From an uncultured bacterium (GTDB taxonomy: Bacteria > Bacillota > Clostridia > Lachnospirales > Lachnospiraceae), in assembly GCA_947381965.1 (NCBI GenBank), contig CANCXX010000020.1:18111-82110 (forward strand): a stretch of 64,000 bases of DNA, in the 5' to 3' direction. The position numbers and the translations under genes were made by a program. How positions within the stretch are numbered: position 1 is the stretch's first letter; every line of letters begins with the position of its first letter. The notes below the pieces were generated by a model. That model saw only the letters and a program-made list of their open reading frames with translations. It had not been told where the DNA came from and did no database searches. This document shows, piece by piece, positions 1 through 64,000 of this stretch.

Positions 1-1
1 A

Positions 2-523
2 CATTGTGTATCTTTATATCCGGTAGAAACGCAATATGTTAATTTAAATAATATAGTTATGTTAAAGGAGAGATTCCCTAAGTATGCGGTAGGATATTCC
101 GACCATACGATAGGAAATGAGGTAGCATATGCAGCCATTGGTCTAGGAGCGGCTCTTATTGAAAAGCATTTTACTCTTAATAGCAAAAGTTTTGGATGGG
201 ACAATCAAATGGCAGCAGAACCTGCAGATATGAGAGAAATGGTATTGGGATGCCACAAGGTATATAGAGCTTTGGGAAATTATGAGAGGAAACTTACATT
301 AGACGAACTAGCTCAAAGAAAAAAAATGCGCAGAAGTATTGTAGCAGCAGTAGATATGACTATAGGACATAGAATTGAAGAGGGAGATCTTACTGCCAAA
401 CGTCCTGGAGAGGGGATACCAGTAAATGAGTACAAAGATATCATTGGAAGGAGTTTGAAAGTGGATATTCTAAAGGACAAATTGATTTTAGATGAGTATT
501 TATGTGAGAGGGAAGAGGAATGA
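2..523 (+). CDS. N-acetylneuraminate synthase-family protein, C-terminal part (cut by window edge)
   Basis: This is the 3' end of a NeuB-type nonulosonate synthase, which condenses phosphoenolpyruvate with an N-acyl hexosamine. The frame is open from base 2, before any ATG, and reads HCVSLYP..., the usual NeuB stretch ahead of the GYSDHT motif, which is present. The EKHFTL segment and a C-terminal SAF (antifreeze-like) domain with KRPGEGIP follow, so the catalytic end and SAF domain are intact and only the N-terminus lies outside the window. The stop overlaps the ATG of the next gene (ATGA), which suggests translational coupling to the LuxE-like gene. A second complete NeuB lies at 30703-31740, so the locus has two synthases. 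Whether the product is sialic, legionaminic or another nonulosonic acid cannot be told from this fragment. Confidence 0.9.
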   Translation, partial: HCVSLYPVETQYVNLNNIVMLKERFPKYAVGYSDHTIGNEVAYAAIGLGAALIEKHFTLNSKSFGWDNQMAAEPADMREMVLGCHKVYRALGNYERKLTLDELAQRKKMRRSIVAAVDMTIGHRIEEGDLTAKRPGEGIPVNEYKDIIGRSLKVDILKDKLILDEYLCEREEE

Positions 524-1596
524 TTGAAGACTTTCATAAGCTGCCGCCTTATTCATTAGAGAAAGATGAGAAAGGACAATTATTACTGGGGGAACTAAAT
601 CAGTTAACTGAAAGGCATCGAACACAATGTGCTGAGTATGCTGCATATCTTGAGGCAATTGGATATACCGGAAAACAGGCCAAAACTTTGGATGAAATAC
701 CATTTGTACCAATTAGGATATTTAAAAAGATTAAATTAAAAAGTATTCCTGATGATAAGGTGTTTAAAATAATGATGTCCTCTGGGACAAGTGGGCAGGA
801 ACAATCAAAAATATATTTGGACAAGGAAACTGCAATACTCCAGCAAAAGGTTTTACTCCGTCTTCTTGGGGAATTTGTTGGATATAAACGATTACCAATG
901 CTTGTGGTTGATTCGCGTACGACAATAAGTGACAGACAGCTTTTTACTACAAGGGGGGCAACCATTATGGGACTAGATTTTATGGCAAAAAAAATGGTAT
1001 TTGCACTCAAAGATAATATGGATTTGAATGTAGATGTTCTGATAGATTTTGTAAATACATATGGGAATGAAAAATTTCTTCTTTTTGGATTTACATTTAT
1101 GATATGGCAGCATCTTCTGGGTGAAATAGAGAGAAGAAATCTAAAAATTGATTTGTCTAATGGATATTTACTGACAGCTGGTGGCTGGAAGAAATTAAAA
1201 AATGAAGCTGTGTCAAATAAAGATTTTAAAAGGCGGTGCGAAGAACTTTGTAGGATTAAACATTATGTTGACCATTATGGTATGGCAGAACAGACAGGAT
1301 GTATATATGCAGAATGTGAATATGGACACCTGCATGCAAGTATTTATTCAGATATTATTATAAGAAGGTACAGGGATTTTTCAGTTTGCGAACGTGGAGA
1401 AAAAGGATTTATCCAAGTTTTGTCCAGCTTGGCGCATTCATATCCAGGGCATTCTATTTTGACAGAGGATGAAGGTGTTATTCTTGGTGAAGATGATTGT
1501 CCGTGTGGACGAAAGGGGAAATATATACAAGTAATTGGGAGAATGAAGAATGCTGAAATAAGGGGGTGCAGTGATACCTATGCAGCAAGTTTTTAG
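520..1596 (+). CDS. LuxE-like acyl-protein synthetase (copy 1)
   Basis: 358 residues, matching the LuxE acyl-protein synthetase family (ANL-related), which activates a carboxylic acid as an acyl-adenylate and passes it to a partner. Visible motifs are SSGTSGQ (adenylate-forming P-loop) near residue 88, LLFGFTFM, GGWKK and YGMAEQTGC, with a C-terminal DDCPCGRKG segment holding two cysteines. The start is fixed by the ATGA overlap with the NeuB gene. The 3' end overlaps the LuxC-like gene by 26 bases. A paralog with the same motifs is at 5720-6835; by eye the two share about half of their residues. LuxE normally works with LuxC to reduce fatty acids to aldehydes. Here, without luxAB and beside NeuB and an ACP, the substrate is more likely a glycan-linked acyl or sugar-acid group, which is inference. 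Confidence 0.85.
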   Translation: MIEDFHKLPPYSLEKDEKGQLLLGELNQLTERHRTQCAEYAAYLEAIGYTGKQAKTLDEIPFVPIRIFKKIKLKSIPDDKVFKIMMSSGTSGQEQSKIYLDKETAILQQKVLLRLLGEFVGYKRLPMLVVDSRTTISDRQLFTTRGATIMGLDFMAKKMVFALKDNMDLNVDVLIDFVNTYGNEKFLLFGFTFMIWQHLLGEIERRNLKIDLSNGYLLTAGGWKKLKNEAVSNKDFKRRCEELCRIKHYVDHYGMAEQTGCIYAECEYGHLHASIYSDIIIRRYRDFSVCERGEKGFIQVLSSLAHSYPGHSILTEDEGVILGEDDCPCGRKGKYIQVIGRMKNAEIRGCSDTYAASF

Positions 1597-2776
1597 TAAA
1601 ATAAACTTTCTTATTGGCAGTAGAAAAGTTCTTGAACAGATGGAAAACATAAAGGTTCTTCCCATATTTTCTTGTAAGGCATTAGATTTTTTTGACTGTC
1701 TTTCAAAAAAATTGATGAGCAATAGTAAAGCAAATGATTATCCGGATGTGATTGCATATGCTTTTTGGATTAGAAGAGCATCCCTGAAAAGTGCAGGTAT
1801 TCAGTATAATGCAGAAGGACAGAAAGTAGGAAGAGGAGTTGCATTTCAAATCGCACCATCAAATATTCCTGTTCAGTTTGCAGTATCTATGACATATGCT
1901 CTTATAGCTGGAAATGCTTCAATTGTGCGAATATCTAATAAGAAATTCGTACAGACAGATATTATTTGTGAGGCTATTTGCGAGATACTACAGGACACAT
2001 ACCCTGAAATGGCATCGTATATTTGTATTATCCAATATGATTATAATGATGAAATAACTCAGGCATTAACAGATATATGTGATATCCGCATGATTTGGGG
2101 TGGTAACCATACAATAGAAGCATTACGTAAAGTTATTATAAAGCCAAGGTGCATAGATCTTGGGTTTGCTGATCGGTATTCTATAGCTGTTATAGACTCT
2201 GATGATTATTTAAAAGAAGATATCTGTTTGGTTGCAAACGCCTTTTATAATGACACATATTTCTCAGACCAAAATGCATGTAGTTCCCCAAGGTTAGTGA
2301 TATGGACAGGAAATAAAATATTAAAAGCAAAAGAAATATTTTGGAAGGCATTGGGGGAGATTGTATCAAAGAAATATCTGATGGATCCGATTTGCAGTTC
2401 TGAGAAGCTGCTGAAAACAGCAATTTGTGCGATCTTGTATCCGGGAATCAGAGAAGTAAAGAAAGATAATCTACTTGTAAGGGTAGAATTGCCATTTTTA
2501 TATGATAACATTATGGATTTAAAAGGAAACAGTGGCTATTTTTTTGAATGTAATATTTATAATTTGCAGGATATTGTTCCGATTATGAAAAAAGACTGCC
2601 AGACAATTACATATATAGGAGATAATATAGAAGATGCACTCCGCAAAATTATATATGAAAATGGAGTAAAAGGGATTGACAGAATTGTTCCTGTTGGACA
2701 TGCAGCTGATATTACATTTGTATGGGATGGCTTGGATTTACCAAATGTGCTATCACGTCAAATAGGGAATTTGTAA
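1571..2776 (+). CDS. LuxC-like acyl-CoA/acyl-protein reductase (copy 1)
   Basis: 401 residues of the LuxC family, NADPH-dependent aldehyde-dehydrogenase-fold enzymes that reduce an enzyme-bound acyl group to the aldehyde. The catalytic-cysteine motif is visible as DQNACSSP, and IWGGNHTI marks the nucleotide-binding region. A GTG start at 1571 is preferred over ATG 1580 because the AGGGGG run at 1561-1566 is correctly spaced for it. Translation therefore begins inside the LuxE gene, and the second pair at 5.7-8.0 kb has the same arrangement. LuxE and LuxC are expected to act as one complex. The neighbouring ACP gene suggests that the acyl group may be carried on phosphopantetheine instead of CoA, but this is not shown by the sequence. 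Confidence 0.85.
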   Translation: MIPMQQVFSKINFLIGSRKVLEQMENIKVLPIFSCKALDFFDCLSKKLMSNSKANDYPDVIAYAFWIRRASLKSAGIQYNAEGQKVGRGVAFQIAPSNIPVQFAVSMTYALIAGNASIVRISNKKFVQTDIICEAICEILQDTYPEMASYICIIQYDYNDEITQALTDICDIRMIWGGNHTIEALRKVIIKPRCIDLGFADRYSIAVIDSDDYLKEDICLVANAFYNDTYFSDQNACSSPRLVIWTGNKILKAKEIFWKALGEIVSKKYLMDPICSSEKLLKTAICAILYPGIREVKKDNLLVRVELPFLYDNIMDLKGNSGYFFECNIYNLQDIVPIMKKDCQTITYIGDNIEDALRKIIYENGVKGIDRIVPVGHAADITFVWDGLDLPNVLSRQIGNL

Positions 2777-2816
2777 ATTAAAAATTAAAAATTAGAAATT
2801 ATAGGAGGATTTAAAA

Positions 2817-3056
2817 ATGACGAATATTGAAAAGTACAAAGAGGCATTTGTAAGGTCACTTGGGGTAAATGAAGTGAAAGTTGAAGAATTGGAATATCAA
2901 TCGATTCCAGAGTGGGATTCTGTAGGACATATGGAATTGATTGCAGAGTTGGAAAATGTTTTTGATATTATGATGGATACAGATGATATTATTGATTTTA
3001 ATTCATATGAAAAAGGTAAGCAGATTTTAATTAAGAACTATAACATTGAGTTTTAG
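2817..3056 (+). CDS. Acyl carrier protein
   Basis: 79-residue acidic protein with the phosphopantetheine attachment motif DSVGHMEL; the serine is residue 35. The length and helix pattern fit a dedicated acyl or peptidyl carrier protein. The start has a good GGAGG site (taggagga) about ten bases upstream. It sits between the first LuxE/LuxC pair and an AMP-forming ligase, so it is the likely carrier on which a carboxylate is loaded, reduced or modified. It is not in a fatty-acid synthesis operon, so it is probably a specialised ACP for glycan decoration. A 70-base AT-rich gap containing a T9 run follows before the FkbM gene. Confidence 0.9.
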   Translation: MTNIEKYKEAFVRSLGVNEVKVEELEYQSIPEWDSVGHMELIAELENVFDIMMDTDDIIDFNSYEKGKQILIKNYNIEF

Positions 3057-3126
3057 TGCGATTCAAATTTTTTTTTAAATATGTGAAAATGATATAAGAG
3101 TAAAATATACAGGAGAGAAGTAAAGG

Positions 3127-4225
3127 TTGAAGGTCAAATTATTAAACAGGGATATTCAACAGATTAAAAAGCATTTGGATGGGAAAAGACGGGTAATGAC
3201 ATATGGAGCCGGCGCTTGGTTTAATGACATAAAAAAGATGCTGCTCGAATATGGATATAAATTGGATTATGCTTTTATAGATGCACCGCACTGCAATGGA
3301 AATATATCTTCAAATGGATTGGGGGGGCACGGAGATTGTTTCAATTGATAAACTGGGCTCATTATATATGCCTGAAAGTGATGCGCTTATATGGGCAATT
3401 GGATCACCTGAAAAATTGCGAAACTGCATGAAGGACGATAGCCTGATAAAAGAATGCTTTTTAATCTGGGATATGGGGTTTTGGAAAGATAAGAATTATT
3501 TTTTTTCTCATAAAAAGGAATTTAAAGAAGTAAGTGGATTGCTTTGCGATGAATATTCCCAAAAAGTTTTTTGGGGGTATATAAAGGCCCAAAAAGGAAA
3601 TATTTGTGAGGATATTCTTTATAGTATAAATGGGACATATTTTAATGAACTAACTAAAGAAAAGAGAGCTGGAGCTTTTTTAGATTGTGGTGCATACAAA
3701 GGTGAGTCCGTAATTGATTATATGAGATTTTTCGGTGAAGAGTGTAAGATATATGCTTTTGAGCCAGACAGCTGTAATTATAAAGATTTGGCTCATAAAA
3801 TGAAAAATAGAACAAATATTATTTGCCTGAATAAAGGATGTTATTCATCGGAAAAAATTCTTTCTTTTGATTCTCAGGGAGATATGTCAAGTAGTTTACA
3901 GGAGAATGGAAAAGAGTGCGTTGAAGTAACAACGATTGAGAAGATTGTTGGTAATGAAAAAATTGCGTTTATAAAAATGGATATTGAAGGTGCAGAATTA
4001 GAGGCATTGAAGGGAGCGAGAAATGTTATTGAAAGGGATATGCCTGTTTTAGCAATCAGTGCATACCATCGACAAGAGGACCTTATTACATTATTACCCT
4101 ATATTAATAATTTTCGTAGTATAGATGAAACAGAAGAGTATAAATTATATTTAAGGCATCATGGTGTTGGATCAACAGAATTGGTCATTTATGCAATTCC
4201 CAGGAAAAAGGATGTTGGAATGTAG
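3127..4225 (+). pseudogene. FkbM-family methyltransferase, frame-shifted at a G7 tract (probably switchable)
   Basis: The gene begins with TTG at 3127, behind GGAGAGAAG, and encodes about 66 residues before a run of seven G (3321-3327). With seven G the frame stops at 3348. With six G it reads through ...GLGGTEIVSID into the long downstream frame ending at 4225, giving one protein of about 365 residues. The downstream part has the SAM-binding LDCGAYKGES and IYAFEPD motifs and the FIKMDIEGAE motif of FkbM O-methyltransferases. All parts needed are present, so this looks like an OFF-phase contingency gene, not a decayed one. A sequencing miscount in the tract is the main alternative. It lies between the ACP and ligase genes, so the methylated product is probably the same glycan decoration. 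Confidence 0.8.
3321..3327 (+). repeat. G7 homopolymer, candidate slippage site in the FkbM gene
   Basis: Seven consecutive G interrupt the FkbM reading frame about 65 codons from the start. Six G would restore a single frame across 3127-4225. It is one of seven runs of seven or more G in the window, all on the coding strand. Confidence 0.8.
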
Positions 4226-4260
4226 CCTGTGTAGATTGCTGCATGTTAGGAGCATACGGA

Positions 4261-5730
4261 ATGAAAAATATAAAGATGTGGGATTTATTAAAAAACAAGG
4301 ATAAAAGGTGCCTTCAGCAAGAGGACGGGGTGTTTTTAAGCTATGGACAGGTGGATGAATTTGGTGAGAGGCTTTTACATGTTTTGGAAGAAAGATGTCT
4401 TATATTTATATTATGCCGCAATTCTATAGGAGCAGTAGCGGGATATATTTCTTTTGTCAATCACAGAATAGTTCCGGTTTTGCTAAATGAACATATTGAA
4501 AAAAGAATGTTAGACAGCCTGTTGTCATTATATCGGCCGCTCTATCTTTGGGGGCCTGTAGAACGTGCAGATCAGATGCAGGGACAGATAGTTTTTGAGG
4601 AGTATGGTTATTGCCTGATAAAGATGGAGTATGGTATGTTGTATACTATACATGATGAATTGGGGCTGCTTCTTACTACTTCCGGTTCCACAGGTTCACC
4701 AAAATTTGTCCGGCAAAGTTATGAGAATATCCGCATAAATTCAGAACAGATAGCCGAGTATTTGGAATTGGATTCTTCAGAGAGGCCTATTACTACATTG
4801 CCAATGAATTATACATATGGCTTATCCATTATACATAGTCATTTGTTGGTTGGTGCGACCATTCTTTTGACGGATAAGAGGTTGCCACAGCGTGAATTTT
4901 GGAATTTTTTTAGAGAGGCAAAAGCAACTTCTTTCGGAGGAGTGCCCTATACCTATGAGATGCTGGAGCGGTTGCATTTCCGTACAATGGTTCTGCCATC
5001 TTTGCGTTGTATGACACAGGCAGGGGGGAAGCTTTCTCCAGAACTTCACAAGAAATTTGCCGAATATGCAATTGAGAACCATAAGAAATTTATCGTGATG
5101 TACGGACAATGTGAAGCCACGGCAAGGATGGCTTATCTTCCCGCAAAAGACTCATTAAGAAAATATGGTTCCATGGGAATTGCAATTCCGGGAGGTAAAT
5201 TTACACTGACAGGCATGGATGGAAAGGAAATTACAGAAACAGGAGTGACTGGAGAGTTGGTTTATACTGGACCGAATGTGACAATGGGATATGCACAGAC
5301 CCCGGAAGAATTGGCTTTGGGCGATGAAAGGAATGGGCGGCTGGAAACAGGAGATATGGCAAAGCAGGATGAAGAGGGGTATTATTATATTGTAGGGCGT
5401 AAAAGGCGCTTTTTAAAGGTGTATGGAAATAGAGTTAATTTGGATGAATTGGATGGAATTTTAAAGAGTCAATATGGTAATGTGGATTGTTCCTGTGCAG
5501 GTGTAGATGACCATGTATATATTTTTATCACAGAGGAAACAGAGCAGACAATATATGAACAGCAGGAGCAGCGGACGGATAAAAACGTAGCAGAGGTGAT
5601 AAGAAAATATATTGCAGAAAAGACAGGGATTCATTTTACAGCTTTTGAAGTACTGGTGATACCGGAAATCCCCAAAAACGATGCAGGCAAAATACAATAC
5701 AAGGAATTGGAAAAATATTATGGATTATAG
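4261..5730 (+). CDS. AMP-forming ligase (ANL superfamily)
   Basis: 489 residues of the adenylate-forming acyl/aminoacyl ligase family. Visible core motifs are TTSGSTGSPK (ATP-binding loop), YGQCEATARM, ETGDMAK, GRKRRFLKVYGNRVN and a C-terminal DAGKIQY holding the A10 lysine. ATG 4261 is preferred to ATG 4243 because AGGAG at 4248-4252 is eight bases upstream of it. The protein lacks a carrier domain and so probably charges the free-standing ACP at 2817, much as DltA charges DltC; this is inferred from context. The substrate, a fatty acid, hydroxy acid or amino acid, cannot be assigned. The next LuxE gene starts inside its last codons, so the two are translationally coupled. Confidence 0.85.
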   Translation: MKNIKMWDLLKNKDKRCLQQEDGVFLSYGQVDEFGERLLHVLEERCLIFILCRNSIGAVAGYISFVNHRIVPVLLNEHIEKRMLDSLLSLYRPLYLWGPVERADQMQGQIVFEEYGYCLIKMEYGMLYTIHDELGLLLTTSGSTGSPKFVRQSYENIRINSEQIAEYLELDSSERPITTLPMNYTYGLSIIHSHLLVGATILLTDKRLPQREFWNFFREAKATSFGGVPYTYEMLERLHFRTMVLPSLRCMTQAGGKLSPELHKKFAEYAIENHKKFIVMYGQCEATARMAYLPAKDSLRKYGSMGIAIPGGKFTLTGMDGKEITETGVTGELVYTGPNVTMGYAQTPEELALGDERNGRLETGDMAKQDEEGYYYIVGRKRRFLKVYGNRVNLDELDGILKSQYGNVDCSCAGVDDHVYIFITEETEQTIYEQQEQRTDKNVAEVIRKYIAEKTGIHFTAFEVLVIPEIPKNDAGKIQYKELEKYYGL

Positions 5731-6835
5731 GAACTACCTTCAGCTGAGGCCTTATAAACAGGAGAAAGAAGAAAAGAAAAAAATTTTATCCGAACGAATT
5801 AGAGAGCTGACTTGTCTGCATATGGAGAAATGTCCAGAGTATAAGAAAATGATGAGAGTATCAAATTTTGCAGAAGAAGGGGGAAATGAAGCTTTTGTCA
5901 AATTGATGTCTTATGAGGATATTCCCTTTTTGCCCGTTCGTTTATTTAAGGAAATGGAGTTGCGATCTGTTTCTCAAAATGAGATAGTAAAGATTATGAC
6001 AAGTTCAGGAACTACGGGACAGTCAGTGTCTAAAATATATTTGGACAGAGAAACGGCGGCAAATCAGCAGAAGGTGTTAGTAAAAATTGTTTCGGATTTT
6101 ACTGGGGGAAGCAGAATGCCGATGCTGATTATCGACTGCCCATCTGTAATAAAAGATCGCCATATGTTTTCAGCAAGGGGAGCAGGTATTCTTGGTTTCT
6201 CTGTTTTGGGCAGGGACAAGATATATGCACTTCGAGATGGAGATATGAGTCTGGATGTGGAAGCAGTCATGCAATTTTTGGAGAAACATCAAGAAGAAAA
6301 AATTCTTTTATTTGGTTTTACTTTTATGGTTTGGAAATATTTTTATATAGAACTGCAGAAGTGGAAAAAGAGGGGGCTCTGTTTTGATCTGTCGAAGGGG
6401 ATATTGATACATGGCGGTGGCTGGAAGAAGCTGCTTAATGAATCAGTTTCTTCTGTAGAATTTAAAGCAAAACTTAAAGAAATATGCGGAATTACACATG
6501 TACATGATTATTATGGCATGGCAGAACAGACGGGATGTATTTATATGGAGTGTGAATATGGTTGTCTGCACACCAGTGTTTTTTCAGATGTTATTGTCAG
6601 AAACCCTAAAGATTTTTCTGTCTGTGATATAGGTGAGAGCGGTATTATAGAGGTGGTATCGTCTATTCCGCAGTCTTATCCGGGACACTGCCTTTTAACA
6701 GAGGACATAGGTAGAATTTTAGGAGAGGATGATTGTCCTTGTGGCAGGAAAGGTAAATATTTTCGGATTGAGGGAAGATTAAAAAGCGCTGAGGTCAGGG
6801 GGTGTAGTGATACTTATGAAGTATTTGCTGGGTGA
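5720..6835 (+). CDS. LuxE-like acyl-protein synthetase (copy 2)
   Basis: 371 residues and a clear paralog of the protein at 520-1596. It has the same SSGTTGQ loop, LLFGFTFM, GGGWKK, YGMAEQTGC and DDCPCGRKG motifs. ATG 5720 was chosen because it lies inside the end of the ligase gene (stop 5728-5730) and the resulting N-terminus aligns with copy 1; the upstream ATG 5681 would add 13 residues unlike copy 1. Its 3' end overlaps the LuxC-like gene by 29 bases, as in the first pair. Keeping two diverged pairs suggests two different carboxylate substrates or two sequential reductions. Confidence 0.85.
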   Translation: MDYRNYLQLRPYKQEKEEKKKILSERIRELTCLHMEKCPEYKKMMRVSNFAEEGGNEAFVKLMSYEDIPFLPVRLFKEMELRSVSQNEIVKIMTSSGTTGQSVSKIYLDRETAANQQKVLVKIVSDFTGGSRMPMLIIDCPSVIKDRHMFSARGAGILGFSVLGRDKIYALRDGDMSLDVEAVMQFLEKHQEEKILLFGFTFMVWKYFYIELQKWKKRGLCFDLSKGILIHGGGWKKLLNESVSSVEFKAKLKEICGITHVHDYYGMAEQTGCIYMECEYGCLHTSVFSDVIVRNPKDFSVCDIGESGIIEVVSSIPQSYPGHCLLTEDIGRILGEDDCPCGRKGKYFRIEGRLKSAEVRGCSDTYEVFAG

Positions 6836-8024
6836 CGAAACTATTTTAAAAGATATGCCTCAAATTTCCCCCAAAGAACCTTTTGCATTGGAGGTTTTGG
6901 AGTTTTGTCAGGAGGTTTCTAAAGAACTTTTGCAAACGGGTCAGGGGAAAAAATACCCAGATATTGTGACCCTTGGATTTTGGTTAAGGAAGAGTTCATT
7001 AGAGATGCTAAAAAAACGATTTTTGATAGAGGATGGAGGTGTCCGGTTAGGGAGAGGTGTAATTTTTCATGTGGCACCTTCTAATGTTCCTGTTAATTTT
7101 GCATATTCTTTATTTTCAGGAATGATATGTGGAAATGCCAATATAGTCCGTGTTCCTTCCAGAGAGTTTAGGCAGGTATCTATTATTATAAAGGCACTTG
7201 GAAAAGCAGTAAACATGTACCCAACTATGGCGCCTTATATATGTTTGGTTAGATATGGACATGAGCAGGATATAAATGATATTTTATCTTCTATTTGTGA
7301 TGTGCGTGTTATATGGGGAGGAGATGTTACCATAGCCCAAATCAGAAAATCTCCGCTGCCTCCAAGAGCGACGGATGTGAGCTTTGCAGATCGTTTTTCG
7401 GTTGCTGTGATTGAGACGGGGGGTTATGCAAAATTGTGCAATAGGGAAAAGGGACAGCTTGCAAGAAATTTTTATAATGATACCTATCTCACAGATCAAA
7501 ATGCCTGCACCAGTCCTAAATTGGTTATATGGATAGATATGCCTGACAATGTTAATAGTAATAATATAAGGAAAGAATTTTGGTCAAAATTATGGGAAAT
7601 TGTTGAGAGGGAGTATGCGTTTCAAGATATCCAAGGAGTAAATAAATTAACGAAAAAGTATTTGTTGGCGGTAGAAGAAGGAGAAAATGTAAAGGTAAAT
7701 TATTGGGTGAAAGAAGCAGATAATCGGCTAATATGTGTGGAGATAGCAAAGCTAAAAGATAATATTTCACTTTATTTTGAAAATTCAGGGTATTTTTTAG
7801 AATATGTAACAAAGGATATATCAGATCTGATAGTACTTGGAAAGGAAAAACGATGCCAGACAGTTGGATATTTTGGAGATATAGAGAAAATACTTCCATT
7901 AATAAAAAAAGGGATAAAAGGGATAGACAGAGTGGTTCCGATTGGCAAAACAATGGATTTTGATTGGTTTTGGGATGGTTATAATTTATATGAAAGGTTT
8001 ACAAGAAAAGTAGTTGTTGTGTGA
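6807..8024 (+). CDS. LuxC-like acyl-CoA/acyl-protein reductase (copy 2)
   Basis: 405 residues, LuxC family, with the catalytic-cysteine motif DQNACTSP and IWGGDVTI. The GTG at 6807 follows CAGGGGGT (G-rich site at 6798-6802) and lies inside the 3' end of the LuxE-like gene. The same GTGATAC-TATG context occurs at the copy 1 junction because the LuxE C-terminus (RGCSDTY) is conserved. The protein appears intact. It ends the LuxE/LuxC/ACP/ligase module; about 45 bases later a decayed region begins. Confidence 0.85.
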   Translation: MILMKYLLGDETILKDMPQISPKEPFALEVLEFCQEVSKELLQTGQGKKYPDIVTLGFWLRKSSLEMLKKRFLIEDGGVRLGRGVIFHVAPSNVPVNFAYSLFSGMICGNANIVRVPSREFRQVSIIIKALGKAVNMYPTMAPYICLVRYGHEQDINDILSSICDVRVIWGGDVTIAQIRKSPLPPRATDVSFADRFSVAVIETGGYAKLCNREKGQLARNFYNDTYLTDQNACTSPKLVIWIDMPDNVNSNNIRKEFWSKLWEIVEREYAFQDIQGVNKLTKKYLLAVEEGENVKVNYWVKEADNRLICVEIAKLKDNISLYFENSGYFLEYVTKDISDLIVLGKEKRCQTVGYFGDIEKILPLIKKGIKGIDRVVPIGKTMDFDWFWDGYNLYERFTRKVVVV

Positions 8025-8070
8025 CGGAAAGTGTGCTATTATTATGCAATAAATACAATGATACATTAAG

Positions 8071-8678
8071 CTGTTACAAAGGCAGTATATATCGCATGAA
8101 CATCTTGCAGAAAAAGCATGTGAGATTGAGATTGAAAAGCTGGGCGCACCCATTGGAAAGCAAGATCAGTATGCGGTTGCCTGTGGAGGTTTGAATATGA
8201 TAACTTTTCACAGGAATGATATGGTAACGGTGGAACCTATTATTATGAACAGGGAAATCTATCATGCTTTAGAGGAAAACTTTGTGATGTTTTCAGGTAT
8301 CACCCGTGATGCGAATCAGATACTGGCTGAGTAAAAACAGAATATTTCCAAAATCGGAAAGGCAGATAATCTCTTGAAGATGTGTGGATTGCAAGAAAAA
8401 TGAAGGAGTCCTTGGAGAAAAATGATATTTCTGATTTTGGACAAATTTTAAATGATGGATGGCAGTTAAAAAGACAACCTGTGAATGGGATCAGTGGACA
8501 GGTAATTGATGAACTGTATGAAAAAGCGATAAAAAGTGGTGCAATTGGCGGAAAGCTTTTAGGAGCAGGAGGCGGTGGATTCCTGCTTTTTTATTGTGAG
8601 AAAAATAAACTGGAAAAATTGGAGAGAGAACCAGGATTAAAGAGCTCTGACTTTCGGTTTGAATTTGATGAAACCTAG
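8071..8678 (+). pseudogene. GHMP kinase relic (heptose-7-phosphate kinase, HddA-like)
   Basis: Two frames together match the central and C-terminal parts of D-glycero-D-manno-heptose 7-phosphate kinase. The first (8071-8334) contains ACEIEIEKLG, IGKQDQYAVACGG and FSGITRDANQI, then runs into TAA. The second (from about 8382) contains FGQILNDGW and the GHMP signature GGKLLGAGGGGF. The N-terminal third is missing and at least one stop and one frameshift separate the pieces, so the gene is dead. GmhA, which makes the substrate of this kinase, is intact at 20558. The region to 9650 is a row of similar fragments, which suggests progressive loss of older glycan genes. Confidence 0.8.
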
Positions 8679-8718
8679 TCTATAATTGGAAACAGATACT
8701 GGTAAAGGATTATGTATC

Positions 8719-9090
8719 ATGAAAAATAATAGAAATGAAAGAATTGATTTATTCAGAATCATTATTTATATGAACGGTTATGGAAAGGCATCTGAGAAAA
8801 TAGATGCCTATTCTTTAAAACATTTTGTAGCTTAGGTGATTAAATTCTCTGTAGCTTGTTCGGTTAATTGTTATGAGCTTATTTGTGGATTTGTCAATTG
8901 TCAGGATATCAGAAGGAATGTATCTGGGTAGTGCAATTAATCTCTGGAAAAGGCATTTTTTACTCTGCTGACATTGTACTGTTTATAGAAATATTAAAAC
9001 CAAATGAAATTGGAATCCGTCGGATATTAGATGCCTTTTTCCCAGCAATGTCTATGCAGTATTGGTATTTTACTGGCTAGCTTCCAGTAT
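8719..9090 (+). pseudogene. Membrane acyltransferase-like relic
   Basis: Short disconnected frames with stops between them. The first starts MKNNRNERIDLFRII, which resembles the N-terminus of acyltransferase-3 family membrane proteins. The second (8883-9080) ends with AFFPAMSMQYWYFTG, which resembles the internal FP..NQYWY motif of the same family. Most of the gene is missing. The assignment rests on two short similarities. Confidence 0.35.
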
Positions 9091-9094
9091 TAGT

Positions 9095-9650
9095 TAGGGG
9101 AACATCCGTCTTATGCAATATATTTTGAAAATATGGTAGGACAGGCTCTTGTGAAAAAAGTGGAATAGAAGGTTTTTCATCATGGGGAGAAGCCATGAGC
9201 TTTATTTTGAAACATCCAGTTGAGGTTGCCGGAATTTATGTCCGCCATTTGATTAATGTTTTATTACCATGCTGGCCGAATCAGTATGTAGAGGATCTGG
9301 ATAATAATAAACTTATTTTAGCAATATTATCATATAGTAGTTTTTTCTTATTTGGATTAACTATATGGAATAAATGTTTAAAAGATAACAAAGTTTGTCT
9401 AAATTATTTCCCATTACTGATTCCAAGTGTATTTATACTGCCAGGAGCTGTGGAAGTTAGACACTTTGCATCACTATACTTAATTGTTATAGGTGCTTTG
9501 TGCTGGAATACAGACTGGCATAAACTGATAAAAACGATATATTTTAATAAGATAGCATTTTTAACTATAGGTGTGCTTTGGTTAGCGTTCTGGTTAAATA
9601 TGCTGGCATCAGAGAGTGTTTATAGTACCTATATTATTGGCTGCGTTTAA
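9095..9650 (+). pseudogene. C-terminal relic of a GT-C-like membrane protein
   Basis: The frame at 9195-9650 is clearly related to the C-terminal half of the protein ending at 18228. Both carry IY.RHLIN.LLP.WP, LIP.VFI.PGAVE.R and the LCWN-DW segment, followed by a last membrane helix. Just upstream, at 9100-9190, an out-of-frame piece (ENMVGQAL) continues the same alignment, so at least one frameshift is present. The N-terminal half is absent. It is a dead paralog of the gene at 16866-18228 and ends 16 bases before the FdtA-like gene. Confidence 0.7.
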
Positions 9651-9666
9651 AGGGGAGGGAGGTATA

Positions 9667-10086
9667 ATGGAAAAAGCAGTACAAATGTTAGAATTCCAGG
9701 AAAAGGGTGACAAAAGGGGAAGACTGGTAATTGTAGAGGGAATGAAAGACATTCCATTTGACGTCAAACGTATTTTTTATATTTATGGTACCCAAAAAGA
9801 TGTAGTGAGGGGGCAGCATGCAAATCTTAGAAGCGAATTTGTGCTGATTAATGTGGCAGGAAAAAGTAAAGTCAGGGTAAAGGATGGAAAGGGGAATGAA
9901 GGAATATTTTCTTTAAACCGTCCACACACAGGGATATATCTTCCCAATATGGTTTGGAAAGATATGTATGATTTCAGTGAAGACTCTGTTTTACTTGTTC
10001 TTGCCAGTGAACATTATGACGCGGAAGAATATATTCGTGACTATGACAAATTTGTTGAAATAGTTTCGAGAGGAGGGCATATATGA
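9667..10086 (+). CDS. WxcM/FdtA-like dTDP-sugar 3,4-ketoisomerase
   Basis: 139-residue cupin-type protein of the FdtA/QdtA/WxcM family, which isomerises dTDP-4-keto-6-deoxyglucose to the 3-keto sugar. Visible features are IPFDVKRIFYIYGT near the N-terminus, the RGQHAN segment (the HxH-like motif of the family appears as GQHAN) and HTGIYLPNMVWKDMY with the usual C-terminal LVLASEHYDAEEYIRDYD. ATG 9667 follows a strong GGGAGGGAGG site. The stop overlaps the start of the GT2 gene (ATGA). An FdtB-like aminotransferase is at 18293, so a 3-amino-3,6-dideoxyhexose pathway is likely. Whether the product is the galacto or gluco form cannot be told. Confidence 0.85.
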   Translation: MEKAVQMLEFQEKGDKRGRLVIVEGMKDIPFDVKRIFYIYGTQKDVVRGQHANLRSEFVLINVAGKSKVRVKDGKGNEGIFSLNRPHTGIYLPNMVWKDMYDFSEDSVLLVLASEHYDAEEYIRDYDKFVEIVSRGGHI

Positions 10087-11012
10087 AGCTTTCTATTGTA
10101 ATACCAGTTTATTATAATGAAGATAATTTGATATCGCTTTATGAAGATATCAGGGAAAAAATTATTGGGACGATAGATTTTGAATACGAAATAGTTATGG
10201 TTGACGATGGATCACAGGATAAAAGTTATGAAGTGATGCAGGGATTACAGAAGCAGGATGCAAATATTTATACTTATAAACTGTCAAGGAACTTTGGCTC
10301 CCATGCTGCAATTCTGTGTGGATTATCAAAGTGTACAGGAGATTGCGCGGTGGTAAAAGCAGCTGATCTTCAGGAACCGACAGAACTAATTTTAGAGATG
10401 GTGGAGCAGTGGAAAAAGGGGTTTAATGTGGTGTTAGCTGTCAGAGAAGGAAGAGAAGAGGGAAAGGGACAAACACTATTTGCCAATTTGTACTATGATA
10501 TGGTTAGAAAAACGGCTTTGCCTAATATGCCAAAAGGGGGATTTGACGTTTACCTGCTTGATCGGAAGGTAATTACTGTCCTAATGGCGCTTGATGAGAA
10601 AAATAGTGCATTGACAGGACAAATTCTTTGGAGTGGTTTTAAAACAAATAAGGTTTATTACACAAGACTGGAGAGGAAAGTTGGGACAAGCAAATGGACC
10701 TTAAAGAAAAAAGTCAGGCTTGTTACAGATACGCTTTTTGGTTTTTCAACACTACCTATTAAGGCAGTTAGTTTAATTGGTGTGTTATCCTTTGCAGGTT
10801 CATTGATATGGGCGGCAGTGGTTTTAGCTTGTAAACTGTTGGGGATGATTGAAGTAAGCGGGTGGACAACACTATTTATTTTTAATTTATTTAGTTTTGG
10901 AGTTACTATGTTGACAATGGGAATACTGGGGGAATATATATGGAGAACTTTTGATGCCTCCAGAAACAGGCCGCCATATATTATAGAAGAAACTGGAAAG
11001 GATGATGTTTGA
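10083..11012 (+). CDS. GtrB-like polyprenyl-phosphate glycosyltransferase (GT2)
   Basis: 309 residues. The N-terminal GT2 domain has IVIPVYYNE, VDDGSQDKS and KAADLQEP, the DxD-like region of DPM1/GtrB enzymes. Two C-terminal membrane helices (about residues 235-260 and 270-295) follow, as in GtrB. The family transfers a sugar from a nucleotide donor to undecaprenyl phosphate on the cytoplasmic face. It is coupled to the FdtA-like gene by an ATGA overlap. A GtrA-type flippase (44759) and a GtrII-like transferase (35457) elsewhere in the window could complete a three-component Gtr system. Confidence 0.85.
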   Translation: MKLSIVIPVYYNEDNLISLYEDIREKIIGTIDFEYEIVMVDDGSQDKSYEVMQGLQKQDANIYTYKLSRNFGSHAAILCGLSKCTGDCAVVKAADLQEPTELILEMVEQWKKGFNVVLAVREGREEGKGQTLFANLYYDMVRKTALPNMPKGGFDVYLLDRKVITVLMALDEKNSALTGQILWSGFKTNKVYYTRLERKVGTSKWTLKKKVRLVTDTLFGFSTLPIKAVSLIGVLSFAGSLIWAAVVLACKLLGMIEVSGWTTLFIFNLFSFGVTMLTMGILGEYIWRTFDASRNRPPYIIEETGKDDV

Positions 11013-11111
11013 TGAACCATTATCTGGAAAAGATTAAGTATATTTATTGACGAGTAGATTATATTCAGCTAATATAAAGTGTATTATAGCAAAAAAAGAA
11101 GGGGAAAGAAC

Positions 11112-12071
11112 ATGAAAGTTTTAGTTGCAGGAGGCGCAGGTTTTATTGGTACAAATCTGATAGAGGAGCTTCTTAGAGAGGGTCATCAGGTGGTATGTAT
11201 AGATAATTTGTCTTTGGGAAATACAAATAATTTATCTGTGTTAATGGAAAATCCGGCTTTTATATTTTATGAAGGTGATATATGTGATAGAAATTTTCTG
11301 GCGAATATTTTTGAAAAGGAAAATTTAGATTATGTTTTTCATCTGGCTGCGAATTCAGATATACGGGCGAGTGCCCAAAACCCAGATGTAGAATATAAAA
11401 ATACCTATACAACTACTTATCAAATACTATCCTGTATGAAGGAGTATGGAGTAAAGAAGATTTTTTTTGCATCTACTTCAGCAGTTTATGGGAATAAACT
11501 AGGAGTACTACTTGATGAAAATACACCCAAACTTGAACCTGTGTCATATTATGGAGCAGCTAAACTGGGTAGTGAGGCACTTATCAGTGCATTTAGTTAT
11601 ATGAATGACTTAAAGGCACTTATATTCCGATTCCCCAATGTTATCGGACCGCATCTGACACACGGGGTTATTTTTGATTTTATAAAAAAACTGAATTGTG
11701 ATCCAGAAAACCTAGAAATTCTTGGGGATGGCAATCAAACCAAACCGTATATTTATGTGAAGGATTTAGTAAAAGCAATCTTAAAATTCATGAATTCTGT
11801 TGAAGAGAAAAAGGAGAATGTTATACTTTACAATATAGGTGTAAATACGGCTACCAGTGTGAAAAGAATTGCAGATATTTTATGTGAGGAAATGGGGCTT
11901 ACAAATGTTAGGTACCACTTTACAGGTGGACCAGTCGGCTGGAAGGGGGATGTCCCCCGTTTTCTATATTGTCTGGATAAGGTTCATAATGCAGGGTGGT
12001 GTGCAGAATATGAGTCGGATGAAGCAGTGCGTAAAACGATTCAAAATATATTAGCAACAAAAATAGATTAG
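11112..12071 (+). CDS. NAD-dependent epimerase/dehydratase (GalE-like SDR)
   Basis: 319 residues, extended SDR family acting on nucleotide sugars. It has the NAD-binding GGAGFIGTN motif at the N-terminus, HLAANSD, the SAVYG segment and the catalytic YYGAAKLGSE (YxxxK) motif. ATG 11112, preceded by GGGGAAAG, is preferred to the in-frame start at 11079 because the Rossmann motif follows directly. Substrate specificity (UDP-glucose, UDP-GlcNAc or dTDP-sugar) is not visible. A decayed region follows. Confidence 0.85.
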   Translation: MKVLVAGGAGFIGTNLIEELLREGHQVVCIDNLSLGNTNNLSVLMENPAFIFYEGDICDRNFLANIFEKENLDYVFHLAANSDIRASAQNPDVEYKNTYTTTYQILSCMKEYGVKKIFFASTSAVYGNKLGVLLDENTPKLEPVSYYGAAKLGSEALISAFSYMNDLKALIFRFPNVIGPHLTHGVIFDFIKKLNCDPENLEILGDGNQTKPYIYVKDLVKAILKFMNSVEEKKENVILYNIGVNTATSVKRIADILCEEMGLTNVRYHFTGGPVGWKGDVPRFLYCLDKVHNAGWCAEYESDEAVRKTIQNILATKID

Positions 12072-13021
12072 TGCTTTGGCAAAAATCCACTTGGAATATT
12101 TTATTTACATTAAAAGAATTGCTTAGACATGAGAAATGATTATGAATGCGGATACTATAGACGAAGGAAATTATAAAGCGGTTAATAAGTATGAATATAT
12201 TTATTTTTTAGGGCGTTATGTTTTATTAGCTTTTTGTATATTTGTGGGGGATATAATTGGAAAACAAATGATGACCTTTGTATGGCTTAAGTTTTAGTGA
12301 GATTTGGGTCAAAAAATGTCCCCTTTTCTAATCATATGTACTTATATTTTTTGATATACTTTAATTTCGAGAAAATATAATTGGGGGCTGATTATTTCTC
12401 GGATAGAAATGTTTGCTGCATTTGGATTTTTACTTTTTATTATAATAATAACATCAAAAATAAATAATTGGTCTGTAGTATTGTGTGTAACGGTTGCAAC
12501 ATATTTTTATGCTACCAGACAAATTAATTTTACAAGGGCTGTATACTATTTGGAATATTAAATTGGGATTGGAAAGTTTTGGCTGCATATGCAGGGATGA
12601 TTGCAGAATGTTTTTTTTCTTATAACTGGGAGAGCATTAGCAAGGGTTATTAAAAGTCTGATATTTGTGGAAACTCTCAATGAAATAATATGTTCTATAT
12701 AGTGAAAGAAATAAACAGTATCAATTGTTTCGCTGTGTATTATGCTTTGGTGCAGTGGGTGGTTTCAGGATTTGCCATGTTTTCAGAATATAATGAGACA
12801 GAATGATATTAAAGACCCAATGGATGCTATGTATAAGAATGATGATGTTTATTCCATGTATAGGGAAGATGTTTTTGATTTTCTTAAAATTGTAGAATAC
12901 TTTTAGTTATAAAACCTGAATTATATAGCTTACTACGCTATATGGACATTGAACCAACTATAAAAATAGTGTTATATTTATAACTTGTGCTATTTATATA
13001 ATAATGAAAGAGGTAAAAAGT
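12072..13021 (+). pseudogene. Decayed 950-base stretch with membrane-protein relics
   Basis: No complete gene is present. A 51-codon frame at 12141-12297 encodes a short hydrophobic protein. At about 12420-12600 hydrophobic frames resemble GT-C membrane segments, with a WDWK remnant like the LCWN-DW motif of the neighbouring GT-C genes. At 12735-12906 a frame ending VYSMYREDVFDFLKIVEYF looks like the C-terminus of a lost membrane protein. A possible -10 element TATAAT at 12997-13002 precedes the next gene, without a convincing -35. Confidence 0.5.
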
Positions 13022-14176
13022 ATGACAAAGGAGCAACAAATAGAAATCTCCATATACAAAGCGACTGTGTCGATTATATTTTTTATTATAACATATAAAG
13101 CAGTATTGTCTATCTGGGAGTTCACAGATTATCTTTATCATGTATCAATAGCAAGTGAATTTACCATATTTAACTTAAAGGATAATATTATAAGTGGCAA
13201 TACATATTTTATCTTTCATATGATGGTTTCTTTCTTATATAATATATGTAAATTCCCGTTAGGTGATTCAGCTGGGATAGTAGTTGGACTAGCAAATGTG
13301 GTTTCATTGAATATAGTGATACATTATATGGAAACAAATGAGAACGGTGAGAGTAATTTAGGTCTAAGTAAGTCTGCTATTCTTCTTGGGTGCGCTTTAA
13401 TGATGGTTGGACCACTTTACATGCCGTGGATTAATCAGGAATATTATGTTGGACAATGGAGCCCTAATATATACCATAACCCGACTAGTATTATTTGCCG
13501 ACCATTTGCCTTAGTGTGTATGTTTAGCTTATTTAAGATTTTGAAAGATGATTATAAGGAAAGAAAAGAATATGTAAAGTGTAGTATTTTTTTGGCGATA
13601 AGCGCTTTGGCTAAACCTTCTTTCTTGCAGATAATTATTCCGGCAATGGTTCTTTTTGTGATTTTAAGGGTTGTTATTACAAAAAAAATAGAGTGGAAAA
13701 AATGGATTTCTTTAATTGCGGTTTTTCTGCCTTCATGTATACTGATCTTGTTACAAGCTTTTATTATTTTTTATAGTGGCAATACATTAAGTGAAGGGAT
13801 TGGAATAGAATATGGAAGAATGCTGCACTATTTTACTTCTAATATTGGTGCATCATTTTTTATGACTATGGCATTTCCAATTTTTGTAATAATATCAAAT
13901 TTAAAAGCTTTAGTAGTCAAACCATATATTCAATTAATTATATGTCTTTTATTTGCATCATGGATGGAGATGGCTTTTTTGTATGAAAAGGGATTAAGAG
14001 AAGTTGATGGAAATTTTGCATGGGGATATATGCTGGCTGCCTTTTTAGTGTGGGTAGTAGTGACAAAAGAATTTAGGGAAAACATTTATACCTATAATGA
14101 GAAAAAAACGAAAATAATCTTCATTATAGGTATAATAATCTTTTCATTGCATTTGATATTTAATAGAATCTACTAA
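13022..14176 (+). CDS. Multi-spanning membrane protein, GT-C-like (tandem copy 1)
   Basis: 384 residues with about ten predicted hydrophobic helices. I do not recognise a named family, but the layout (first helix, then a short loop with acidic residues, DYLYHVSIASEF, followed by many helices) resembles GT-C membrane glycosyltransferases that use polyprenyl-linked sugars. ATG 13022 follows GAAAGAGGT. The next gene is a tandem duplicate that agrees at roughly two thirds of positions; both share FHMMVS, LGDSAGIV.GLANV and MMVGPLYMPWINQEYYVGQW. The most conserved blocks are the two loops around DSAG and INQEYYVGQWSPN, which may form the active face. Function is inferred only from this layout and the neighbours. 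Confidence 0.7.
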   Translation: MTKEQQIEISIYKATVSIIFFIITYKAVLSIWEFTDYLYHVSIASEFTIFNLKDNIISGNTYFIFHMMVSFLYNICKFPLGDSAGIVVGLANVVSLNIVIHYMETNENGESNLGLSKSAILLGCALMMVGPLYMPWINQEYYVGQWSPNIYHNPTSIICRPFALVCMFSLFKILKDDYKERKEYVKCSIFLAISALAKPSFLQIIIPAMVLFVILRVVITKKIEWKKWISLIAVFLPSCILILLQAFIIFYSGNTLSEGIGIEYGRMLHYFTSNIGASFFMTMAFPIFVIISNLKALVVKPYIQLIICLLFASWMEMAFLYEKGLREVDGNFAWGYMLAAFLVWVVVTKEFRENIYTYNEKKTKIIFIIGIIIFSLHLIFNRIY

Positions 14177-14194
14177 TAAGATAGGAGAATTGGT

Positions 14195-15358
14195 ATGAAA
14201 ATGGAGGAAGAACAAATAAGAAACTCTGTTTATAAGGTGATGGCATCAATAGTTTTATTTGTTATTACGTATAAAATAGTGCTGTCCATGTGGGATCACT
14301 CAGATTACGCATATCACTTAGAGATAGCAAAAGAATTTTCGCTGCTTAATTTAAAAGAGAGTATCTTAAGTGGAAACACTTATTTCTTTTTTCACATGAT
14401 GGTTTCAGCTTTATATAATATAGGTAAGTTTTCCTTGGGGGATTCTGCTGGAATAGTTATTGGATTGGCAAATGTGATATCACTAAATATAGTCATATAT
14501 TATATGGAAACAAGTAAATACAATGGAGAAATACAGAAGTATGGGGCATTTTTAGGATTTGCTTTAATGATGGTTGGACCACTTTATATGCCATGGATTA
14601 ATCAGGAATATTATGTTGGGCAATGGAGTCCTAATGTATATCATAATCCCACGAACATTATTTGCAGGCCGTTTGCATTGCTTGGCATATTTAGTTTATT
14701 TAGGATATTAGAAGACGATTCTGTACATAGTGGGGAGTATATAAAATGTAGTATATTTTTAGTATTAAGCGCTTTTGCAAAACCTTCTTTTTTGCAAAGC
14801 ATTATTCCTGCAATGATATTGTTTGTAATATTAAGAGTCATTGTTACTAGAAAAATAGAGTGGAAGAAGTGGTTTTTATTAATTGCAGTTTATTTACCGG
14901 CATGTGTGGTAATTCTTTTTCAGACATTTATTACTTTTTTTAGTGGCAATACATTAAGTGAAGGAATCGGGATTGAATATGGTCGAGTGTTGCATTATTA
15001 CACATCCAATATTGGAGCATCATTTTTTATGACTCTAGCTTTTCCTATTTTTGTTTTTGTAGTATATTTACAATCACTAATTAAAAAACCATATATTCAA
15101 TTAATAATATGTTATTTATTTGCGTCATGGGCAGAAATGGCGTTTTTATATGAAAAAGGGCCAAGAGAAACGGATGCGAATTTCGCATGGGCGTATATGC
15201 TGGCTACTTTTATAGTATGGGTTGTAATGACAAAGGAGTTTAAGGAAAATATTTATGCTCACAATAAAAAATGGACGAAATTAGTTTTTAAAATAGGATT
15301 AATAATCTTTTCATTGCATTTGATATTTAATAATATTACCATTACATTTGGGGTTTGA
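14195..15358 (+). CDS. Multi-spanning membrane protein, GT-C-like (tandem copy 2)
   Basis: 387 residues, a tandem paralog of the gene just upstream with the same helix pattern and the same conserved loops (SDYAYHLEIAKEF, GDSAGIVIGLANV, WINQEYYVGQWSPN, SGNTLSEGIGIEYGR). The start at 14195 has AGGAG thirteen bases upstream, with 14201 as an alternative ATG. The copies are diverged enough (about one third of residues differ) that the duplication is not recent. The GNTLSEGIGIEYGR stretch is nearly identical in both and could be a substrate-binding element. Confidence 0.7.
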   Translation: MKMEEEQIRNSVYKVMASIVLFVITYKIVLSMWDHSDYAYHLEIAKEFSLLNLKESILSGNTYFFFHMMVSALYNIGKFSLGDSAGIVIGLANVISLNIVIYYMETSKYNGEIQKYGAFLGFALMMVGPLYMPWINQEYYVGQWSPNVYHNPTNIICRPFALLGIFSLFRILEDDSVHSGEYIKCSIFLVLSAFAKPSFLQSIIPAMILFVILRVIVTRKIEWKKWFLLIAVYLPACVVILFQTFITFFSGNTLSEGIGIEYGRVLHYYTSNIGASFFMTLAFPIFVFVVYLQSLIKKPYIQLIICYLFASWAEMAFLYEKGPRETDANFAWAYMLATFIVWVVMTKEFKENIYAHNKKWTKLVFKIGLIIFSLHLIFNNITITFGV

Positions 15359-15390
15359 TAGAGCCTTTAGAGGGATTATGAGGAATTAGA

Positions 15391-16851
15391 ATGAATAGAA
15401 ATAAAAGTATAATATTTAAAGTTATATGTGTTGTTTCTTGTTTTTTATTGTTGTATAATATCCTTCCGTATTTATATGCGACTTCTTTCGTAATGCCATC
15501 AGCAGATGATTTTGGATTTTCAAATAGTATAAAAGAGAAAATTGGAGAAGGAAAAGGCTATTTCGTATCTGCAGTTATACTGACATTAGAAAGTTATTTT
15601 ACATGGCAAGGGACCTATTTTTGTAATTTTTTGTTATACCTGACCGCACCTTTTGTAAGATATGGCATATGGGGGATAAGAGGACTCTGTTTTATTTCAA
15701 TCTTATTTTTTTATGTTAGTTTATATTATCTTGTAAAATGCGTAATGGAAAATTATTTTCATATTAAGGAACGGTTAAAGAGCGCATTTCTTTTTTCTGT
15801 AATAGTATGCGTTATTTCTAATTTGCGTATACCATCAGAAAATTATTTTTGGTATAATGGAGTTTGTGCATATACAATACCATTGACATTTGCGTTATTG
15901 GGAGTTCAGTTTTTGATTAAATATATAGTTGAAAAACAAAAGAATATATATTGGTGGGCGGCAATATTTTTGGGAATAGCTGCATGCGGGGGAACGCTTC
16001 AACATGCAGCATTTTTGTGCTATGTATATTTATGTTTAGTGATGTGGGCATGGAAAAGCAAGAAGCTTCACACAAAAAAGCTAATAATAGCTTTTGGCAT
16101 TCCTTTATTAGGCGCAATTATAAATGTATGTGCACCAGGAAATTTTGTTCGGCATGGAAGTATTGGAGACGGTAAATTGCACATGATGGAGGCCCTGAAT
16201 TATGCAATTCAAATCATGGTGAATGAAATAAGATATGTGTTGTTTGAAACGGATATGATTGTTTTTTTATTGGTAATAATAGCGATGGGATATGTTGTTG
16301 GAAAAAATGGACAGCAGATAAAAGCCAGGTTGTTTTTCATCCTTCTACCTATGTTATGTGGAGGGTTAATTATATCAAATTTTCCGGTTGCGCTTGGATA
16401 TTCCAGTAACTATATGGAGCCAAGAGGATATTTTGTTTTAGATACCTTAATTACTATAGGTGTATTATTTGCAGGATTAGCTTTTGGCAGTTATTTTTCT
16501 CAAAAGTTGCGAAGTATAAAATTTGTTTATATTGCCGGGTATATATTATTGATGTCACTTTTTGGGGCAGGTTGCCTGATTTCTGTTCGGAGCGATAGAA
16601 TAAAACCAGTGCGGTTATGCATTGAAAATAGTAATAATGATTATTTTGTTAGATTCAGTAACACATGGGAAGATATTTTCCGACAAATAGAGACATCTGA
16701 TGAGAAAAATGTTCTTGTAGAAACAAATCCAGCTCCGGATACTAAAATATTAAGAACGCCGGACTTGTCATCAGACCCTTCATATTGGGTTAATGTAGTA
16801 GTGGCAGAATATTATGATAAAGAAACGGTGTCAGTTGTATGGTTAAAATAG
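15391..16851 (+). CDS. Polytopic membrane protein resembling DUF6056 (GT-C-like)
   Basis: 486 residues with about eleven hydrophobic helices. The first extracellular loop carries the acidic motif MPSADDFGFS, and later NYFWYNGVCAYTIP, a combination I associate with DUF6056-type proteins of surface-polysaccharide loci, which are probably GT-C glycosyltransferases. The C-terminal 60 residues form a soluble tail. ATG 15391 has an AGGA site upstream. It lies in a run of four membrane-protein genes (13022-18228), which suggests several alternative polymer or side-chain transferases. Confidence 0.6.
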   Translation: MNRNKSIIFKVICVVSCFLLLYNILPYLYATSFVMPSADDFGFSNSIKEKIGEGKGYFVSAVILTLESYFTWQGTYFCNFLLYLTAPFVRYGIWGIRGLCFISILFFYVSLYYLVKCVMENYFHIKERLKSAFLFSVIVCVISNLRIPSENYFWYNGVCAYTIPLTFALLGVQFLIKYIVEKQKNIYWWAAIFLGIAACGGTLQHAAFLCYVYLCLVMWAWKSKKLHTKKLIIAFGIPLLGAIINVCAPGNFVRHGSIGDGKLHMMEALNYAIQIMVNEIRYVLFETDMIVFLLVIIAMGYVVGKNGQQIKARLFFILLPMLCGGLIISNFPVALGYSSNYMEPRGYFVLDTLITIGVLFAGLAFGSYFSQKLRSIKFVYIAGYILLMSLFGAGCLISVRSDRIKPVRLCIENSNNDYFVRFSNTWEDIFRQIETSDEKNVLVETNPAPDTKILRTPDLSSDPSYWVNVVVAEYYDKETVSVVWLK

Positions 16852-16865
16852 GGAGATGTAAAATT

Positions 16866-18228
16866 TTGAATTTGTTAAAAAAAGTAAAAAAATCTCGTTT
16901 TTTCATGTGGGTTATTTGCTTCATTTTATGCTTAGCAATAGAAGTTATTTTCAACGCTGAGGGGAAATTATATTATGATGCTCTTGATTATTGGAACAGA
17001 GGGGCATATTTATGGAAGGATGGTTCATTTTCCTTGATTATGGAGGGATTCCGAGGATATGTTTTTCCTGTATTTTTAGGAATTTGTATTCATTACTTAG
17101 GAGGAATGACTGGATGGAAAATACTAAATGCCGCAATGATAAGTACTCTATTTAGTATAATGATTCCATCTTTGCAGAATATAAAATATCAAAATGAGCG
17201 GGCAAAAGAGTATAAAGTGATAATTTGCTATTTATTGTTTACAAGTTTTTTTGTAGGGTTAGAAATATACCCATTATCTGATCTGCCTGCTATTTTTTTA
17301 TGCCTTACAGCTGCTTTTTCAATAAATCATGCTTTGAAAATAACTGGTATTAAAAGGGGATTATGGAGTTTTTTATTTGGTGTTACAATATACTGCTCAT
17401 ATAATGTAAGGACAATATATCAGTTTGCGTCAATTTACCTAGTATTTTATATTATTTACCAGTTATATAAACATCATGCCACAATTAAAAATTCATTAAT
17501 AACTTTAGTGGGGGGGGGTATTAGGAGTAATTACAGCAACGATTCCACAGATATATATGAATTATTATGAGCTTGGTAAATTTTCAATAAAAGTGCCAAC
17601 AAATGGTTTAATGAAACGACAACTTTTTTGGGGAATGCAAAATCAGGCATATGGGACTTATGTAGGTATAGAGCAAGAGATACCTCAAATGTATTTTGTG
17701 GATAAAGTTGGAATGAACATATTGCAGAAAGAAGGCATAACAGATAGTTTTGTGTCAATTGGTCAGTATTTAAAAGTATGTTTAAAATACCCAATAGAAA
17801 TGGTGGGGATTTATACCAGACATTTAATTAATATGCTATTACCAATCTGGCCGGAAGCTTATGTGGTTAATATGAACAGCAATAAAATAATAACATCACT
17901 TTTAGCCTTTTCATGCATTTTTCTTTTTATTATTTGTGTGTTTGGAAAATATACTTATAGAAATACGTATTGGAATTTTGTGCCAATTCTTATTCCTGTA
18001 GTTTTTATAACGCCTGGAGCGGTAGAAATTCGATTTTTTGCGGCACTATTTATTTACATTATAAGCACACTTTGCTGGAACTGCGACTGGAAAAGCATGT
18101 TTTCCATGATAGCCCGAAATAAGATAAAATTTATTTTAAGCTATATAGGTATATATGCTTCCTTTATTGCCATTTGGACCAATACGTTATCTAGTATATC
18201 AACAGGGTACCCGATATTTTTTGAATAA
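16866..18228 (+). pseudogene. GT-C-like membrane protein, frame-shifted at a G9 tract (probably switchable)
   Basis: Two frames form one gene. The first runs from TTG 16866 (GGGAG ten bases upstream; ATG 16839 is an alternative inside the previous gene) to 17570. The second runs on to 18228. They meet at a run of nine G (17510-17518): with nine G the frame leaves the alignment, while with eight G it reads LVGGVLGVITATIPQ and continues into the second frame. The joined protein is about 450 residues with roughly ten helices, DALDYWNRG in the first loop and IYTRHLINMLLPIWP later. The relic at 9095-9650 matches its C-terminal half. No other lesion is seen, so an OFF-phase contingency gene is the best explanation. 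Confidence 0.75.
17510..17518 (+). repeat. G9 homopolymer, candidate slippage site in the GT-C gene
   Basis: Nine consecutive G preceded by GT and followed by TATT. Eight G would give one continuous frame; ten G would give a stop directly after the tract. Confidence 0.8.
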
Positions 18229-18292
18229 AATATAGGAATATGCAAAAGGAAAATTTAAAGTTTTAAGAATAAAAGGTATTGGAGATGTGTAT

Positions 18293-19393
18293 ATGGATTA
18301 TATAATGCCAAACAGGATGGACAGAGGATTTTATCAGTACCAGAAGGAGTTTGAAAATAAGGCGATTGAAGTATTGCGTTCCGGCTGGTATGTTCTCGGA
18401 AAAGAAGTGCGGGCCTTTGAAGAAAAGTTTGCAGATTATGTAGGCGCAAATTACTGCGTTGGATTAGCCAGTGGCCTAGATGCCTTATGGATTGCCTTTC
18501 GGGTGCTTGGAATCGGTGCGGGGGACGAGGTTATTGTCCAGGGAAATACCTATATTGCCAGCGTTATGGGCATTACAATTAATGGTGCGACGCCGGTTTT
18601 TGTAGAGCCAGACGAATATTACAATATAGATGTAACCCAAATTGAACAGAAAATTACTAAAAGAACAAAGGCTATTTTAGTGGTGCATTTATATGGACAG
18701 GCTTCAAATATGGAGCCAATAGTCAGGATTGCACATAAGTATGGATTAAAACTCGTTGAAGATTGCGCACAGTCACATGGGGCATGTTTTAATAGCAAAA
18801 CAACTGGAACATTTGGTGACATAGGGTGTTTTTCCTTTTACCCATCTAAAAATCTTGGAGCGTTTGGCGATGGAGGAGCTATTGTTACAAACAGCGCTAA
18901 AATAGCAGATGATGTAAGAGTTTTCAGAAATTATGGGAGTGAAAAGAGATATTATAACAAAGTGGTTGGAACCAACTCCAGACTGGACGAAATGCAGGCA
19001 GGACTGCTTCGGGTAAAACTTACACATATAAAAGAATTAGAAGAAGAAAAAAGGGGAATTTGTCTTCGCTATCTGGAGAAGCTTCAGAATAAGGAAATAA
19101 TACTGCCCCAAATACGAAATGGATCAACACACATCTGGCACCAGTTTGTGATAAGGACTAAAAAGAGGGATGCCTTAATTAATTATTTGAAACAAAAGAA
19201 AATAGGAACGATTATTCATTACCCTATTCCACCACATTTATCGGAGGCATATCAGTATCTGGAGATACCAGAAGGCAGTCTGCCTGTTACAGAAGACTAC
19301 GCAAAATCGGTGCTGTCGATACCCTTGTTTAATGGAATGACACGGGAGGAACAGGAGTATGTGATTACAGCTATTAATGAATGGAAAAATTAG
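18293..19393 (+). CDS. DegT/DnrJ/EryC1 family sugar aminotransferase (FdtB-like)
   Basis: 366 residues, PLP-dependent aminotransferase of the DegT/DnrJ/EryC1/StrS family that aminates keto-sugar nucleotides. Key features are ASGLDALWIAFR, EDCAQSHGA and the PLP-lysine segment FYPSKNLGAFGDGGA. ATG 18293 has GGAG eight bases upstream; the GTG at 18287 is too close to that site. With the FdtA-like ketoisomerase at 9667 it would give a 3-amino-3,6-dideoxyhexose (Fuc3N or Qui3N). Such amino groups are usually acylated, and three acyltransferase genes lie at 41.8-44.8 kb. Confidence 0.88.
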   Translation: MDYIMPNRMDRGFYQYQKEFENKAIEVLRSGWYVLGKEVRAFEEKFADYVGANYCVGLASGLDALWIAFRVLGIGAGDEVIVQGNTYIASVMGITINGATPVFVEPDEYYNIDVTQIEQKITKRTKAILVVHLYGQASNMEPIVRIAHKYGLKLVEDCAQSHGACFNSKTTGTFGDIGCFSFYPSKNLGAFGDGGAIVTNSAKIADDVRVFRNYGSEKRYYNKVVGTNSRLDEMQAGLLRVKLTHIKELEEEKRGICLRYLEKLQNKEIILPQIRNGSTHIWHQFVIRTKKRDALINYLKQKKIGTIIHYPIPPHLSEAYQYLEIPEGSLPVTEDYAKSVLSIPLFNGMTREEQEYVITAINEWKN

Positions 19394-19406
19394 GGGACTC
19401 TGATGA

Positions 19407-20411
19407 ATGAAAGAAAAAGGTGAAAAAATACTATGGATTGATTGCTTAAAGGCGATAGCAATTTTAGCTGTCCTTCTGGATCACACCTTTATGGTGTTGT
19501 ATGACAATCCGAATGTACAAACGGCAACGTTTTTTCGGTAAGCCTTTTTATATTAGTTATGGGAATAACAACATGGATTTCAGAAGAAGGTCATTCTAAA
19601 GAAGAAAATGGTGCAAAAATCAAAAGAAAAATAAAGAAAATAATTATTCCTTATATTGTGGCAACATTTATGTATACCGTGGTTCAGGACAGATATTTTA
19701 ATTTTGAATTGTTTATAAACAGAGTGATTTTATTTAATGCGTCCAGCCCATTGTATTATGTTGCTCTTTATATTCAATTAATTTTTATAAATGTTTTTCT
19801 GTATACTATTATAAAAAAATGCAATCAATGCAGATATTCCTATTTATATAAAATGATTATTTTTATATTACTATTATTTGGCGCATCGTTGTCCATAAAT
19901 TATTCTAATATATTAAGTATTTATGGTGGTGGTGGAAAACTATTTGGTGGCACATACGTTGTATTATCTTACCTGGGAATGATTATGGCCCCATGGCTGC
20001 TTGCAGAAAAGAGTAATTTATTTTAGTAAAGCTGTCAGGTGCATCATTTTTTTTCCGGGATTTTATGGTTGAGATTTATATGGAAAAATCAATTTCATAT
20101 CGAAAAATATTTTCCCTTGGGGGGGTATTAACCCGCCTGGAGTAACCTTGTTTGTCTTTGCTATTTTAATGTTGTTGTTTTTATACAGCTTTTTTGTCTG
20201 TTAAGCAAAGGGGACAATAAGTATGGGTTAAAATTTGTTAAGTATTAGGAAGCATAGGAGAGAACAGTTTATATATTTTTTTGTATCATAGATTTATCCT
20301 GGATTATTTTCTGAAAGTTTATGTACATGCTAATAACATATGGACTAAACGTTTAATATTTTTATTGTGCATGATAGGGATTCCTATAGCAGGGAAAAAA
20401 TATATATGTTA
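19407..20411 (+). pseudogene. Acyltransferase-3 family membrane protein, decayed
   Basis: Starting at ATG 19407 the frame reads ILWIDCLKAIAILAVLLDH, the typical N-terminus of membrane O-acyltransferases. It is broken at a T6 run (19530-19535), resumes with MGITTWISEEG, and stops at 20026. Further pieces follow in several frames: IEKYFPLGG, NPPGVTLFVFAIL after a G7 run, and LGSIGENSLYIFLYHRF. At least five frameshifts or stops are needed to rebuild the protein, so it is a true pseudogene, not a single phase switch. From 20412 to 20557 nothing is recognised apart from the GAAGGAGAA site of the next gene. Confidence 0.75.
20119..20125 (+). repeat. G7 homopolymer in the acyltransferase relic
   Basis: Seven G followed by TATT. 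Six G would join FPLGG to INPPGVTLF, so the tract may once have been a switch like the others. The gene has other lesions, so it cannot restore function now. Confidence 0.6.
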
Positions 20412-20557
20412 ATTAATCGCAGGCTTTATTCAGGCGAATGAGATCCGGATATGAACAGTAAAATAGCTGTTAAATCGTATGTAAATGATGAAAATATGAC
20501 TTTTGTAAATAACATTAAGGCACAGTTGGGAAAATAATTAATAAGAAGGAGAAGAAA

Positions 20558-21148
20558 ATGGATTATAGCCAAGATATTCAACAATATATTGAGCTGGAAA
20601 GAGAAATTTTAAGTAAGCTGGATATAAATGCTTTAAACCATGCAATGCAGTTGATAGAGGCAGCCTATCGGCAGCGAAAAAAAATATATATATTTGGAAA
20701 TGGCGGTAGTTCTGCAACTGCCTCCCATTACCAGAATGATTTTAATAAAGGCTTGTCGGAACATCTTGACCCTAAGTTTGAATTTGTCTGTCTGAATAAT
20801 GATACGCCAACATTAATGGCAATTTCAAATGATATTGGATTTGAAGAGGTGTTCAGGTATCAGCTGCAGGGAAGAATCAGAGAAGGCGATTTGGTGATTG
20901 CCATTTCGGGAAGTGGCAATTCAGTTAATATTATAAATGCTGTTGAATATGCCAGAGAGCATGGAAATAAAGTTATAGGGTTAACAGGAATTAAAGGTGG
21001 AAAATTAAGGCAATTGGCAGATGTATCTTTGCATGTACCGGTAAACAGTATGCAGGTGACAGAAGATGTGCATATGATTTTTGATCATCTGATGATGAGT
21101 GTTTTTTATAAGTCTCTTTGTGGAGTAGATCATATGAAAATGTACTGA
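20558..21148 (+). CDS. gmhA: Sedoheptulose-7-phosphate isomerase (GmhA-like SIS protein)
   Basis: 196 residues, SIS-fold isomerase converting sedoheptulose 7-phosphate to D-glycero-D-manno-heptose 7-phosphate. Motifs are FGNGGSSATASHYQND, ISGSGNSVNI and TEDVHMIFDHLM. The length is normal for GmhA. A strong AAGGAGAAG site precedes ATG 20558. The next enzyme of the pathway, the HddA-type kinase, survives only as a relic at 8071, so either another kinase is encoded elsewhere or the pathway is being lost. It starts a run of genes with tight spacing up to 28349. Confidence 0.88.
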   Translation: MDYSQDIQQYIELEREILSKLDINALNHAMQLIEAAYRQRKKIYIFGNGGSSATASHYQNDFNKGLSEHLDPKFEFVCLNNDTPTLMAISNDIGFEEVFRYQLQGRIREGDLVIAISGSGNSVNIINAVEYAREHGNKVIGLTGIKGGKLRQLADVSLHVPVNSMQVTEDVHMIFDHLMMSVFYKSLCGVDHMKMY

Positions 21149-21202
21149 TTGTATAGGTAAAGTGAAAGAAGATACATGAATAACAGAAGGAGAAGTGGTA
21201 TA

Positions 21203-22813
21203 ATGCGGATTAGTTTATTAGACTGCACACTAAGAGACGGCGGTTATTTAAACGACTGGAATTTTGGTCATGACAACATTGTCAATATTTATGAACGCCT
21301 TGTAAGTGCAGAAATTGACATAGTTGAAATCGGTTTTATTAATGAATCAAGGCTCTATGATGCAGACAGAACCATATTTCCGGACGCGCAGTCTATCAAT
21401 GAAATGTACCATGGGTTAAGCAGGGGAAATTCCATGATTGTCGGAATGATTGACTATGGAACCTGCGGCCTTGACAAGCTCATTCCTGCCAGAGACAGTT
21501 TTATGGATGGTATCCGCGTTATTTTTAAAAAGGAAAAGATGAAGGGCGCAATTGCCTTTTGCAAAGAAGTAAAGCGTCTTGGATATAAGGTTTTTGCGCA
21601 GGCGGTTTCCATTACCAGTTATAATGATGAAGAGCTGATGGAGCTGATAGATATGGTGAATAAACTGGAACCATATGCCTTTTCTCTGGTGGATACTTAT
21701 GGATTGCTGCACAAAAGTCAGCTGCTCCATTATTTTAATTTTGCAGATGAACATATGAAGGATTCCATTGGTCTGGGTTACCATTCCCACAATAATTTTC
21801 AGTTAGCTTATGCCAATTGTATTGAGCTGATGGAAATGCCGCCCCGCAAAAGAGAGATAATTGTGGATGGGACTTTGTACGGTATGGGAAAAAGCGCAGG
21901 CAATGCACCGCTGGAACTTCTGGCAACCTATATGAATGATAATTTAAATAAAAAATATCATTGTAGCCAGTTGCTTGAGGCGATAGATGTAACCATACTG
22001 GATTTATTCAAACAGATTCCCTGGGGATATGCTTTTAAGTTTTTTCTTTCCGCTTCCAAGGACTGTCATCCCAATTATGTAACTTATCTGATGGATAAGA
22101 AGAAGCTGTCAGTGAAATCAATCAATGAGATATTAGATAAGCTGCAAGATGGCAAAAAGCTTTTGTATGACCAGGATTATGTGGAGAAGCTGTATGTGGA
22201 GTACCAGAAGAAAGAATGTGACGACGGCATAGCCCAGGTCAGGTTTAAAAATTTAGTCAGTGGGAGGCAGATACTTCTGTTAGCGCCGGGGCATCATGTA
22301 GTTGATCAGAGGGAAGAAATTAAAGATTACATTAACAGGGTACAGCCATTTAAAATATCCATTAATTTTATTCCGGTGGACATTCCGGTTGACGGTGTGT
22401 TTATCAGTAATGCCAAAAGATATGTTCCGTTGTCTACCAAGCTAAGCCAGGCAGCCGAAAGACCGGTTACTTTTGCAACCTCCAATGTGACCAAGACGGC
22501 AGGAGAGTTTGATTATGTGTTTAATTACAGTTCGCTTTTGGATGAAGAAGCAATGATTGTTGACAATCCCATGATTATGCTGCTTAAGCTGTTAAACGAA
22601 GGGGATGTGGCAGGTGTTTCGCTGGCGGGGTTTGACGGATATGTAAAGGCCGATGCTCCTAATTATGTTAATCCTAATATGGATCATTCTTTTAGCCGGG
22701 AAAAAGCAGCTATGATTAACAGAGATGTTGTAAAAAGCATAGAACGTTTAGGTAAGTTAAAATTTGAGTTAAACTATATAACAGATACCCTTTATTGTGA
22801 GAATCAGAGCTAA
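21203..22813 (+). CDS. DRE-TIM aldolase-like protein with extra C-terminal domain
   Basis: 536 residues. The N-terminal 290 or so are an HMG-CoA lyase/4-hydroxy-2-oxovalerate-aldolase-like TIM barrel: LDCTLRDGGYLNDW at the start, YHSHNN with the metal-binding HxH, and DGTLYGMGKSAGNAPLE. The remaining ~240 residues form a separate alpha/beta domain beginning near LLLAPGHHVV that I do not recognise by name. ATG 21203 follows AGGAGAAG. It lies with a HAD phosphatase, a ThDP enzyme and a pyruvyl transferase, so it probably makes or breaks a C-C bond on a keto-acid or keto-sugar precursor. The exact substrate is unknown. Confidence 0.75.
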   Translation: MRISLLDCTLRDGGYLNDWNFGHDNIVNIYERLVSAEIDIVEIGFINESRLYDADRTIFPDAQSINEMYHGLSRGNSMIVGMIDYGTCGLDKLIPARDSFMDGIRVIFKKEKMKGAIAFCKEVKRLGYKVFAQAVSITSYNDEELMELIDMVNKLEPYAFSLVDTYGLLHKSQLLHYFNFADEHMKDSIGLGYHSHNNFQLAYANCIELMEMPPRKREIIVDGTLYGMGKSAGNAPLELLATYMNDNLNKKYHCSQLLEAIDVTILDLFKQIPWGYAFKFFLSASKDCHPNYVTYLMDKKKLSVKSINEILDKLQDGKKLLYDQDYVEKLYVEYQKKECDDGIAQVRFKNLVSGRQILLLAPGHHVVDQREEIKDYINRVQPFKISINFIPVDIPVDGVFISNAKRYVPLSTKLSQAAERPVTFATSNVTKTAGEFDYVFNYSSLLDEEAMIVDNPMIMLLKLLNEGDVAGVSLAGFDGYVKADAPNYVNPNMDHSFSREKAAMINRDVVKSIERLGKLKFELNYITDTLYCENQS

Positions 22814-22892
22814 TGATTTCCTGGAATATACTCTGGTTAATTATGAAGCGCTTCAAAGTAGCAGAAAAGGTATTCCGGTAGGGAGGACAATT

Positions 22893-23564
22893 ATGAAAAG
22901 AAGGTATGACTATGTGATTTTTGATGTGGACGGCACCCTGCTGGATACCACAGAAGGGGTTACATCAGCAGTCAGGCATACGATAGAGAGCGCGCATTTG
23001 GAAGGGCTTACAGAAGAACAATTGAAAAGTTTTATCGGGCCGCCTGTTCAGGACTCGTTCAGGAGAATTTACGGGGTGGATACGATAAGAGCACAGGAGC
23101 TGGCAGTTATTTTCCGGGATCGGTACAAGGATGTGGACTTGTTAAAGGCGGTTCCTTATGAAGGAATTTATGAGGTGTGCGGTTGTTTAAGGCAGGCAGG
23201 AGCCATTATTGGCGTGGCCACTTATAAGAGACAGGATTATGCGGAAAGAATTTTGAAAGCCTTCCATTTTGACAGGTACAGTCATTACCTGTACGGGGCT
23301 GACCATGAAAATAAATTAAAAAAAATGGACATTATAGAATTATGTATGAAAGACATGGGAGTAAAGGACAAGTCCCAGGTGTTGATGATAGGGGACAGCT
23401 CCCATGATGCTATTGGAGCAGAAAAAATAGGAGTGGATTTTTTGGGAGTGACTTATGGCTTTGAATTTCGAGAGGAATCGGATGTAAGAAAATATAAAGC
23501 GGTAGGTGCGGCTGATAAACCGACGGAAATAATAAAATATATTTTAACAGAAGAGGGCAAGTAA
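22893..23564 (+). CDS. HAD-superfamily hydrolase (phosphoglycolate-phosphatase-like)
   Basis: 223 residues, HAD subfamily I with FDVDGTLLDTT (catalytic Asp motif), a helical cap, and MIGDSSHDAIGAE (motif IV). It resembles Gph/PGMB-type phosphatases rather than the HisB-like GmhB. ATG 22893 follows GGGAGG seven bases upstream; the longer in-frame start at 22797 overlaps the previous gene without a good site. It probably dephosphorylates the sugar or acid intermediate of this cassette. Confidence 0.85.
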   Translation: MKRRYDYVIFDVDGTLLDTTEGVTSAVRHTIESAHLEGLTEEQLKSFIGPPVQDSFRRIYGVDTIRAQELAVIFRDRYKDVDLLKAVPYEGIYEVCGCLRQAGAIIGVATYKRQDYAERILKAFHFDRYSHYLYGADHENKLKKMDIIELCMKDMGVKDKSQVLMIGDSSHDAIGAEKIGVDFLGVTYGFEFREESDVRKYKAVGAADKPTEIIKYILTEEGK

Positions 23565-23612
23565 AATGGTGGAGTATCGTAAGCATTGCTTGCAGTAAGC
23601 GGAGGTATAGAA

Positions 23613-25478
23613 ATGAAGATAAAAGCAGCGCAATATATCGCACAGTTTTTAGTGGAAAAGGGAGTAAGTGATGTGTTTACCATTACCGGGGGTGGCGCCA
23701 TGCACTTAAATGATGCTTTTGGACATCATCCCCAAATTCATTGTACGTACAATCATCACGAGCAGGCATGTGCGATAGGGGCGGAAGGGTACGCAAGGCT
23801 AAACGGAAAAGTAGCGGCAGTGTGCGTTACCTCCGGGCCGGGAGGAACCAATGCCATTACAGGCGTACTTGGGGGATGGCAGGACTCTGTCCCTATGTTT
23901 GTGGTGTCCGGCCAGGTAAAGAGAGAAACCACTACTTGGTCAACAACAGTTCCCCTGCGGCAGCTTGGAGATCAGGAATTTCAGATTATAGATTGCGTAA
24001 AGGGTATGACCAAATATGCACATATGATAACAGAGCCGGAAAAAATTAAATATCACCTTGAAAAAGCGTGGTATTTGTGTAATCATGGCAGAAAGGGACC
24101 TGTATGGCTGGATGTGCCTCTGGATGTACAGGCGTCCATAATCGACCCGGATATGCAGGAAGGATTTTTGCCGGAAAAGGAGGAGGCGGAAACCATGTCA
24201 GGAACAGCAAGTATTCTGGCATGTGAAAATCCGATATTTGACAGGCAGCTGACAAAGCAGATATTAGAAAAAATAAGAGAGGCCAAAAGGCCGGTAATTT
24301 TGGCGGGAACGGGGGTGCGTCTTTCAGGGGCTTATGACAGTTTTCTTGCATGTATTGAAACTTTGCAAATACCAGTAGTAACAGCCTGGAATGCACATGA
24401 CCTTTTGTGGGATACCCATCCTTTGTATTGCGGCCGGCCGGGCAGTGTGGGGACTAGAGGCGGCAATTTTATTGTACAGAACAGCGACGTTCTCCTGGTT
24501 CTTGGTTGCCGTATGAATATCCGGCAGATTAGTTATAATTACAGGGAATTTGCCCAAAACGCTTATAAAATTGTGGTTGACATCGATGAAGCGGAGCTGA
24601 ATAAGCCTACGGTCCATGTGGATTTAAAGGTCCATGCAGATGTGGCGGATGTGATGAAACAGATTGTCATGGCAGTAACAGACAGTCCAAAAGAGTACGG
24701 TAAAGCAGAAGCAGGCAAACATAAGGAATGGCTGGACTGGTGCCGGAATATAAACGAAAAATATCCTGCGGCATTGGATAAATATTATGAAAAAGACAGT
24801 CCGGTGAATCCGTATGCTTTTATAAAAGAATTTTCCGAAGAGCTGGAAGAAGGGGACAAGGTTGTCTGCGGAAATGGAAGCGCCTGTGTGGTTACGTTCC
24901 AGACCATGATGATTAAGAGGGGACAGCGCCTTTTTACCAATTCGGGATGCGCCGCAATGGGGTATGGTTTTCCGGCTGCAATCGGATGTGCGGTTGCAGA
25001 AAAAGGAAAGAGGGTTATCTGTATTGACGGAGACGGAAGCTTTCAGATGAATCTTCAGGAGCTGCAGACAGTGGTTTACAATAAACTGAATCTGAAAATA
25101 TTTATTTTAAATAACAATGGTTATCATTCCATCAGGCAGACCCAGAAGAATCTGTTTGAGCCGCCGCTGGTGGGCGTATGCGATGGAAATGGCATTAGTT
25201 TTCCTGATATGGAGGGAATTGCCAATGGGTACAAGATACCATATGTGAAAATTGACAGCTTAAAAGAGGTACGGAAGAAATTAAGAAGCGTTTTGGGCGA
25301 GGCGGGACCAGTGATTTGTGAAGTTATCGTAGACCCGAACCAGAATTTTGAGCCAAAACTTTCCTCCAAAGTACTGCCTGACGGCAGAATTGTATCTCCG
25401 GAGATTGATGACATGTACCCTTTCCTTCCAAGGGAAGAATACGAAGCAAATAAGTGGAAAAACTGGCAGCAGGTTTAG
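23613..25478 (+). CDS. Thiamine-pyrophosphate-dependent enzyme (acetolactate-synthase-like)
   Basis: 621 residues with the three-domain acetolactate synthase layout. The N-terminal domain has the catalytic glutamate in YNHHEQACAIGAEGYA and TSGPGGTNAITG. The C-terminal domain has the ThDP/Mg motif GDGSFQMNLQEL with the NNNGYHSI loop. ATG 23613 has GGAGG eight bases upstream. It is not next to ilvN or other branched-chain amino-acid genes. In glycan loci such enzymes can add a two-carbon unit to keto sugars, as YerE does for yersiniose, so a branched sugar or hydroxy-acid product is possible. A catabolic acetolactate synthase is less likely given the neighbours. Confidence 0.82.
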   Translation: MKIKAAQYIAQFLVEKGVSDVFTITGGGAMHLNDAFGHHPQIHCTYNHHEQACAIGAEGYARLNGKVAAVCVTSGPGGTNAITGVLGGWQDSVPMFVVSGQVKRETTTWSTTVPLRQLGDQEFQIIDCVKGMTKYAHMITEPEKIKYHLEKAWYLCNHGRKGPVWLDVPLDVQASIIDPDMQEGFLPEKEEAETMSGTASILACENPIFDRQLTKQILEKIREAKRPVILAGTGVRLSGAYDSFLACIETLQIPVVTAWNAHDLLWDTHPLYCGRPGSVGTRGGNFIVQNSDVLLVLGCRMNIRQISYNYREFAQNAYKIVVDIDEAELNKPTVHVDLKVHADVADVMKQIVMAVTDSPKEYGKAEAGKHKEWLDWCRNINEKYPAALDKYYEKDSPVNPYAFIKEFSEELEEGDKVVCGNGSACVVTFQTMMIKRGQRLFTNSGCAAMGYGFPAAIGCAVAEKGKRVICIDGDGSFQMNLQELQTVVYNKLNLKIFILNNNGYHSIRQTQKNLFEPPLVGVCDGNGISFPDMEGIANGYKIPYVKIDSLKEVRKKLRSVLGEAGPVICEVIVDPNQNFEPKLSSKVLPDGRIVSPEIDDMYPFLPREEYEANKWKNWQQV

Positions 25479-25527
25479 AGGTAATGTCCTTTCGCAGACG
25501 TTGATTGCCATATGCAAGGAGATAGAT

Positions 25528-26649
25528 ATGAAAAAAATAATTATAATAGGCAGACCCTACAGCAACGGAGGAGATTATCTGATTTATCACAGATTGGTAT
25601 GCGCAATAAAAAAAAGTATGCCGGATGTGGAAATTGATGTGAAGCTGGGAAGCGACGAACAGCTTAATATTGAAGAATTAAATGGGTATGATGTTATCGT
25701 AACAGGTGGCGGAGGCGCGCAGTTTTCTGAAGAGCACATAAGGACAAGCTTTTTGTACAAACATTTTGATGAGATTCAGGTACCGGTCCATTACATGGGG
25801 ACAGGTCTGTATGGGGCAGACGGGACAAACAAAACTGTATTTGGGTATCGTTATTCAGAAGAAATGTCCGCATACTTTAAAAAGGTGGTTAACCGGGGCG
25901 GGCAGATAGCCTCCAGAGACTGGACAGTGGATACGGTTCTTAGAAATAATGGAATTGATGAAGTAATTATGGCAGGATGTCCGGCCTGGTATGATGTGGA
26001 TGTGCTGGAGCAGACCGAAGATGCCGGAAAAAAAAGCTCCGGTCAGAATGATTTTCCAAAGCAGGTAAGGGTGATTGTAGTATCCAATCATGGGCTGACC
26101 AAGAATCCAGAGCTTCATGGGGAAAAACTGGAACAGATAGAAGAACTGGTTTTATTTTTAAAACGGAAATTTGACGGCGCCAAAATTTTGCTTACTTTTA
26201 ATGACGGATATGTCACAAAATATTCCGCAAATTACAACCTGACTCTAAAGCAGTGGGCAGAGGAACAGGGAGTGGTTTGCGTGGACTTATCAAATGATGC
26301 CCAAAGGTTTAAGGCTCTAAATGAAATAGATTTACACATTGGTTTCAGGGTGCATACCCATATTTACTGTATTAGCAGGAAAATTCCCAGCCTTTTGATT
26401 GAAGAGGATATCCGGGGATATGGAATGAATGAATCCCTGCATTTGCCTCATTTAACGGCATATGATGAAGGCTGTGGAGGGGAGCGGTTCCAGGCAAATC
26501 CATATTTGTTTTCACAGATTTCTGTCCTTCTTGCCCAAATGAATGAGCGGGGATGGAGGGATTATGAGGATGTGTTTGGGCTTATAAAGTATTATTACCA
26601 GACAGGGATGAAGAAATGGATGGAAAAGCTGTCGGAGTGTATAAAATGA
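25528..26649 (+). CDS. Polysaccharide pyruvyl transferase family protein
   Basis: 373 residues. The family (CsaB/WcaK type) transfers pyruvyl from PEP to a sugar hydroxyl pair to form a ketal. Visible motifs are RPYSNGGDYLIYH at the N-terminus, VTGGGGAQFSEEH and VSNHGLTKNPEL, and late DLHIGFRVHTHIY, the conserved GxRxH region. ATG 25528 follows AAGGAGAT; the much longer frame from 25348 is spurious. Its end overlaps the CotH gene by four bases. It is the likely terminal decorating enzyme of the aldolase/ThDP cassette. Confidence 0.8.
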   Translation: MKKIIIIGRPYSNGGDYLIYHRLVCAIKKSMPDVEIDVKLGSDEQLNIEELNGYDVIVTGGGGAQFSEEHIRTSFLYKHFDEIQVPVHYMGTGLYGADGTNKTVFGYRYSEEMSAYFKKVVNRGGQIASRDWTVDTVLRNNGIDEVIMAGCPAWYDVDVLEQTEDAGKKSSGQNDFPKQVRVIVVSNHGLTKNPELHGEKLEQIEELVLFLKRKFDGAKILLTFNDGYVTKYSANYNLTLKQWAEEQGVVCVDLSNDAQRFKALNEIDLHIGFRVHTHIYCISRKIPSLLIEEDIRGYGMNESLHLPHLTAYDEGCGGERFQANPYLFSQISVLLAQMNERGWRDYEDVFGLIKYYYQTGMKKWMEKLSECIK

Positions 26650-28349
26650 GGAAGAAATTAGGCCTGATAAGTATACTTATTTTTATGACAATAATATGGG
26701 GGGGGTATGAAGTCAGAGAAAGCAGGACTACACAGTTTACGGCAGAGGATAATGAACTTTCTCTTGTGTTAAAAATAGGTAATCAGCAGAAAGAAATCTT
26801 TCCATGGCACGAAAAAAACGAACAGATATATTATTTCTTTTTACCTTCCTGTGTGTTGGAAGATAAAATTTATTTTGACCAGATTTCTGACGAAGATATT
26901 TCAATTGATGAAAAAAAAATATCAAAATATAACTGCTTTTCATTTGAACAGGGGAAGATATATAAGTTGAGTGTAAACGGCTTGTTATATCAGGCAGTCT
27001 TTATGAGAGGAAAAAATATTCCAACTTTTTTTGTAGAAACCAAAAGCGGCAATATGAAATATATTCATTCAGATAAAGGAAATATGGAAACAGGAAATAT
27101 CACTGTCGTAGATGCAAGCCGGCATATACAATATAGTGGAAAGCTTGATGAAATATCCGGAAGAGGCAATAGTACATGGCTGCCCTTTAAGAAGTCATAT
27201 TCCATTAAATTGCCGGAAAAACATCCAATTTGCGGACTAAACTCCGGGAGTAAATGGAAGTTACTCTCTTTATATTTTGAACATGATAAAATGCACAGCA
27301 AAATAATATTTGATATGTCTGCATTGGCAGGTCTAAATTATACTCCGGAATGCACATGGATAAATTTATACTGTAATGGTTCATATCAGGGGTTATATTT
27401 GCTTGCAGAATCTGTGGATGCCCATTTAGAAGAAGATGGCTGTCTTTTAGAAAAGGGAATACCATCCCAATTACAGGAAGATGAGGTTTTCTTTATAACA
27501 AAGAAAATGGAATATTTGTTTAAAATGAAGCAGAAGGCTGGGGAAAATGTCGAGGAGATTGCAGGTTTTATACAGGAAGTGGAAAATCTGCTGTCAGAGG
27601 GAAATTCACAATTTAAAGAGTATTTAGACATAGATTCTATTGCCAGCCAGTTTTTGATTGACAAAATTGTAATGGAAGCTGATGCAATGATGATGAGTAC
27701 ATTTTTTTATATCAGAAATGGTGTAATTTATGCCGGTCCTATGTGGGACTATGACAGGGCCGTTGGGGAAATTCTGCCGGATTATGAGATGCCGGTTGAA
27801 GGGGCGCCAAATGGGATGTCGGGATGGTATATGGTACTATATAATGATATGGATTTTTATGAGTCAATGATTAATACATACAAAAAGCTGCTGCCTTATT
27901 TTGAAGAGTTGTTAAATGGGGGAATAGATTATTATGCAGAGTGGATTGAATCATCTGTGGAAATGGACAATATATTGATGAAAAAGTGTTCCACACCCAA
28001 TGAAACAAGCAGTTATACTGCATATGAAAGTTATGTGAAATACCTAAAGTATTTTTTGGCAAACAGACTCAATTTCTTAAATAAAATATGGGAGATAGAT
28101 GGATATGAGTTTAAAGCACCAGCAGAGGAAGGGAAATATCACCAGGTTGCTCTTGCCAAAGAAGATGGAAGTATTATTGAAACCAGGAGCATTATGGACG
28201 GAGAATGCCTTACCGGGCTGCCGGAATCAGATAAAAATTTTGACGGATGGTACTTTAGTGGAAGAAAAGGATGTATTGATAAAATATATAACGATAAGAT
28301 TCCAATATATGAAGATTTAGTTTTGTATGCAAAGCGGCAAAATCAGTGA
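26646..28349 (+). CDS. CotH-family protein with C-terminal InlB-type repeat; G8 tract in signal peptide
   Basis: 567 residues. An N-terminal hydrophobic segment (residues 5-19) acts as signal peptide or anchor. The CotH domain follows: EISGRGNSTWL, KKSYSIKLP, LLSLYFEHDKMHSKI, YQGLYLLAESV and, later, GPMWDYDRA, matching the kinase-like core of CotH. The last 80 residues, with FDGWYF and EDLVLYAK, look like a Listeria-Bacteroides (InlB B) repeat, which suggests a cell-surface location. ATG 26646 overlaps the pyruvyl transferase stop. A run of eight G lies at codons 18-20 (26698-26705); the frame is open with eight. Seven or nine G would stop translation within a few codons to a few tens of codons. 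It forms a trio with the next two genes. Confidence 0.85.
   Translation: MRKKLGLISILIFMTIIWGGYEVRESRTTQFTAEDNELSLVLKIGNQQKEIFPWHEKNEQIYYFFLPSCVLEDKIYFDQISDEDISIDEKKISKYNCFSFEQGKIYKLSVNGLLYQAVFMRGKNIPTFFVETKSGNMKYIHSDKGNMETGNITVVDASRHIQYSGKLDEISGRGNSTWLPFKKSYSIKLPEKHPICGLNSGSKWKLLSLYFEHDKMHSKIIFDMSALAGLNYTPECTWINLYCNGSYQGLYLLAESVDAHLEEDGCLLEKGIPSQLQEDEVFFITKKMEYLFKMKQKAGENVEEIAGFIQEVENLLSEGNSQFKEYLDIDSIASQFLIDKIVMEADAMMMSTFFYIRNGVIYAGPMWDYDRAVGEILPDYEMPVEGAPNGMSGWYMVLYNDMDFYESMINTYKKLLPYFEELLNGGIDYYAEWIESSVEMDNILMKKCSTPNETSSYTAYESYVKYLKYFLANRLNFLNKIWEIDGYEFKAPAEEGKYHQVALAKEDGSIIETRSIMDGECLTGLPESDKNFDGWYFSGRKGCIDKIYNDKIPIYEDLVLYAKRQNQ
26698..26705 (+). repeat. G8 homopolymer in the CotH signal peptide, frame ON
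   Basis: Eight G encode part of Trp-Gly-Gly. Nine G would put a TGA one codon after the tract; seven G would open a frame that ends after roughly 20-25 codons. A one-base slip therefore turns the gene off. Confidence 0.8.
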
Positions 28350-28404
28350 AGAACAAATATATTTTTGAAAGCACAATTTGAACACGTTCAGGGAGGAAGC
28401 AACT

Positions 28405-29088
28405 TTGTATCGGGTTGAAGACAAATATCAATGCAGCGAAGGTGAAATGCGTCTGCTTCAAATGCGCCTGGAATCGCTTCTGCGGCCAGATGATTTTCAG
28501 ACCAATATTAATGGTTATAAGGTTACGAGCGTATATTTTGATGATGTAAATGATTCTTTTTTGAGAGATACGGTGGATGGAATCCGGTTAAGAGAAAAAT
28601 ACCGGATCAGGATATACGATAACTCTTTTGAAACAATAAAACTGGAAGTAAAATATAAAAGAGATAACCGTGTTCTGAAAAAATCCAGAAATATTTCAAA
28701 GGTACAGATGCAGAGTCTCATGAACGGAGCGTGTATAGAAGATAAAGATAACTCTTTAGACAGCCCTGTTACGCTTTTTAATCTGGGAATAAAAACACAT
28801 GGACTTAGACCCAGGGTAATCGTGGAATATGACAGAAAAGCATATGTATATGATGCGGGAAATGTACGTATTACATTGGACCGGGATATTCGGGCAGGAA
28901 ACCAGTTAGAAGCTTTTATTTGTGGAGGAACAGTGCAGTATAATTATATAGACGAAATAAGCAGGGTACTGGAAGTGAAATATGATGAATTCCTTCCAGG
29001 ATTTATTGCAGGCGTTTTGGAAAGTGGTAATATGAAGCAGATTTCGTGTTCAAAATACAGGTTGTGCAGGGAAAGGAAAGGTTTATAG
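28405..29088 (+). CDS. VTC-domain (polyphosphate polymerase-like) protein
   Basis: 227 residues with the basic tunnel-domain pattern of VTC proteins: RVEDKYQCS at the start, VTSVYFDD, RLREKYRIRIY, IKLEVKYKR and, later, RPRVIVEYDRKAY and LEVKYDEFLPG. The start is TTG 28405, eight bases after GGAGG; TTG 28378 is an alternative. Bacterial VTC proteins of this type commonly neighbour CotH and DUF4956 genes, as here. A role in extracellular phosphate or polyphosphate-linked modification of surface polymers has been proposed from the VTC fold, but the substrate is not proven. Confidence 0.85.
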   Translation: MYRVEDKYQCSEGEMRLLQMRLESLLRPDDFQTNINGYKVTSVYFDDVNDSFLRDTVDGIRLREKYRIRIYDNSFETIKLEVKYKRDNRVLKKSRNISKVQMQSLMNGACIEDKDNSLDSPVTLFNLGIKTHGLRPRVIVEYDRKAYVYDAGNVRITLDRDIRAGNQLEAFICGGTVQYNYIDEISRVLEVKYDEFLPGFIAGVLESGNMKQISCSKYRLCRERKGL

Positions 29089-29090
29089 TA

Positions 29091-29771
29091 ATGTCAGTAA
29101 AAGATGTAATTAAAAGTAGCGTGTATAATAGCCTTGGGGGGGGTACTAACCTTACAGCAAAGGGAATTTTATTTATTTTAGCAGCAGCATGTCTGATTGG
29201 GCTTTATGTCTATGCCGTTTATAAACTTACCAGCAAGTCGGCTTTTTATTCAAAAGATCTTAATGTTACCATAGCAGGGCTGCCTGTCATTATAGCGGCG
29301 ATTATGGTAGCCATGCAGTCAAATCTGCTGGTATCTCTTGGAATGGTTGGCGCATTGTCAATTGTGCGTTTTCGCAGTGCAATAAAAAATCCGCTGGATT
29401 TATTGTATCTTTTCTGGTCTATAAGCGCAGGAATCATCTGTGGCGTTGGACTTACAATGCTGGCAATTATTTTGTGCATAATTATGACAGTTATGCTGTT
29501 GATTTTAGAGATGATACCCAATTCAAAAGCGCCATTGCTTCTAATAATCAGAACCGGATATGAAAATGCTAACTGGGAGGAAATTGTAAAAACAATAAGG
29601 AAGCATTCAAAATATATGAAAGAAAAGTCCCGGAATATTAGAAATGAAGAGACAGAAGCTATATTTGAAATAAATACAAGAATGCAGAATGCGCTTTTAC
29701 AGGATTTAAAACAGAATACTCAAATTAAGCAGATTAACTTATTGTCCCATGATGGTGAATATCGGATATAA
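29091..29771 (+). CDS. DUF4956 membrane protein; G8 tract near start
   Basis: 226 residues with about four hydrophobic helices (residues 24-44, 60-80, 96-116, 118-140) and a soluble C-terminal domain. The NLLVSLGMVGALSIVRFR stretch between helices is characteristic of DUF4956. It starts two bases after the VTC gene stop. A run of eight G (29136-29143) lies at codons 16-18 in SLGGGTN; the frame is ON with eight. Nine G would give TAC TAA, and seven G a stop after about 14 codons. Having switches in both CotH and DUF4956 suggests that the whole trio is phase variable. The 222 bases that follow (29772-29994) hold no gene I can support. Confidence 0.82.
   Translation: MSVKDVIKSSVYNSLGGGTNLTAKGILFILAAACLIGLYVYAVYKLTSKSAFYSKDLNVTIAGLPVIIAAIMVAMQSNLLVSLGMVGALSIVRFRSAIKNPLDLLYLFWSISAGIICGVGLTMLAIILCIIMTVMLLILEMIPNSKAPLLLIIRTGYENANWEEIVKTIRKHSKYMKEKSRNIRNEETEAIFEINTRMQNALLQDLKQNTQIKQINLLSHDGEYRI
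29136..29143 (+). repeat. G8 homopolymer in DUF4956, frame ON
   Basis: Eight G within the 16th to 18th codons, flanked as CTT-G8-TACT. Both alternative frames reach a stop soon after, so slippage gives an early truncation. Confidence 0.8.
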
Positions 29772-29994
29772 GAGGTATAGACAGTGAGAAAAAGGGCAGG
29801 CTTACAGATATGCCTAATTTGTTGTACCTTCCTCATAAATAGGTGGATAAAAAAATTTTATCTGATATAATGAAAAAGACAGGTGTTTATAGTAAAGTCA
29901 TAAGAACGCCAGTGATATATAAAGGGCAATACAGAAGTTTTTTATACAGCTGATAGATGAAGTTTTAGAAGTTGTGGAGTGTGGAGGCAGAGTT

Positions 29995-30675
29995 ATGAGA
30001 TACCTAGTGGTTATACCAGCGAGAGGCGGTTCAAAGGGAATTCCTCATAAAAATATATATCCCTTAAATGGAAAACCGTTGCTGTTATATTCCCTTGAAA
30101 TGATTACCCAGGTAGATTTTGAAGGGGATGTGGCAGTCAGCACGGATTCAGATAAAATTAAGCAGGTTGCACTTACAGTGCCAGGAATAGAAGTGGTTGA
30201 CAGACCTGCAGATATTTCGGGGGACAAGGCCAGTACGGAGTCGGCCCTGCTCCATGCCCTGGAGGTTATGGAAGAAAGAAAGCAGTGCAAATATGACGCA
30301 GTAGTCACTTTGCAGGCAACTTCGCCCCTTAGAAGGGCAGAGACGGTCAGCGCCTGCTTTAAACGCTATGAGGCGGACCGGGAAAAGTATGACGCCCTTC
30401 TTACCTTAACAGAAACACGTATTGATTACTGGATAAAAGAAGGAGAAGACCATTATAGAAGACTGTATCCTGACGCCCCAAGAAGGCGGCAGGACAGGGA
30501 GCCTATATACATTGAAAACAGCGCCGTGTATATTACAGACAGTAAATCTTTGAGAGAAACAAATTCTGTACTGGGGCAATGTGTCAATGGCTATGTGATC
30601 CCGGAAACAGATGGTGTGGATATTAATGAGCCTGTTGATATTTTAGTTGCAGAAGAGCTGTTAAAGAGTATTTAA
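29995..30675 (+). CDS. neuA: CMP-N-acylneuraminate cytidylyltransferase
   Basis: 226 residues. It has the N-terminal nucleotide-binding motif VIPARGGSKGIPHKN, LQATSPLR, a YIENSAVYI segment and DGVDINEPVDI near the end, as in NeuA-type CMP-nonulosonate synthetases. ATG 29995 follows GTGGAGG; an in-frame GTG at 29974 would add seven residues. It activates the nonulosonic acid made by the next gene and is followed by NeuB, NeuC and a CBS protein in one tight run. Confidence 0.9.
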   Translation: MRYLVVIPARGGSKGIPHKNIYPLNGKPLLLYSLEMITQVDFEGDVAVSTDSDKIKQVALTVPGIEVVDRPADISGDKASTESALLHALEVMEERKQCKYDAVVTLQATSPLRRAETVSACFKRYEADREKYDALLTLTETRIDYWIKEGEDHYRRLYPDAPRRRQDREPIYIENSAVYITDSKSLRETNSVLGQCVNGYVIPETDGVDINEPVDILVAEELLKSI

Positions 30676-30702
30676 GAAAAGTGCGCAAAAGGAGAGTGCA
30701 GC

Positions 30703-31740
30703 ATGAGAACGATAAAAATTGAAAACAGAACAATTGGTGAAGGATGTCCGGTATTTGTGATAGCGGAAGGCTGTGATAACCATATGGGAGATATGGAGAC
30801 GGCGAAAGAAATGTGTCGTCTGGCGAAACTGGCAGGAGCAGACTGCATTAAATTCCAGCATCATCTGCCAGATGAGGAGATGTTGAAAGATGTGCCTATG
30901 ACATCAAATTTTGATATCCCGCTTTACGAGTTCTTAAAACTTCATGCTCTGACACTGGACCAGCATGTGGAATTAATGAATTATTGTAAAGAAATTGGAA
31001 TTATGTATCTTTGCACACCTTTTAGCTTAAAGGCAGCCTATGAATTAAATGAAATAGGAGTTTCAGCTTTTAAAATTGGGTCCGGTGAGATGACAGATAT
31101 ACCAACCCTGCAGGCGATTGCCAGACTGGGCAAGCCAATGATTGTATCCACGGGCATGTGTACCATGGAGGAAATCACCCGGACCTATGACGCGCTGGCA
31201 GAGAGCGGTGTTCCCTTTGCATTTACAAACTGCCTTTCTGAATATCCCCCCAAGTATGAAGATGTGAATCTGGGGGTTATTGCCCGTATGAAGGAAAGCT
31301 TTCCCAAAGCAGTGATTGGACATTCTGATCATACGCCGGATTTATATACCTGCTATGGGGCAGTTGCATTGGGGGCAAGCATTATTGAAAAACATGTAAT
31401 CATAAGCAAACAGACACCGGGACCGGACCAGACCGTATCAATAGACTTTGAAGATTTGTATCATTTAGTGGATGGCATCAGAAAAATTGAACTGGCATCC
31501 GGTACGGAAAAAGTGGTTCATAAAGATGAAAAGGGCATCAGAGAGTGGGCGTTTCGAAGTATTGTATCGCTAAGGCCCATTAAAGCGGGGGAGGTAATTA
31601 CCCAGGATATGATCTGGTCCAAACGTCCGGGAACAGGTATTCCCTCAAGGCAGATGGACGAAGTCATTGGACGCACTGCCATAAGGGATATTGAAGAGAA
31701 TGTTTTGATTAAGTGGGAAGATTTATCTGGTAAGGAATGA
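30703..31740 (+). CDS. neuB: N-acetylneuraminate synthase-family protein (complete)
   Basis: 345 residues, complete NeuB. The TIM barrel has KFQHH, FKIGSGEMTDI, VSTGMCTMEE, GHSDHTPD and IEKHV, and the C-terminal SAF domain ends near KRPGTGIP. It condenses PEP with ManNAc or a 6-deoxy-diacetamido hexose. ATG 30703 has AAAGGAGAG ten bases upstream. The synthase at the window start lacks this gene's partners nearby, so this set is the main nonulosonate pathway here. Whether it serves sialic or legionaminic acid (the neuB/legI distinction) needs sequence comparison. Confidence 0.9.
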   Translation: MRTIKIENRTIGEGCPVFVIAEGCDNHMGDMETAKEMCRLAKLAGADCIKFQHHLPDEEMLKDVPMTSNFDIPLYEFLKLHALTLDQHVELMNYCKEIGIMYLCTPFSLKAAYELNEIGVSAFKIGSGEMTDIPTLQAIARLGKPMIVSTGMCTMEEITRTYDALAESGVPFAFTNCLSEYPPKYEDVNLGVIARMKESFPKAVIGHSDHTPDLYTCYGAVALGASIIEKHVIISKQTPGPDQTVSIDFEDLYHLVDGIRKIELASGTEKVVHKDEKGIREWAFRSIVSLRPIKAGEVITQDMIWSKRPGTGIPSRQMDEVIGRTAIRDIEENVLIKWEDLSGKE

Positions 31741-31808
31741 AAGAAACTTCCAAACAATCTATTGGTGCAGTATCACAAGCAAAGCTTGCGATATGCAGGG
31801 GTATAAGT

Positions 31809-32951
31809 ATGAAAAAGATTATGATTATCACTGGTTCCAGAGGTGAGTGGGGGTATATCCGCCCGATTTTAAAGCTTATAAAGGAAAGAGAGGATGTTGA
31901 AGCGGTGCTGGTTGTTACTAACATGCACCTGCTTCCCGCTTATGGTAATTCTTATAAAGAGATTGAAAATGATGGGTTTCATATTGATTATAAAGTGCAT
32001 ATGTCTCTGGACGGCTACAGTCATGTGACGCAGGCCAAATCCCTGGGACTGTTCCTCTCTTCCATGCCGGATATTATTGAAAATGAAAAACCAAACTGGA
32101 TATTACTGGCAGGCGATCGGGGAGAACAGCTGATGGGAGCCATTGCCGGTGCATATACTTATACGCCGGTGGCACATATTCAGGCTGGTGAGGTGTCAGG
32201 AAATATTGACAATATGACCCGGCATGCAATAGGAAAACTGGTACATCTTCACTTTGCCTCCAATCAGGATGCGGCGGATCGTCTGATTAAATTGGGGGAG
32301 GAAGCCTTCCGTGTGCATAATGTTGGCGCACCCCAGATTGACGAGATGGTTTCCGCACAGTATACGCCTTTGCCAGATATAGAAGAAAAACTATGCGTCA
32401 GTCTGAAAGAGGGATATCTGCTTGGAGTAATGCACCCGGTTACAGAGGAGGCAGACAAGGCAGAAAAGCAGGCGGAGATTTTCATTAAAGCGCTGAATCA
32501 TTTCTCCTTCCCCAAAGTCATTATTCTGCCCAATAATGATGCAGGGTCTAACGGAGTAAAAAGGGCCATTCAGGAATACCGGCAGGGTGAATACTATATG
32601 TATGCGAATCTGAAAAGAGAAGATTACCTGGGACTTTTAAAAAATACAAGGTGCATTGTGGGAAATTCCAGCTCAGGGCTTTTGGAAGCGCCAACCTTCA
32701 AAGTGCCGGCAGTAAATATTGGCAGAAGACAGAATATGCGCTTTAGAGGAATTAATGTGATTGATGTGCCCTTTGAAAAAGAGATGGTCATTGAAGCCAT
32801 CAACAAGGCAATAAGCAGAGAATTTAGAAATTATTTAAAAAAAGAATGCGTCAATCCTTACGGAGACGGACATTCATCAGAAAGAATTTTGGATTTACTG
32901 ATAAATACACCTGTTGATCAGAAGCTGCTGGTAAAAAAATTAACCTATTAG
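31809..32951 (+). CDS. neuC: UDP-N-acetylglucosamine 2-epimerase (hydrolysing)
   Basis: 380 residues. Visible motifs are ITGSRGEWGYIRPILK, AGDRGEQ, HIQAGEVSGNIDNMTRHAIGK and GNSSSGLLEAP, typical of NeuC/LegG hydrolysing epimerases. ATG 31809 is chosen because the Rossmann motif begins right after it; the in-frame ATG at 31737 overlaps NeuB and would add 24 residues. It supplies ManNAc or its 6-deoxy analogue to NeuB. Its GDRGEQ and DNMTRHAI motifs do not by themselves separate NeuC from LegG. Confidence 0.88.
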   Translation: MKKIMIITGSRGEWGYIRPILKLIKEREDVEAVLVVTNMHLLPAYGNSYKEIENDGFHIDYKVHMSLDGYSHVTQAKSLGLFLSSMPDIIENEKPNWILLAGDRGEQLMGAIAGAYTYTPVAHIQAGEVSGNIDNMTRHAIGKLVHLHFASNQDAADRLIKLGEEAFRVHNVGAPQIDEMVSAQYTPLPDIEEKLCVSLKEGYLLGVMHPVTEEADKAEKQAEIFIKALNHFSFPKVIILPNNDAGSNGVKRAIQEYRQGEYYMYANLKREDYLGLLKNTRCIVGNSSSGLLEAPTFKVPAVNIGRRQNMRFRGINVIDVPFEKEMVIEAINKAISREFRNYLKKECVNPYGDGHSSERILDLLINTPVDQKLLVKKLTY

Positions 32952-32978
32952 TTTTATTTTTATACGGAAAGCGTGAAT

Positions 32979-33368
32979 ATGGCGATGAGTATGAGCAAAT
33001 ATTGTGTAAATGAGAGATATACCATTAAGGAAGTTCTGGAACAGTTTGAAAGCTATAATAACCGGGTGGCAATTGTAACTAATGATTCCAATAAGGTAAT
33101 TGGAGTGGTCAGCCAGGGGGATATTTTAAGAGCTCTGTCGGCAGGAACCGGTTTATTTGTGCCAGTTAAGCAGATTATACAAAGCTCTTTTCTTCATTTA
33201 TATGAAAAAGACTTACCAAAGGCCTATCCGATTTTTAAGAAGAAGAAAATCAGCCTTCTCCCGGTAGTTGACCATAATAATGAGCTGATTGATTTGATTA
33301 CACTTGAAGATATTTACGATTATCTGGAAAGCAAAATGGCAGGAAAAACGGATGCGGCAATGGAATAA
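32979..33368 (+). CDS. Tandem CBS-domain protein
   Basis: 129 residues made of two CBS domains: first DSNKVIGVVSQGDILRAL, then VVDHNNELIDLITLEDIYDYL. CBS pairs usually bind adenine nucleotides and regulate a partner. In legionaminic-acid loci a CBS module is part of the GlcN-1-P guanylyltransferase PtmE; here it stands alone with no nucleotidyltransferase domain, so it may be a regulatory subunit or a leftover. The start is uncertain: ATG 32979 is best spaced from GGAAAG; GTG 32973 and ATG 32985 are possible. The 3' end overlaps the next gene. Confidence 0.75.
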   Translation: MAMSMSKYCVNERYTIKEVLEQFESYNNRVAIVTNDSNKVIGVVSQGDILRALSAGTGLFVPVKQIIQSSFLHLYEKDLPKAYPIFKKKKISLLPVVDHNNELIDLITLEDIYDYLESKMAGKTDAAME

Positions 33369-35460
33369 GAAAATATCTGTATCAAAATATGAAATGAGTA
33401 TGTTGGGAATGCTGGTAATGACGCTGGCGCCTGCCCTATTTCTTTTAAGGTATCAAGTCAGGCAGGATGTACTCAATAACACAATGAACAACTTTAGAAT
33501 TTATTTTGTCACAGCAGTTGTTTTTCTTGTGATGCTGGTATTATCTGCGGTTATATGCAAAAAGATGTGCAAAGACACTATGTTATCCCGCCTCTGGTAT
33601 ATTCTGTATGGGGGGATATTCTGCATTCATTTAGGAATGCTGGGGATTTGTTATATCAATTCAGCAGAGGTATATCCACATTTAAGTGGGGAATGGTTTC
33701 CCTGGCATGCAAAACCACTTTGGAAAATATTCCTGTTTATGACAGGAATAAGCGTTGCCGGAATTGCGTTTTCTATCTGGGCAGGAAAGAAAAAACGAAA
33801 ATTAGTTGAAACAATTCGTTACCCGGTATATCTGGCGGCCTCCGCAGTGGCCGGGGCATCTTTGTATTGCGCTAACTTTATGGCAAGTGATAAAATGCAC
33901 GGAAGCGCATATTATACATCTATTTACAATGCGCTTATGGAAGCGCCTTTTGATTATAGCAATCAAAGCATATATGGACATTATGCAATTCTGCTGAAGT
34001 ATCCAATAAAGCTGCTGGGAGGAAGCTATACAGCATACAATATTGTAATTTCAGCTGTAGGGTTTTTAAGTGTATTATTATTGGCCATGGCGCTTGATAT
34101 GTGCATAAAAAATCACTTTATCAGCATGATAGGAATTTGGGCAGTTCCTGTTATGTTTTTGTATTATCCCCAGAATCACTGGCAGATGTTTCCGCACCGG
34201 ATATTGTTTGCATGTGTTTTGCTATTTTTGTGCGTGTTGTATTTTTATAAGTTCATAAAAGGAATGAATTTTATTGGATATTTTGTGTGCAGTCTGGCTA
34301 TGCTTTGGAATGTTGAGACAGGTGTCGTATGTCTGGGAGCCTGGTGTGTGGCATGTATAGCAAGAGAGTGTGCGAATAAATCTGAAAAAAAGGATATCAA
34401 CTATAGCTGGAAAAAAAGTATCTTAAAAAATCTTGCATATTCTTTTATCTCTGTATTTGGAATGGTAGTTATTTTTAATTTATATAATATGCCTTTGGGG
34501 GAGCAGTGGCACGGATTGAGGTTTTTGTTGTTTCCGCTTATAAAGGATTGGGACGCACCTGAAGTGCTTGTGGTGAATGCGGCTGGCCAGACAGCTTTTC
34601 CTGTAGACAACAAGCTAATTGACCTGCTGGATAGGTTTGGTAAAGGGTTTGCCTCAGGTCTTACAATTCAGCTGCCTTATCAGATAAGCCCGTGGTACCT
34701 GGTTGTGCTTCTTATGGGAGTGGCAATTGTAATATTAATTGTACGGATTATGTTTAAACGTGTCGGGCCGAATGATTATATAATAGGAATAGCAGCTGTA
34801 CTGGCACTTGGAAATCTTACTTTTTTTATAAACCGGGCAAGCTTTGACTATCTGGCAATTGCCCTGCCGGAGGCAGTATTAATTATGGCTGTTTTGTCAA
34901 ATGAAGAAATATTTGACAATCATTCAGCCTGGTTAAAAAGACCATACCAGATTTTATTTATCAGTATTATGGCGGTGTTGTCTGTTTTCTCCTTGTGGCA
35001 GGCTCGATTTAGATTTTTGACACGGATGGAAAAGGGATATTATGACCAACAGGAGTTTGATATACTGACAGAGGATATTGAACGGAAGGTGCCAAAGAAT
35101 ACCTTTGCTTTTGGGGGACCAGGAATTCAAGAGGTTTATGCCCAGCTGGGGTGGGATACGGGATGTTATGTTGTTGATTTTTCATCATTGGGGCATACAG
35201 ACACAATTGGAACAATTATTGTCCGGTCGTCCGAGCAGGAGGAATGTCTGATATCTGTCCGAAATAAAAAGAGCGCAGAATTTGTAACGGCACAGGGATT
35301 TATGAAAAATTGGGGATATGCGGAAGACGCCATTAGTATAAAGGAACATTGGAAATGCGATGTGGATGAAAAATGGTATTGGGATATATATTATATTGCG
35401 ATAGACCACAGTATTCCTACAAGTGAATGGACGGAAGGCCATAAGGAGAAAATGAGATGA
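33352..35460 (+). CDS. Large multi-spanning membrane protein, GT-C-like
   Basis: 702 residues with roughly thirteen hydrophobic helices and a soluble C-terminal domain of about 120 residues. No named family is recognised. The layout, with an extracellular loop after the early helices (SAEVYPHLSGEW), the PQNHWQMFPHR loop and a globular tail, resembles membrane glycosyltransferases that use polyprenyl-phosphate sugars. ATG 33352 overlaps the CBS gene and has AGGA upstream; ATG 33304 would overlap it further. Its stop overlaps the start of the next transferase, so the two are probably co-translated. Confidence 0.65.
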   Translation: MRQWNKKISVSKYEMSMLGMLVMTLAPALFLLRYQVRQDVLNNTMNNFRIYFVTAVVFLVMLVLSAVICKKMCKDTMLSRLWYILYGGIFCIHLGMLGICYINSAEVYPHLSGEWFPWHAKPLWKIFLFMTGISVAGIAFSIWAGKKKRKLVETIRYPVYLAASAVAGASLYCANFMASDKMHGSAYYTSIYNALMEAPFDYSNQSIYGHYAILLKYPIKLLGGSYTAYNIVISAVGFLSVLLLAMALDMCIKNHFISMIGIWAVPVMFLYYPQNHWQMFPHRILFACVLLFLCVLYFYKFIKGMNFIGYFVCSLAMLWNVETGVVCLGAWCVACIARECANKSEKKDINYSWKKSILKNLAYSFISVFGMVVIFNLYNMPLGEQWHGLRFLLFPLIKDWDAPEVLVVNAAGQTAFPVDNKLIDLLDRFGKGFASGLTIQLPYQISPWYLVVLLMGVAIVILIVRIMFKRVGPNDYIIGIAAVLALGNLTFFINRASFDYLAIALPEAVLIMAVLSNEEIFDNHSAWLKRPYQILFISIMAVLSVFSLWQARFRFLTRMEKGYYDQQEFDILTEDIERKVPKNTFAFGGPGIQEVYAQLGWDTGCYVVDFSSLGHTDTIGTIIVRSSEQEECLISVRNKKSAEFVTAQGFMKNWGYAEDAISIKEHWKCDVDEKWYWDIYYIAIDHSIPTSEWTEGHKEKMR

Positions 35461-37067
35461 AAAATGGATATAACCAAATGGATACCGGGCGTCATTTCTT
35501 TTTTCCGCATATTGATTTTCCGCAAAAACTGGCATTTGTTGTAGCTATTGCAGGAATGCTGGCAACTCATTTTTATATGTTTACCAATAAAATTGTAAAT
35601 CATGATGACGTGAACCGCCTGCTTGTGGGTGATACAGATGCTGCAAAAATTCAACATGGAAGATGGGCCGGAGTTATATTTGACCATATTAGTGGCAGTT
35701 CTGTAAGCGTCCCGATAATCATTGGAATGATTTCTACACTTTCGGTGGCAGCATCCTGTATGCTGTTGACCAGCCTGCTTAAAGTGGAGAAGAAACTAAC
35801 AATAGTACTGATTTGCCTGCTGGTTTGTACATTTCCGGTTTCTGCAAATATTTTTTTGTATAACTATATTGCAGATGTTTATTTTATTAGTTTGTTTCTG
35901 GCAGCATGGGGAGTTTGGCTTATTTGGCAGGATGGGTGGCGGCAAAGTGCGCTGGGAATTTCTTTACTTACACTAGCCTGTGGATGCTATCAGGCATTTT
36001 GGTGTGTAGGGGTTAGTTTCCTTCTAGTCCATTTTTTACAGGAGTTTTTTGAGGAAAAAGAGGAATGGAAACAGCTGGGAAAGAAACTGATAAAATGCGT
36101 TGCTTTGGCAGGAGTTTCTTTAATTTTGTATCTTATAATAAATAAAGCAGTGCAGAGTGTAACAGGGGTTGGAGCGATTGAATACCAGGGCCTTAATGCA
36201 ATGGGAAAATTCCAAAGTGTGTTAAAGCTGATAAAGGTAATTATTGTAGCATATTTTGAGTTTCTTTTTTTCTTTTACAAAAAAGGCTTTTTTGTTTCTT
36301 CCAGGACAATGGTTATTTTAAATGTTCTGCTGACACTGTTTACAATAGTTTTAATAGTCAGAAAGGGAAAAGAGAGAAAACGTACTTTATTATACTGGCT
36401 GGTATCCTTTGGGTGTGTTTGTGCAATTCCGCTGGTATCCAATTTGATTTCTGTTGCAAGTCAGAACCAGACTCATATACTAATGCAGTATGGGTTTATG
36501 ATGCCTTATATCATATGTCTGATTTTAATGGAGTGTAGTGAAAAAAAAGAAGATAAGATCAAGTGGATGCCAGTGCTTAAAGGAGCAGCATCCATTATGA
36601 TATTGTGTGTGATTTATAAAGGTTATATTACGGATAATGAGATTTATTTCAGGCAGCAGCTTAATTATGAGGCAACTTATTCTTATACTTTAAGGATGCT
36701 GTATCGTATAGAAGAGTTCGAAGGATATACGCCGGATATGAAGGTGGCACTGATAAATGAAACGCCTCAGGTAAATGACCATATTACCATTATGCAAGAA
36801 AATTACCCGGAGGATATGAAATATTTTGATTATCTAAATGATATGGTAGGAACAGAACCAGGAACATTTGTGAAAAGAGCAAATGATATTTCAGACTTTT
36901 GCAGGCATTATCATGGGTATGATTTGCAGCTTGCAGAAATAGATTCATTGCCGGATCTGGCTGGAACGGAAGAGTTTTTAAAGATGGATACTTATCCGCA
37001 GGCGGGTGGCATGAAGATTATAAATGGGGTTCTGGTAATTAAGCTGCCAGATGGAATTGCTCATTGA
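35457..37067 (+). CDS. GtrII-like membrane glucosyltransferase-domain protein
   Basis: 536 residues with about eleven hydrophobic helices. The first loop carries NHDDVNRL and KIQHGRWAGVIFDHISG, which fit the glucosyltransferase GtrII family, and LACGCYQAFWCVGVS follows in a later helix. These enzymes take a sugar from a polyprenyl phosphate and add it to a surface glycan. ATG 35457 overlaps the previous stop (ATGA). Together with the GtrB-like (10083) and GtrA (44759) genes it could form a complete Gtr modification route, although the three are far apart. Confidence 0.75.
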   Translation: MKNGYNQMDTGRHFFFPHIDFPQKLAFVVAIAGMLATHFYMFTNKIVNHDDVNRLLVGDTDAAKIQHGRWAGVIFDHISGSSVSVPIIIGMISTLSVAASCMLLTSLLKVEKKLTIVLICLLVCTFPVSANIFLYNYIADVYFISLFLAAWGVWLIWQDGWRQSALGISLLTLACGCYQAFWCVGVSFLLVHFLQEFFEEKEEWKQLGKKLIKCVALAGVSLILYLIINKAVQSVTGVGAIEYQGLNAMGKFQSVLKLIKVIIVAYFEFLFFFYKKGFFVSSRTMVILNVLLTLFTIVLIVRKGKERKRTLLYWLVSFGCVCAIPLVSNLISVASQNQTHILMQYGFMMPYIICLILMECSEKKEDKIKWMPVLKGAASIMILCVIYKGYITDNEIYFRQQLNYEATYSYTLRMLYRIEEFEGYTPDMKVALINETPQVNDHITIMQENYPEDMKYFDYLNDMVGTEPGTFVKRANDISDFCRHYHGYDLQLAEIDSLPDLAGTEEFLKMDTYPQAGGMKIINGVLVIKLPDGIAH

Positions 37068-37129
37068 CTTATCGCCAGTACAGGATTGCTGATTATGGAG
37101 ACGAGAGTTGATAAAGGAGAATAAGAAGA

Positions 37130-38059
37130 TTGAAAAGAGTAGTTGTGACAGGGGCAACAAGTATGATTGGAACAGCGCTTATAAGGTGTTGTATTGACAA
37201 TGGCATAGAAGTGCTTGCAATTGTAAGAAAAGATTCAAAAAAGATGAAAAGGCTGCCAGAGTCAGGGTTGCTCAAAATCCGGGAGTGCGATCTGAATGAG
37301 CTTGATACATTTGTGGCGGATGAGAAAAAGTATGATGTGTTTTATCATTTTGCCTGGGGATATACTTCAAAGGCAACACGTGATGATCCGGCGCTACAAG
37401 AAAAAAACATTCAGTACACATTAAATGCTGTGGAGCTTGCAAGAAAGCTGGGGTGCTATAAGTTTATTGGCGCCGGTTCACAGGCAGAATATGGAATTGT
37501 ACATCAGGTTATTACAGCTGAAACAAAGGAAAACCCATTTCTTTCTTATGGTATAGCCAAAAATGCCGCTGGAAGGCTAAGCAGAAAGTTATGTGAAAAA
37601 TATGGTATTACCCATATATGGGGCAGAATATTTAGCGTTTATGGGAGTAATGACAGTGAAGAGACGATGATATCCTATGCCGTCCGGCAGTTTTTACGAC
37701 ATGAAACGGCATATTTTTCAGCAGCTACCCAGCAGTGGGATTATTTGTATGAAGAAGACGCAGGCGAAATTTTTTATTTGCTGGGAGAAAAAGTGGATCA
37801 AAACAAGATCTATCGCGTTGCAAGCGGGCAGTCAAGGCCGTTGAAAGAATTTATTTTGGAAATGAAAGAGCTGTTTGGGGACGAGGCCGTATGTGAGTTT
37901 GGTGCAGGGGGAAATGGGAATGATTTAGTGAGTCTTCAGGTGGATGTTAGTGATTTGATGGAGGATATTAATTTTTTTTCATTATTACCATTTAAGAAAG
38001 GAATAAATGAGGTTGTGAATTATTGGAGGAAAAAGGAAACAAAGAATTCTAATGATTAA
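37130..38059 (+). CDS. NAD-dependent epimerase/dehydratase
   Basis: 309 residues, extended SDR with VVVTGATSMIGTALI at the N-terminus, YHFAWGY, the GAGSQAEYG segment and SYGIAKNAAG holding the YxxxK catalytic pair. The start is TTG 37130, about nine bases after AAAGGAGA. It acts on a nucleotide sugar; the C-terminal substrate-binding half is not distinctive enough to name the reaction. It is the last intact gene before the rearranged 38-41 kb stretch. Confidence 0.82.
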   Translation: MKRVVVTGATSMIGTALIRCCIDNGIEVLAIVRKDSKKMKRLPESGLLKIRECDLNELDTFVADEKKYDVFYHFAWGYTSKATRDDPALQEKNIQYTLNAVELARKLGCYKFIGAGSQAEYGIVHQVITAETKENPFLSYGIAKNAAGRLSRKLCEKYGITHIWGRIFSVYGSNDSEETMISYAVRQFLRHETAYFSAATQQWDYLYEEDAGEIFYLLGEKVDQNKIYRVASGQSRPLKEFILEMKELFGDEAVCEFGAGGNGNDLVSLQVDVSDLMEDINFFSLLPFKKGINEVVNYWRKKETKNSND

Positions 38060-38099
38060 GAATAGACAAGGTTTGTGTGCTTATTAATATAATGTGTAC

Positions 38100-38610
38100 T
38101 ATAATATTGCTATATTGCCCCTACCTCTATGAGAGCATGTTTGAAAAATCATTTCTGCCATCTGTAGTATGCCCCATTTTGCGAGAGAAGTGGTTGGTTT
38201 CGCAAATGAAAGTTGATGATAAGTATTAAAGAGGCTGTAACGCGAGGGCACCTACTCTTAGCGGCAGAGGGGCACAGTATTGACATATTTTGCATTCATT
38301 ATGGTCACTTCTCAAATGATGGAGAAACAAGGTTGCTTCTTAACGGTTTTTTCGGATGCAATGCCATGACAATTTGGTCCATATTCTTTCTGGCATATAC
38401 ATTTATATGGTGTTCCTCCACTTTTGTAGGAGTAAAGCAGTATCTGCAGTACACTTCATCTGGAGGCTGCTTCCGCTGCTTCCAGCCCTCTTTCCCCAAA
38501 AGAGGTGTTGGTTTATCCAGCGTTATGGAATGCTTGACCACAACTATCAGTAATCCTTTCAGCTCGTATTCCTGTTCCCCTGCTTCTTCTTCGGTTTCCG
38601 ACAGGGAATA
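38100..38610 (-). mobile_element. IS66-family transposase relic
   Basis: On the minus strand a frame from about 38610 to 38305 reads as the N-terminal zinc-binding and linker part of an IS66 TnpC transposase: YCRYCFTPTKVEEHHINVYA, then QIVMALHPKKPLRSNLVSPS. Similarity continues, out of frame, toward 38100 (WGILQMAEMIFQT). The transposase is truncated on both sides with stops and frameshifts. No terminal repeats or accessory tnpA/tnpB genes are visible. It marks an old insertion and perhaps the breakpoint beside the inverted relic that follows. Confidence 0.65.
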
Positions 38611-38746
38611 GTCATACTATATAATGAATTTTTTTACAAACAAGTAATTACCTAGTCAATATAAAGATTTCTCTTGTTTGCAATAACTTATATTTGTAAT
38701 ACTGTGAATAGGATATAGAAAAATACTTTTATCTTTTATCCTGTTT

Positions 38747-39082
38747 CTATGAACAATAAAGCCAAAGATACTTATTGTCCATACACGCTTCTTGCAAATA
38801 ATATTTTTTATTATGGTACTCTAACATTTCTGCTTCCCTGAATGAAGAAATAATACACTCAGGAATATAATTTTCATCTTCAAATTGGGAACTCTCATTA
38901 TTTACCATAATATGATTTATATGAATATCCGAACCTTCCAATCGCTGCCATATAGGATATTCATATGTATTGTTGCCTAAAACCAGCCCGATTTTCTTTG
39001 TTTCTTCAGGTATCATATCACACACCTCTTTATACTCATCATAAAGATAATTTCCAGCAAAATACCCGCGGAACCTGTCCAA
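38747..39082 (-). pseudogene. Inverted C-terminal relic of a membrane glycosyltransferase
   Basis: A 111-residue minus-strand frame starting DRFRGYFAGN and continuing with DMIPEETKKIGLVLGNNTYEYPIW and HINHIMVNNES. This looks like the soluble C-terminal tail of large PMT/GT39-like membrane transferases. No membrane part is present upstream on the minus strand; instead a truncated MBOAT gene begins on the + strand after 39142. Its opposite orientation to nearly all other genes here, and its position between an IS relic and a truncated gene, suggest it was moved by rearrangement. Confidence 0.5.
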
Positions 39083-39141
39083 TGAGCCGGTTTGCGAAAT
39101 CTGCCAGTGAAAATCTACTAATGGGAAACTGCCAGACCAAA

Positions 39142-40236
39142 AAAAAATATTTTAAAATTGTTTTTGTTTACGGCATTTTTTCCACAGCTGGTAACTGGTC
39201 CAATAAGCCGGTATAATCAGTTAAATTGTCTATTTGACAGGCATAAGTTTTCTTATTTAAATATTACACATGGTACTCAAAGGATTCTCTGGGGAGTTTT
39301 TAAGAAGCTTGTACTTTCTGAGAGAGTAGGCGTTATTGTAAATGGTATATGGTCAGATTTAGCGACATATGATGGACTTTATGTGTGGGTTGCACTACTT
39401 TTGTATCCAATTCAAATGTATTCGGATTTTTCAGGCTGTATGGATATTGTAATTGGTACGGCAGAATTATTTGATATTAAACTGGCAGAAAATTTTAATA
39501 ATCCTTTTTTCTCAAAGACAAGTCAGGAATTTTGGCAAAGATGGCATATTACATTAGGCACATGGGCGAAAGATTATATCTTATTTCCGATACTTAAGAG
39601 TAAAGTAATTATCAGACTGGGAAAAAAGCTAAAGAAAAAGTATGGAAAGAAAACTGGGAAATTTCTTTCAACAGCAGTTGGAATGATTGCATTGTGGATG
39701 GTTATGGGAATATGGCACGGTGCGCCTAAATATGTAATTGGTGTCAGTTTGTGGTATTGGATAGTTTTGATGTTAGGGGAACTGACAGAGCCTTTTTTTT
39801 CAGAGCTTGTTATAAAATTAAATTTTCATATCAAAAGTTTTAGCTGGAAACTTTTTCAGATGGTTCGAACGTATTTAATATATGCTGTTGGGGCAGTTTT
39901 TTTTCGTGCAGAGGGGATAAAAGCTGCAAATGTAATTTTAGGAAGAGCGTTTACGTCTTTTAAAAAGAAAATTGGAATCCATGGATTTTTTTTGATGAGT
40001 CAACATTAGATTTAGGGATAACATATCTGGATTTAAACATTATTATTTTTTCGATAGTATGTATGTTGCTTGTTGGCATTTTGCGTGAAAAGTATGGATA
40101 TGCAAGAAACTGGCTGGATCAGCAGACGATTGTATTTCGCTGGTTTATATGGCTGACATTGTTTTCTGTTACACTTATTTATGGAAGATATGGTAATGGA
40201 TATAATGCTGTAGAATTTATATATCAGGGATTTTAG
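39142..40236 (+). pseudogene. MBOAT-family O-acyltransferase, truncated and frame-shifted at T8
   Basis: The frame begins near 39142 with LFLFTAFFPQLVTGPISRY, an internal MBOAT (AlgI/DltB-type) motif, so the first ~150 residues are missing. The catalytic region FWQRWHITLGTWAKDY and the conserved MGIWHGAP histidine motif are intact. At a run of eight T (39986-39993) the frame shifts and stops at 40009. One more T would restore ...FFDESTLDLGITYLD and continue to 40236. Because the N-terminus is lost, restoring the frame would not rescue function. The partner SGNH-type gene follows at once. Confidence 0.75.
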
Positions 40237-40247
40237 AGGTTAGGATT

Positions 40248-41281
40248 ATGAAAAGACAGATATGCAGTTGGGATAAGATTAGTAAATTAATGGTTTTGGT
40301 TTTATTTTTGTTTTGCTGGGAAAGGTTTTTTCATCAATTACCTATGTTTTTAGAAATAGCAATAGAAACAGATTGCATGTTGTAGGCATACGGGAAGAAG
40401 AACCATTGGATATGATATATGTGGTAGGAAGTGCGGCATTTGTATATTGGGAGCCGTTAAAAGCGTGGAATGACTGCGGATTTAGTTCATATAACCTGGC
40501 TACAGATACAATACAGGCAGAAAGCATTAAGTATTATATTAAATATGCATTGGAACATCATAATCCCAGACTTTTTGTTGTTGGAGTACGGGCTTTTCAG
40601 TATTATGAAAAGGAAGTAGGGGGAGAAGCAGGAATACGGAATTCAAGCGATTCATTGGATTTAGGAATAGATAGAATTAATCTGGTTAATGAATATTTGA
40701 ATAATCGTATTATAGATGAAAATATTGATGAATTTTCATTGTATATTGATATAATGAGATATCATTCAAATTATTCTGCTTTGGAGAATCCGGAGAATTG
40801 GAGTTTAATAAATAATAAAGGAAGTTCTGTAAATAAAGGTTTTGAATGGATTAAGAGCTATCAGTATTTAAAAAAGCCAGAGGACTATATTTCAGAAAAA
40901 CGAGCAGAATTATTGGAAGAAAATATAAGTGTATTATATGATTTGCTTGATTTTTGTAAGGAAAAAAATTTAGATGTATTATTTGTCGTGTGTCCATATC
41001 AGATTGACAAAGAAGACTATGAGAAATATAATACAATAGCAGATGTTATTTCATCTTATGGATTTGGGTTTTTGAATGCAAATGATTATTATGAGAAGAT
41101 AGGAATTGACTTTTCTGTAGATTTTTATAACGGAGATCATGTAAACTGTTATGGGGCAGAAAAGTATACAGATTTTCTGGAGAATTATATTTTGGAAAAT
41201 TATGATATGCCTGACCATAGAGGAGAGGAAGTATATAACAGTTGGGACGAGTATTATAAATGTTTAAGGATGAGGAACTAG
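40248..41281 (+). pseudogene. SGNH/AlgJ-like acylation partner protein, N-terminal frameshift
   Basis: ATG 40248 starts a signal-anchor sequence (KISKLMVLVLFLF) that lies one base out of frame with the main 322-codon frame beginning at TTG 40313. One extra T in the TTTT run near 40311-40314 would join them. The main frame has MIYVVGSAAFVYWEPL (the Gly-x-Ser-like nucleophile region) and DHVNCYGAEKYTDFLE near the end, a D..H arrangement as in SGNH-type partners of MBOAT enzymes. The protein probably acted with the upstream MBOAT in O-acylating a surface polymer. With the MBOAT truncated, this gene is likely decaying. Confidence 0.55.
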
Positions 41282-41787
41282 AGGTAAAAGAAATAATTAA
41301 TGAAATGATAAAAAACGTTAAGGAAGGATATGAAATTGGAAAGGCAATATCACATACAACAAATTTTATAGAATGGTCGGAGCTTGTCAGCGATTCCCGA
41401 TTTACAATATTTGCAGTCGGAAGTGAAGGATTACCAACATTGATGTCTTTAGTTGAAAGGGAGGCATTTGCTAAAATGGGTTTGGATGAAATACAGAATG
41501 AAAAATCCTATATTAAAGTGATACAGGCAGGAAGTGTTTTATATACAAATAGCGGTGAGGAAGAGAAAAAGTATGAAGGGATTGCAGGTACAGAACAAGG
41601 TGAAATTAGCTCAAACTTTATAATAGAGAATTCAAATGAGGAATTATCTATTAAAATTGATGGTGAGGAATTTAGCAGACAGGATGAGGGGATCAATGTT
41701 GTTATCTATGAAAATGATTATCATTATGTTGTTGATTCAGTAACATTGAAATGTGATGAGGTGGGAAAGATACAAATAATTAGATGA
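41260..41787 (+). CDS. Hypothetical protein with FAM3/ILEI-like C-terminal pattern
   Basis: 175 residues, soluble, acidic, no signal peptide. I do not recognise a named family. The C-terminal part reads EGINVVIYENDYHYVVDSV, a pattern like the GxNxVVxDxxxxxxxxDSVxFD core of ILEI/FAM3-type and related carbohydrate-locus domains. The N-terminal third is helical. It overlaps the 3' end of the SGNH-type gene by 22 bases in another frame, so it was probably coupled to it. The start at ATG 41260 lacks a clear ribosome site. Confidence 0.6.
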   Translation: MFKDEELEVKEIINEMIKNVKEGYEIGKAISHTTNFIEWSELVSDSRFTIFAVGSEGLPTLMSLVEREAFAKMGLDEIQNEKSYIKVIQAGSVLYTNSGEEEKKYEGIAGTEQGEISSNFIIENSNEELSIKIDGEEFSRQDEGINVVIYENDYHYVVDSVTLKCDEVGKIQIIR

Positions 41788-41806
41788 AAAGAGATGATAA
41801 CAAATT

Positions 41807-42379
41807 ATGAAACTACGAAGACTAAAGGAAAAAGATGCAACTGGTATGCTGGAATGGATGCACGACCCTGAATTTCAAAAAAATTTTCAGATTGATATGA
41901 TAAATAGAAGAATGGAAGATATAATAGAATTTATTAATCAATCACAGACTGATAGGATAGAGGGACAAAGTATACATTATGCAATTGTTGACGAAGAAGA
42001 TGAGTATTTGGGGACGATAAGCTTAAAGGATATAGATTTATTGGCACGTAAGGCAGAATATGCAATCAGCCTTAGGAAAATGGCGCAGGGAAAAGGAATA
42101 GCAACAGAGGCCACAAGGGAATTACTAAGAATTGCCTTTGATAAATTAGGTTTGGAAAGAGTATATTTGAATGTGCTGTCAGAAAACATAAATGCGATTC
42201 GTCTGTATGAGAAGTGTGGATTTGTATATGAAGGAGCATTTCGGAATCATTTATTTTTGAAGGGAGAGTATAGAACATTGAAATGGTATAGTATTTTAAA
42301 AAATGAGTATATGATGCAATTTGGGGGGGGGTATAAATCTAATTTATACAAAGACACTTCCAATAGTATCATATTATAA
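41807..42379 (+). CDS. GNAT-family N-acetyltransferase with G9 tract in its tail
   Basis: 190 residues, RimJ/RimL-type GNAT. The acetyl-CoA motif A is visible in AISLRKMAQGKGIATEATR, followed by NVLSENINAIRLYEKCGF (motif B). It may acylate an amino sugar, like PseH in nonulosonate pathways, or a protein. After the catalytic core a run of nine G (42323-42331) sits in the last 25 codons. With nine G the tail is GGGYKSNLYKDTSNSIIL; with ten G it ends two codons later; with eight G it continues to a different end directly before the next start codon. Slippage would therefore change only the C-terminus or the coupling to the next gene. Confidence 0.8.
   Translation: MKLRRLKEKDATGMLEWMHDPEFQKNFQIDMINRRMEDIIEFINQSQTDRIEGQSIHYAIVDEEDEYLGTISLKDIDLLARKAEYAISLRKMAQGKGIATEATRELLRIAFDKLGLERVYLNVLSENINAIRLYEKCGFVYEGAFRNHLFLKGEYRTLKWYSILKNEYMMQFGGGYKSNLYKDTSNSIIL
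42323..42331 (+). repeat. G9 homopolymer in the GNAT tail
   Basis: Nine G preceded by ATTT and followed by TATAAA. The three possible frames give tails of different length. The eight-G frame ends with TAG at 42406-42408, immediately before the ATG of the hexapeptide-MaoC gene. Confidence 0.75.
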
Positions 42380-42408
42380 AATTTGGTTTGATGTGGAGGT
42401 GGCTTAGC

Positions 42409-43230
42409 ATGAGAGAAATATCTGAAAATGCAAAGATATATGAAGGAACAATCATAGAAGAAGATGCCTTTATCAGTGTACTGGTTGCAACAACAAATGA
42501 CAATACAATGGGGCGTGAAGAATATAATGAAGGCCATGTTGGAGGGCCTCATATTAAGAAAAATACAACGATTGGTGCGGCGGCGAATATGCTGCCTAAT
42601 ACAGTAATAGGTGAAAATTGTATTGTTGGAGCCGGGGCGGTAGTTACGAAGGACGTGCCAGATCACAAAGTAGTTATGGGAGTTCCGGCGAAAGCGATAA
42701 GGGATGTAGACCATATAGAAGAAAGCAGTGTTGTCACCCATTCTTTAGCGTGTGGTCAATATTATGTTGGGCAGAAAGGAAAGTTTTCAAAAACCATTTC
42801 AGAGGCAGACGTGTATGGATTTGCTGGGATATGTGGTGACTTTAATCCTGTCCATATCAATGAGCAGGAGGCGGGAAAATCCAGTTTTGGGAAAAGGATA
42901 GCTCACGGTATGTTAGGCAGTTCTTTAATTTCTGCTGTTTTGGGGATGACTCTTCCAGGTCCAGGAACAATTTATATTTCCCGGAACTTGCAGTTTAAGG
43001 CTCCAATATTTATTGGCGATACGATAGAAGCACAAGTATCAATTACAGAACTTATGGATAAAGGAAAAGCAAAACTGAATACTCAGGTAAAAAAACAGAA
43101 GGGTATGCTGGTGATTGCTGGGGAAGCAGTTGTAAGATTACCAGGGGGTATATGCAAAATTAATATGCTAAAGCTAGCTCCAAGATCATATATGATAACT
43201 GACAAATTTTATGACAGAAGGGCGGCTTAA
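42409..43230 (+). CDS. Hexapeptide acyltransferase fused to MaoC-type hydratase
   Basis: 273 residues with two domains. Residues 1-100 are a short left-handed beta-helix acyltransferase ending in the conserved IGENCIVGAGAVVTKDVP and GVPAKAIR. Residues 110-255 are a MaoC-type hotdog domain with the (R)-specific hydratase motif GDFNPVHIN (Asp144, His149) and AHGML. The hydratase would convert a 2-enoyl-CoA or -ACP to the (R)-3-hydroxyacyl form, and the acyltransferase could place it on an amino sugar. The beta-helix part is shorter than usual in such enzymes. ATG 42409 follows TGGAGGTGG. It sits between a GNAT and a FemAB-like gene. Confidence 0.8.
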   Translation: MREISENAKIYEGTIIEEDAFISVLVATTNDNTMGREEYNEGHVGGPHIKKNTTIGAAANMLPNTVIGENCIVGAGAVVTKDVPDHKVVMGVPAKAIRDVDHIEESSVVTHSLACGQYYVGQKGKFSKTISEADVYGFAGICGDFNPVHINEQEAGKSSFGKRIAHGMLGSSLISAVLGMTLPGPGTIYISRNLQFKAPIFIGDTIEAQVSITELMDKGKAKLNTQVKKQKGMLVIAGEAVVRLPGGICKINMLKLAPRSYMITDKFYDRRAA

Positions 43231-43232
43231 GA

Positions 43233-44222
43233 ATGGGGAATATTACACTAAAAGAATATGATAAATCCTATGAAGCAGCATGGGATAGATTTGTACTGGC
43301 GGAAAGTATAAATGGCACATTTCTGCAAACAAGAAATTTTCTGAATTATCATCCAGGAGGTCGATTCGAGGATAATTCGCTGATGTTTATGAAGGGAAAC
43401 AATATAATTGCAGTGATTCCGGCCAACATTGTCAGAAATGGAGGCAAAAAAAAGCTTATTTCTCATATGGGAAGTACTTTTGGAGGTATCGTATTAGGAA
43501 GGTCTTACAAAAAAATTGATGAGACAGATGCAGTTTTAAGCGAATTAGATGATTATTTGACAAGTAATAGATTTGCACAAATATCACTGAAGATGACAAG
43601 CAGATTGTACACGGAAATGGAGTCGGAGCTTTTAGATTATCTTTTATTTTTGCATAATTTTAAGTCTGCTTGTGAAATTGGATATGCAGTGGATTTCTTT
43701 CATTACAATCCGGATATTTCCTCTAACTTTAATGCCTCCAGAAGGCGGGGATATAAAAATTCGTTAAAAAAAGAGCTGAGGTATAAATTGCTTGTTACAG
43801 ATAGTGAAGTGGCCCAATTTTATGCTGTATTAGTAGATAATATGAAAAAATTTAGGACCCAGCCATTGCATACGTTAGAGGAATTGCTTGAGTTTAAAAA
43901 TTTTAGGTTAAAACAAAATGTCTCATTTTATGGAGTTTATTTTGAAGATACAATAATTGCAGGTAGTATGGTATTTCTTTTTGGAAAGAAAGTGTTTCAT
44001 ACTCAATATTTGGCTACAAATCAAGACAAGCTTTCGCTATATCCAAGCGAGTTTCTATATATGAAATTAATAGAAACCGCGAAAGAGCAGGAATTTGAAA
44101 AAATATCCTTTGGCACATCAACTTTGGAACATGGAAAAATATTAAACAAATCCTTAGCACAATTTAAGGAAGGATTTGGAACTTTTGAATATGTAAATAG
44201 AACTTATACAAAAATATTGTGA
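43233..44222 (+). CDS. GNAT/FemAB-like acetyltransferase (Acetyltransf_6 type)
   Basis: 329 residues with the two-lobed FemAB/GNAT arrangement: N-terminal lobe with NGTFLQTRNFLNYHP, an internal basic helix RRRGYKNSLKKELRY, then VSFYGVYFEDTIIAGSMVF and QYLATNQDKLSLYPSEFLY typical of this group. Such proteins transfer acyl or aminoacyl groups to cell-wall or glycan amines. It starts three bases after the MaoC fusion stop, so the two are probably translated together. Confidence 0.75.
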   Translation: MGNITLKEYDKSYEAAWDRFVLAESINGTFLQTRNFLNYHPGGRFEDNSLMFMKGNNIIAVIPANIVRNGGKKKLISHMGSTFGGIVLGRSYKKIDETDAVLSELDDYLTSNRFAQISLKMTSRLYTEMESELLDYLLFLHNFKSACEIGYAVDFFHYNPDISSNFNASRRRGYKNSLKKELRYKLLVTDSEVAQFYAVLVDNMKKFRTQPLHTLEELLEFKNFRLKQNVSFYGVYFEDTIIAGSMVFLFGKKVFHTQYLATNQDKLSLYPSEFLYMKLIETAKEQEFEKISFGTSTLEHGKILNKSLAQFKEGFGTFEYVNRTYTKIL

Positions 44223-44235
44223 GAGAGGATAGAAT

Positions 44236-44754
44236 ATGAAAAAAAAATTGCTAAATAAGTTTGATGAAGGACTATATATTTTTCTTCAGAAAAATATAAA
44301 TATTATGCCTATGAGGCTGGTAAAACTTATAGCATTCTTTTACACGGACGCAAGGGTAAGGAAGGCATATCTTAGAAAACTTGGTGTAAAGATGGGGAGG
44401 CATACATACGGAAATTTAGGATTTCGTATTGTGTCAGATGATTATAGGACAAGAGTAATTATAGGAGATAATGTTTCCATAGCTCCAAATGTGGTGATGA
44501 TTGCCTGTTCTAGTGCGAATAATGGGAAGAAGATTAATCTGATACCATATGTAAAGGAGCATTTATGTAAAGAAGGCAGAATTATCATTGCAAATGATGT
44601 ATGGATAGGTGCAAATGTTACGATATTGCCAGGGGTACATGTAGGTGAATGTGCAGTTATAGGAGCTGGAAGTGTGGTAACAAAAGATGTGGAGCCATAT
44701 ACAATTGTAGCAGGGAATCCGGCCAAAGTATTACGATGGATGGAAGAAAAGTAA
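44236..44754 (+). CDS. Hexapeptide-repeat O-/N-acyltransferase
   Basis: 172 residues, left-handed beta-helix family (maltose/galactoside acetyltransferase-like). The hexapeptide repeats begin near KMGRHTYGNLGF and end with GECAVIGAGSVVTKDVEPY and AGNPAKVLRWM. The catalytic histidine region is not distinctive in my reading. The N-terminal 40 residues are helical and may hold a membrane-associated segment. It follows the FemAB-like gene by 13 bases. It probably acetylates a sugar of the surface polymer. Confidence 0.82.
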   Translation: MKKKLLNKFDEGLYIFLQKNINIMPMRLVKLIAFFYTDARVRKAYLRKLGVKMGRHTYGNLGFRIVSDDYRTRVIIGDNVSIAPNVVMIACSSANNGKKINLIPYVKEHLCKEGRIIIANDVWIGANVTILPGVHVGECAVIGAGSVVTKDVEPYTIVAGNPAKVLRWMEEK

Positions 44755-44758
44755 GTGG

Positions 44759-45238
44759 ATGGAAATGAACAGAATTTGGAGCCTGATTGAACATATTATA
44801 CGCTTTATATTATGTGAGATATTGCGTTTTAAATTAAGTGATACAGCATTAAAAAAGTTAAGTCAGTTTGTTAAATTTGGAGTTGTTGGTTTAGTCAATA
44901 ATTTAATTTTTTATGTGGTATATATCATTTTAGTATTCTTTTCCGTTCATTATTTAATTTCAAGCTTTAGTGGATTTTTTGTCAGTGTTATAAATGCGTA
45001 CTATTGGAATGATAAGTATGTATTTAGAGCAGAAGATAGACAGGAGCAGGAGTGGTGGAAAGGCTTTTTGAAAACATTTTTGTCTTATGCAGGAACTGGT
45101 CTTGTTCTTAATAACATTTTGCTGGTTTTATGGGTGGATATTATTGGGATGAGTGAAATATTGGGCCCAATGCTGAACTTACTGATTACAATTCCATTGA
45201 ATTATATATTAAATAAGTACTGGGCATTTAAGATTTAA
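44759..45238 (+). CDS. GtrA-family flippase
   Basis: 159 residues, four hydrophobic helices (about residues 35-55, 64-84, 100-122, 130-150). The pattern FVKFGVVGLVNNLIFYVVY and YYWNDKYVF is typical of GtrA (PF04138), which flips polyprenyl-phosphate-linked sugars. ATG 44759 or 44765. It closes the 41.8-45.2 kb acyltransferase operon and may cooperate with GtrB (10083) and the GtrII-like protein (35457). Confidence 0.82.
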   Translation: MEMNRIWSLIEHIIRFILCEILRFKLSDTALKKLSQFVKFGVVGLVNNLIFYVVYIILVFFSVHYLISSFSGFFVSVINAYYWNDKYVFRAEDRQEQEWWKGFLKTFLSYAGTGLVLNNILLVLWVDIIGMSEILGPMLNLLITIPLNYILNKYWAFKI

Positions 45239-45317
45239 CCAGAAATCAGTAATTTTCGCAAAAGTCATGGGCACGCTTGGTATATATATCACGAACTATA
45301 AGTATATTGTTAATAAA

Positions 45318-45362
45318 GGTAAAAATATGTAGGATTATAAAAAACATATTTTTATCTTTTTT
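45318..45362 (+). terminator. Rho-independent terminator
   Basis: GGTAAAAATATGT (from 45318) pairs with ACATATTTTTATC (45344-45356), followed by a T run. It lies about 80 bases after the GtrA stop. A near copy ends the 2081-residue gene. Confidence 0.7.
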
Positions 45363-45437
45363 ATTTACAACTTAAAACAATTGTGTATCTATAAGAGGAA
45401 ATTTCTTAATAATTAGACTATTCGATACCATATTTTC

Positions 45438-45446
45438 TGCTATAAT
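45438..45446 (+). promoter_or_regulatory. Extended -10 promoter of the giant repeat gene
   Basis: TGCTATAAT matches the extended -10 consensus (TGnTATAAT). No good -35 is visible, which is tolerated with an extended -10. The near-palindrome AGGAAATTTCTTAAT lies 30-45 bases upstream and could be an operator. The gene begins about 180 bases downstream, leaving a long leader. Confidence 0.55.
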
Positions 45447-45623
45447 GAGAAAGCAAAATCTGGATGAACCGTATATCACTATTTAAAAACAGGAAATGTC
45501 TGCCTTTCCGATTCCGTCCAGCAATACCAAAACATATTAAAAGATAGAGGGACAGGTATCAGCAGAAACATAAAGTTAAGGATATGAAACACCAGATAAA
45601 ACCTGCGGCATATAGGGGACAAA

Positions 45624-48600
45624 ATGAAAGAGTGGATAAAACAAAAACTGCATAATTTGATTTCGAAAGCAAAAGGAGCAATAGACAGAGGAAAAAAAGA
45701 CGTTACAACCAATATAATTTCAACGCTTCCTGATTTTGTAGCAATGCTGGTTGTTATAGCCATTCGTCCGGCAATTGCCGGATACCAGGGAACGGAGTTC
45801 TTATATTACTGTGCGCTTTTTTCTGCTGTGGTATTAGGGGCTTTTCTCCTTTTACAGGTTATTTGTGGTATTGGGTATGGGCGAATAGAAAGATTATGGA
45901 AGAGGTTAAGACTTGATGTTTGTAAAGTGCGTTCCCTGCAAAAGAAAGCCTTTCTTTTTTTTCTTATACCCTTTGGAGCAGGTCTTTTGATTTTTGTAAT
46001 TTGCTCCAAGTATTGCAAAACGGAATGCTATGTTTCTGTGGCTGAAGTTTTTGGACTACCGGAAGGGGTTGGAGAGCCTTTAAAGGAAAATGAAGCGGAG
46101 CTTCTTGCAGGTTATTGGAAAATAAAAAATTACCCATTTGCGCACAAAATGACGTTGACATATGAAACCAATTACAGTCAGATGGATTTGATACAGCAGC
46201 ATTCAACTTTATACAATATGATGTTCTTTAAGCCGCCTGTGCGTGTGGAGTATTCTTATGGGAAAGACCGGGATAACGATAAATACCGTGCCTATGGGCA
46301 GGAGTATTATTTAAATATGTATGACAGACATTTTAAGATCCCTTTGGAAATTTCCTATTACAGCAGCAGTGACAAGCTGCTTTTGCAGATGGAAAGAAAT
46401 GATAATGGACAATTTGATATTATTGCATATTCCAGGGAGGATATGCCGCAGCTGTTAAACTCCACCTTGTTTCAGCTCCCCAAAGGGGAAACAATGGAGA
46501 GAACCACAGTATCCGGTATAGAAGTTACCTATCATTCAGATGGATTTCCCCAATCACGAAGGCTTATTCCTCATATTTATAACCAGTATGGTGTGAACGG
46601 GGAGAAGTATGTTTATGATGAAAATGGGAAATTGACGGGCCTGTATTATCTGGATGCAAACGGAGCGCCTGTATGCAATAAGCTGGGGGTTATGATGACA
46701 GCTTTTCAATACAGGGAAAACGGAAATCTGCAAAGTATTCGTTATTATGGCGATGAGAAGGGAGAAAAGAAGACAGAAGGATTTCACGGTGTGTTTTGTG
46801 AAAGGTTTATTTATGATGATGATGGAAATCTTACAGAACGGAGACAGTTGGACAGAGATGAAAACTGGTGTTACGACGATAATGAAGTGTACACATATCG
46901 TTATTTTTATGAAGCGGGGGCGTTGAAAGGAGAAGAATATCTTGGCTTTAGCGGGGAAAGAATCTGGGTGGATAATTTCCGGTGCCAGGCGGCTGGCTTT
47001 CTTGAAAAGAAGACAGCAAAGGGAAATGTAGTCGAAATTTCTTTTGACTCTGTTGGAGAAAATGGCGGCAATGGGGTTTCTTTCAGACTGCCTTATAGTC
47101 AGGCCCGTACAACTGGCGCTGACCGCTCTGGGTGGGATAGCGGTCAGCAGGCAATTACGGTGTCCACTCTGTTTGCAGGAACAGGAAGCGGAACAGAGGA
47201 GAGGAATGGGGGCAGGGAAAAGAAAGACAGGACAGATTTTGGACGGAATTATGCTTATATTCAATATACACTGGATGGAGAAAATAGAGTGTTTAAGGAG
47301 ACTTATTTAGATAGAAAAAGAAATCTGGTGATAAATGAAAAAGGATATGCGATAAAAAGTTTGGAATATGACGCCCAAAAACGTATAAAAGAAGAAAAAT
47401 TTTTTAATGAGACGGGCAGTCCATGTCTTATAAATGAGGGATATGCCCGAATCAGAAAAAAATATTATCAAAATGGAAACATTAAAAGTATAGAATATCT
47501 GGATGAGAAAGAGTGTTGTACCATGAACAGGGAGCTGGGGTATGCGTATATTGGGTATTCTTATGCAGACGAGAACGGATTTGAAAGCATTACAGAATCT
47601 TATTATAACATGGACAAAAAGCCTTTCCGACTGTTTGATTATGGATATGCGGCAAAAAGGAGAGTTTATGATGAAAGCGGGCGCCTTATCCGGGAGGCTT
47701 ATCTGGATGAAAGCGGGCGTCCTGTTTGCCGGACAGATTATAAAGTGGCTGAGATTAATTACGCATATGCCGATGATGGAAACAGGATACGGGAGTGGTA
47801 TAAAGATGCCCAGGGGCAGCAGGCGAACCGACTGGATAAGGGGTATGCGGCCATATACTGGAAATATAAAGATGGCCTTATGGTGGAAAAAAGCTATCAA
47901 GGACTGCGAAATCATATTATGAGAGCTGTTCATGACAAGGAGACTGGTGTGTCAGCTACAAAATACGCTTATATAAATGGAAAAAAACAGGAGGAACGGT
48001 ATTTTGACGGGAATGGGAACCCTGTTATGCGGCAGGATACCGGCTGTGTAATGCAGCGGTATGAATATAATGATGCAGGGCAGCTTAGCGCCCGCTATTC
48101 TTATGATGTAAATGATGAGCTGATTTTGAGGAAAGATACGGGATTTGCAATAATCAGATTTCAATATGACGATCACGGCAGAGAGCTTTCACAAATGTAT
48201 TATGGAGAAGACGGGCGGCCGGTTATCAGCACCAAATACCATTGCGCCGGTTTTGCGTATGGGTATGATGAGAGCGGGAATCGGGCGGATATTCAGTATG
48301 TAAATCCGGATGGAAGACTGATGGTCAGAAGTGATCTGGGGTATGCCCGCACTCACAGGGTTTTTGATGGTTTTGGGAATATAACGGAAGAATATTTTTA
48401 TGACACAGACGGTAGTCCGGCTGTGTGGGAGGAAGGCGGATATTCATCAGCCAAAAGTCTGTACGTGAATGGAGAGTGGATGCGGTCCAGTTATTATGAC
48501 CAGCAGGGAAACCCTGTCATAAGGAGAGATACCGGTTATGCCGTAATAGAAAATGAGTATGATGGATATGGGCAGAGATCTAAAGAAATATATTTTGGCA

Positions 48601-51600
48601 CAGATCATGAGCCTGTGATTTGTACAAAGTATCATTGTGCAGGCAGGGAATTTTACTATGATGAACAGGGAAACAAAACCAGGACATGTATTCTCGGAAC
48701 AGACGGTCGTTTGATGGTGCGGGAGGATTTGGGATATGCCCAGATTTATTCAGAATATGACAGTTATGGTAATGAAGTGAAAACATTTTATCAGGATGTG
48801 GACGGAAAACCGGCGGTATGGACAGAAGGCGGTTATTCTTATTGTGAGAATGATTATGAGGGGATGAGTAAGACCGCATCAAGGTATTATGATATGTATC
48901 ATAACCTTGCAGTGAGAAAAGATAAGGGATATGCGGAAATAAAATTTCAGAATGATGAAAGGGGGCAGTGCCTTTGTGAACGGTATTATGGAGTAAATGG
49001 GGAACCTGTGATTCATAAAGAAGTCCGGTGTGCAGGCATGACATTTGAACGGGATGAAAGCGGTAACGTAATTGAAAATAAATACATAGGGACAGATGTG
49101 CCGGTAATGACCCGAAACGATCAGGGATATGCGCGGATTCATGTGGAAATTGATGATCTGGGAAATACACTGTGGGCATACCAGTCAGATGAAAAGGGTC
49201 AGCCAGCAGCATCGGCAGAGTATGGTTATGCTTCCTATGAGAGTATATATGCTAACGGAAAATGGGTAAAAGGAATTTATTATAATACACAGAAGGAGTG
49301 GGTGGAAAGGAAGGATACCGGATATGCGGCCATAGAACTTGCGTATGACGATAAAGGTAAATGTACAGGCAAAAAATATTATGGAGCAGATGGCAAACCT
49401 GTTATCAGTACGAAGCATCACTGTGCAGGTATTGAGTATGGATATGATAAAAATGGGAACAGAACAGATATACGCTATATTGGAGTGGATGGTTTTCCGG
49501 TTAGCAGGGGGGATCTGGGATATGCAAGGATACATAAAGAATATGATGATTTTGGGAATCTGGTGAAAGAGTCTTACTTTGGCGTGGACGGTCGGCCAGT
49601 GGTATATAAAAAGGGAGACTATTCTTCAATTGAAAATATTTATGTAAATGGAAAATGCACAAGAACAAGTTATTATGATCTGCAGGGAAATTTGATTATA
49701 AATAAGGAATTAGGATATGCTGCTGTAAAATATCAGTATGATGCGTATGGACAGTGCACATCAGAGATGTATTACGGAACAGACGACCAGCCTGTTGTCA
49801 GTTTCAAATATTTCTGTGCCGGATCTAAATATGGATATGATGGGGCAGGAAACAGAGATGAAATAAGCTATATCGGCATTGATGGAAAAAAGATGGTGCG
49901 CAGTGACTTGGGTTATGCGCAGGTAAAAATAAAGTATGATGATTTTGGGAATACGCTGGAAGAAAATTATTTTGATGCACAGGGCAGTCCTGATGTATGG
50001 GAGAAGGGAGGTTATTCTTCTTTTAAAAGAAAATACGCAGGAGAAAGATGTGAAGAGATTACCTATTATGACAGGCAGGGAAATTTGGTAGTGGCGAAGA
50101 ACACAGGGTATGCCAGAGCTCAGTATCTGTATGATATTTTTGGACAGTGTATTGAGGAACAGTATTACGGAGAAGGTGAGGGAGAGAACCCTAAGCGGGC
50201 TGTCAGTACGGAATACCATTGTACCGGTTTTAAATATAAGTATGATGAGAGAGGAAACAAGACACATATACAATATGAGGGACTTGAGGGTGAAGTATAT
50301 GAAAGAGAAGATATTGGTTATGCCCAAGAGGTCAGGACATTTGACGGCTTTGATAATATAACGGAAGTTGCATTTTTTGATGCGGATGGAAATCCGGCAG
50401 TGTGGAAAGGGGGCGGCTGTAATCTGCGCAGGATGGTATATGATAAAGGGAAATGTGTGGAGGAAAGCGTCTACTCCATCATAGATGGGGAACCGGAAGG
50501 GACGGTACGCAGGGACACCGGATATATAACCGTGCGTTATCAGTACGACCCCTATGGCCAGTGTATTTCGGAAAAGTATTATGGAGCGGATGGGTGGCCT
50601 GTTGTAAACCCCAAAAGTCATTGTGCAGGTATTGAGTATATGTATGACCTTGTTGGAAATAAAGTCAGGACATGTTATATTGATGCAGAAGGTCAGCCGA
50701 TTGTGAGAAAGGATCTGGGATATGCGCAAATACAAAGTGAATATGATGATCTGGGGAATGAAATAAGGGTGGTATATCTGGACGAGAAGGGAGAACCGGC
50801 CATATGGAAGGAGGGAGGTTATGCTTCCTGCAGAAATATTTATCAGAACGGTATTTGTGTGGAATCGGATTATTATGGTTTGGATGGAGAACTGACAGTA
50901 AGAGAAGATACCGGATATGCAGTTATAAAGTATCAATACAATGAATACAGGCAAAAAACCGCCGAATTATATTATGGAACGGAAAATGAACCTGTGATCA
51001 GCAAGACGAAGTACTGTGCAGGAATAGAGTATGATACCGACGGGAGAGGAAACACGATTATGAACCGGTATATTGGAACAGATGGAAGGCCTATGGTCAG
51101 GGAAGATCTTGGATATGCGGAGGTTCGTTCTGAGTTTAACAGTATCGGCGATGCGATACGGACAGAATATCTGGACGCTGACGGCCAGCTGACAGAGCTG
51201 GCAGGTAAAGGATATGCTTTTTTGGAAAACAGATATGAGGAGGGAAAGTGCGTAGAGACAAGATATTTTGACAGCATGGGAAATTTAAGGGAGAGAGAGG
51301 ATACTGGATATGCGGTAATAAAATATACCTTTGATGAACGCGGGCAACGTGTTTCTGAAATGTATTATGGTGCGGACGGCGGGCTGACTATGAATAAGGA
51401 ATCTTATTGTGCCGGTAAAATATATACATTTGATAAAACCGGGAACAGGACCGATCTTTATTATAAAGGTATAGATGATTCACTTATTTGCCGGAGCGAC
51501 TATGGATTTGCACATATAGAGACGAGGTACGATGCTTTTGGAAATGAAATAAATTTGAGCTATTTAGATGAAGAAGGGAAACCGGCGGAATGGCTTAAAG

Positions 51601-51869
51601 GAGGTATTGCAAGTATTGAAAAAAAATATGACAAAGGAAACTGCATAGAAACAAGCTATTATGACAAAAGTGGAAATCTGGCGCCAAGGACGGATACAGG
51701 GTATGCGATTATACGATATCAGTATGATGCCTTTGGACAATGTATTTCCGAATTGTATTATGGAACGGAAAATAATCCGGTAGCCTGTACAATTTACAAC
51801 AATGCCGGATACACGTATGAATATGATGAGCTGGGCAATAAGATAAGAACACAGACTGTGAAGCTTTAA
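45624..51869 (+). CDS. Giant membrane-anchored repeat protein (2081 residues), YD/RHS-like repeats
   Basis: 2081 residues. Residues 30-125 hold three hydrophobic segments (PDFVAMLVVIAIR, YYCALFSAVVLGAFLLLQV, AFLFFLIPFGAGLLIFVI). Then a unique domain to about residue 480 and degenerate repeats to about 839. From residue 840 to the end are ten copies of a 131-residue unit, the last partial. Each unit contains four ~33-residue sub-repeats of the form GYA...YD..G....E.YYG.DG.PV, then an AG..Y.YD..GN unit, then two more. The YD-containing, Gly-rich pattern resembles YD/RHS repeats. No C-terminal toxin domain or RHS core signature is seen. ATG 45624 follows AGGGG. Location and function are unknown; a surface fibre or ligand-binding protein is a guess. 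Confidence 0.8.
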   Translation: MKEWIKQKLHNLISKAKGAIDRGKKDVTTNIISTLPDFVAMLVVIAIRPAIAGYQGTEFLYYCALFSAVVLGAFLLLQVICGIGYGRIERLWKRLRLDVCKVRSLQKKAFLFFLIPFGAGLLIFVICSKYCKTECYVSVAEVFGLPEGVGEPLKENEAELLAGYWKIKNYPFAHKMTLTYETNYSQMDLIQQHSTLYNMMFFKPPVRVEYSYGKDRDNDKYRAYGQEYYLNMYDRHFKIPLEISYYSSSDKLLLQMERNDNGQFDIIAYSREDMPQLLNSTLFQLPKGETMERTTVSGIEVTYHSDGFPQSRRLIPHIYNQYGVNGEKYVYDENGKLTGLYYLDANGAPVCNKLGVMMTAFQYRENGNLQSIRYYGDEKGEKKTEGFHGVFCERFIYDDDGNLTERRQLDRDENWCYDDNEVYTYRYFYEAGALKGEEYLGFSGERIWVDNFRCQAAGFLEKKTAKGNVVEISFDSVGENGGNGVSFRLPYSQARTTGADRSGWDSGQQAITVSTLFAGTGSGTEERNGGREKKDRTDFGRNYAYIQYTLDGENRVFKETYLDRKRNLVINEKGYAIKSLEYDAQKRIKEEKFFNETGSPCLINEGYARIRKKYYQNGNIKSIEYLDEKECCTMNRELGYAYIGYSYADENGFESITESYYNMDKKPFRLFDYGYAAKRRVYDESGRLIREAYLDESGRPVCRTDYKVAEINYAYADDGNRIREWYKDAQGQQANRLDKGYAAIYWKYKDGLMVEKSYQGLRNHIMRAVHDKETGVSATKYAYINGKKQEERYFDGNGNPVMRQDTGCVMQRYEYNDAGQLSARYSYDVNDELILRKDTGFAIIRFQYDDHGRELSQMYYGEDGRPVISTKYHCAGFAYGYDESGNRADIQYVNPDGRLMVRSDLGYARTHRVFDGFGNITEEYFYDTDGSPAVWEEGGYSSAKSLYVNGEWMRSSYYDQQGNPVIRRDTGYAVIENEYDGYGQRSKEIYFGTDHEPVICTKYHCAGREFYYDEQGNKTRTCILGTDGRLMVREDLGYAQIYSEYDSYGNEVKTFYQDVDGKPAVWTEGGYSYCENDYEGMSKTASRYYDMYHNLAVRKDKGYAEIKFQNDERGQCLCERYYGVNGEPVIHKEVRCAGMTFERDESGNVIENKYIGTDVPVMTRNDQGYARIHVEIDDLGNTLWAYQSDEKGQPAASAEYGYASYESIYANGKWVKGIYYNTQKEWVERKDTGYAAIELAYDDKGKCTGKKYYGADGKPVISTKHHCAGIEYGYDKNGNRTDIRYIGVDGFPVSRGDLGYARIHKEYDDFGNLVKESYFGVDGRPVVYKKGDYSSIENIYVNGKCTRTSYYDLQGNLIINKELGYAAVKYQYDAYGQCTSEMYYGTDDQPVVSFKYFCAGSKYGYDGAGNRDEISYIGIDGKKMVRSDLGYAQVKIKYDDFGNTLEENYFDAQGSPDVWEKGGYSSFKRKYAGERCEEITYYDRQGNLVVAKNTGYARAQYLYDIFGQCIEEQYYGEGEGENPKRAVSTEYHCTGFKYKYDERGNKTHIQYEGLEGEVYEREDIGYAQEVRTFDGFDNITEVAFFDADGNPAVWKGGGCNLRRMVYDKGKCVEESVYSIIDGEPEGTVRRDTGYITVRYQYDPYGQCISEKYYGADGWPVVNPKSHCAGIEYMYDLVGNKVRTCYIDAEGQPIVRKDLGYAQIQSEYDDLGNEIRVVYLDEKGEPAIWKEGGYASCRNIYQNGICVESDYYGLDGELTVREDTGYAVIKYQYNEYRQKTAELYYGTENEPVISKTKYCAGIEYDTDGRGNTIMNRYIGTDGRPMVREDLGYAEVRSEFNSIGDAIRTEYLDADGQLTELAGKGYAFLENRYEEGKCVETRYFDSMGNLREREDTGYAVIKYTFDERGQRVSEMYYGADGGLTMNKESYCAGKIYTFDKTGNRTDLYYKGIDDSLICRSDYGFAHIETRYDAFGNEINLSYLDEEGKPAEWLKGGIASIEKKYDKGNCIETSYYDKSGNLAPRTDTGYAIIRYQYDAFGQCISELYYGTENNPVACTIYNNAGYTYEYDELGNKIRTQTVKL
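48141..51869 (+). repeat. Ten units of a 393-bp in-frame repeat
   Basis: The GYA-type unit start recurs at 48141, 48534, 48927, 49320, 49713, 50106, 50520, 50913, 51306 and 51699. Eight of nine intervals are exactly 393 bases (131 codons). The sixth is 414 because of two small in-frame insertions. The last unit is partial (171 bases including the stop). Units differ at many positions, so the period is kept by length constraint more than by sequence identity. Confidence 0.9.
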
Positions 51870-51873
51870 ATGC

Positions 51874-51900
51874 CTAGAGCATTTTTCAAACACGCTCTAG
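51874..51900 (+). repeat. Inverted repeat, relic of a dispersed element
   Basis: Perfect 7-base arms CTAGAGC and GCTCTAG around ATTTTTCAAACAC, not followed by a T run. The inner part reversed (GAGCGTGTTTGAAAAAT) matches 38133-38149 at 16 of 17 bases, next to the IS66 relic. Confidence 0.6.
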
Positions 51901-52034
51901 AACAGATATGAATTTCTATTTGACGATAAAGGACAGACTGCTGATCAATGTCCAAGGGGAGTTCATCCTGTCTGTAAATAAAAATAAGAATTTTTGGTAT
52001 AAATAGATAGAACTATAAGTATATTGTGGAAAAA

Positions 52035-52079
52035 GGTAAAAATATGTAAAATGAAAAATAACATATTTTTACCTTTTTT
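52035..52079 (+). terminator. Rho-independent terminator after the giant repeat gene
   Basis: Perfect 13-base arms GGTAAAAATATGT (52035-52047) and ACATATTTTTACC (52061-52073), followed by six T. It ends transcription about 165 bases after the giant repeat gene. Confidence 0.8.
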
Positions 52080-52162
52080 ATTTCCATGAGGTCTTTGATT
52101 TAACTTGTCATATCCGCTCTGCGTCAAAATAAGGAAATTTCTTAATGAATAAAATGATTCAA

Positions 52163-52171
52163 TGCCATAAT
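52163..52171 (+). promoter_or_regulatory. Extended -10 promoter of the TPR-DUF2971 gene
   Basis: TGCCATAAT, one mismatch from the extended -10 consensus, in the same position relative to the hairpin and AGGAAATTTCTTAAT motif as the promoter at 45438. The two genes may share regulation. Confidence 0.5.
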
Positions 52172-52353
52172 CTCCTTTGCAACAGAAAAACAAAATAGAA
52201 AAAAAGGGCGGACTTATGACACTTTGGAATATTGGAGCATATTCAAAGTATATCAGATTACAGCCATATTTATCCACGTTATTTCAAAGTTTTTTATGGG
52301 AAGAGGAAAATTTATGTTGAACTTTTGGGCGGAATAAGTATAGGGGAACAGGT

Positions 52354-54955
52354 ATGGAATTTTTAAATGAAAAAAGACTTTTCCGGAACGGAAAACCTGT
52401 TGAAATACAGGATATTTTTTTAGAACGGAAAATATGTTTTCTGGAAAAACAAATGGAGGACCTGAAGCTTAAATGCGTAAATCTAATCCATTGTCATAGC
52501 GGTCATCCAATAGATAATTATGACTTAACCCTGGATGAGTCAAAAGCGCTTTGCCTTGAAATATGGAATAAAAGCTGGAGTGAACATACCCAGATTTTAA
52601 ACATTTTTAAAGCAAAGGCCAGCCTCTTTTTAGGGGCTGTATATGTGTGTGCGCATGATTATGATGTGGCACTGGAGTATTTAAGCGCTGCCAGGGATTT
52701 GATGGAAAAGGAAACAGTTTTGTATATAATACCGGAGTTCTATGTTGCTGTCTGCATTGAGATGTCAAAGTGTTATATAGATAAGCACAGTCCGGTTAAA
52801 ATGGCAATAGCCTGTCTCTCAAAGGCGGAAAAGGTGCTGGAAAGTAACAAAACAGATATTTATGAAAATTATAAAGACTTTTATTATTATAAACTGTCAA
52901 TGGAATTAAAGCTGCAGCAGGCTTTTTCCGTTATGGATGAGTATTCCGGGGATGGCAGGGGAGAGAACGCGGGTCAGGCGTTAAATTTGCTAAAGGAGGC
53001 GGAAATATTGCTTACACAGATGGACTTTGGGAGCAATTTACCAGCCTCGTTTTTGGATGAAGAATGGAAGGAGAAGCAAAATATAACAATTTATACCACC
53101 AGAGGGGAATGCTTTAAAAATTTGTACTTCCAATTGAAGAAAAAAATAAATCTTCTGGGCAAAGGGGCAGATGGTAAAGAAATAATAAAGGAACTATGGC
53201 AGGTATCAAAAGTCCTTTGGGAAGAAGCGCAGGAGGGTGGCTATGAGGAAGCTAAGCCGCGGTATATTATAACATTGTCAGAGCTTGAATCTCTGCGAGG
53301 GCAGCTTTATAAATTTATGGAAGAAAAAGATTATAACGAAGAGACGGGAAGAGAGATAGAGATAAATGGGGCGTGGAAACTTTGTCAGTATTGTCTTGAA
53401 ATTGGTGTTTCTATTTTTTCCAGGGTGATTTCAGAGCATAAGGATAACACGAAATGTCTAAATGATATAGCTGCTCTTTTTTATGATTATTATAGATGCG
53501 GGGCTGGGGGGGGAGAGGCACAAAAAAGAGAATGGAAATGAAACCAGGATATTGCATTATCTGATAGAAAAGTATTGTCGGGCATATAATAGGAGCACTG
53601 TTCCGGAGACAATAGAAGCGATTATTGATGAGGTGCTTAGAGTCGAGAGGACCAATATATTTGCGCTCAATATTAAGTCGGCGTTGTCGGAAAAGATGAA
53701 AATTCCGGGAAGAATGGGAGATTATCCGGCTTTGCGGCAGTCTTCCTTAAAAAGGTGGCTGATTAGAATGGATGGTAAATGCCCAAGGGATTCAAAATCG
53801 CTGGATGTATTTGTGGAGATAGAGATGTGTCTGATTACACTTTACAGCCAGGTATTCAGGTTTATGGATTCTGCAGTTATAAACTGTAATTCTGAGGAAT
53901 GGAAAAATTTAGCGGTTGGTCACTATACAAAAATGAAGGTTCTTCCCAAATTAATAAATAAGGAGGCCGACGCAAGGCTGCGGATACGGAATGTTCATCA
54001 TTTAAATGATACCAAGGAAGGGGTATTGCTGATTAACCGTGTTAAAAGAGAACTTTTACCTGACGAAAATAATAATTTATTGCTGGAAGAACTATGGAAT
54101 TTGTATGATTCGGACAGTGCCGGTGCGGTGAGAAGTTCTGTTTATATGGGGAGTTTTACAGGCAGGCTGGACCAGCTGAATATGTGGGAGCGGTATGGGG
54201 ATGGAGGAAAGGGGGTTTCCATTCAATTTAATGCCAAAGAGTATTTTGACCCGGAGGCGAAGGTTTCCCTTTCACAGATATCAACCAGTGGAAGCAGCGG
54301 ATGTTATAAAATTGAAAATATTAAGTATCCTTTGTATATGGTAATTTATTTGCCGGATCAGGAGGACGCAGAGCTGAAAAGTGTGGCAGATTATGCCGGA
54401 GCACGTGCATATGCGGCCGAAAAACGGATAAGTGGGCAGGATAATGAAAAAGTAAAAAATAAGGAAAAGACAGAGAAAACCTACACCAGTCTTGAAGCAA
54501 AATGGTGGGACAGGCAGAAACGTCTAATAGAAAAGCTTGATGTTTTGGAAGAAGATATAGCCATATCTCTTAAGAACATTCAGCATTATTTTTTACAACT
54601 GGATGAGCAGACCCAGAGCAGGCTGAAAAGGGAGCTTTGTAATACCATAATGGTGATTTTGGATCTGGTGCGGTTTTTGGTCAAAAATGACTATTACAGG
54701 GATGAAAGGGAATACCGGGTAATTCAATATTCAGCGGACCCGGAGTGCGAAACGGAAGGAACGACTGTTCCCAAACTGTTTATACCCATTGAAAAGGAGC
54801 TGGTTTATGAGAAGGTATGTTTTGGACCTCTTGTAACAGATTTTGAGTCCAAGGCCGCCTATATTTTGAATATCAAAAAAAGAAATGATGAAAAATCAAT
54901 GGATAACTGGGAAATAGAGGTACAAAAATCTTCCATACGATATAAAAAGGAGTAG
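52354..54955 (+). pseudogene. TPR-like and DUF2971 two-domain protein, frame-shifted at G8 (probably switchable)
   Basis: The first frame (52354-53541, 395 codons) is helical with TPR-like pairs (FKAKASLFLGAVYVCAHDYD, FYVAVCIEMSKCYID). The second (53483-54955) carries a DUF2971 domain: VYMGSFTGRLDQLNMWERYGD and KGVSIQF, and late YYRDEREYRVIQY. They meet at eight G (53506-53513). With seven G the first frame runs directly into the second (CGAGGERHKKENGNE), giving one protein of about 865 residues; with eight it ends after about 12 codons. Both parts are otherwise undamaged. ATG 52354 follows AGGGGAAC. DUF2971 function is poorly known; the TPR part may bind a partner or ligand. Its promoter region resembles that of the giant repeat gene. 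Confidence 0.75.
53506..53513 (+). repeat. G8 homopolymer at the TPR/DUF2971 junction
   Basis: Eight G between GCT and AGAGGCA. Seven G joins the two domains in one frame; the present eight ends the protein before DUF2971. Confidence 0.8.
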
Positions 54956-54959
54956 TGAT

Positions 54960-55682
54960 TTGCAAAAAAAGAAAAGGATTCTTATTACCGGAAGCACCCA
55001 TGGAATTGGAAAGAAAACAGCAGAAGAGTTTCTTGGGCATGGATGGGAGGTTTACGGCTGTGGCAGCAGCCGTGAAGATGTCAGAGGCCCCCAAATGGCA
55101 GAGAAGTATACGGATTTTCATTTTATGTGTGCAGATGTTTCAGATGAAAACGAGGTGGAGGGGCTTCTTAGCTGGTGCGGAAACATAGACGCCGCATTTA
55201 ATAATGCCGGAATCGGATGGGCGCCTTCTCCTGCCCATCATATGGATATTAAGGCAGCAGGAAGAATTTTGGAGGTGAATCTTCTTGGCACGGCTCTTTG
55301 CATGAAGCATGAATGCCGCGCTATGTTAAAGGGCAGCGGAGGGGCAATACTCAATAATTCTTCGGTTGCAGCATATAAGGCGGGAACCGGGGCGGATGGT
55401 ATGTACTCGGCATCCAAGGCAGGAATTTTGCGGCTTACGGCGGAGGCTGGGGCTTGTGAAGAATACCGGGGAAAAATAAAGTTTTTTTCTGTAATTCCAG
55501 GGTGGATTGAAACCAGAATGACGGCCATGGATGATAAGGAGATATGGAAAAAAAGGCTTCCTTCCGGTAAAGTGGGGACAGTCAAAGAGGTAGCGGAGTT
55601 AGTTTACCGGGTGGTTGAAAATCAGCGCTGTTTTGACTCCGGACAGGAGTTTCATATAAATGGTGGGGGGATTCTGGTATAA
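54960..55682 (+). CDS. Short-chain dehydrogenase/reductase (FabG-like)
   Basis: 240 residues, classical SDR with RILITGSTHGIGKKTA (NAD(P) motif TGxxxGIG), AFNNAGIG, NNSSVAAY and the catalytic YSASKAG (YxxxK). The start is TTG 54960, seven bases after AAGGAG. It begins four bases after the DUF2971 stop. The substrate, a 3-oxoacyl group, a sugar or another alcohol, is not clear. It could be linked to acyl-chain chemistry or belong to the following MalQ/epimerase group. Confidence 0.85.
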   Translation: MQKKKRILITGSTHGIGKKTAEEFLGHGWEVYGCGSSREDVRGPQMAEKYTDFHFMCADVSDENEVEGLLSWCGNIDAAFNNAGIGWAPSPAHHMDIKAAGRILEVNLLGTALCMKHECRAMLKGSGGAILNNSSVAAYKAGTGADGMYSASKAGILRLTAEAGACEEYRGKIKFFSVIPGWIETRMTAMDDKEIWKKRLPSGKVGTVKEVAELVYRVVENQRCFDSGQEFHINGGGILV

Positions 55683-55788
55683 AACTGTACACAGATTTGT
55701 GCCGGAATTACCTATTTTAAATGTGAAACCAAATCCGGAATTTGGATGGAAGGACTGCGTAAGGGAACCTTTGGCAGGGAGGTTGGGT

Positions 55789-57396
55789 ATGGATAAAGAG
55801 AGAAGGGAAGATAAAAGAGTAAGCGGGATTCTTATGCCTGTCAGCGCGCTACCGGGGGCATATGGGATAGGAGACTTTGGAGAGGGAGCCAGAGCGTTTA
55901 TGGACTGGTTATGCCAGGCGGGAGTAAGGCAGTGGTCACTTCTTCCATTAAATCCGACCAGTTACGGAAACAGTCCTTACCAGAGTCCAAGCGCTTTTGC
56001 AGGGAATATGAACTATATTTCTCCTGAAGTATTAAGACAGGATGGGCTTTTAAGTCAGAAGGAGCTGGAAGAGGCAGCAGTTCCGGCAGGTAATGCCCAG
56101 GTAGATTACGGTGTGCTGTTTACAGAAAGGCCAAAGCTTCTTAGAAAAGCCTATGCCCGTTTTGTAAAAAGCGGAGGGGATCAGAAGGAACCATTTCAAA
56201 GGTTTTGTCAGGAAAACCGGGGGTGGCTGGATGATTATGGAGCCTTTATGATGATAAAGGAAGAGATGGCATACCTGCCATGGCAGCAGTGGCCAGGGGA
56301 GCTGGCATGGAGGAAAGAGCCTGGGTACTCTGCTTATTTAAAGGAACATGGAGAAAAAATTGGATTCTGGAAATTTGTACAGTTTGTGTTTTTTGAACAG
56401 TGGGGCAGATTAAGGTCCTATGCCCGTCAAAGGGGAATTGAAATTATTGGGGACCTGCCTTTTTACCTGGCCCATGACAGTGCGGATGTGTGGAGCCATA
56501 GGGAGCTTTTTGCAGTTGATGGGAAAAGCGGCCAGGTAAAGATGTGGGCAGGGGTTCCTGCAGATGCTTTTACAGATTATGACCGTAGCTGGGGGAACCC
56601 GGTCTACCAATGGGATTTACATGAGGCCGACGGGTATCAGTGGTTCAGGCAAAGAATCCGTATGAGCGGGAAAATGTATGACGGCCTGCGGATTGACCAT
56701 GTAATTGCTGTTATGCGTTTTTTTGGGATTCGTGATGGAGAAAAGAAAGGAAAATGGTATAAGGGGCCGGATGTACGGCAGTGCAGGCTTTCAGATGCTA
56801 TTAATGAGGAAGCAAAAAGAAGCGGATTGTTTGTGATTGCGGAAGATTTAGGAGAGGTTCCGGCAGGCCTTCGGGAGCGGATGCGTGAGCTTGGATGGGC
56901 GGGAATGAGAGTTTTACAGTTTGCTTTTACAGAGAAGTATGACGCACGAAGCAATCATCTTCCTTTTTTTCATGAAAAAGATATGGTGGTGTATACCAGT
57001 ACCCATGATCATCCCACACTGAAATGCTATCTGGAAAACAAAACGGATGCACAGCTGCACTATATGCAGTGGTGGACGGGAAAGAGCACAAAGCAGGAAT
57101 TGCGGTGGGCTTTGATAGAGGAAGCCTACAAGTCCGCCGCACGTCAGGTGATTATTCCATTGCAGGATATCCTTGGACTGGGGGAAGAGGCAAGAATGGT
57201 TTTGCATGAAGACTATGAACGGTCCTGGAAATGGCGGCTGACAGACATAAGGCTGCTAAATGAAGCCCTTGCAGATAAGCTGAAAAGAATATCTGTTCTG
57301 ACAGGACGGTATCCGGCGGAACATAAGGAGTTTTTGGAATATCTGATGCCGCGCATTCATATTGGAGGGAAAGAGACATTTCATGGTAAAACATAG
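55789..57396 (+). CDS. malQ: 4-alpha-glucanotransferase
   Basis: 535 residues, GH77 amylomaltase, normal length. Visible are LPGAYGIGDFG, NPTSYGNSPYQSPSAFAGN, DLPFYLAHDSADVW, the catalytic-region RIDHVIAVMRFF, IAEDLGEVP and TSTHDHPTLKCY. ATG 55789 follows GGCAGGGAGG; the frame from 55660 overlaps the SDR gene. It transfers alpha-1,4-glucan segments and is usually part of glycogen or maltodextrin metabolism, so its place beside an epimerase and a putative glycosyltransferase is unusual. Its last bases overlap the next start. Confidence 0.93.
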   Translation: MDKERREDKRVSGILMPVSALPGAYGIGDFGEGARAFMDWLCQAGVRQWSLLPLNPTSYGNSPYQSPSAFAGNMNYISPEVLRQDGLLSQKELEEAAVPAGNAQVDYGVLFTERPKLLRKAYARFVKSGGDQKEPFQRFCQENRGWLDDYGAFMMIKEEMAYLPWQQWPGELAWRKEPGYSAYLKEHGEKIGFWKFVQFVFFEQWGRLRSYARQRGIEIIGDLPFYLAHDSADVWSHRELFAVDGKSGQVKMWAGVPADAFTDYDRSWGNPVYQWDLHEADGYQWFRQRIRMSGKMYDGLRIDHVIAVMRFFGIRDGEKKGKWYKGPDVRQCRLSDAINEEAKRSGLFVIAEDLGEVPAGLRERMRELGWAGMRVLQFAFTEKYDARSNHLPFFHEKDMVVYTSTHDHPTLKCYLENKTDAQLHYMQWWTGKSTKQELRWALIEEAYKSAARQVIIPLQDILGLGEEARMVLHEDYERSWKWRLTDIRLLNEALADKLKRISVLTGRYPAEHKEFLEYLMPRIHIGGKETFHGKT

Positions 57397-58402
57397 AATT
57401 TTGATAACCGGAGCATCCGGCTTTATTGGAACAAATCTGACAAGGTATCTATTAAAAGAAGGACATCAAATTATTGCGCTGGATAAAAGGAAGCCCATTT
57501 ACCATGGATATAGGGCCAAGGAAGATGCCTTAGTGCAGGTGACAGGTGATATACGGGATCTGAAGCTGCTTCAGAAGCTATTTGAAGGGGAAATTGACTA
57601 TGTAATCCATCTTGCAGCGTTGTCCACAATCCAAATGGGTGCAAAGGACAATGAGGAAACCGTAAGTATAAATGTGGATGGCACAGAAACCCTTCTCCGG
57701 GCGGTGAAGGAAAACAGGCAGGTGAAGGGATTTCTTTTTGCGTCCACAGATAAGGTATATGGAAGGCTTAAAGGAGACGCCTACACAGAAGAAGATAGCT
57801 TAAACCCAATAGATTCCCCTTACGACTGTTCCAAAGCCACAGCGGACCAGATGGTATGTCGGTGGTCAAAGGAGCAGGGCGTTCATGGAATTGTTCTCCG
57901 GTTCTGCAATATTTATGGAAAGTATGATTTGCTAAAGACCCGGATTGTGCCGGGAACCATTCAGTCCATATTGGAGAACCGGGAGTGTGTACTAAGGGTT
58001 TATTATGATGAAAAGGGGCAGGCCCGGAATTTCCGCAGGGATTTTCTCTATGTGGATGATTTATGTGAAGCAATGGGACAAATTATCAAAAAAATGGAGT
58101 TATGGAATCAGGAAGGGACAGGCAGCGCCATGTGGGGACAGGCCTTTAATTTAGGGACCGGAACCTGTTACCCAATGGATGAAGTGATTGGGAAAATCAG
58201 GCAGATTGCAGGCTGCAGTTCTCTCTTAAAGGTGGAATTTGTAGATTCCCCGGCTGAAATCCCAAGACAAAAGATGGATTATACAAAGGCGCGGGACACC
58301 TTTGGATTTGTACCCAAAACCTCATTGCGGGAAGGGCTTGTCCAAACTGTAAAGTGGTGGGAGGAATTTAAAAAGCGCTCTGACAGGAAGGAAGAAGTAT
58401 GA
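57383..58402 (+). CDS. NAD-dependent epimerase/dehydratase
   Basis: 339 residues, extended SDR with ILITGASGFIGTNLTRYL, HLAALST, FASTDKVYG and SPYDCSKATADQM (YxxxK). The early segment resembles nucleotide-sugar 4,6-dehydratases or 4-epimerases. ATG 57383 lies within the end of malQ; the preceding TTG 57362 is less likely. The stop overlaps the ATG of the next gene (ATGA), so they are coupled. Exact substrate unknown. Confidence 0.85.
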   Translation: MVKHRILITGASGFIGTNLTRYLLKEGHQIIALDKRKPIYHGYRAKEDALVQVTGDIRDLKLLQKLFEGEIDYVIHLAALSTIQMGAKDNEETVSINVDGTETLLRAVKENRQVKGFLFASTDKVYGRLKGDAYTEEDSLNPIDSPYDCSKATADQMVCRWSKEQGVHGIVLRFCNIYGKYDLLKTRIVPGTIQSILENRECVLRVYYDEKGQARNFRRDFLYVDDLCEAMGQIIKKMELWNQEGTGSAMWGQAFNLGTGTCYPMDEVIGKIRQIAGCSSLLKVEFVDSPAEIPRQKMDYTKARDTFGFVPKTSLREGLVQTVKWWEEFKKRSDRKEEV

Positions 58403-59595
58403 GAAGTAAACGTGTACAGGAACTGCTTGCATATATAGAAAAGGGGGCCGGGGATGGGACGCCGGTACGGACTTTGAACGCACTTGGAAGTTACCCCTTA
58501 GCTTACCGCACCTTTGGCGGTCAGATGCAGGGCAACGGAAATCTGGACGATAAAATATTGGAATCTGCATTCGGAAGTCACTATCTGCTTACGATGCTTG
58601 CTTCAGGAGCCATTATCCGTAATATGCTTTACAGGGAAACAAATTCCTGTCACAGTCTGTACTGTGACGGCATGGTATATAAGTTTTTGGACAGACATGG
58701 AATGGTGGAGCATGGAGTGTGGGATCAGGTCAATCATCAGGTGATGGATGAAAATATTACCATGGAAAACGTGGATCACCGCATTTACTATTCCGCGGCA
58801 AAACCTTATGCACTTCTAAAGGAAGCGGATATAACAAAGGACAGCAGTATCCCGATACTTTTTGTGGATACGGATTTAATATTAAAAAAGCGTCATGATG
58901 GTATTTTAAAAAATCCTAAAACCGTCCGGGCGGCTTACGGACATCTGGAAGCTCTGTGTCTGCCCTGTTATCCTGATTTTTCAGGTCTTCATTTTCCCAA
59001 AGGGTATCAGCTGCCAGAAAGATTCCGGCTGGATCTTCCGGCAGTAAATACCTGTCTGATGTACTTTAATGACAAGGAACTGCTGGTGAAATGGAGCTGT
59101 TTTTTTAAGGAACTGTTTATGGATAACCACCTTCCGCAGACACCGGACAGAGCCACAATTTCCCGACAGCTTTTAGGAATAGACCAACGGACGTTTCCCA
59201 TGATTGCGGCGGATGGCGGCTATTGGGATACAGAACAGGTGGAAGCTTTTTTGGATATTATCTGGAATCCTCCGCATTTTTACAGCAATCAAACCGGAGA
59301 AAGAAAAGAATGGCATTATTATACACTGGAGCATCATCCGGAACATGAAAACTGGCTGCAGGATATTACTCATATCTGGATTAACAAGCGGGAGATAGAA
59401 AGAGATATTTCTTACCGGAACTATCAGGGCTGTATGATGCTTGAATTGATTCTGGAACTGGAGCCGGGCATTGAACCGTATCTTCGTACCTTTGAAAGCC
59501 TGAAACCATATTTTGCCCTGCGGAAAAATTACAGGACTTTGGAAGATATGCTGCTGGCAGGCGCAGTAAGGGACAAACTGGATAAACTGTGCTGA
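58399..59595 (+). CDS. Putative glycosyltransferase with DTD motif (unassigned)
   Basis: 398 residues, soluble, no signal peptide or membrane helix. I do not recognise a named family. An internal IPILFVDTDLILKK has the Asp-x-Asp form of nucleotide-sugar glycosyltransferases, followed by FSGLHFPKGYQ and, later, PAVNTCLMYFND and DGGYWD, as in GT8- or GT-A-like proteins. ATG 58399 follows GGAAGGAAG and overlaps the epimerase stop. Its place between an epimerase and an aminotransferase fits a sugar-transfer role, which is inference. Confidence 0.6.
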   Translation: MRSKRVQELLAYIEKGAGDGTPVRTLNALGSYPLAYRTFGGQMQGNGNLDDKILESAFGSHYLLTMLASGAIIRNMLYRETNSCHSLYCDGMVYKFLDRHGMVEHGVWDQVNHQVMDENITMENVDHRIYYSAAKPYALLKEADITKDSSIPILFVDTDLILKKRHDGILKNPKTVRAAYGHLEALCLPCYPDFSGLHFPKGYQLPERFRLDLPAVNTCLMYFNDKELLVKWSCFFKELFMDNHLPQTPDRATISRQLLGIDQRTFPMIAADGGYWDTEQVEAFLDIIWNPPHFYSNQTGERKEWHYYTLEHHPEHENWLQDITHIWINKREIERDISYRNYQGCMMLELILELEPGIEPYLRTFESLKPYFALRKNYRTLEDMLLAGAVRDKLDKLC

Positions 59596-59607
59596 AGGCG
59601 GGGGGTT

Positions 59608-60888
59608 ATGAACAAGAGAAATCATAAAAACGAGGAGATTTTGGAGAAACTTAAAAAATATCTGCCAGAAGGGTGTACAGATATGGGCAGCCATGTTCCG
59701 GTCCGGGGAGAGGGATGCCGTTATCAGGATGTAGAGGGAAAAGAATATCTGGATTTTTCGTCGGGGATTTTTACCAACTCTTTTGGGCATGGCTGTGAAA
59801 GATTAAATTGTGCCGGGTATGTCCAGGCAAAGAAGCTGTCCAATATTCACGGCAGACATTCGGAGACGGAGCTGCAGTTTTATGAACGGCTTTTTGATTA
59901 TCTTCCCACAAATGATTACAAGGCTATTCCCTATAATGATGGGGGGTATGCCATTGACCGGGGTCTGACGGATATTGTGAATTATTATAATAAGAAAAAA
60001 ACCGGCATAGGGGCTTATAGAAACGGCTTTCACGGAAAAACCCAGGCGGTAAAGCTGTTAATAAATGAAACGGAAAAGGCAACGTTTTATGACAATTTTC
60101 TAGTGGATTTTCCCAACTGCTACCGGTGCCTATGGGGAAAAAAGCGTAACACCTGCGGAAGGGAGTGCGTTAAAAGCATATGTCAAACACTGAAAGAAAG
60201 AAAGGCTGGCGCGCTGGTCTTCGAGCCGGTCCAGGGAGCGGGCATCATTATTCCGCCAGATGATTATTGGCAACTGGTGCAGGCGTTTTGCAAAAAGGAA
60301 GGGATTGTGATGTTTGCGGATGAGGTGTTGACAGGAGGAGGAAGAGTGGGAAGCTATCTGGCCAGTGTGCATTTTGGAATTGTGCCGGACATGATTGCTT
60401 TGACGAAAGGACTGGCTAACGGGAAGCCTTTATCTGTGCTTCTGGAGAGGGAATATCTGACCCAAAATCCATATGCCGTGCGTCCTATGGAACGGTCATC
60501 TACCTTCGCTGCCCACCCGGAGGCACTGGCAGTTGCAGCGGAATTGCTGCAAATGTTGAGGGAAGAGGATATATTTGAAAATGTGAACCAGTGTGGAGAG
60601 CTGTTGAGACAGTTGCTGGATGGAATGACTGAAAGATTTATGTCAATTGGAGAGGCAAGGAGTCTGGGACTGATGGGGGCTATTGAGTTTGTAAAGAACA
60701 GAAAGACAAAGGAGCCTAATGTGCAGCTGGGAAGGTCTGTCCATAAAAAGTGCAGGGAAAATGGGTTGGAGACAATTGGAGGCGGGCATATTCTCCGGCT
60801 TGCGCCACCGCTTAACATAAATTGCACAGATTTAAAAACGGGGATGGAAATTCTTGAAAAAAGTATTGCGGAGGCGGAAAGAGGATAA
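59608..60888 (+). CDS. Class III PLP-dependent aminotransferase
   Basis: 426 residues, class III aminotransferase (HemL/ArgD-like fold). Motifs are DFSSGIFTNSFGHG, RNGFHGKTQAVK, FEPVQGAGIIIP, FADEVLTGGGRVGS and the PLP lysine region ALTKGLANGKPLS. An N-terminal 30-residue segment ahead of the fold and a cysteine-rich stretch (NCYRCLWGKKRNTCGREC) near residue 170 are unusual for the family. ATG 59608 lies directly after a G6 run that may serve as the ribosome site. The substrate is not known; it could be a keto-sugar, an amino acid or a peptide aldehyde. It is next to a radical SAM gene. Confidence 0.85.
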   Translation: MNKRNHKNEEILEKLKKYLPEGCTDMGSHVPVRGEGCRYQDVEGKEYLDFSSGIFTNSFGHGCERLNCAGYVQAKKLSNIHGRHSETELQFYERLFDYLPTNDYKAIPYNDGGYAIDRGLTDIVNYYNKKKTGIGAYRNGFHGKTQAVKLLINETEKATFYDNFLVDFPNCYRCLWGKKRNTCGRECVKSICQTLKERKAGALVFEPVQGAGIIIPPDDYWQLVQAFCKKEGIVMFADEVLTGGGRVGSYLASVHFGIVPDMIALTKGLANGKPLSVLLEREYLTQNPYAVRPMERSSTFAAHPEALAVAAELLQMLREEDIFENVNQCGELLRQLLDGMTERFMSIGEARSLGLMGAIEFVKNRKTKEPNVQLGRSVHKKCRENGLETIGGGHILRLAPPLNINCTDLKTGMEILEKSIAEAERG

Positions 60889-60938
60889 CCGTGTTCCCAA
60901 TTACTTGTGGGATTGGTAAAGGGGAAAGGAGATTTCTG

Positions 60939-62384
60939 ATGAAAATGGCAAAATATTATTGTATGCGTTTTTATGTCACTTACCGGTGCAATTCCCGCTG
61001 TTATTATTGCAATGTCTGGCAGGAAGAAAGGTTCTTTAACACAAAAGAGCTTGCTTTTAAGGAAGGGAAGTCGCTAATCAGACAGTGTTATGAGGCTGGC
61101 ATCCGTTACATTGATTTTACCGGAGGAGAACCTGCGCTTAATGAAAACCTTGCGGAAATGATACGGTACGCGTCAAGTCTTGGGATCAAGACGGAGGTTA
61201 CGGTAAACGGACTTTCAGCCTGTCGGGAGCGGCTTTTGGAAGTGGCGGAAAGTGTAAATAAATTTAACATTTCCCTGGACACGCTAAAACCGGATGTTTA
61301 TAAAAAGGTACGGGGGGTAGATGGACCTGACAGAACTTTGGAAACACTGGAAGAGGTATTGAAAGTCCGAACTCCTAAAATAATGACAGTGATATCGAAA
61401 GAGAACATCGGGGAACTGGACAGCTTGATCCGCTTTGCGCAGGAAAAAAAGACCGAAATCTATTTAAATCCTGTGTTTTCTTATTTTGGAGAAGCTGCGG
61501 AAAGCAGGGAAAACTACCTGGAACTGCTTCTTGCAAGGATTTATGAACCTTACACGGTGGTAATGCTCCATTTTATGGAATTTATTAAAAACGTAGACCT
61601 AAGAGAAGGCCCGCCCTGCTCGGCCAATAACAGAACCCTTACCTTTGCCCCGGATGGCGGACTGATTTTGCCCTGTTATCATGCCATGAAAGAAACCATT
61701 CCCTGGACGGGAGATCTTGCTAAAATGCTGGAGAGCGAAACGTTCCGCAAATATGCGGCTATGGAAAAAGCAGGAAGGTGTATGGGGTGCAGGGTGATTC
61801 CTTATTTTGGAATTTCCTTTAACTATCGTCTGGACAAGTATTTTCTGCTGCAGTCCTATTCTGAAAAACTAAATCATCTGAAGCGGGATTTTTTAAACCG
61901 GATACCGGAACTGAAATTCAATGTGGAAAATTTAAAAAAGCACCTCCGGGAGCTTTTATGTATTGTCCGTTCATTGGATACGAACGGACGGGAAAAAGGA
62001 GAATGGCTGTACCAGGCAGAACGGACAGAGCAGGGATACCTTACAGATATATATAAGGAGCCGCTTACCATAGAACAATACGAAAAGGAAAAAAGAGCAG
62101 ACGACTGCTGGCAGCTGGAACTGGTGCCTCATTATTTCTTTGACAAAATTTATAATGATGTGTTCCAAAAAGCTTTTAACCAGTATCAGACAGGCACATT
62201 TGTGGAAAATGCTTTGGATATCTTTAAGGATGCCGCTGAATTTCAGCTGCGGTGGTGGAAGTGGTATACAGGCAGTAAAATGAAGGTTTCCGTGACCGGA
62301 AGGGTGGAGGAAGAGGAAGTTTGGATTAAAGGGTATTTAGATAGGTTGGAAGTATGGAGAGCCAAAGAGGATAACAAAATATAA
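60939..62384 (+). CDS. Radical SAM protein with SPASM-like C-terminal cysteines
   Basis: 481 residues. The radical SAM motif is CNSRCYYC (CxxxCxxC) near residue 17, followed by DFTGGEPALNEN and FNISLDTL. A later SPASM/twitch-like region has GPPCSANNRTLTFAPDGGLILPC and CMGCRV, enough cysteines for an auxiliary cluster. The last ~200 residues form a helical domain with no similarity I recognise. ATG 60939 follows AAAGGAGAT; the longer GTG 60891 start is unlikely. Such proteins modify peptides or sugars; with the aminotransferase and epimerase here a sugar or cyclitol modification is possible, but no precursor peptide was found. Confidence 0.8.
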   Translation: MKMAKYYCMRFYVTYRCNSRCYYCNVWQEERFFNTKELAFKEGKSLIRQCYEAGIRYIDFTGGEPALNENLAEMIRYASSLGIKTEVTVNGLSACRERLLEVAESVNKFNISLDTLKPDVYKKVRGVDGPDRTLETLEEVLKVRTPKIMTVISKENIGELDSLIRFAQEKKTEIYLNPVFSYFGEAAESRENYLELLLARIYEPYTVVMLHFMEFIKNVDLREGPPCSANNRTLTFAPDGGLILPCYHAMKETIPWTGDLAKMLESETFRKYAAMEKAGRCMGCRVIPYFGISFNYRLDKYFLLQSYSEKLNHLKRDFLNRIPELKFNVENLKKHLRELLCIVRSLDTNGREKGEWLYQAERTEQGYLTDIYKEPLTIEQYEKEKRADDCWQLELVPHYFFDKIYNDVFQKAFNQYQTGTFVENALDIFKDAAEFQLRWWKWYTGSKMKVSVTGRVEEEEVWIKGYLDRLEVWRAKEDNKI

Positions 62385-62484
62385 AGAAGCGTAGAATTCT
62401 TTTCAGTACACAGATTATTGACAGGGGCGGAACAAAAGGTTTTTTAAGAGCGTACAAAAGCGCGTATGAACCAGATAAAAATCC

Positions 62485-62493
62485 TGTTATACT
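62485..62493 (+). promoter_or_regulatory. Extended -10 promoter of the macro-domain gene
   Basis: TGTTATACT fits TGnTATAAT with one mismatch, in the 156-base gap before the macro-domain gene. A separate TTGACA at 62418-62423 is too far upstream to pair with it. Confidence 0.4.
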
Positions 62494-62540
62494 TTTAACA
62501 ATTTTTACCAGAAAAAAGTAAAAGGCGGGACAGGATACAA

Positions 62541-63887
62541 ATGTATAAAAATATTGCATCAATGCTGCAGGTGGTTGAAGGTGAAATACAAGATGAAAGT
62601 AAAATAAAGGAAAGAGAGATAGACACCATTGTAAATGCTGCAAATCCAACGTTGATGGGAAGCAAAAATGGAGTAGATTGTGCCATACATACTGCAGTTG
62701 ATAAAGGGTTAAAGAAGAGCGGCGGTTTTAAGAAAAAAATCTGCAGGGAGTTAAAAACGGGAAATAACAGAAACCTTATCCGGTGTGAACGGGGAAGGGC
62801 AGTTGTCACAGGCGGTTATAAATTATGCAGAAGAATTATCCATGTGGTGGGAATTTCCTGTGATGGGGAGAGGAAAAGCGGCATAGACTGTTCCAGCTCA
62901 AGGATTGATATTCTTGAGTCCTGCTATTATGAAATTGTCCAAATTGCAAAAGAACATCTGGATATAAAAAATATTGCCATACCAATTATTGGGGCGGGAG
63001 AATATGGATTTCCCTTTGAAACCGCTGTAAAAATTGCAATTGCCAGTGTAGGCAATGCGCTGGCAGAATGGAAAAATGCGGACAACGAGCTGTTTGAAAT
63101 GGCAGGTCTGTCTCATATTTATTTTTACATTTTTGATACCGATAAGAAGCGGTGCAGGCAGAATTTAAAATGTGCCAGTGAAGTTCTGGACAGGTACAGG
63201 CAAATATTTAAAAATGATAAAAAAGCAGTGTTCCAGAACTCTTTTGAGGCCCATGTCAGGTATTTATGCGAAATTAAAAGATATGACAACAAGCGGGGCT
63301 ATTTTGCAGCGGCAAAAGGCTGCCGGATGTTTTTAATGCTACTGCGCTTTCTTTTTATGCCCATCATGTTTATTAAGGACTGGCGGGGAGGGGATGACTG
63401 GGAACGGCGCAGACAGTCCGTAGAGCGGCTTGCGCTTGGGAAAATGGTTTTTCCCGTTGCAGCATGGGGACTTTGGCTGTATGTATGCGATAGGGGGCAT
63501 CTGCCGTTTTTAAAATGGTTTCTGCCTGTATGGGTGATTTATAATATCAGCGATACGGTTACATATCTGCTGACACTTATTCTTATGTCAGATATCCAGA
63601 GGCCTTCAGCCAATATTATCAGATCAATGATTATGCTGCTGGTCAATTATATGGAGGTGTCGCTGGGTATGGCCTTTCTTTACTTTGTAAGGTATAAGGA
63701 TGTTATCGGACAGGCCAGGAAAGCGGTGCGGTTCGGCATCCTGGGCGAGTGGGTGAAGGATGTGGAGATATCGGGACTTGTGGATTATGTTTTTGTGTAT
63801 GCGGATGCGGCGGTAAAGTTTTTCTTTATTTCTATTGTGTTTGGGTATTTTTCCAGCCATATGAAACAGAGGAGATTTAGGAGCTAG
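62541..63887 (+). CDS. Macro-domain protein with C-terminal membrane helices
   Basis: 448 residues. Residues 1-190 form a macro (ADP-ribose-binding) domain with TIVNAANPTLMGSKNGVDCAI, RAVVTGGYKL, VVGISCDG and IPIIGAGEYGFP (the IGAG loop). Residues 200-295 are a charged helical linker, and residues 300-440 hold four hydrophobic segments (about 301-316, 325-349, 362-383, 415-438). The combination of an ADP-ribose/NAD-derivative sensor with a membrane part is seen in some proposed defence and signalling proteins. ATG 62541 follows GGCGGGACAGGA. No adjacent effector or regulator gene is visible before the window ends. From 63888 to 64000 I see no gene. Confidence 0.8.
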   Translation: MYKNIASMLQVVEGEIQDESKIKEREIDTIVNAANPTLMGSKNGVDCAIHTAVDKGLKKSGGFKKKICRELKTGNNRNLIRCERGRAVVTGGYKLCRRIIHVVGISCDGERKSGIDCSSSRIDILESCYYEIVQIAKEHLDIKNIAIPIIGAGEYGFPFETAVKIAIASVGNALAEWKNADNELFEMAGLSHIYFYIFDTDKKRCRQNLKCASEVLDRYRQIFKNDKKAVFQNSFEAHVRYLCEIKRYDNKRGYFAAAKGCRMFLMLLRFLFMPIMFIKDWRGGDDWERRRQSVERLALGKMVFPVAAWGLWLYVCDRGHLPFLKWFLPVWVIYNISDTVTYLLTLILMSDIQRPSANIIRSMIMLLVNYMEVSLGMAFLYFVRYKDVIGQARKAVRFGILGEWVKDVEISGLVDYVFVYADAAVKFFFISIVFGYFSSHMKQRRFRS

Positions 63888-64000
63888 TACATCGACGATC
63901 CAGAAGCCGGAAAAGGTCTTTCCAGCCAGTATATCAAATTCTGGCAGGTAGTGTAAAATAGTTTGTGTCTTTGGAAAAAAATACCTCTTTTTTGGTAAGA

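Follow-up and report, generated by a model that had tools for sequence, protein, structure and literature searches.

The window, which is the whole stretch of 64,000 nucleotides analyzed here, forms part of an 82,110-base contig in a draft genome assembly (92 contigs, 4,307,164 bases in total, contamination 7.3%) of a bacterium that appears to belong to the genus-level group of Parablautia muri and P. intestinalis (Lachnospiraceae). The first-pass annotation had recorded seven G runs of 7, 9, 7, 8, 8, 9, and 8 bases, all on the + strand, with no comparable C run on that strand, and both observations held, the longest C run being of six bases (31246). Three of the tracts lie where two reading frames meet. 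The G7 at 3321..3327, followed by CAC, stands between frame-separated parts of an FkbM-type methyltransferase (about 3127-3348 and 3281-4225, the downstream part with a Pfam Methyltransf_21 match). The G9 at 17510..17518, followed by TAT, separates 16839-17570 from 17557-18228, both hydrophobic as judged by eye and preceded by a DUF6056 gene (15391-16851), and the G8 at 53506..53513, followed by AGA, marks the border of the overlapping ORFs 52354-53541 and 53483-54955 (DUF2971). At all three sites the two halves differ in frame, in the sense described in the first-pass annotation, namely that one G fewer would restore a single full frame; the genes at 3321 and 17510, if each is indeed one gene, are thus OFF. 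The labels GT-C (for 17510) and TPR (for the first half at 53506) come from the first-pass annotation; a Pfam search gave no family in either half of the former and no match in 52354-53541.

Two genes are open through their tracts and hence ON, as had been claimed: a CotH-domain gene (26616-28349), with a G8 followed by TAT at 26698..26705 (82 nt past its start), and a DUF4956 gene (29046-29771), which adjoins a VTC-domain gene and carries a G8 followed by TAC at 29136..29143 (90 nt past its start). No relatives of the CotH gene were found in the genome contigs searched. The G9 at 42323..42331, followed by TAT, lies so near to where a GNAT acetyltransferase gene (41807-42379) ends that a change of length alters the C-terminal tail only; a GNAT homologue from another genus has G10 followed by TAAATA at the same place, the tract being present in 1 of the 26 other homologous loci examined and absent from the remaining 25. 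The G7 at 20119..20125, followed by TAT, sits in what is left of an Acyl_transf_3 gene (19559-20026 is still open) that already has further stops and frame changes, and it is not a working switch now. All seven tracts had been placed inside genes; at 20119 the gene is no longer intact. A one-base change would therefore shift the frame of a gene at five of the seven tracts, while 20119 and 42323 are not good switches, owing to the decayed gene and the tail-only effect, respectively.

No Rfam family was found in the window, and no TTGAC within 30 nt upstream of any of its seven tracts. Weak -35/-10 pairs flank 17510, 20119, and 26698 (scores of 8, 8, and 9 out of 12), a level also reached by 10 of 46 coding tracts. 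An Rfam search of loci L138, L141, L184, L215, and L001 gave six matches, five tRNAs (L184) and one Clostridiales-1 RNA (L138), none of them at a tract.

The number of G runs in the window was compared with Markov models of order 1 to 3 and with models of order 3 and 4 fitted to masked sequence. Seven runs of at least seven G were seen versus means of 2.7 to 6.7, five of at least eight versus 0.6 to 2.0, and two of at least nine versus 0.17 to 0.59. The earlier expectation of 0.35 runs of eight or more was too low for a sequence with this G skew (G 24.3%, C 13.9%). The excess inside the window alone is thus moderate, and the genome-level evidence is stronger. The genome-wide count of G runs that the first-pass annotation had proposed turned up 41 runs of G7 and 25 tracts of G8 to G10, eight of which lie on the present contig (binomial P 1.4e-8). 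By exact length there are 8 G8, 14 G9, and 3 G10, so that the count rises again at nine. An A directly follows 33 of the 41 G7 runs, as is usual for ordinary runs, versus none of the 17 runs of at least nine (Fisher P 5e-9); the tracts at 3321 and 20119 belong to the G7 class. Relatives also show clusters of tracts, among loci L037-L056.

Many of the tract-bearing genes and their neighbors are glycan enzymes by Pfam, and at least 6 of the genome's 17 tracts of nine or more G lie in, or immediately before, a glycan-enzyme gene. Outside the window the genes affected include GT2 and GT4 glycosyltransferases, an epimerase, a TylF-type methyltransferase, and a hexapeptide transferase. One tract (L001:15994) separates a B12-binding domain from a radical SAM domain, and another (L005) separates Glft2_N from GT2. 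Lacking a Pfam match or a clear role are the gene at 17510, the first half at 53506, the DUF2971, DUF4956, and radical SAM genes, and the gene at L008. In our reading, eight of the 25 tracts have no switch-like position and look unrelated to surface functions (L002, in AddB, and L003, L009, L010, L011, L013, L015, and L016).

We then determined how often ORFs that cross a G run stay in frame, using loci of this genome and of its relatives. The in-frame share was about 0.9 for short runs (3170/3555 for G4, 738/829 for G5, and 122/139 for G6), with a frame caller that is wrong for about 1 in 10 ordinary genes. It was 8/11 for G7 and 10/14 for G8, and then 16/30 for G9, 1/12 for G10, and 1/6 for G11, counts that do not form a random sample, the relatives' loci having been picked around tracts, many by the pattern G8TA or G9TA. 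When longer ORFs were required, the share was 5/5 for G7, 0.78 of 9 for G8, 0.62 of 16 for G9, and 1/7 for G10 and G11 together. Under the same requirement, A runs (0.88 of 318 for A7, 0.94 of 62 for A8, and 7/7 for A9) and T runs (0.93 of 200 for T7 and 0.97 of 35 for T8) kept their frame. Frame loss is thus specific to long G runs and, in these small numbers, clear only from G9 on. Of the 62 gene-borne tracts altogether, 28 keep the frame open and 34 break it; for coding tracts followed by TA, 18 of 47 are in frame, near one in three.

This dinucleotide directly 3' of the tract is the second feature of the long runs. It follows 10 of the genome's 17 tracts of nine or more G versus 6-9% of short runs, and 75 of 150 tracts among those listed for the family, in all three frames; in the 47 coding cases, the base that comes next after the run is spread over the three codon positions as 16, 13, and 18. 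TA-followed tracts occur outside genes too, some of them in promoter spacers. A search for G8TA against a reversed control gave 6 versus 2 in P. muri, 7 versus 2 in P. intestinalis, 9 versus 0 in Eisenbergiella tayi, and 5 versus 0 in the complete genome CE91-St56; no TA excess was found in Acetivibrio ethanolgignens (4 versus 4), Mordavella massiliensis (1 versus 1), or Herbinix hemicellulosilytica (0 versus 1). A codon or amino acid cause of the TA was rejected, since each of the phases is used to a similar extent, and a stop-codon cause because TA runs on as TAA or TAG in 31 of 75 cases, which is no excess. The start of a -10 box would suit some intergenic tracts, yet coding tracts carry TA too. 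In our reading the TA is a cis feature that would favor the birth, slippage, or retention of tracts. It may even be, although we hold this only tentatively, that in Lachnospiraceae and other Clostridia the TA acts as a frame-independent cis signal, recognized directly or through the replication machinery, that makes or keeps tracts hypermutable, which would make for a dedicated genome-wide mutability system instead of accidental repeats under selection.

A more specific proposal is that TA marks a primase start on the lagging-strand template, with an RNA primer laid over the tract whose replacement promotes slippage. Primases of other Firmicutes are reported to start at CTA or TTA (PMC5204125), and at 89 of 95 TA-followed tracts of nine or more G the strand that carries the G run shows a positive GC skew, a strand bias that is confounded with gene direction. 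The start trinucleotides given in that source open, however, with two pyrimidines, where the tract offers GTA, and the Clostridioides difficile enzyme is described there as preferring CCC (PMC5204125). Tracts of nine or more G without TA share the bias as well (13 of 14), and the sense tract at L170 lies on a strand with negative skew, so that we regard a primase start as very improbable.

An Acyl_transf_3 allele occurs in two genera of the family other than the host's; it has G11 and is in frame at L163, and has G9 and is out of frame at L181, with 289/300 and 205/212 identical bases in the flanks (96-97%); this is the sole allele pair that shows a length difference. Among 397 genomes, the allele was matched over its full length in 2 and more weakly in 4. 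In two species of the host's genus, a gene of no known family (L008 and L044; 43% identity over 132 aa) carries its tract at the same place, as G9 with differing frames in the former and as G8 in the latter, open from the ATG in our reading.

Given the clustering of the tracts, the glycan genes, the loss of frame at long G runs, and the allele length difference, phase variation is the best reading, and judging from sequence the G8-G10 tracts are very probably poly-G contingency loci, that is, random on/off switches. Replication slippage would add or remove G in runs of 8 to 10, so that the portion of a surface-glycan gene, or of another gene, beyond the tract gains or loses its frame, and the population would then carry mixed variants; that slippage is the cause, that it is reversible, and that the cell surface is affected are all deduced. 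The first-pass suggestion of poly-G phase variation thus stands as the best explanation even beyond the window, except for 20119 and 42323, which make poor switches. Loss of mismatch repair, as regards MutS, was rejected, the MutS_I match sitting in a 919-aa open frame.

Three other accounts were weighed. Assembly or sequencing error, under which long G runs were miscounted and the broken frames are artifacts of genes that never switch, draws on the draft state and contamination of the assembly, on Illumina trouble at G tracts that is on record (PMC9187656), and on the observation that G10 and G11 fare worst in frame. Runs of A up to 9-10 and of T up to 8 keep their frame, however, in a control that reaches errors common to homopolymers and not G-specific ones. 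Error leaves the clustering on one contig, the glycan genes, the 3' TA, and the rise of the count at G9 without an account, and comparable tracts occur both in strains that have a name and in one genome whose title calls it complete, so we consider it improbable. Slightly more improbable still are chance runs in a G-skewed genome combined with normal gene decay. A third-order Markov model does expect 6.1 runs of at least seven and 1.6 of at least eight in the window, the tract at 20119 lies in a decayed gene, and the G7 runs of the genome resemble short runs in their next base. Against chance stand the excess of G9 over G8, the presence on a single contig of 8 tracts out of 25, a flank that differs between the G7 and the G9 runs, and the homologous tracts at the same place across species. 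The chance account is therefore disfavored for runs of nine or more G and likely for 20119 and some G7-G8 runs. Programmed ribosomal frameshifting or transcriptional slippage at a G run followed by UA would let a single allele yield two products; an invariant 3' dinucleotide could serve as its signal, and two genes are split between domains that belong together. Such an element would be expected in a fixed codon phase, and the phases observed were spread almost evenly; moreover, TA-followed tracts exist outside genes, some in promoter spacers. We rejected a programmed frameshift element on the phases and hold recoding in general to be highly unlikely.

If poly-G phase variation does operate here, many species would show variation of their surface glycans inside one host. 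This would matter for phage resistance, for recognition by IgA, and for strain typing, and a number of the genes called "broken" in draft assemblies would be alleles in the OFF state. Lachnospiraceae abound in the gut, and among the matches listed from the open-license literature none described poly-G phase variation for this family. The TA flank offers a concrete handle on whether sequence outside a repeat sets the mutability of that repeat.

In Neisseria porA, a poly-G tract lies in the promoter spacer, and L054, a locus from the host's genus, is alike in having G9 between TTGACA and TAAAAT (spacer of 18). Homopolymeric tracts have been described as causing reversible gene inactivation by slippage, with Listeria inlA as a Gram-positive example (PMC2831843); the systems treated there are poly-A or poly-T tracts near 5' ends, whereas here A and T runs keep their frame. 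Another parallel is Campylobacter jejuni NCTC 11168, for which 29 poly-G/poly-C contingency loci are reported (PMC4965091), with similar tract lengths, most of them in ORFs of surface-structure genes and some at gene 3' ends, in pseudogenes, or between genes. The grouping of several switches in one glycan locus of the C. jejuni phasome also resembles the eight tracts on one contig. Table 1 of PMC7173850 has TGGGGGGGGTAT and TGGGGGGGGGTAT among its length-variant tracts, and as we read its 10 poly-G/C rows, the G run is followed on its own strand by T in six and by A in four. C. jejuni differs in phylum and envelope, and length variation has been measured there, while here it is deduced. For Gram-positive commensals the first-pass annotation knew of no clear description; the pilus genes of Bifidobacterium breve, with replication slippage at G tracts, provide one (PMC9187656, which in its introduction points to a G-tract switch of Mycoplasma agalactiae as well). 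That species, too, is a Gram-positive gut commensal in which slippage at an intragenic G tract joins or separates two ORFs. It belongs to another phylum, and the system described there comprises two pilus loci, one of them mainly G11/G12 (PMC9187656), as opposed to the present repertoire of G8-G10 tracts, of which many lie in glycan genes.

The seven G runs listed in the first-pass annotation, at 3321, 17510, 20119, 26698, 29136, 42323 and 53506, were recovered in the window exactly, in position and in length. The 0.35 runs of eight or more expected there by chance proved too low: Markov models respecting G skew gave 0.6 to 2.0 runs of at least eight, against five observed, and 2.7 to 6.7 runs of at least seven, against seven observed. 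The genome-level counts are more telling than the window alone. Runs of exactly 7, 8, 9 and 10 G numbered 41, 8, 14 and 3, so that the counts climb again at length 9, and 8 of the 25 runs of at least 8 G were clustered on the window's contig, C20 (P 1.4e-8), and three of the eight lie ahead of the window's start (10793, 15628 and 15994 of L001; L numbers denote loci cut around tracts).

The source genome is a draft assembly (4.3 Mb in 92 contigs; completeness 96.7, contamination 7.3), in which the window occupies positions 18111-82110 of C20, a contig 82,110 bases long. The genus of the source, judging by equal match coordinates, appears to include Parablautia muri and P. intestinalis, whose MutS proteins were 86% and 85% identical to its own, the best among 80 named loci being 89%. 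Loss of the MutS_I gene does not explain the tracts, since the MutS_I match sits in a 919-aa open frame.

Within the window, the frames differed at the tract in the FkbM methyltransferase gene, a membrane gene without a Pfam match and an ORF pair with DUF2971 last, and were open across it in the CotH and DUF4956 genes, all as previously called. The remaining tracts lie in a decayed acyltransferase gene and close to the end of a GNAT gene. Surrounding them is a glycan island encoding a DegT aminotransferase, SIS, UDP-GlcNAc 2-epimerase, NeuB, GtrII, a polysaccharide pyruvyl transferase, a GT2 and hexapeptide transferases. Its NeuB and UDP-GlcNAc 2-epimerase genes (30703-32951), in the same island as the GNAT gene, suggest a nonulosonic (sialic-acid-like) sugar. 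The island also holds a 2081-aa ORF (45624-51869) without a Pfam family, which the first-pass annotation called a repeat gene, and the FkbM gene stands among two LuxE-like acyl-protein synthetases, an AMP-dependent ligase and a LuxC-like reductase (520-8024).

Genome-wide, Pfam assigned glycan enzymes to 6 of the 17 tracts of at least 9 G: GT2 (L004 and L005), GT4 (L012), an epimerase with a TylF methyltransferase (L007) and a hexapeptide transferase (L006). In L005 the tract stands between Glft2_N and GT2, and at L001:15994 between B12-binding and radical SAM domains, the frames differing in both cases; the members of each pair commonly co-occur. An SDR gene was found at L001:15628. Eight of the 25 tracts, such as those in addB (L002) and a symporter (L011), have apparently no relation to switching. 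In two genes of one genome (L175:10042 and L175:8808), a G9 tract and a G8 tract are each preceded by the same 13 residues, which by eye resemble a lipoprotein signal ending in the lipobox cysteine.

We then surveyed the frame across homopolymers in 137 loci (2.15 Mb). The share of ORFs staying in frame was 0.88 to 0.89 at G4 to G6, and the counts were 8/11 at G7, 10/14 at G8, 16/30 at G9, 1/12 at G10 and 1/6 at G11. When longer ORFs were required, they were 5/5 at G7, 0.78 of 9 at G8, 0.62 of 16 at G9 and 1/7 at G10 and G11 together, while A runs kept a share of 0.88 to 1.00 up to A10 (two runs at A10) and T runs 0.92 to 0.97 up to T8. Among the homopolymers compared, frame loss is thus specific to long G runs; C runs were few (C9, 3/6 in frame) and largely the same tracts seen from the opposite strand. 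That A and T runs keep frame argues against an error common to all homopolymers, the kind of error this control addresses, as distinct from a G-specific one.

Comparison between genomes revealed one difference in allele length. A single Acyl_transf_3 allele, with flanks identical at 289/300 and 205/212 positions, carried 11 G (in frame) in one genus and 9 G (out of frame) in another. A gene of unknown family in the source genome (L008) has G9 and differing frames; its homologue in a second species of the genus (L044) has G8 at the same place and is open from ATG by manual reading, the automatic caller having scored both as different. The GNAT tract (G9) has a G10 counterpart in genome G146, at 59% identity, and was missing from 25 of the 26 other homologous loci examined. 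Under the proposed phase variation, slippage at replication would alter tract length, the changes would be reversible, and cell-surface variation would result.

The dinucleotide TA followed 5 of the 7 window tracts directly, 10 of the genome's 17 tracts of at least 9 G (P 2e-8) and 2 of its 8 G8 tracts. In a 400-kb sample of the source genome drawn irrespective of tracts, it followed 6.7, 6.5, 6.1 and 9.4% of G3, G4, G5 and G6 runs. The next base after G7 runs was A in 33/41, so the TA effect requires a long tract. Across 37 genomes of the genus, G8TA (eight G, then TA) had 114 matches versus 21 for the reversed control. In the family, TA followed 75 of the first 150 tracts of at least 9 G listed (38 genomes), unselected for 3' sequence save two positions required to be non-G. 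G9TA was present in 125/298 family and 87/393 class genomes, reaching 16 and 15 copies in G221 and G679 (control 0 in both); most genomes had none, and in certain ones control matches equalled G9TA matches. One genus member has three G9TA tracts in about 1.1 kb (L049: 5373, 5608 and 6480). Others lie less than 100 bases from a contig start (G334:C31:40, G334:C81:58, G200:C1:76 and G105:C49:5, as genome, contig and position), so short-read assemblies may be interrupted at the tracts, and the counts may come out too low.

TA is independent of frame, coding TA tracts being split 16, 13 and 18 among the codon phases, with 18/47 (near one third) in frame. TA tracts are also intergenic, certain ones in a promoter-like spacer: at L054:6390, in the same genus, TTGACA and TAAAAT are 18 nt apart around the tract. 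TTGAC occurred within 30 nt upstream of 6/23 intergenic-like versus 2/46 coding TA tracts, and weaker -35/-10 pairs at 11/23 versus 10/46. At L054:6390, L189, L190, L172, L176 and L224 (the last by eye), TA tracts of G9 to G10 stand between hexamers that resemble -35 and -10 elements, and these are possible promoter-spacer switches. A recurring intergenic stretch, with a G tract in similar surroundings in different genera (L184:5182 and L215:10036; similar in L141 and L138), lies downstream of what looks by eye, in L184 and L215, like a terminator hairpin, and no Rfam family matched at its tract.

The proposed mechanism does not account for the TA flank. In one study (PMC4965091) PCR slippage was unaffected by the flanks, and this argues against TA influencing polymerase slippage by physical means alone. 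In table rows for C. jejuni tracts known to vary (PMC7173850), the next base was T in 6/10, and TAT followed in both rows readable further; TA is therefore possibly not peculiar to Clostridia.

Among the matches listed from the open-licence literature, we found no account, for Lachnospiraceae, Clostridia or Firmicutes, of phase variation that works through poly-G or slippage, and the accessible portion of a review of gut surface polysaccharides (PMC12413058) holds no passage on slippage. The first-pass annotation knew of no clear description for a Gram-positive commensal; Bifidobacterium breve provides a clear precedent of that kind. A listed paper on Gardnerella colonies that are phase-variable (PMC11287997) mentions homopolymers often.
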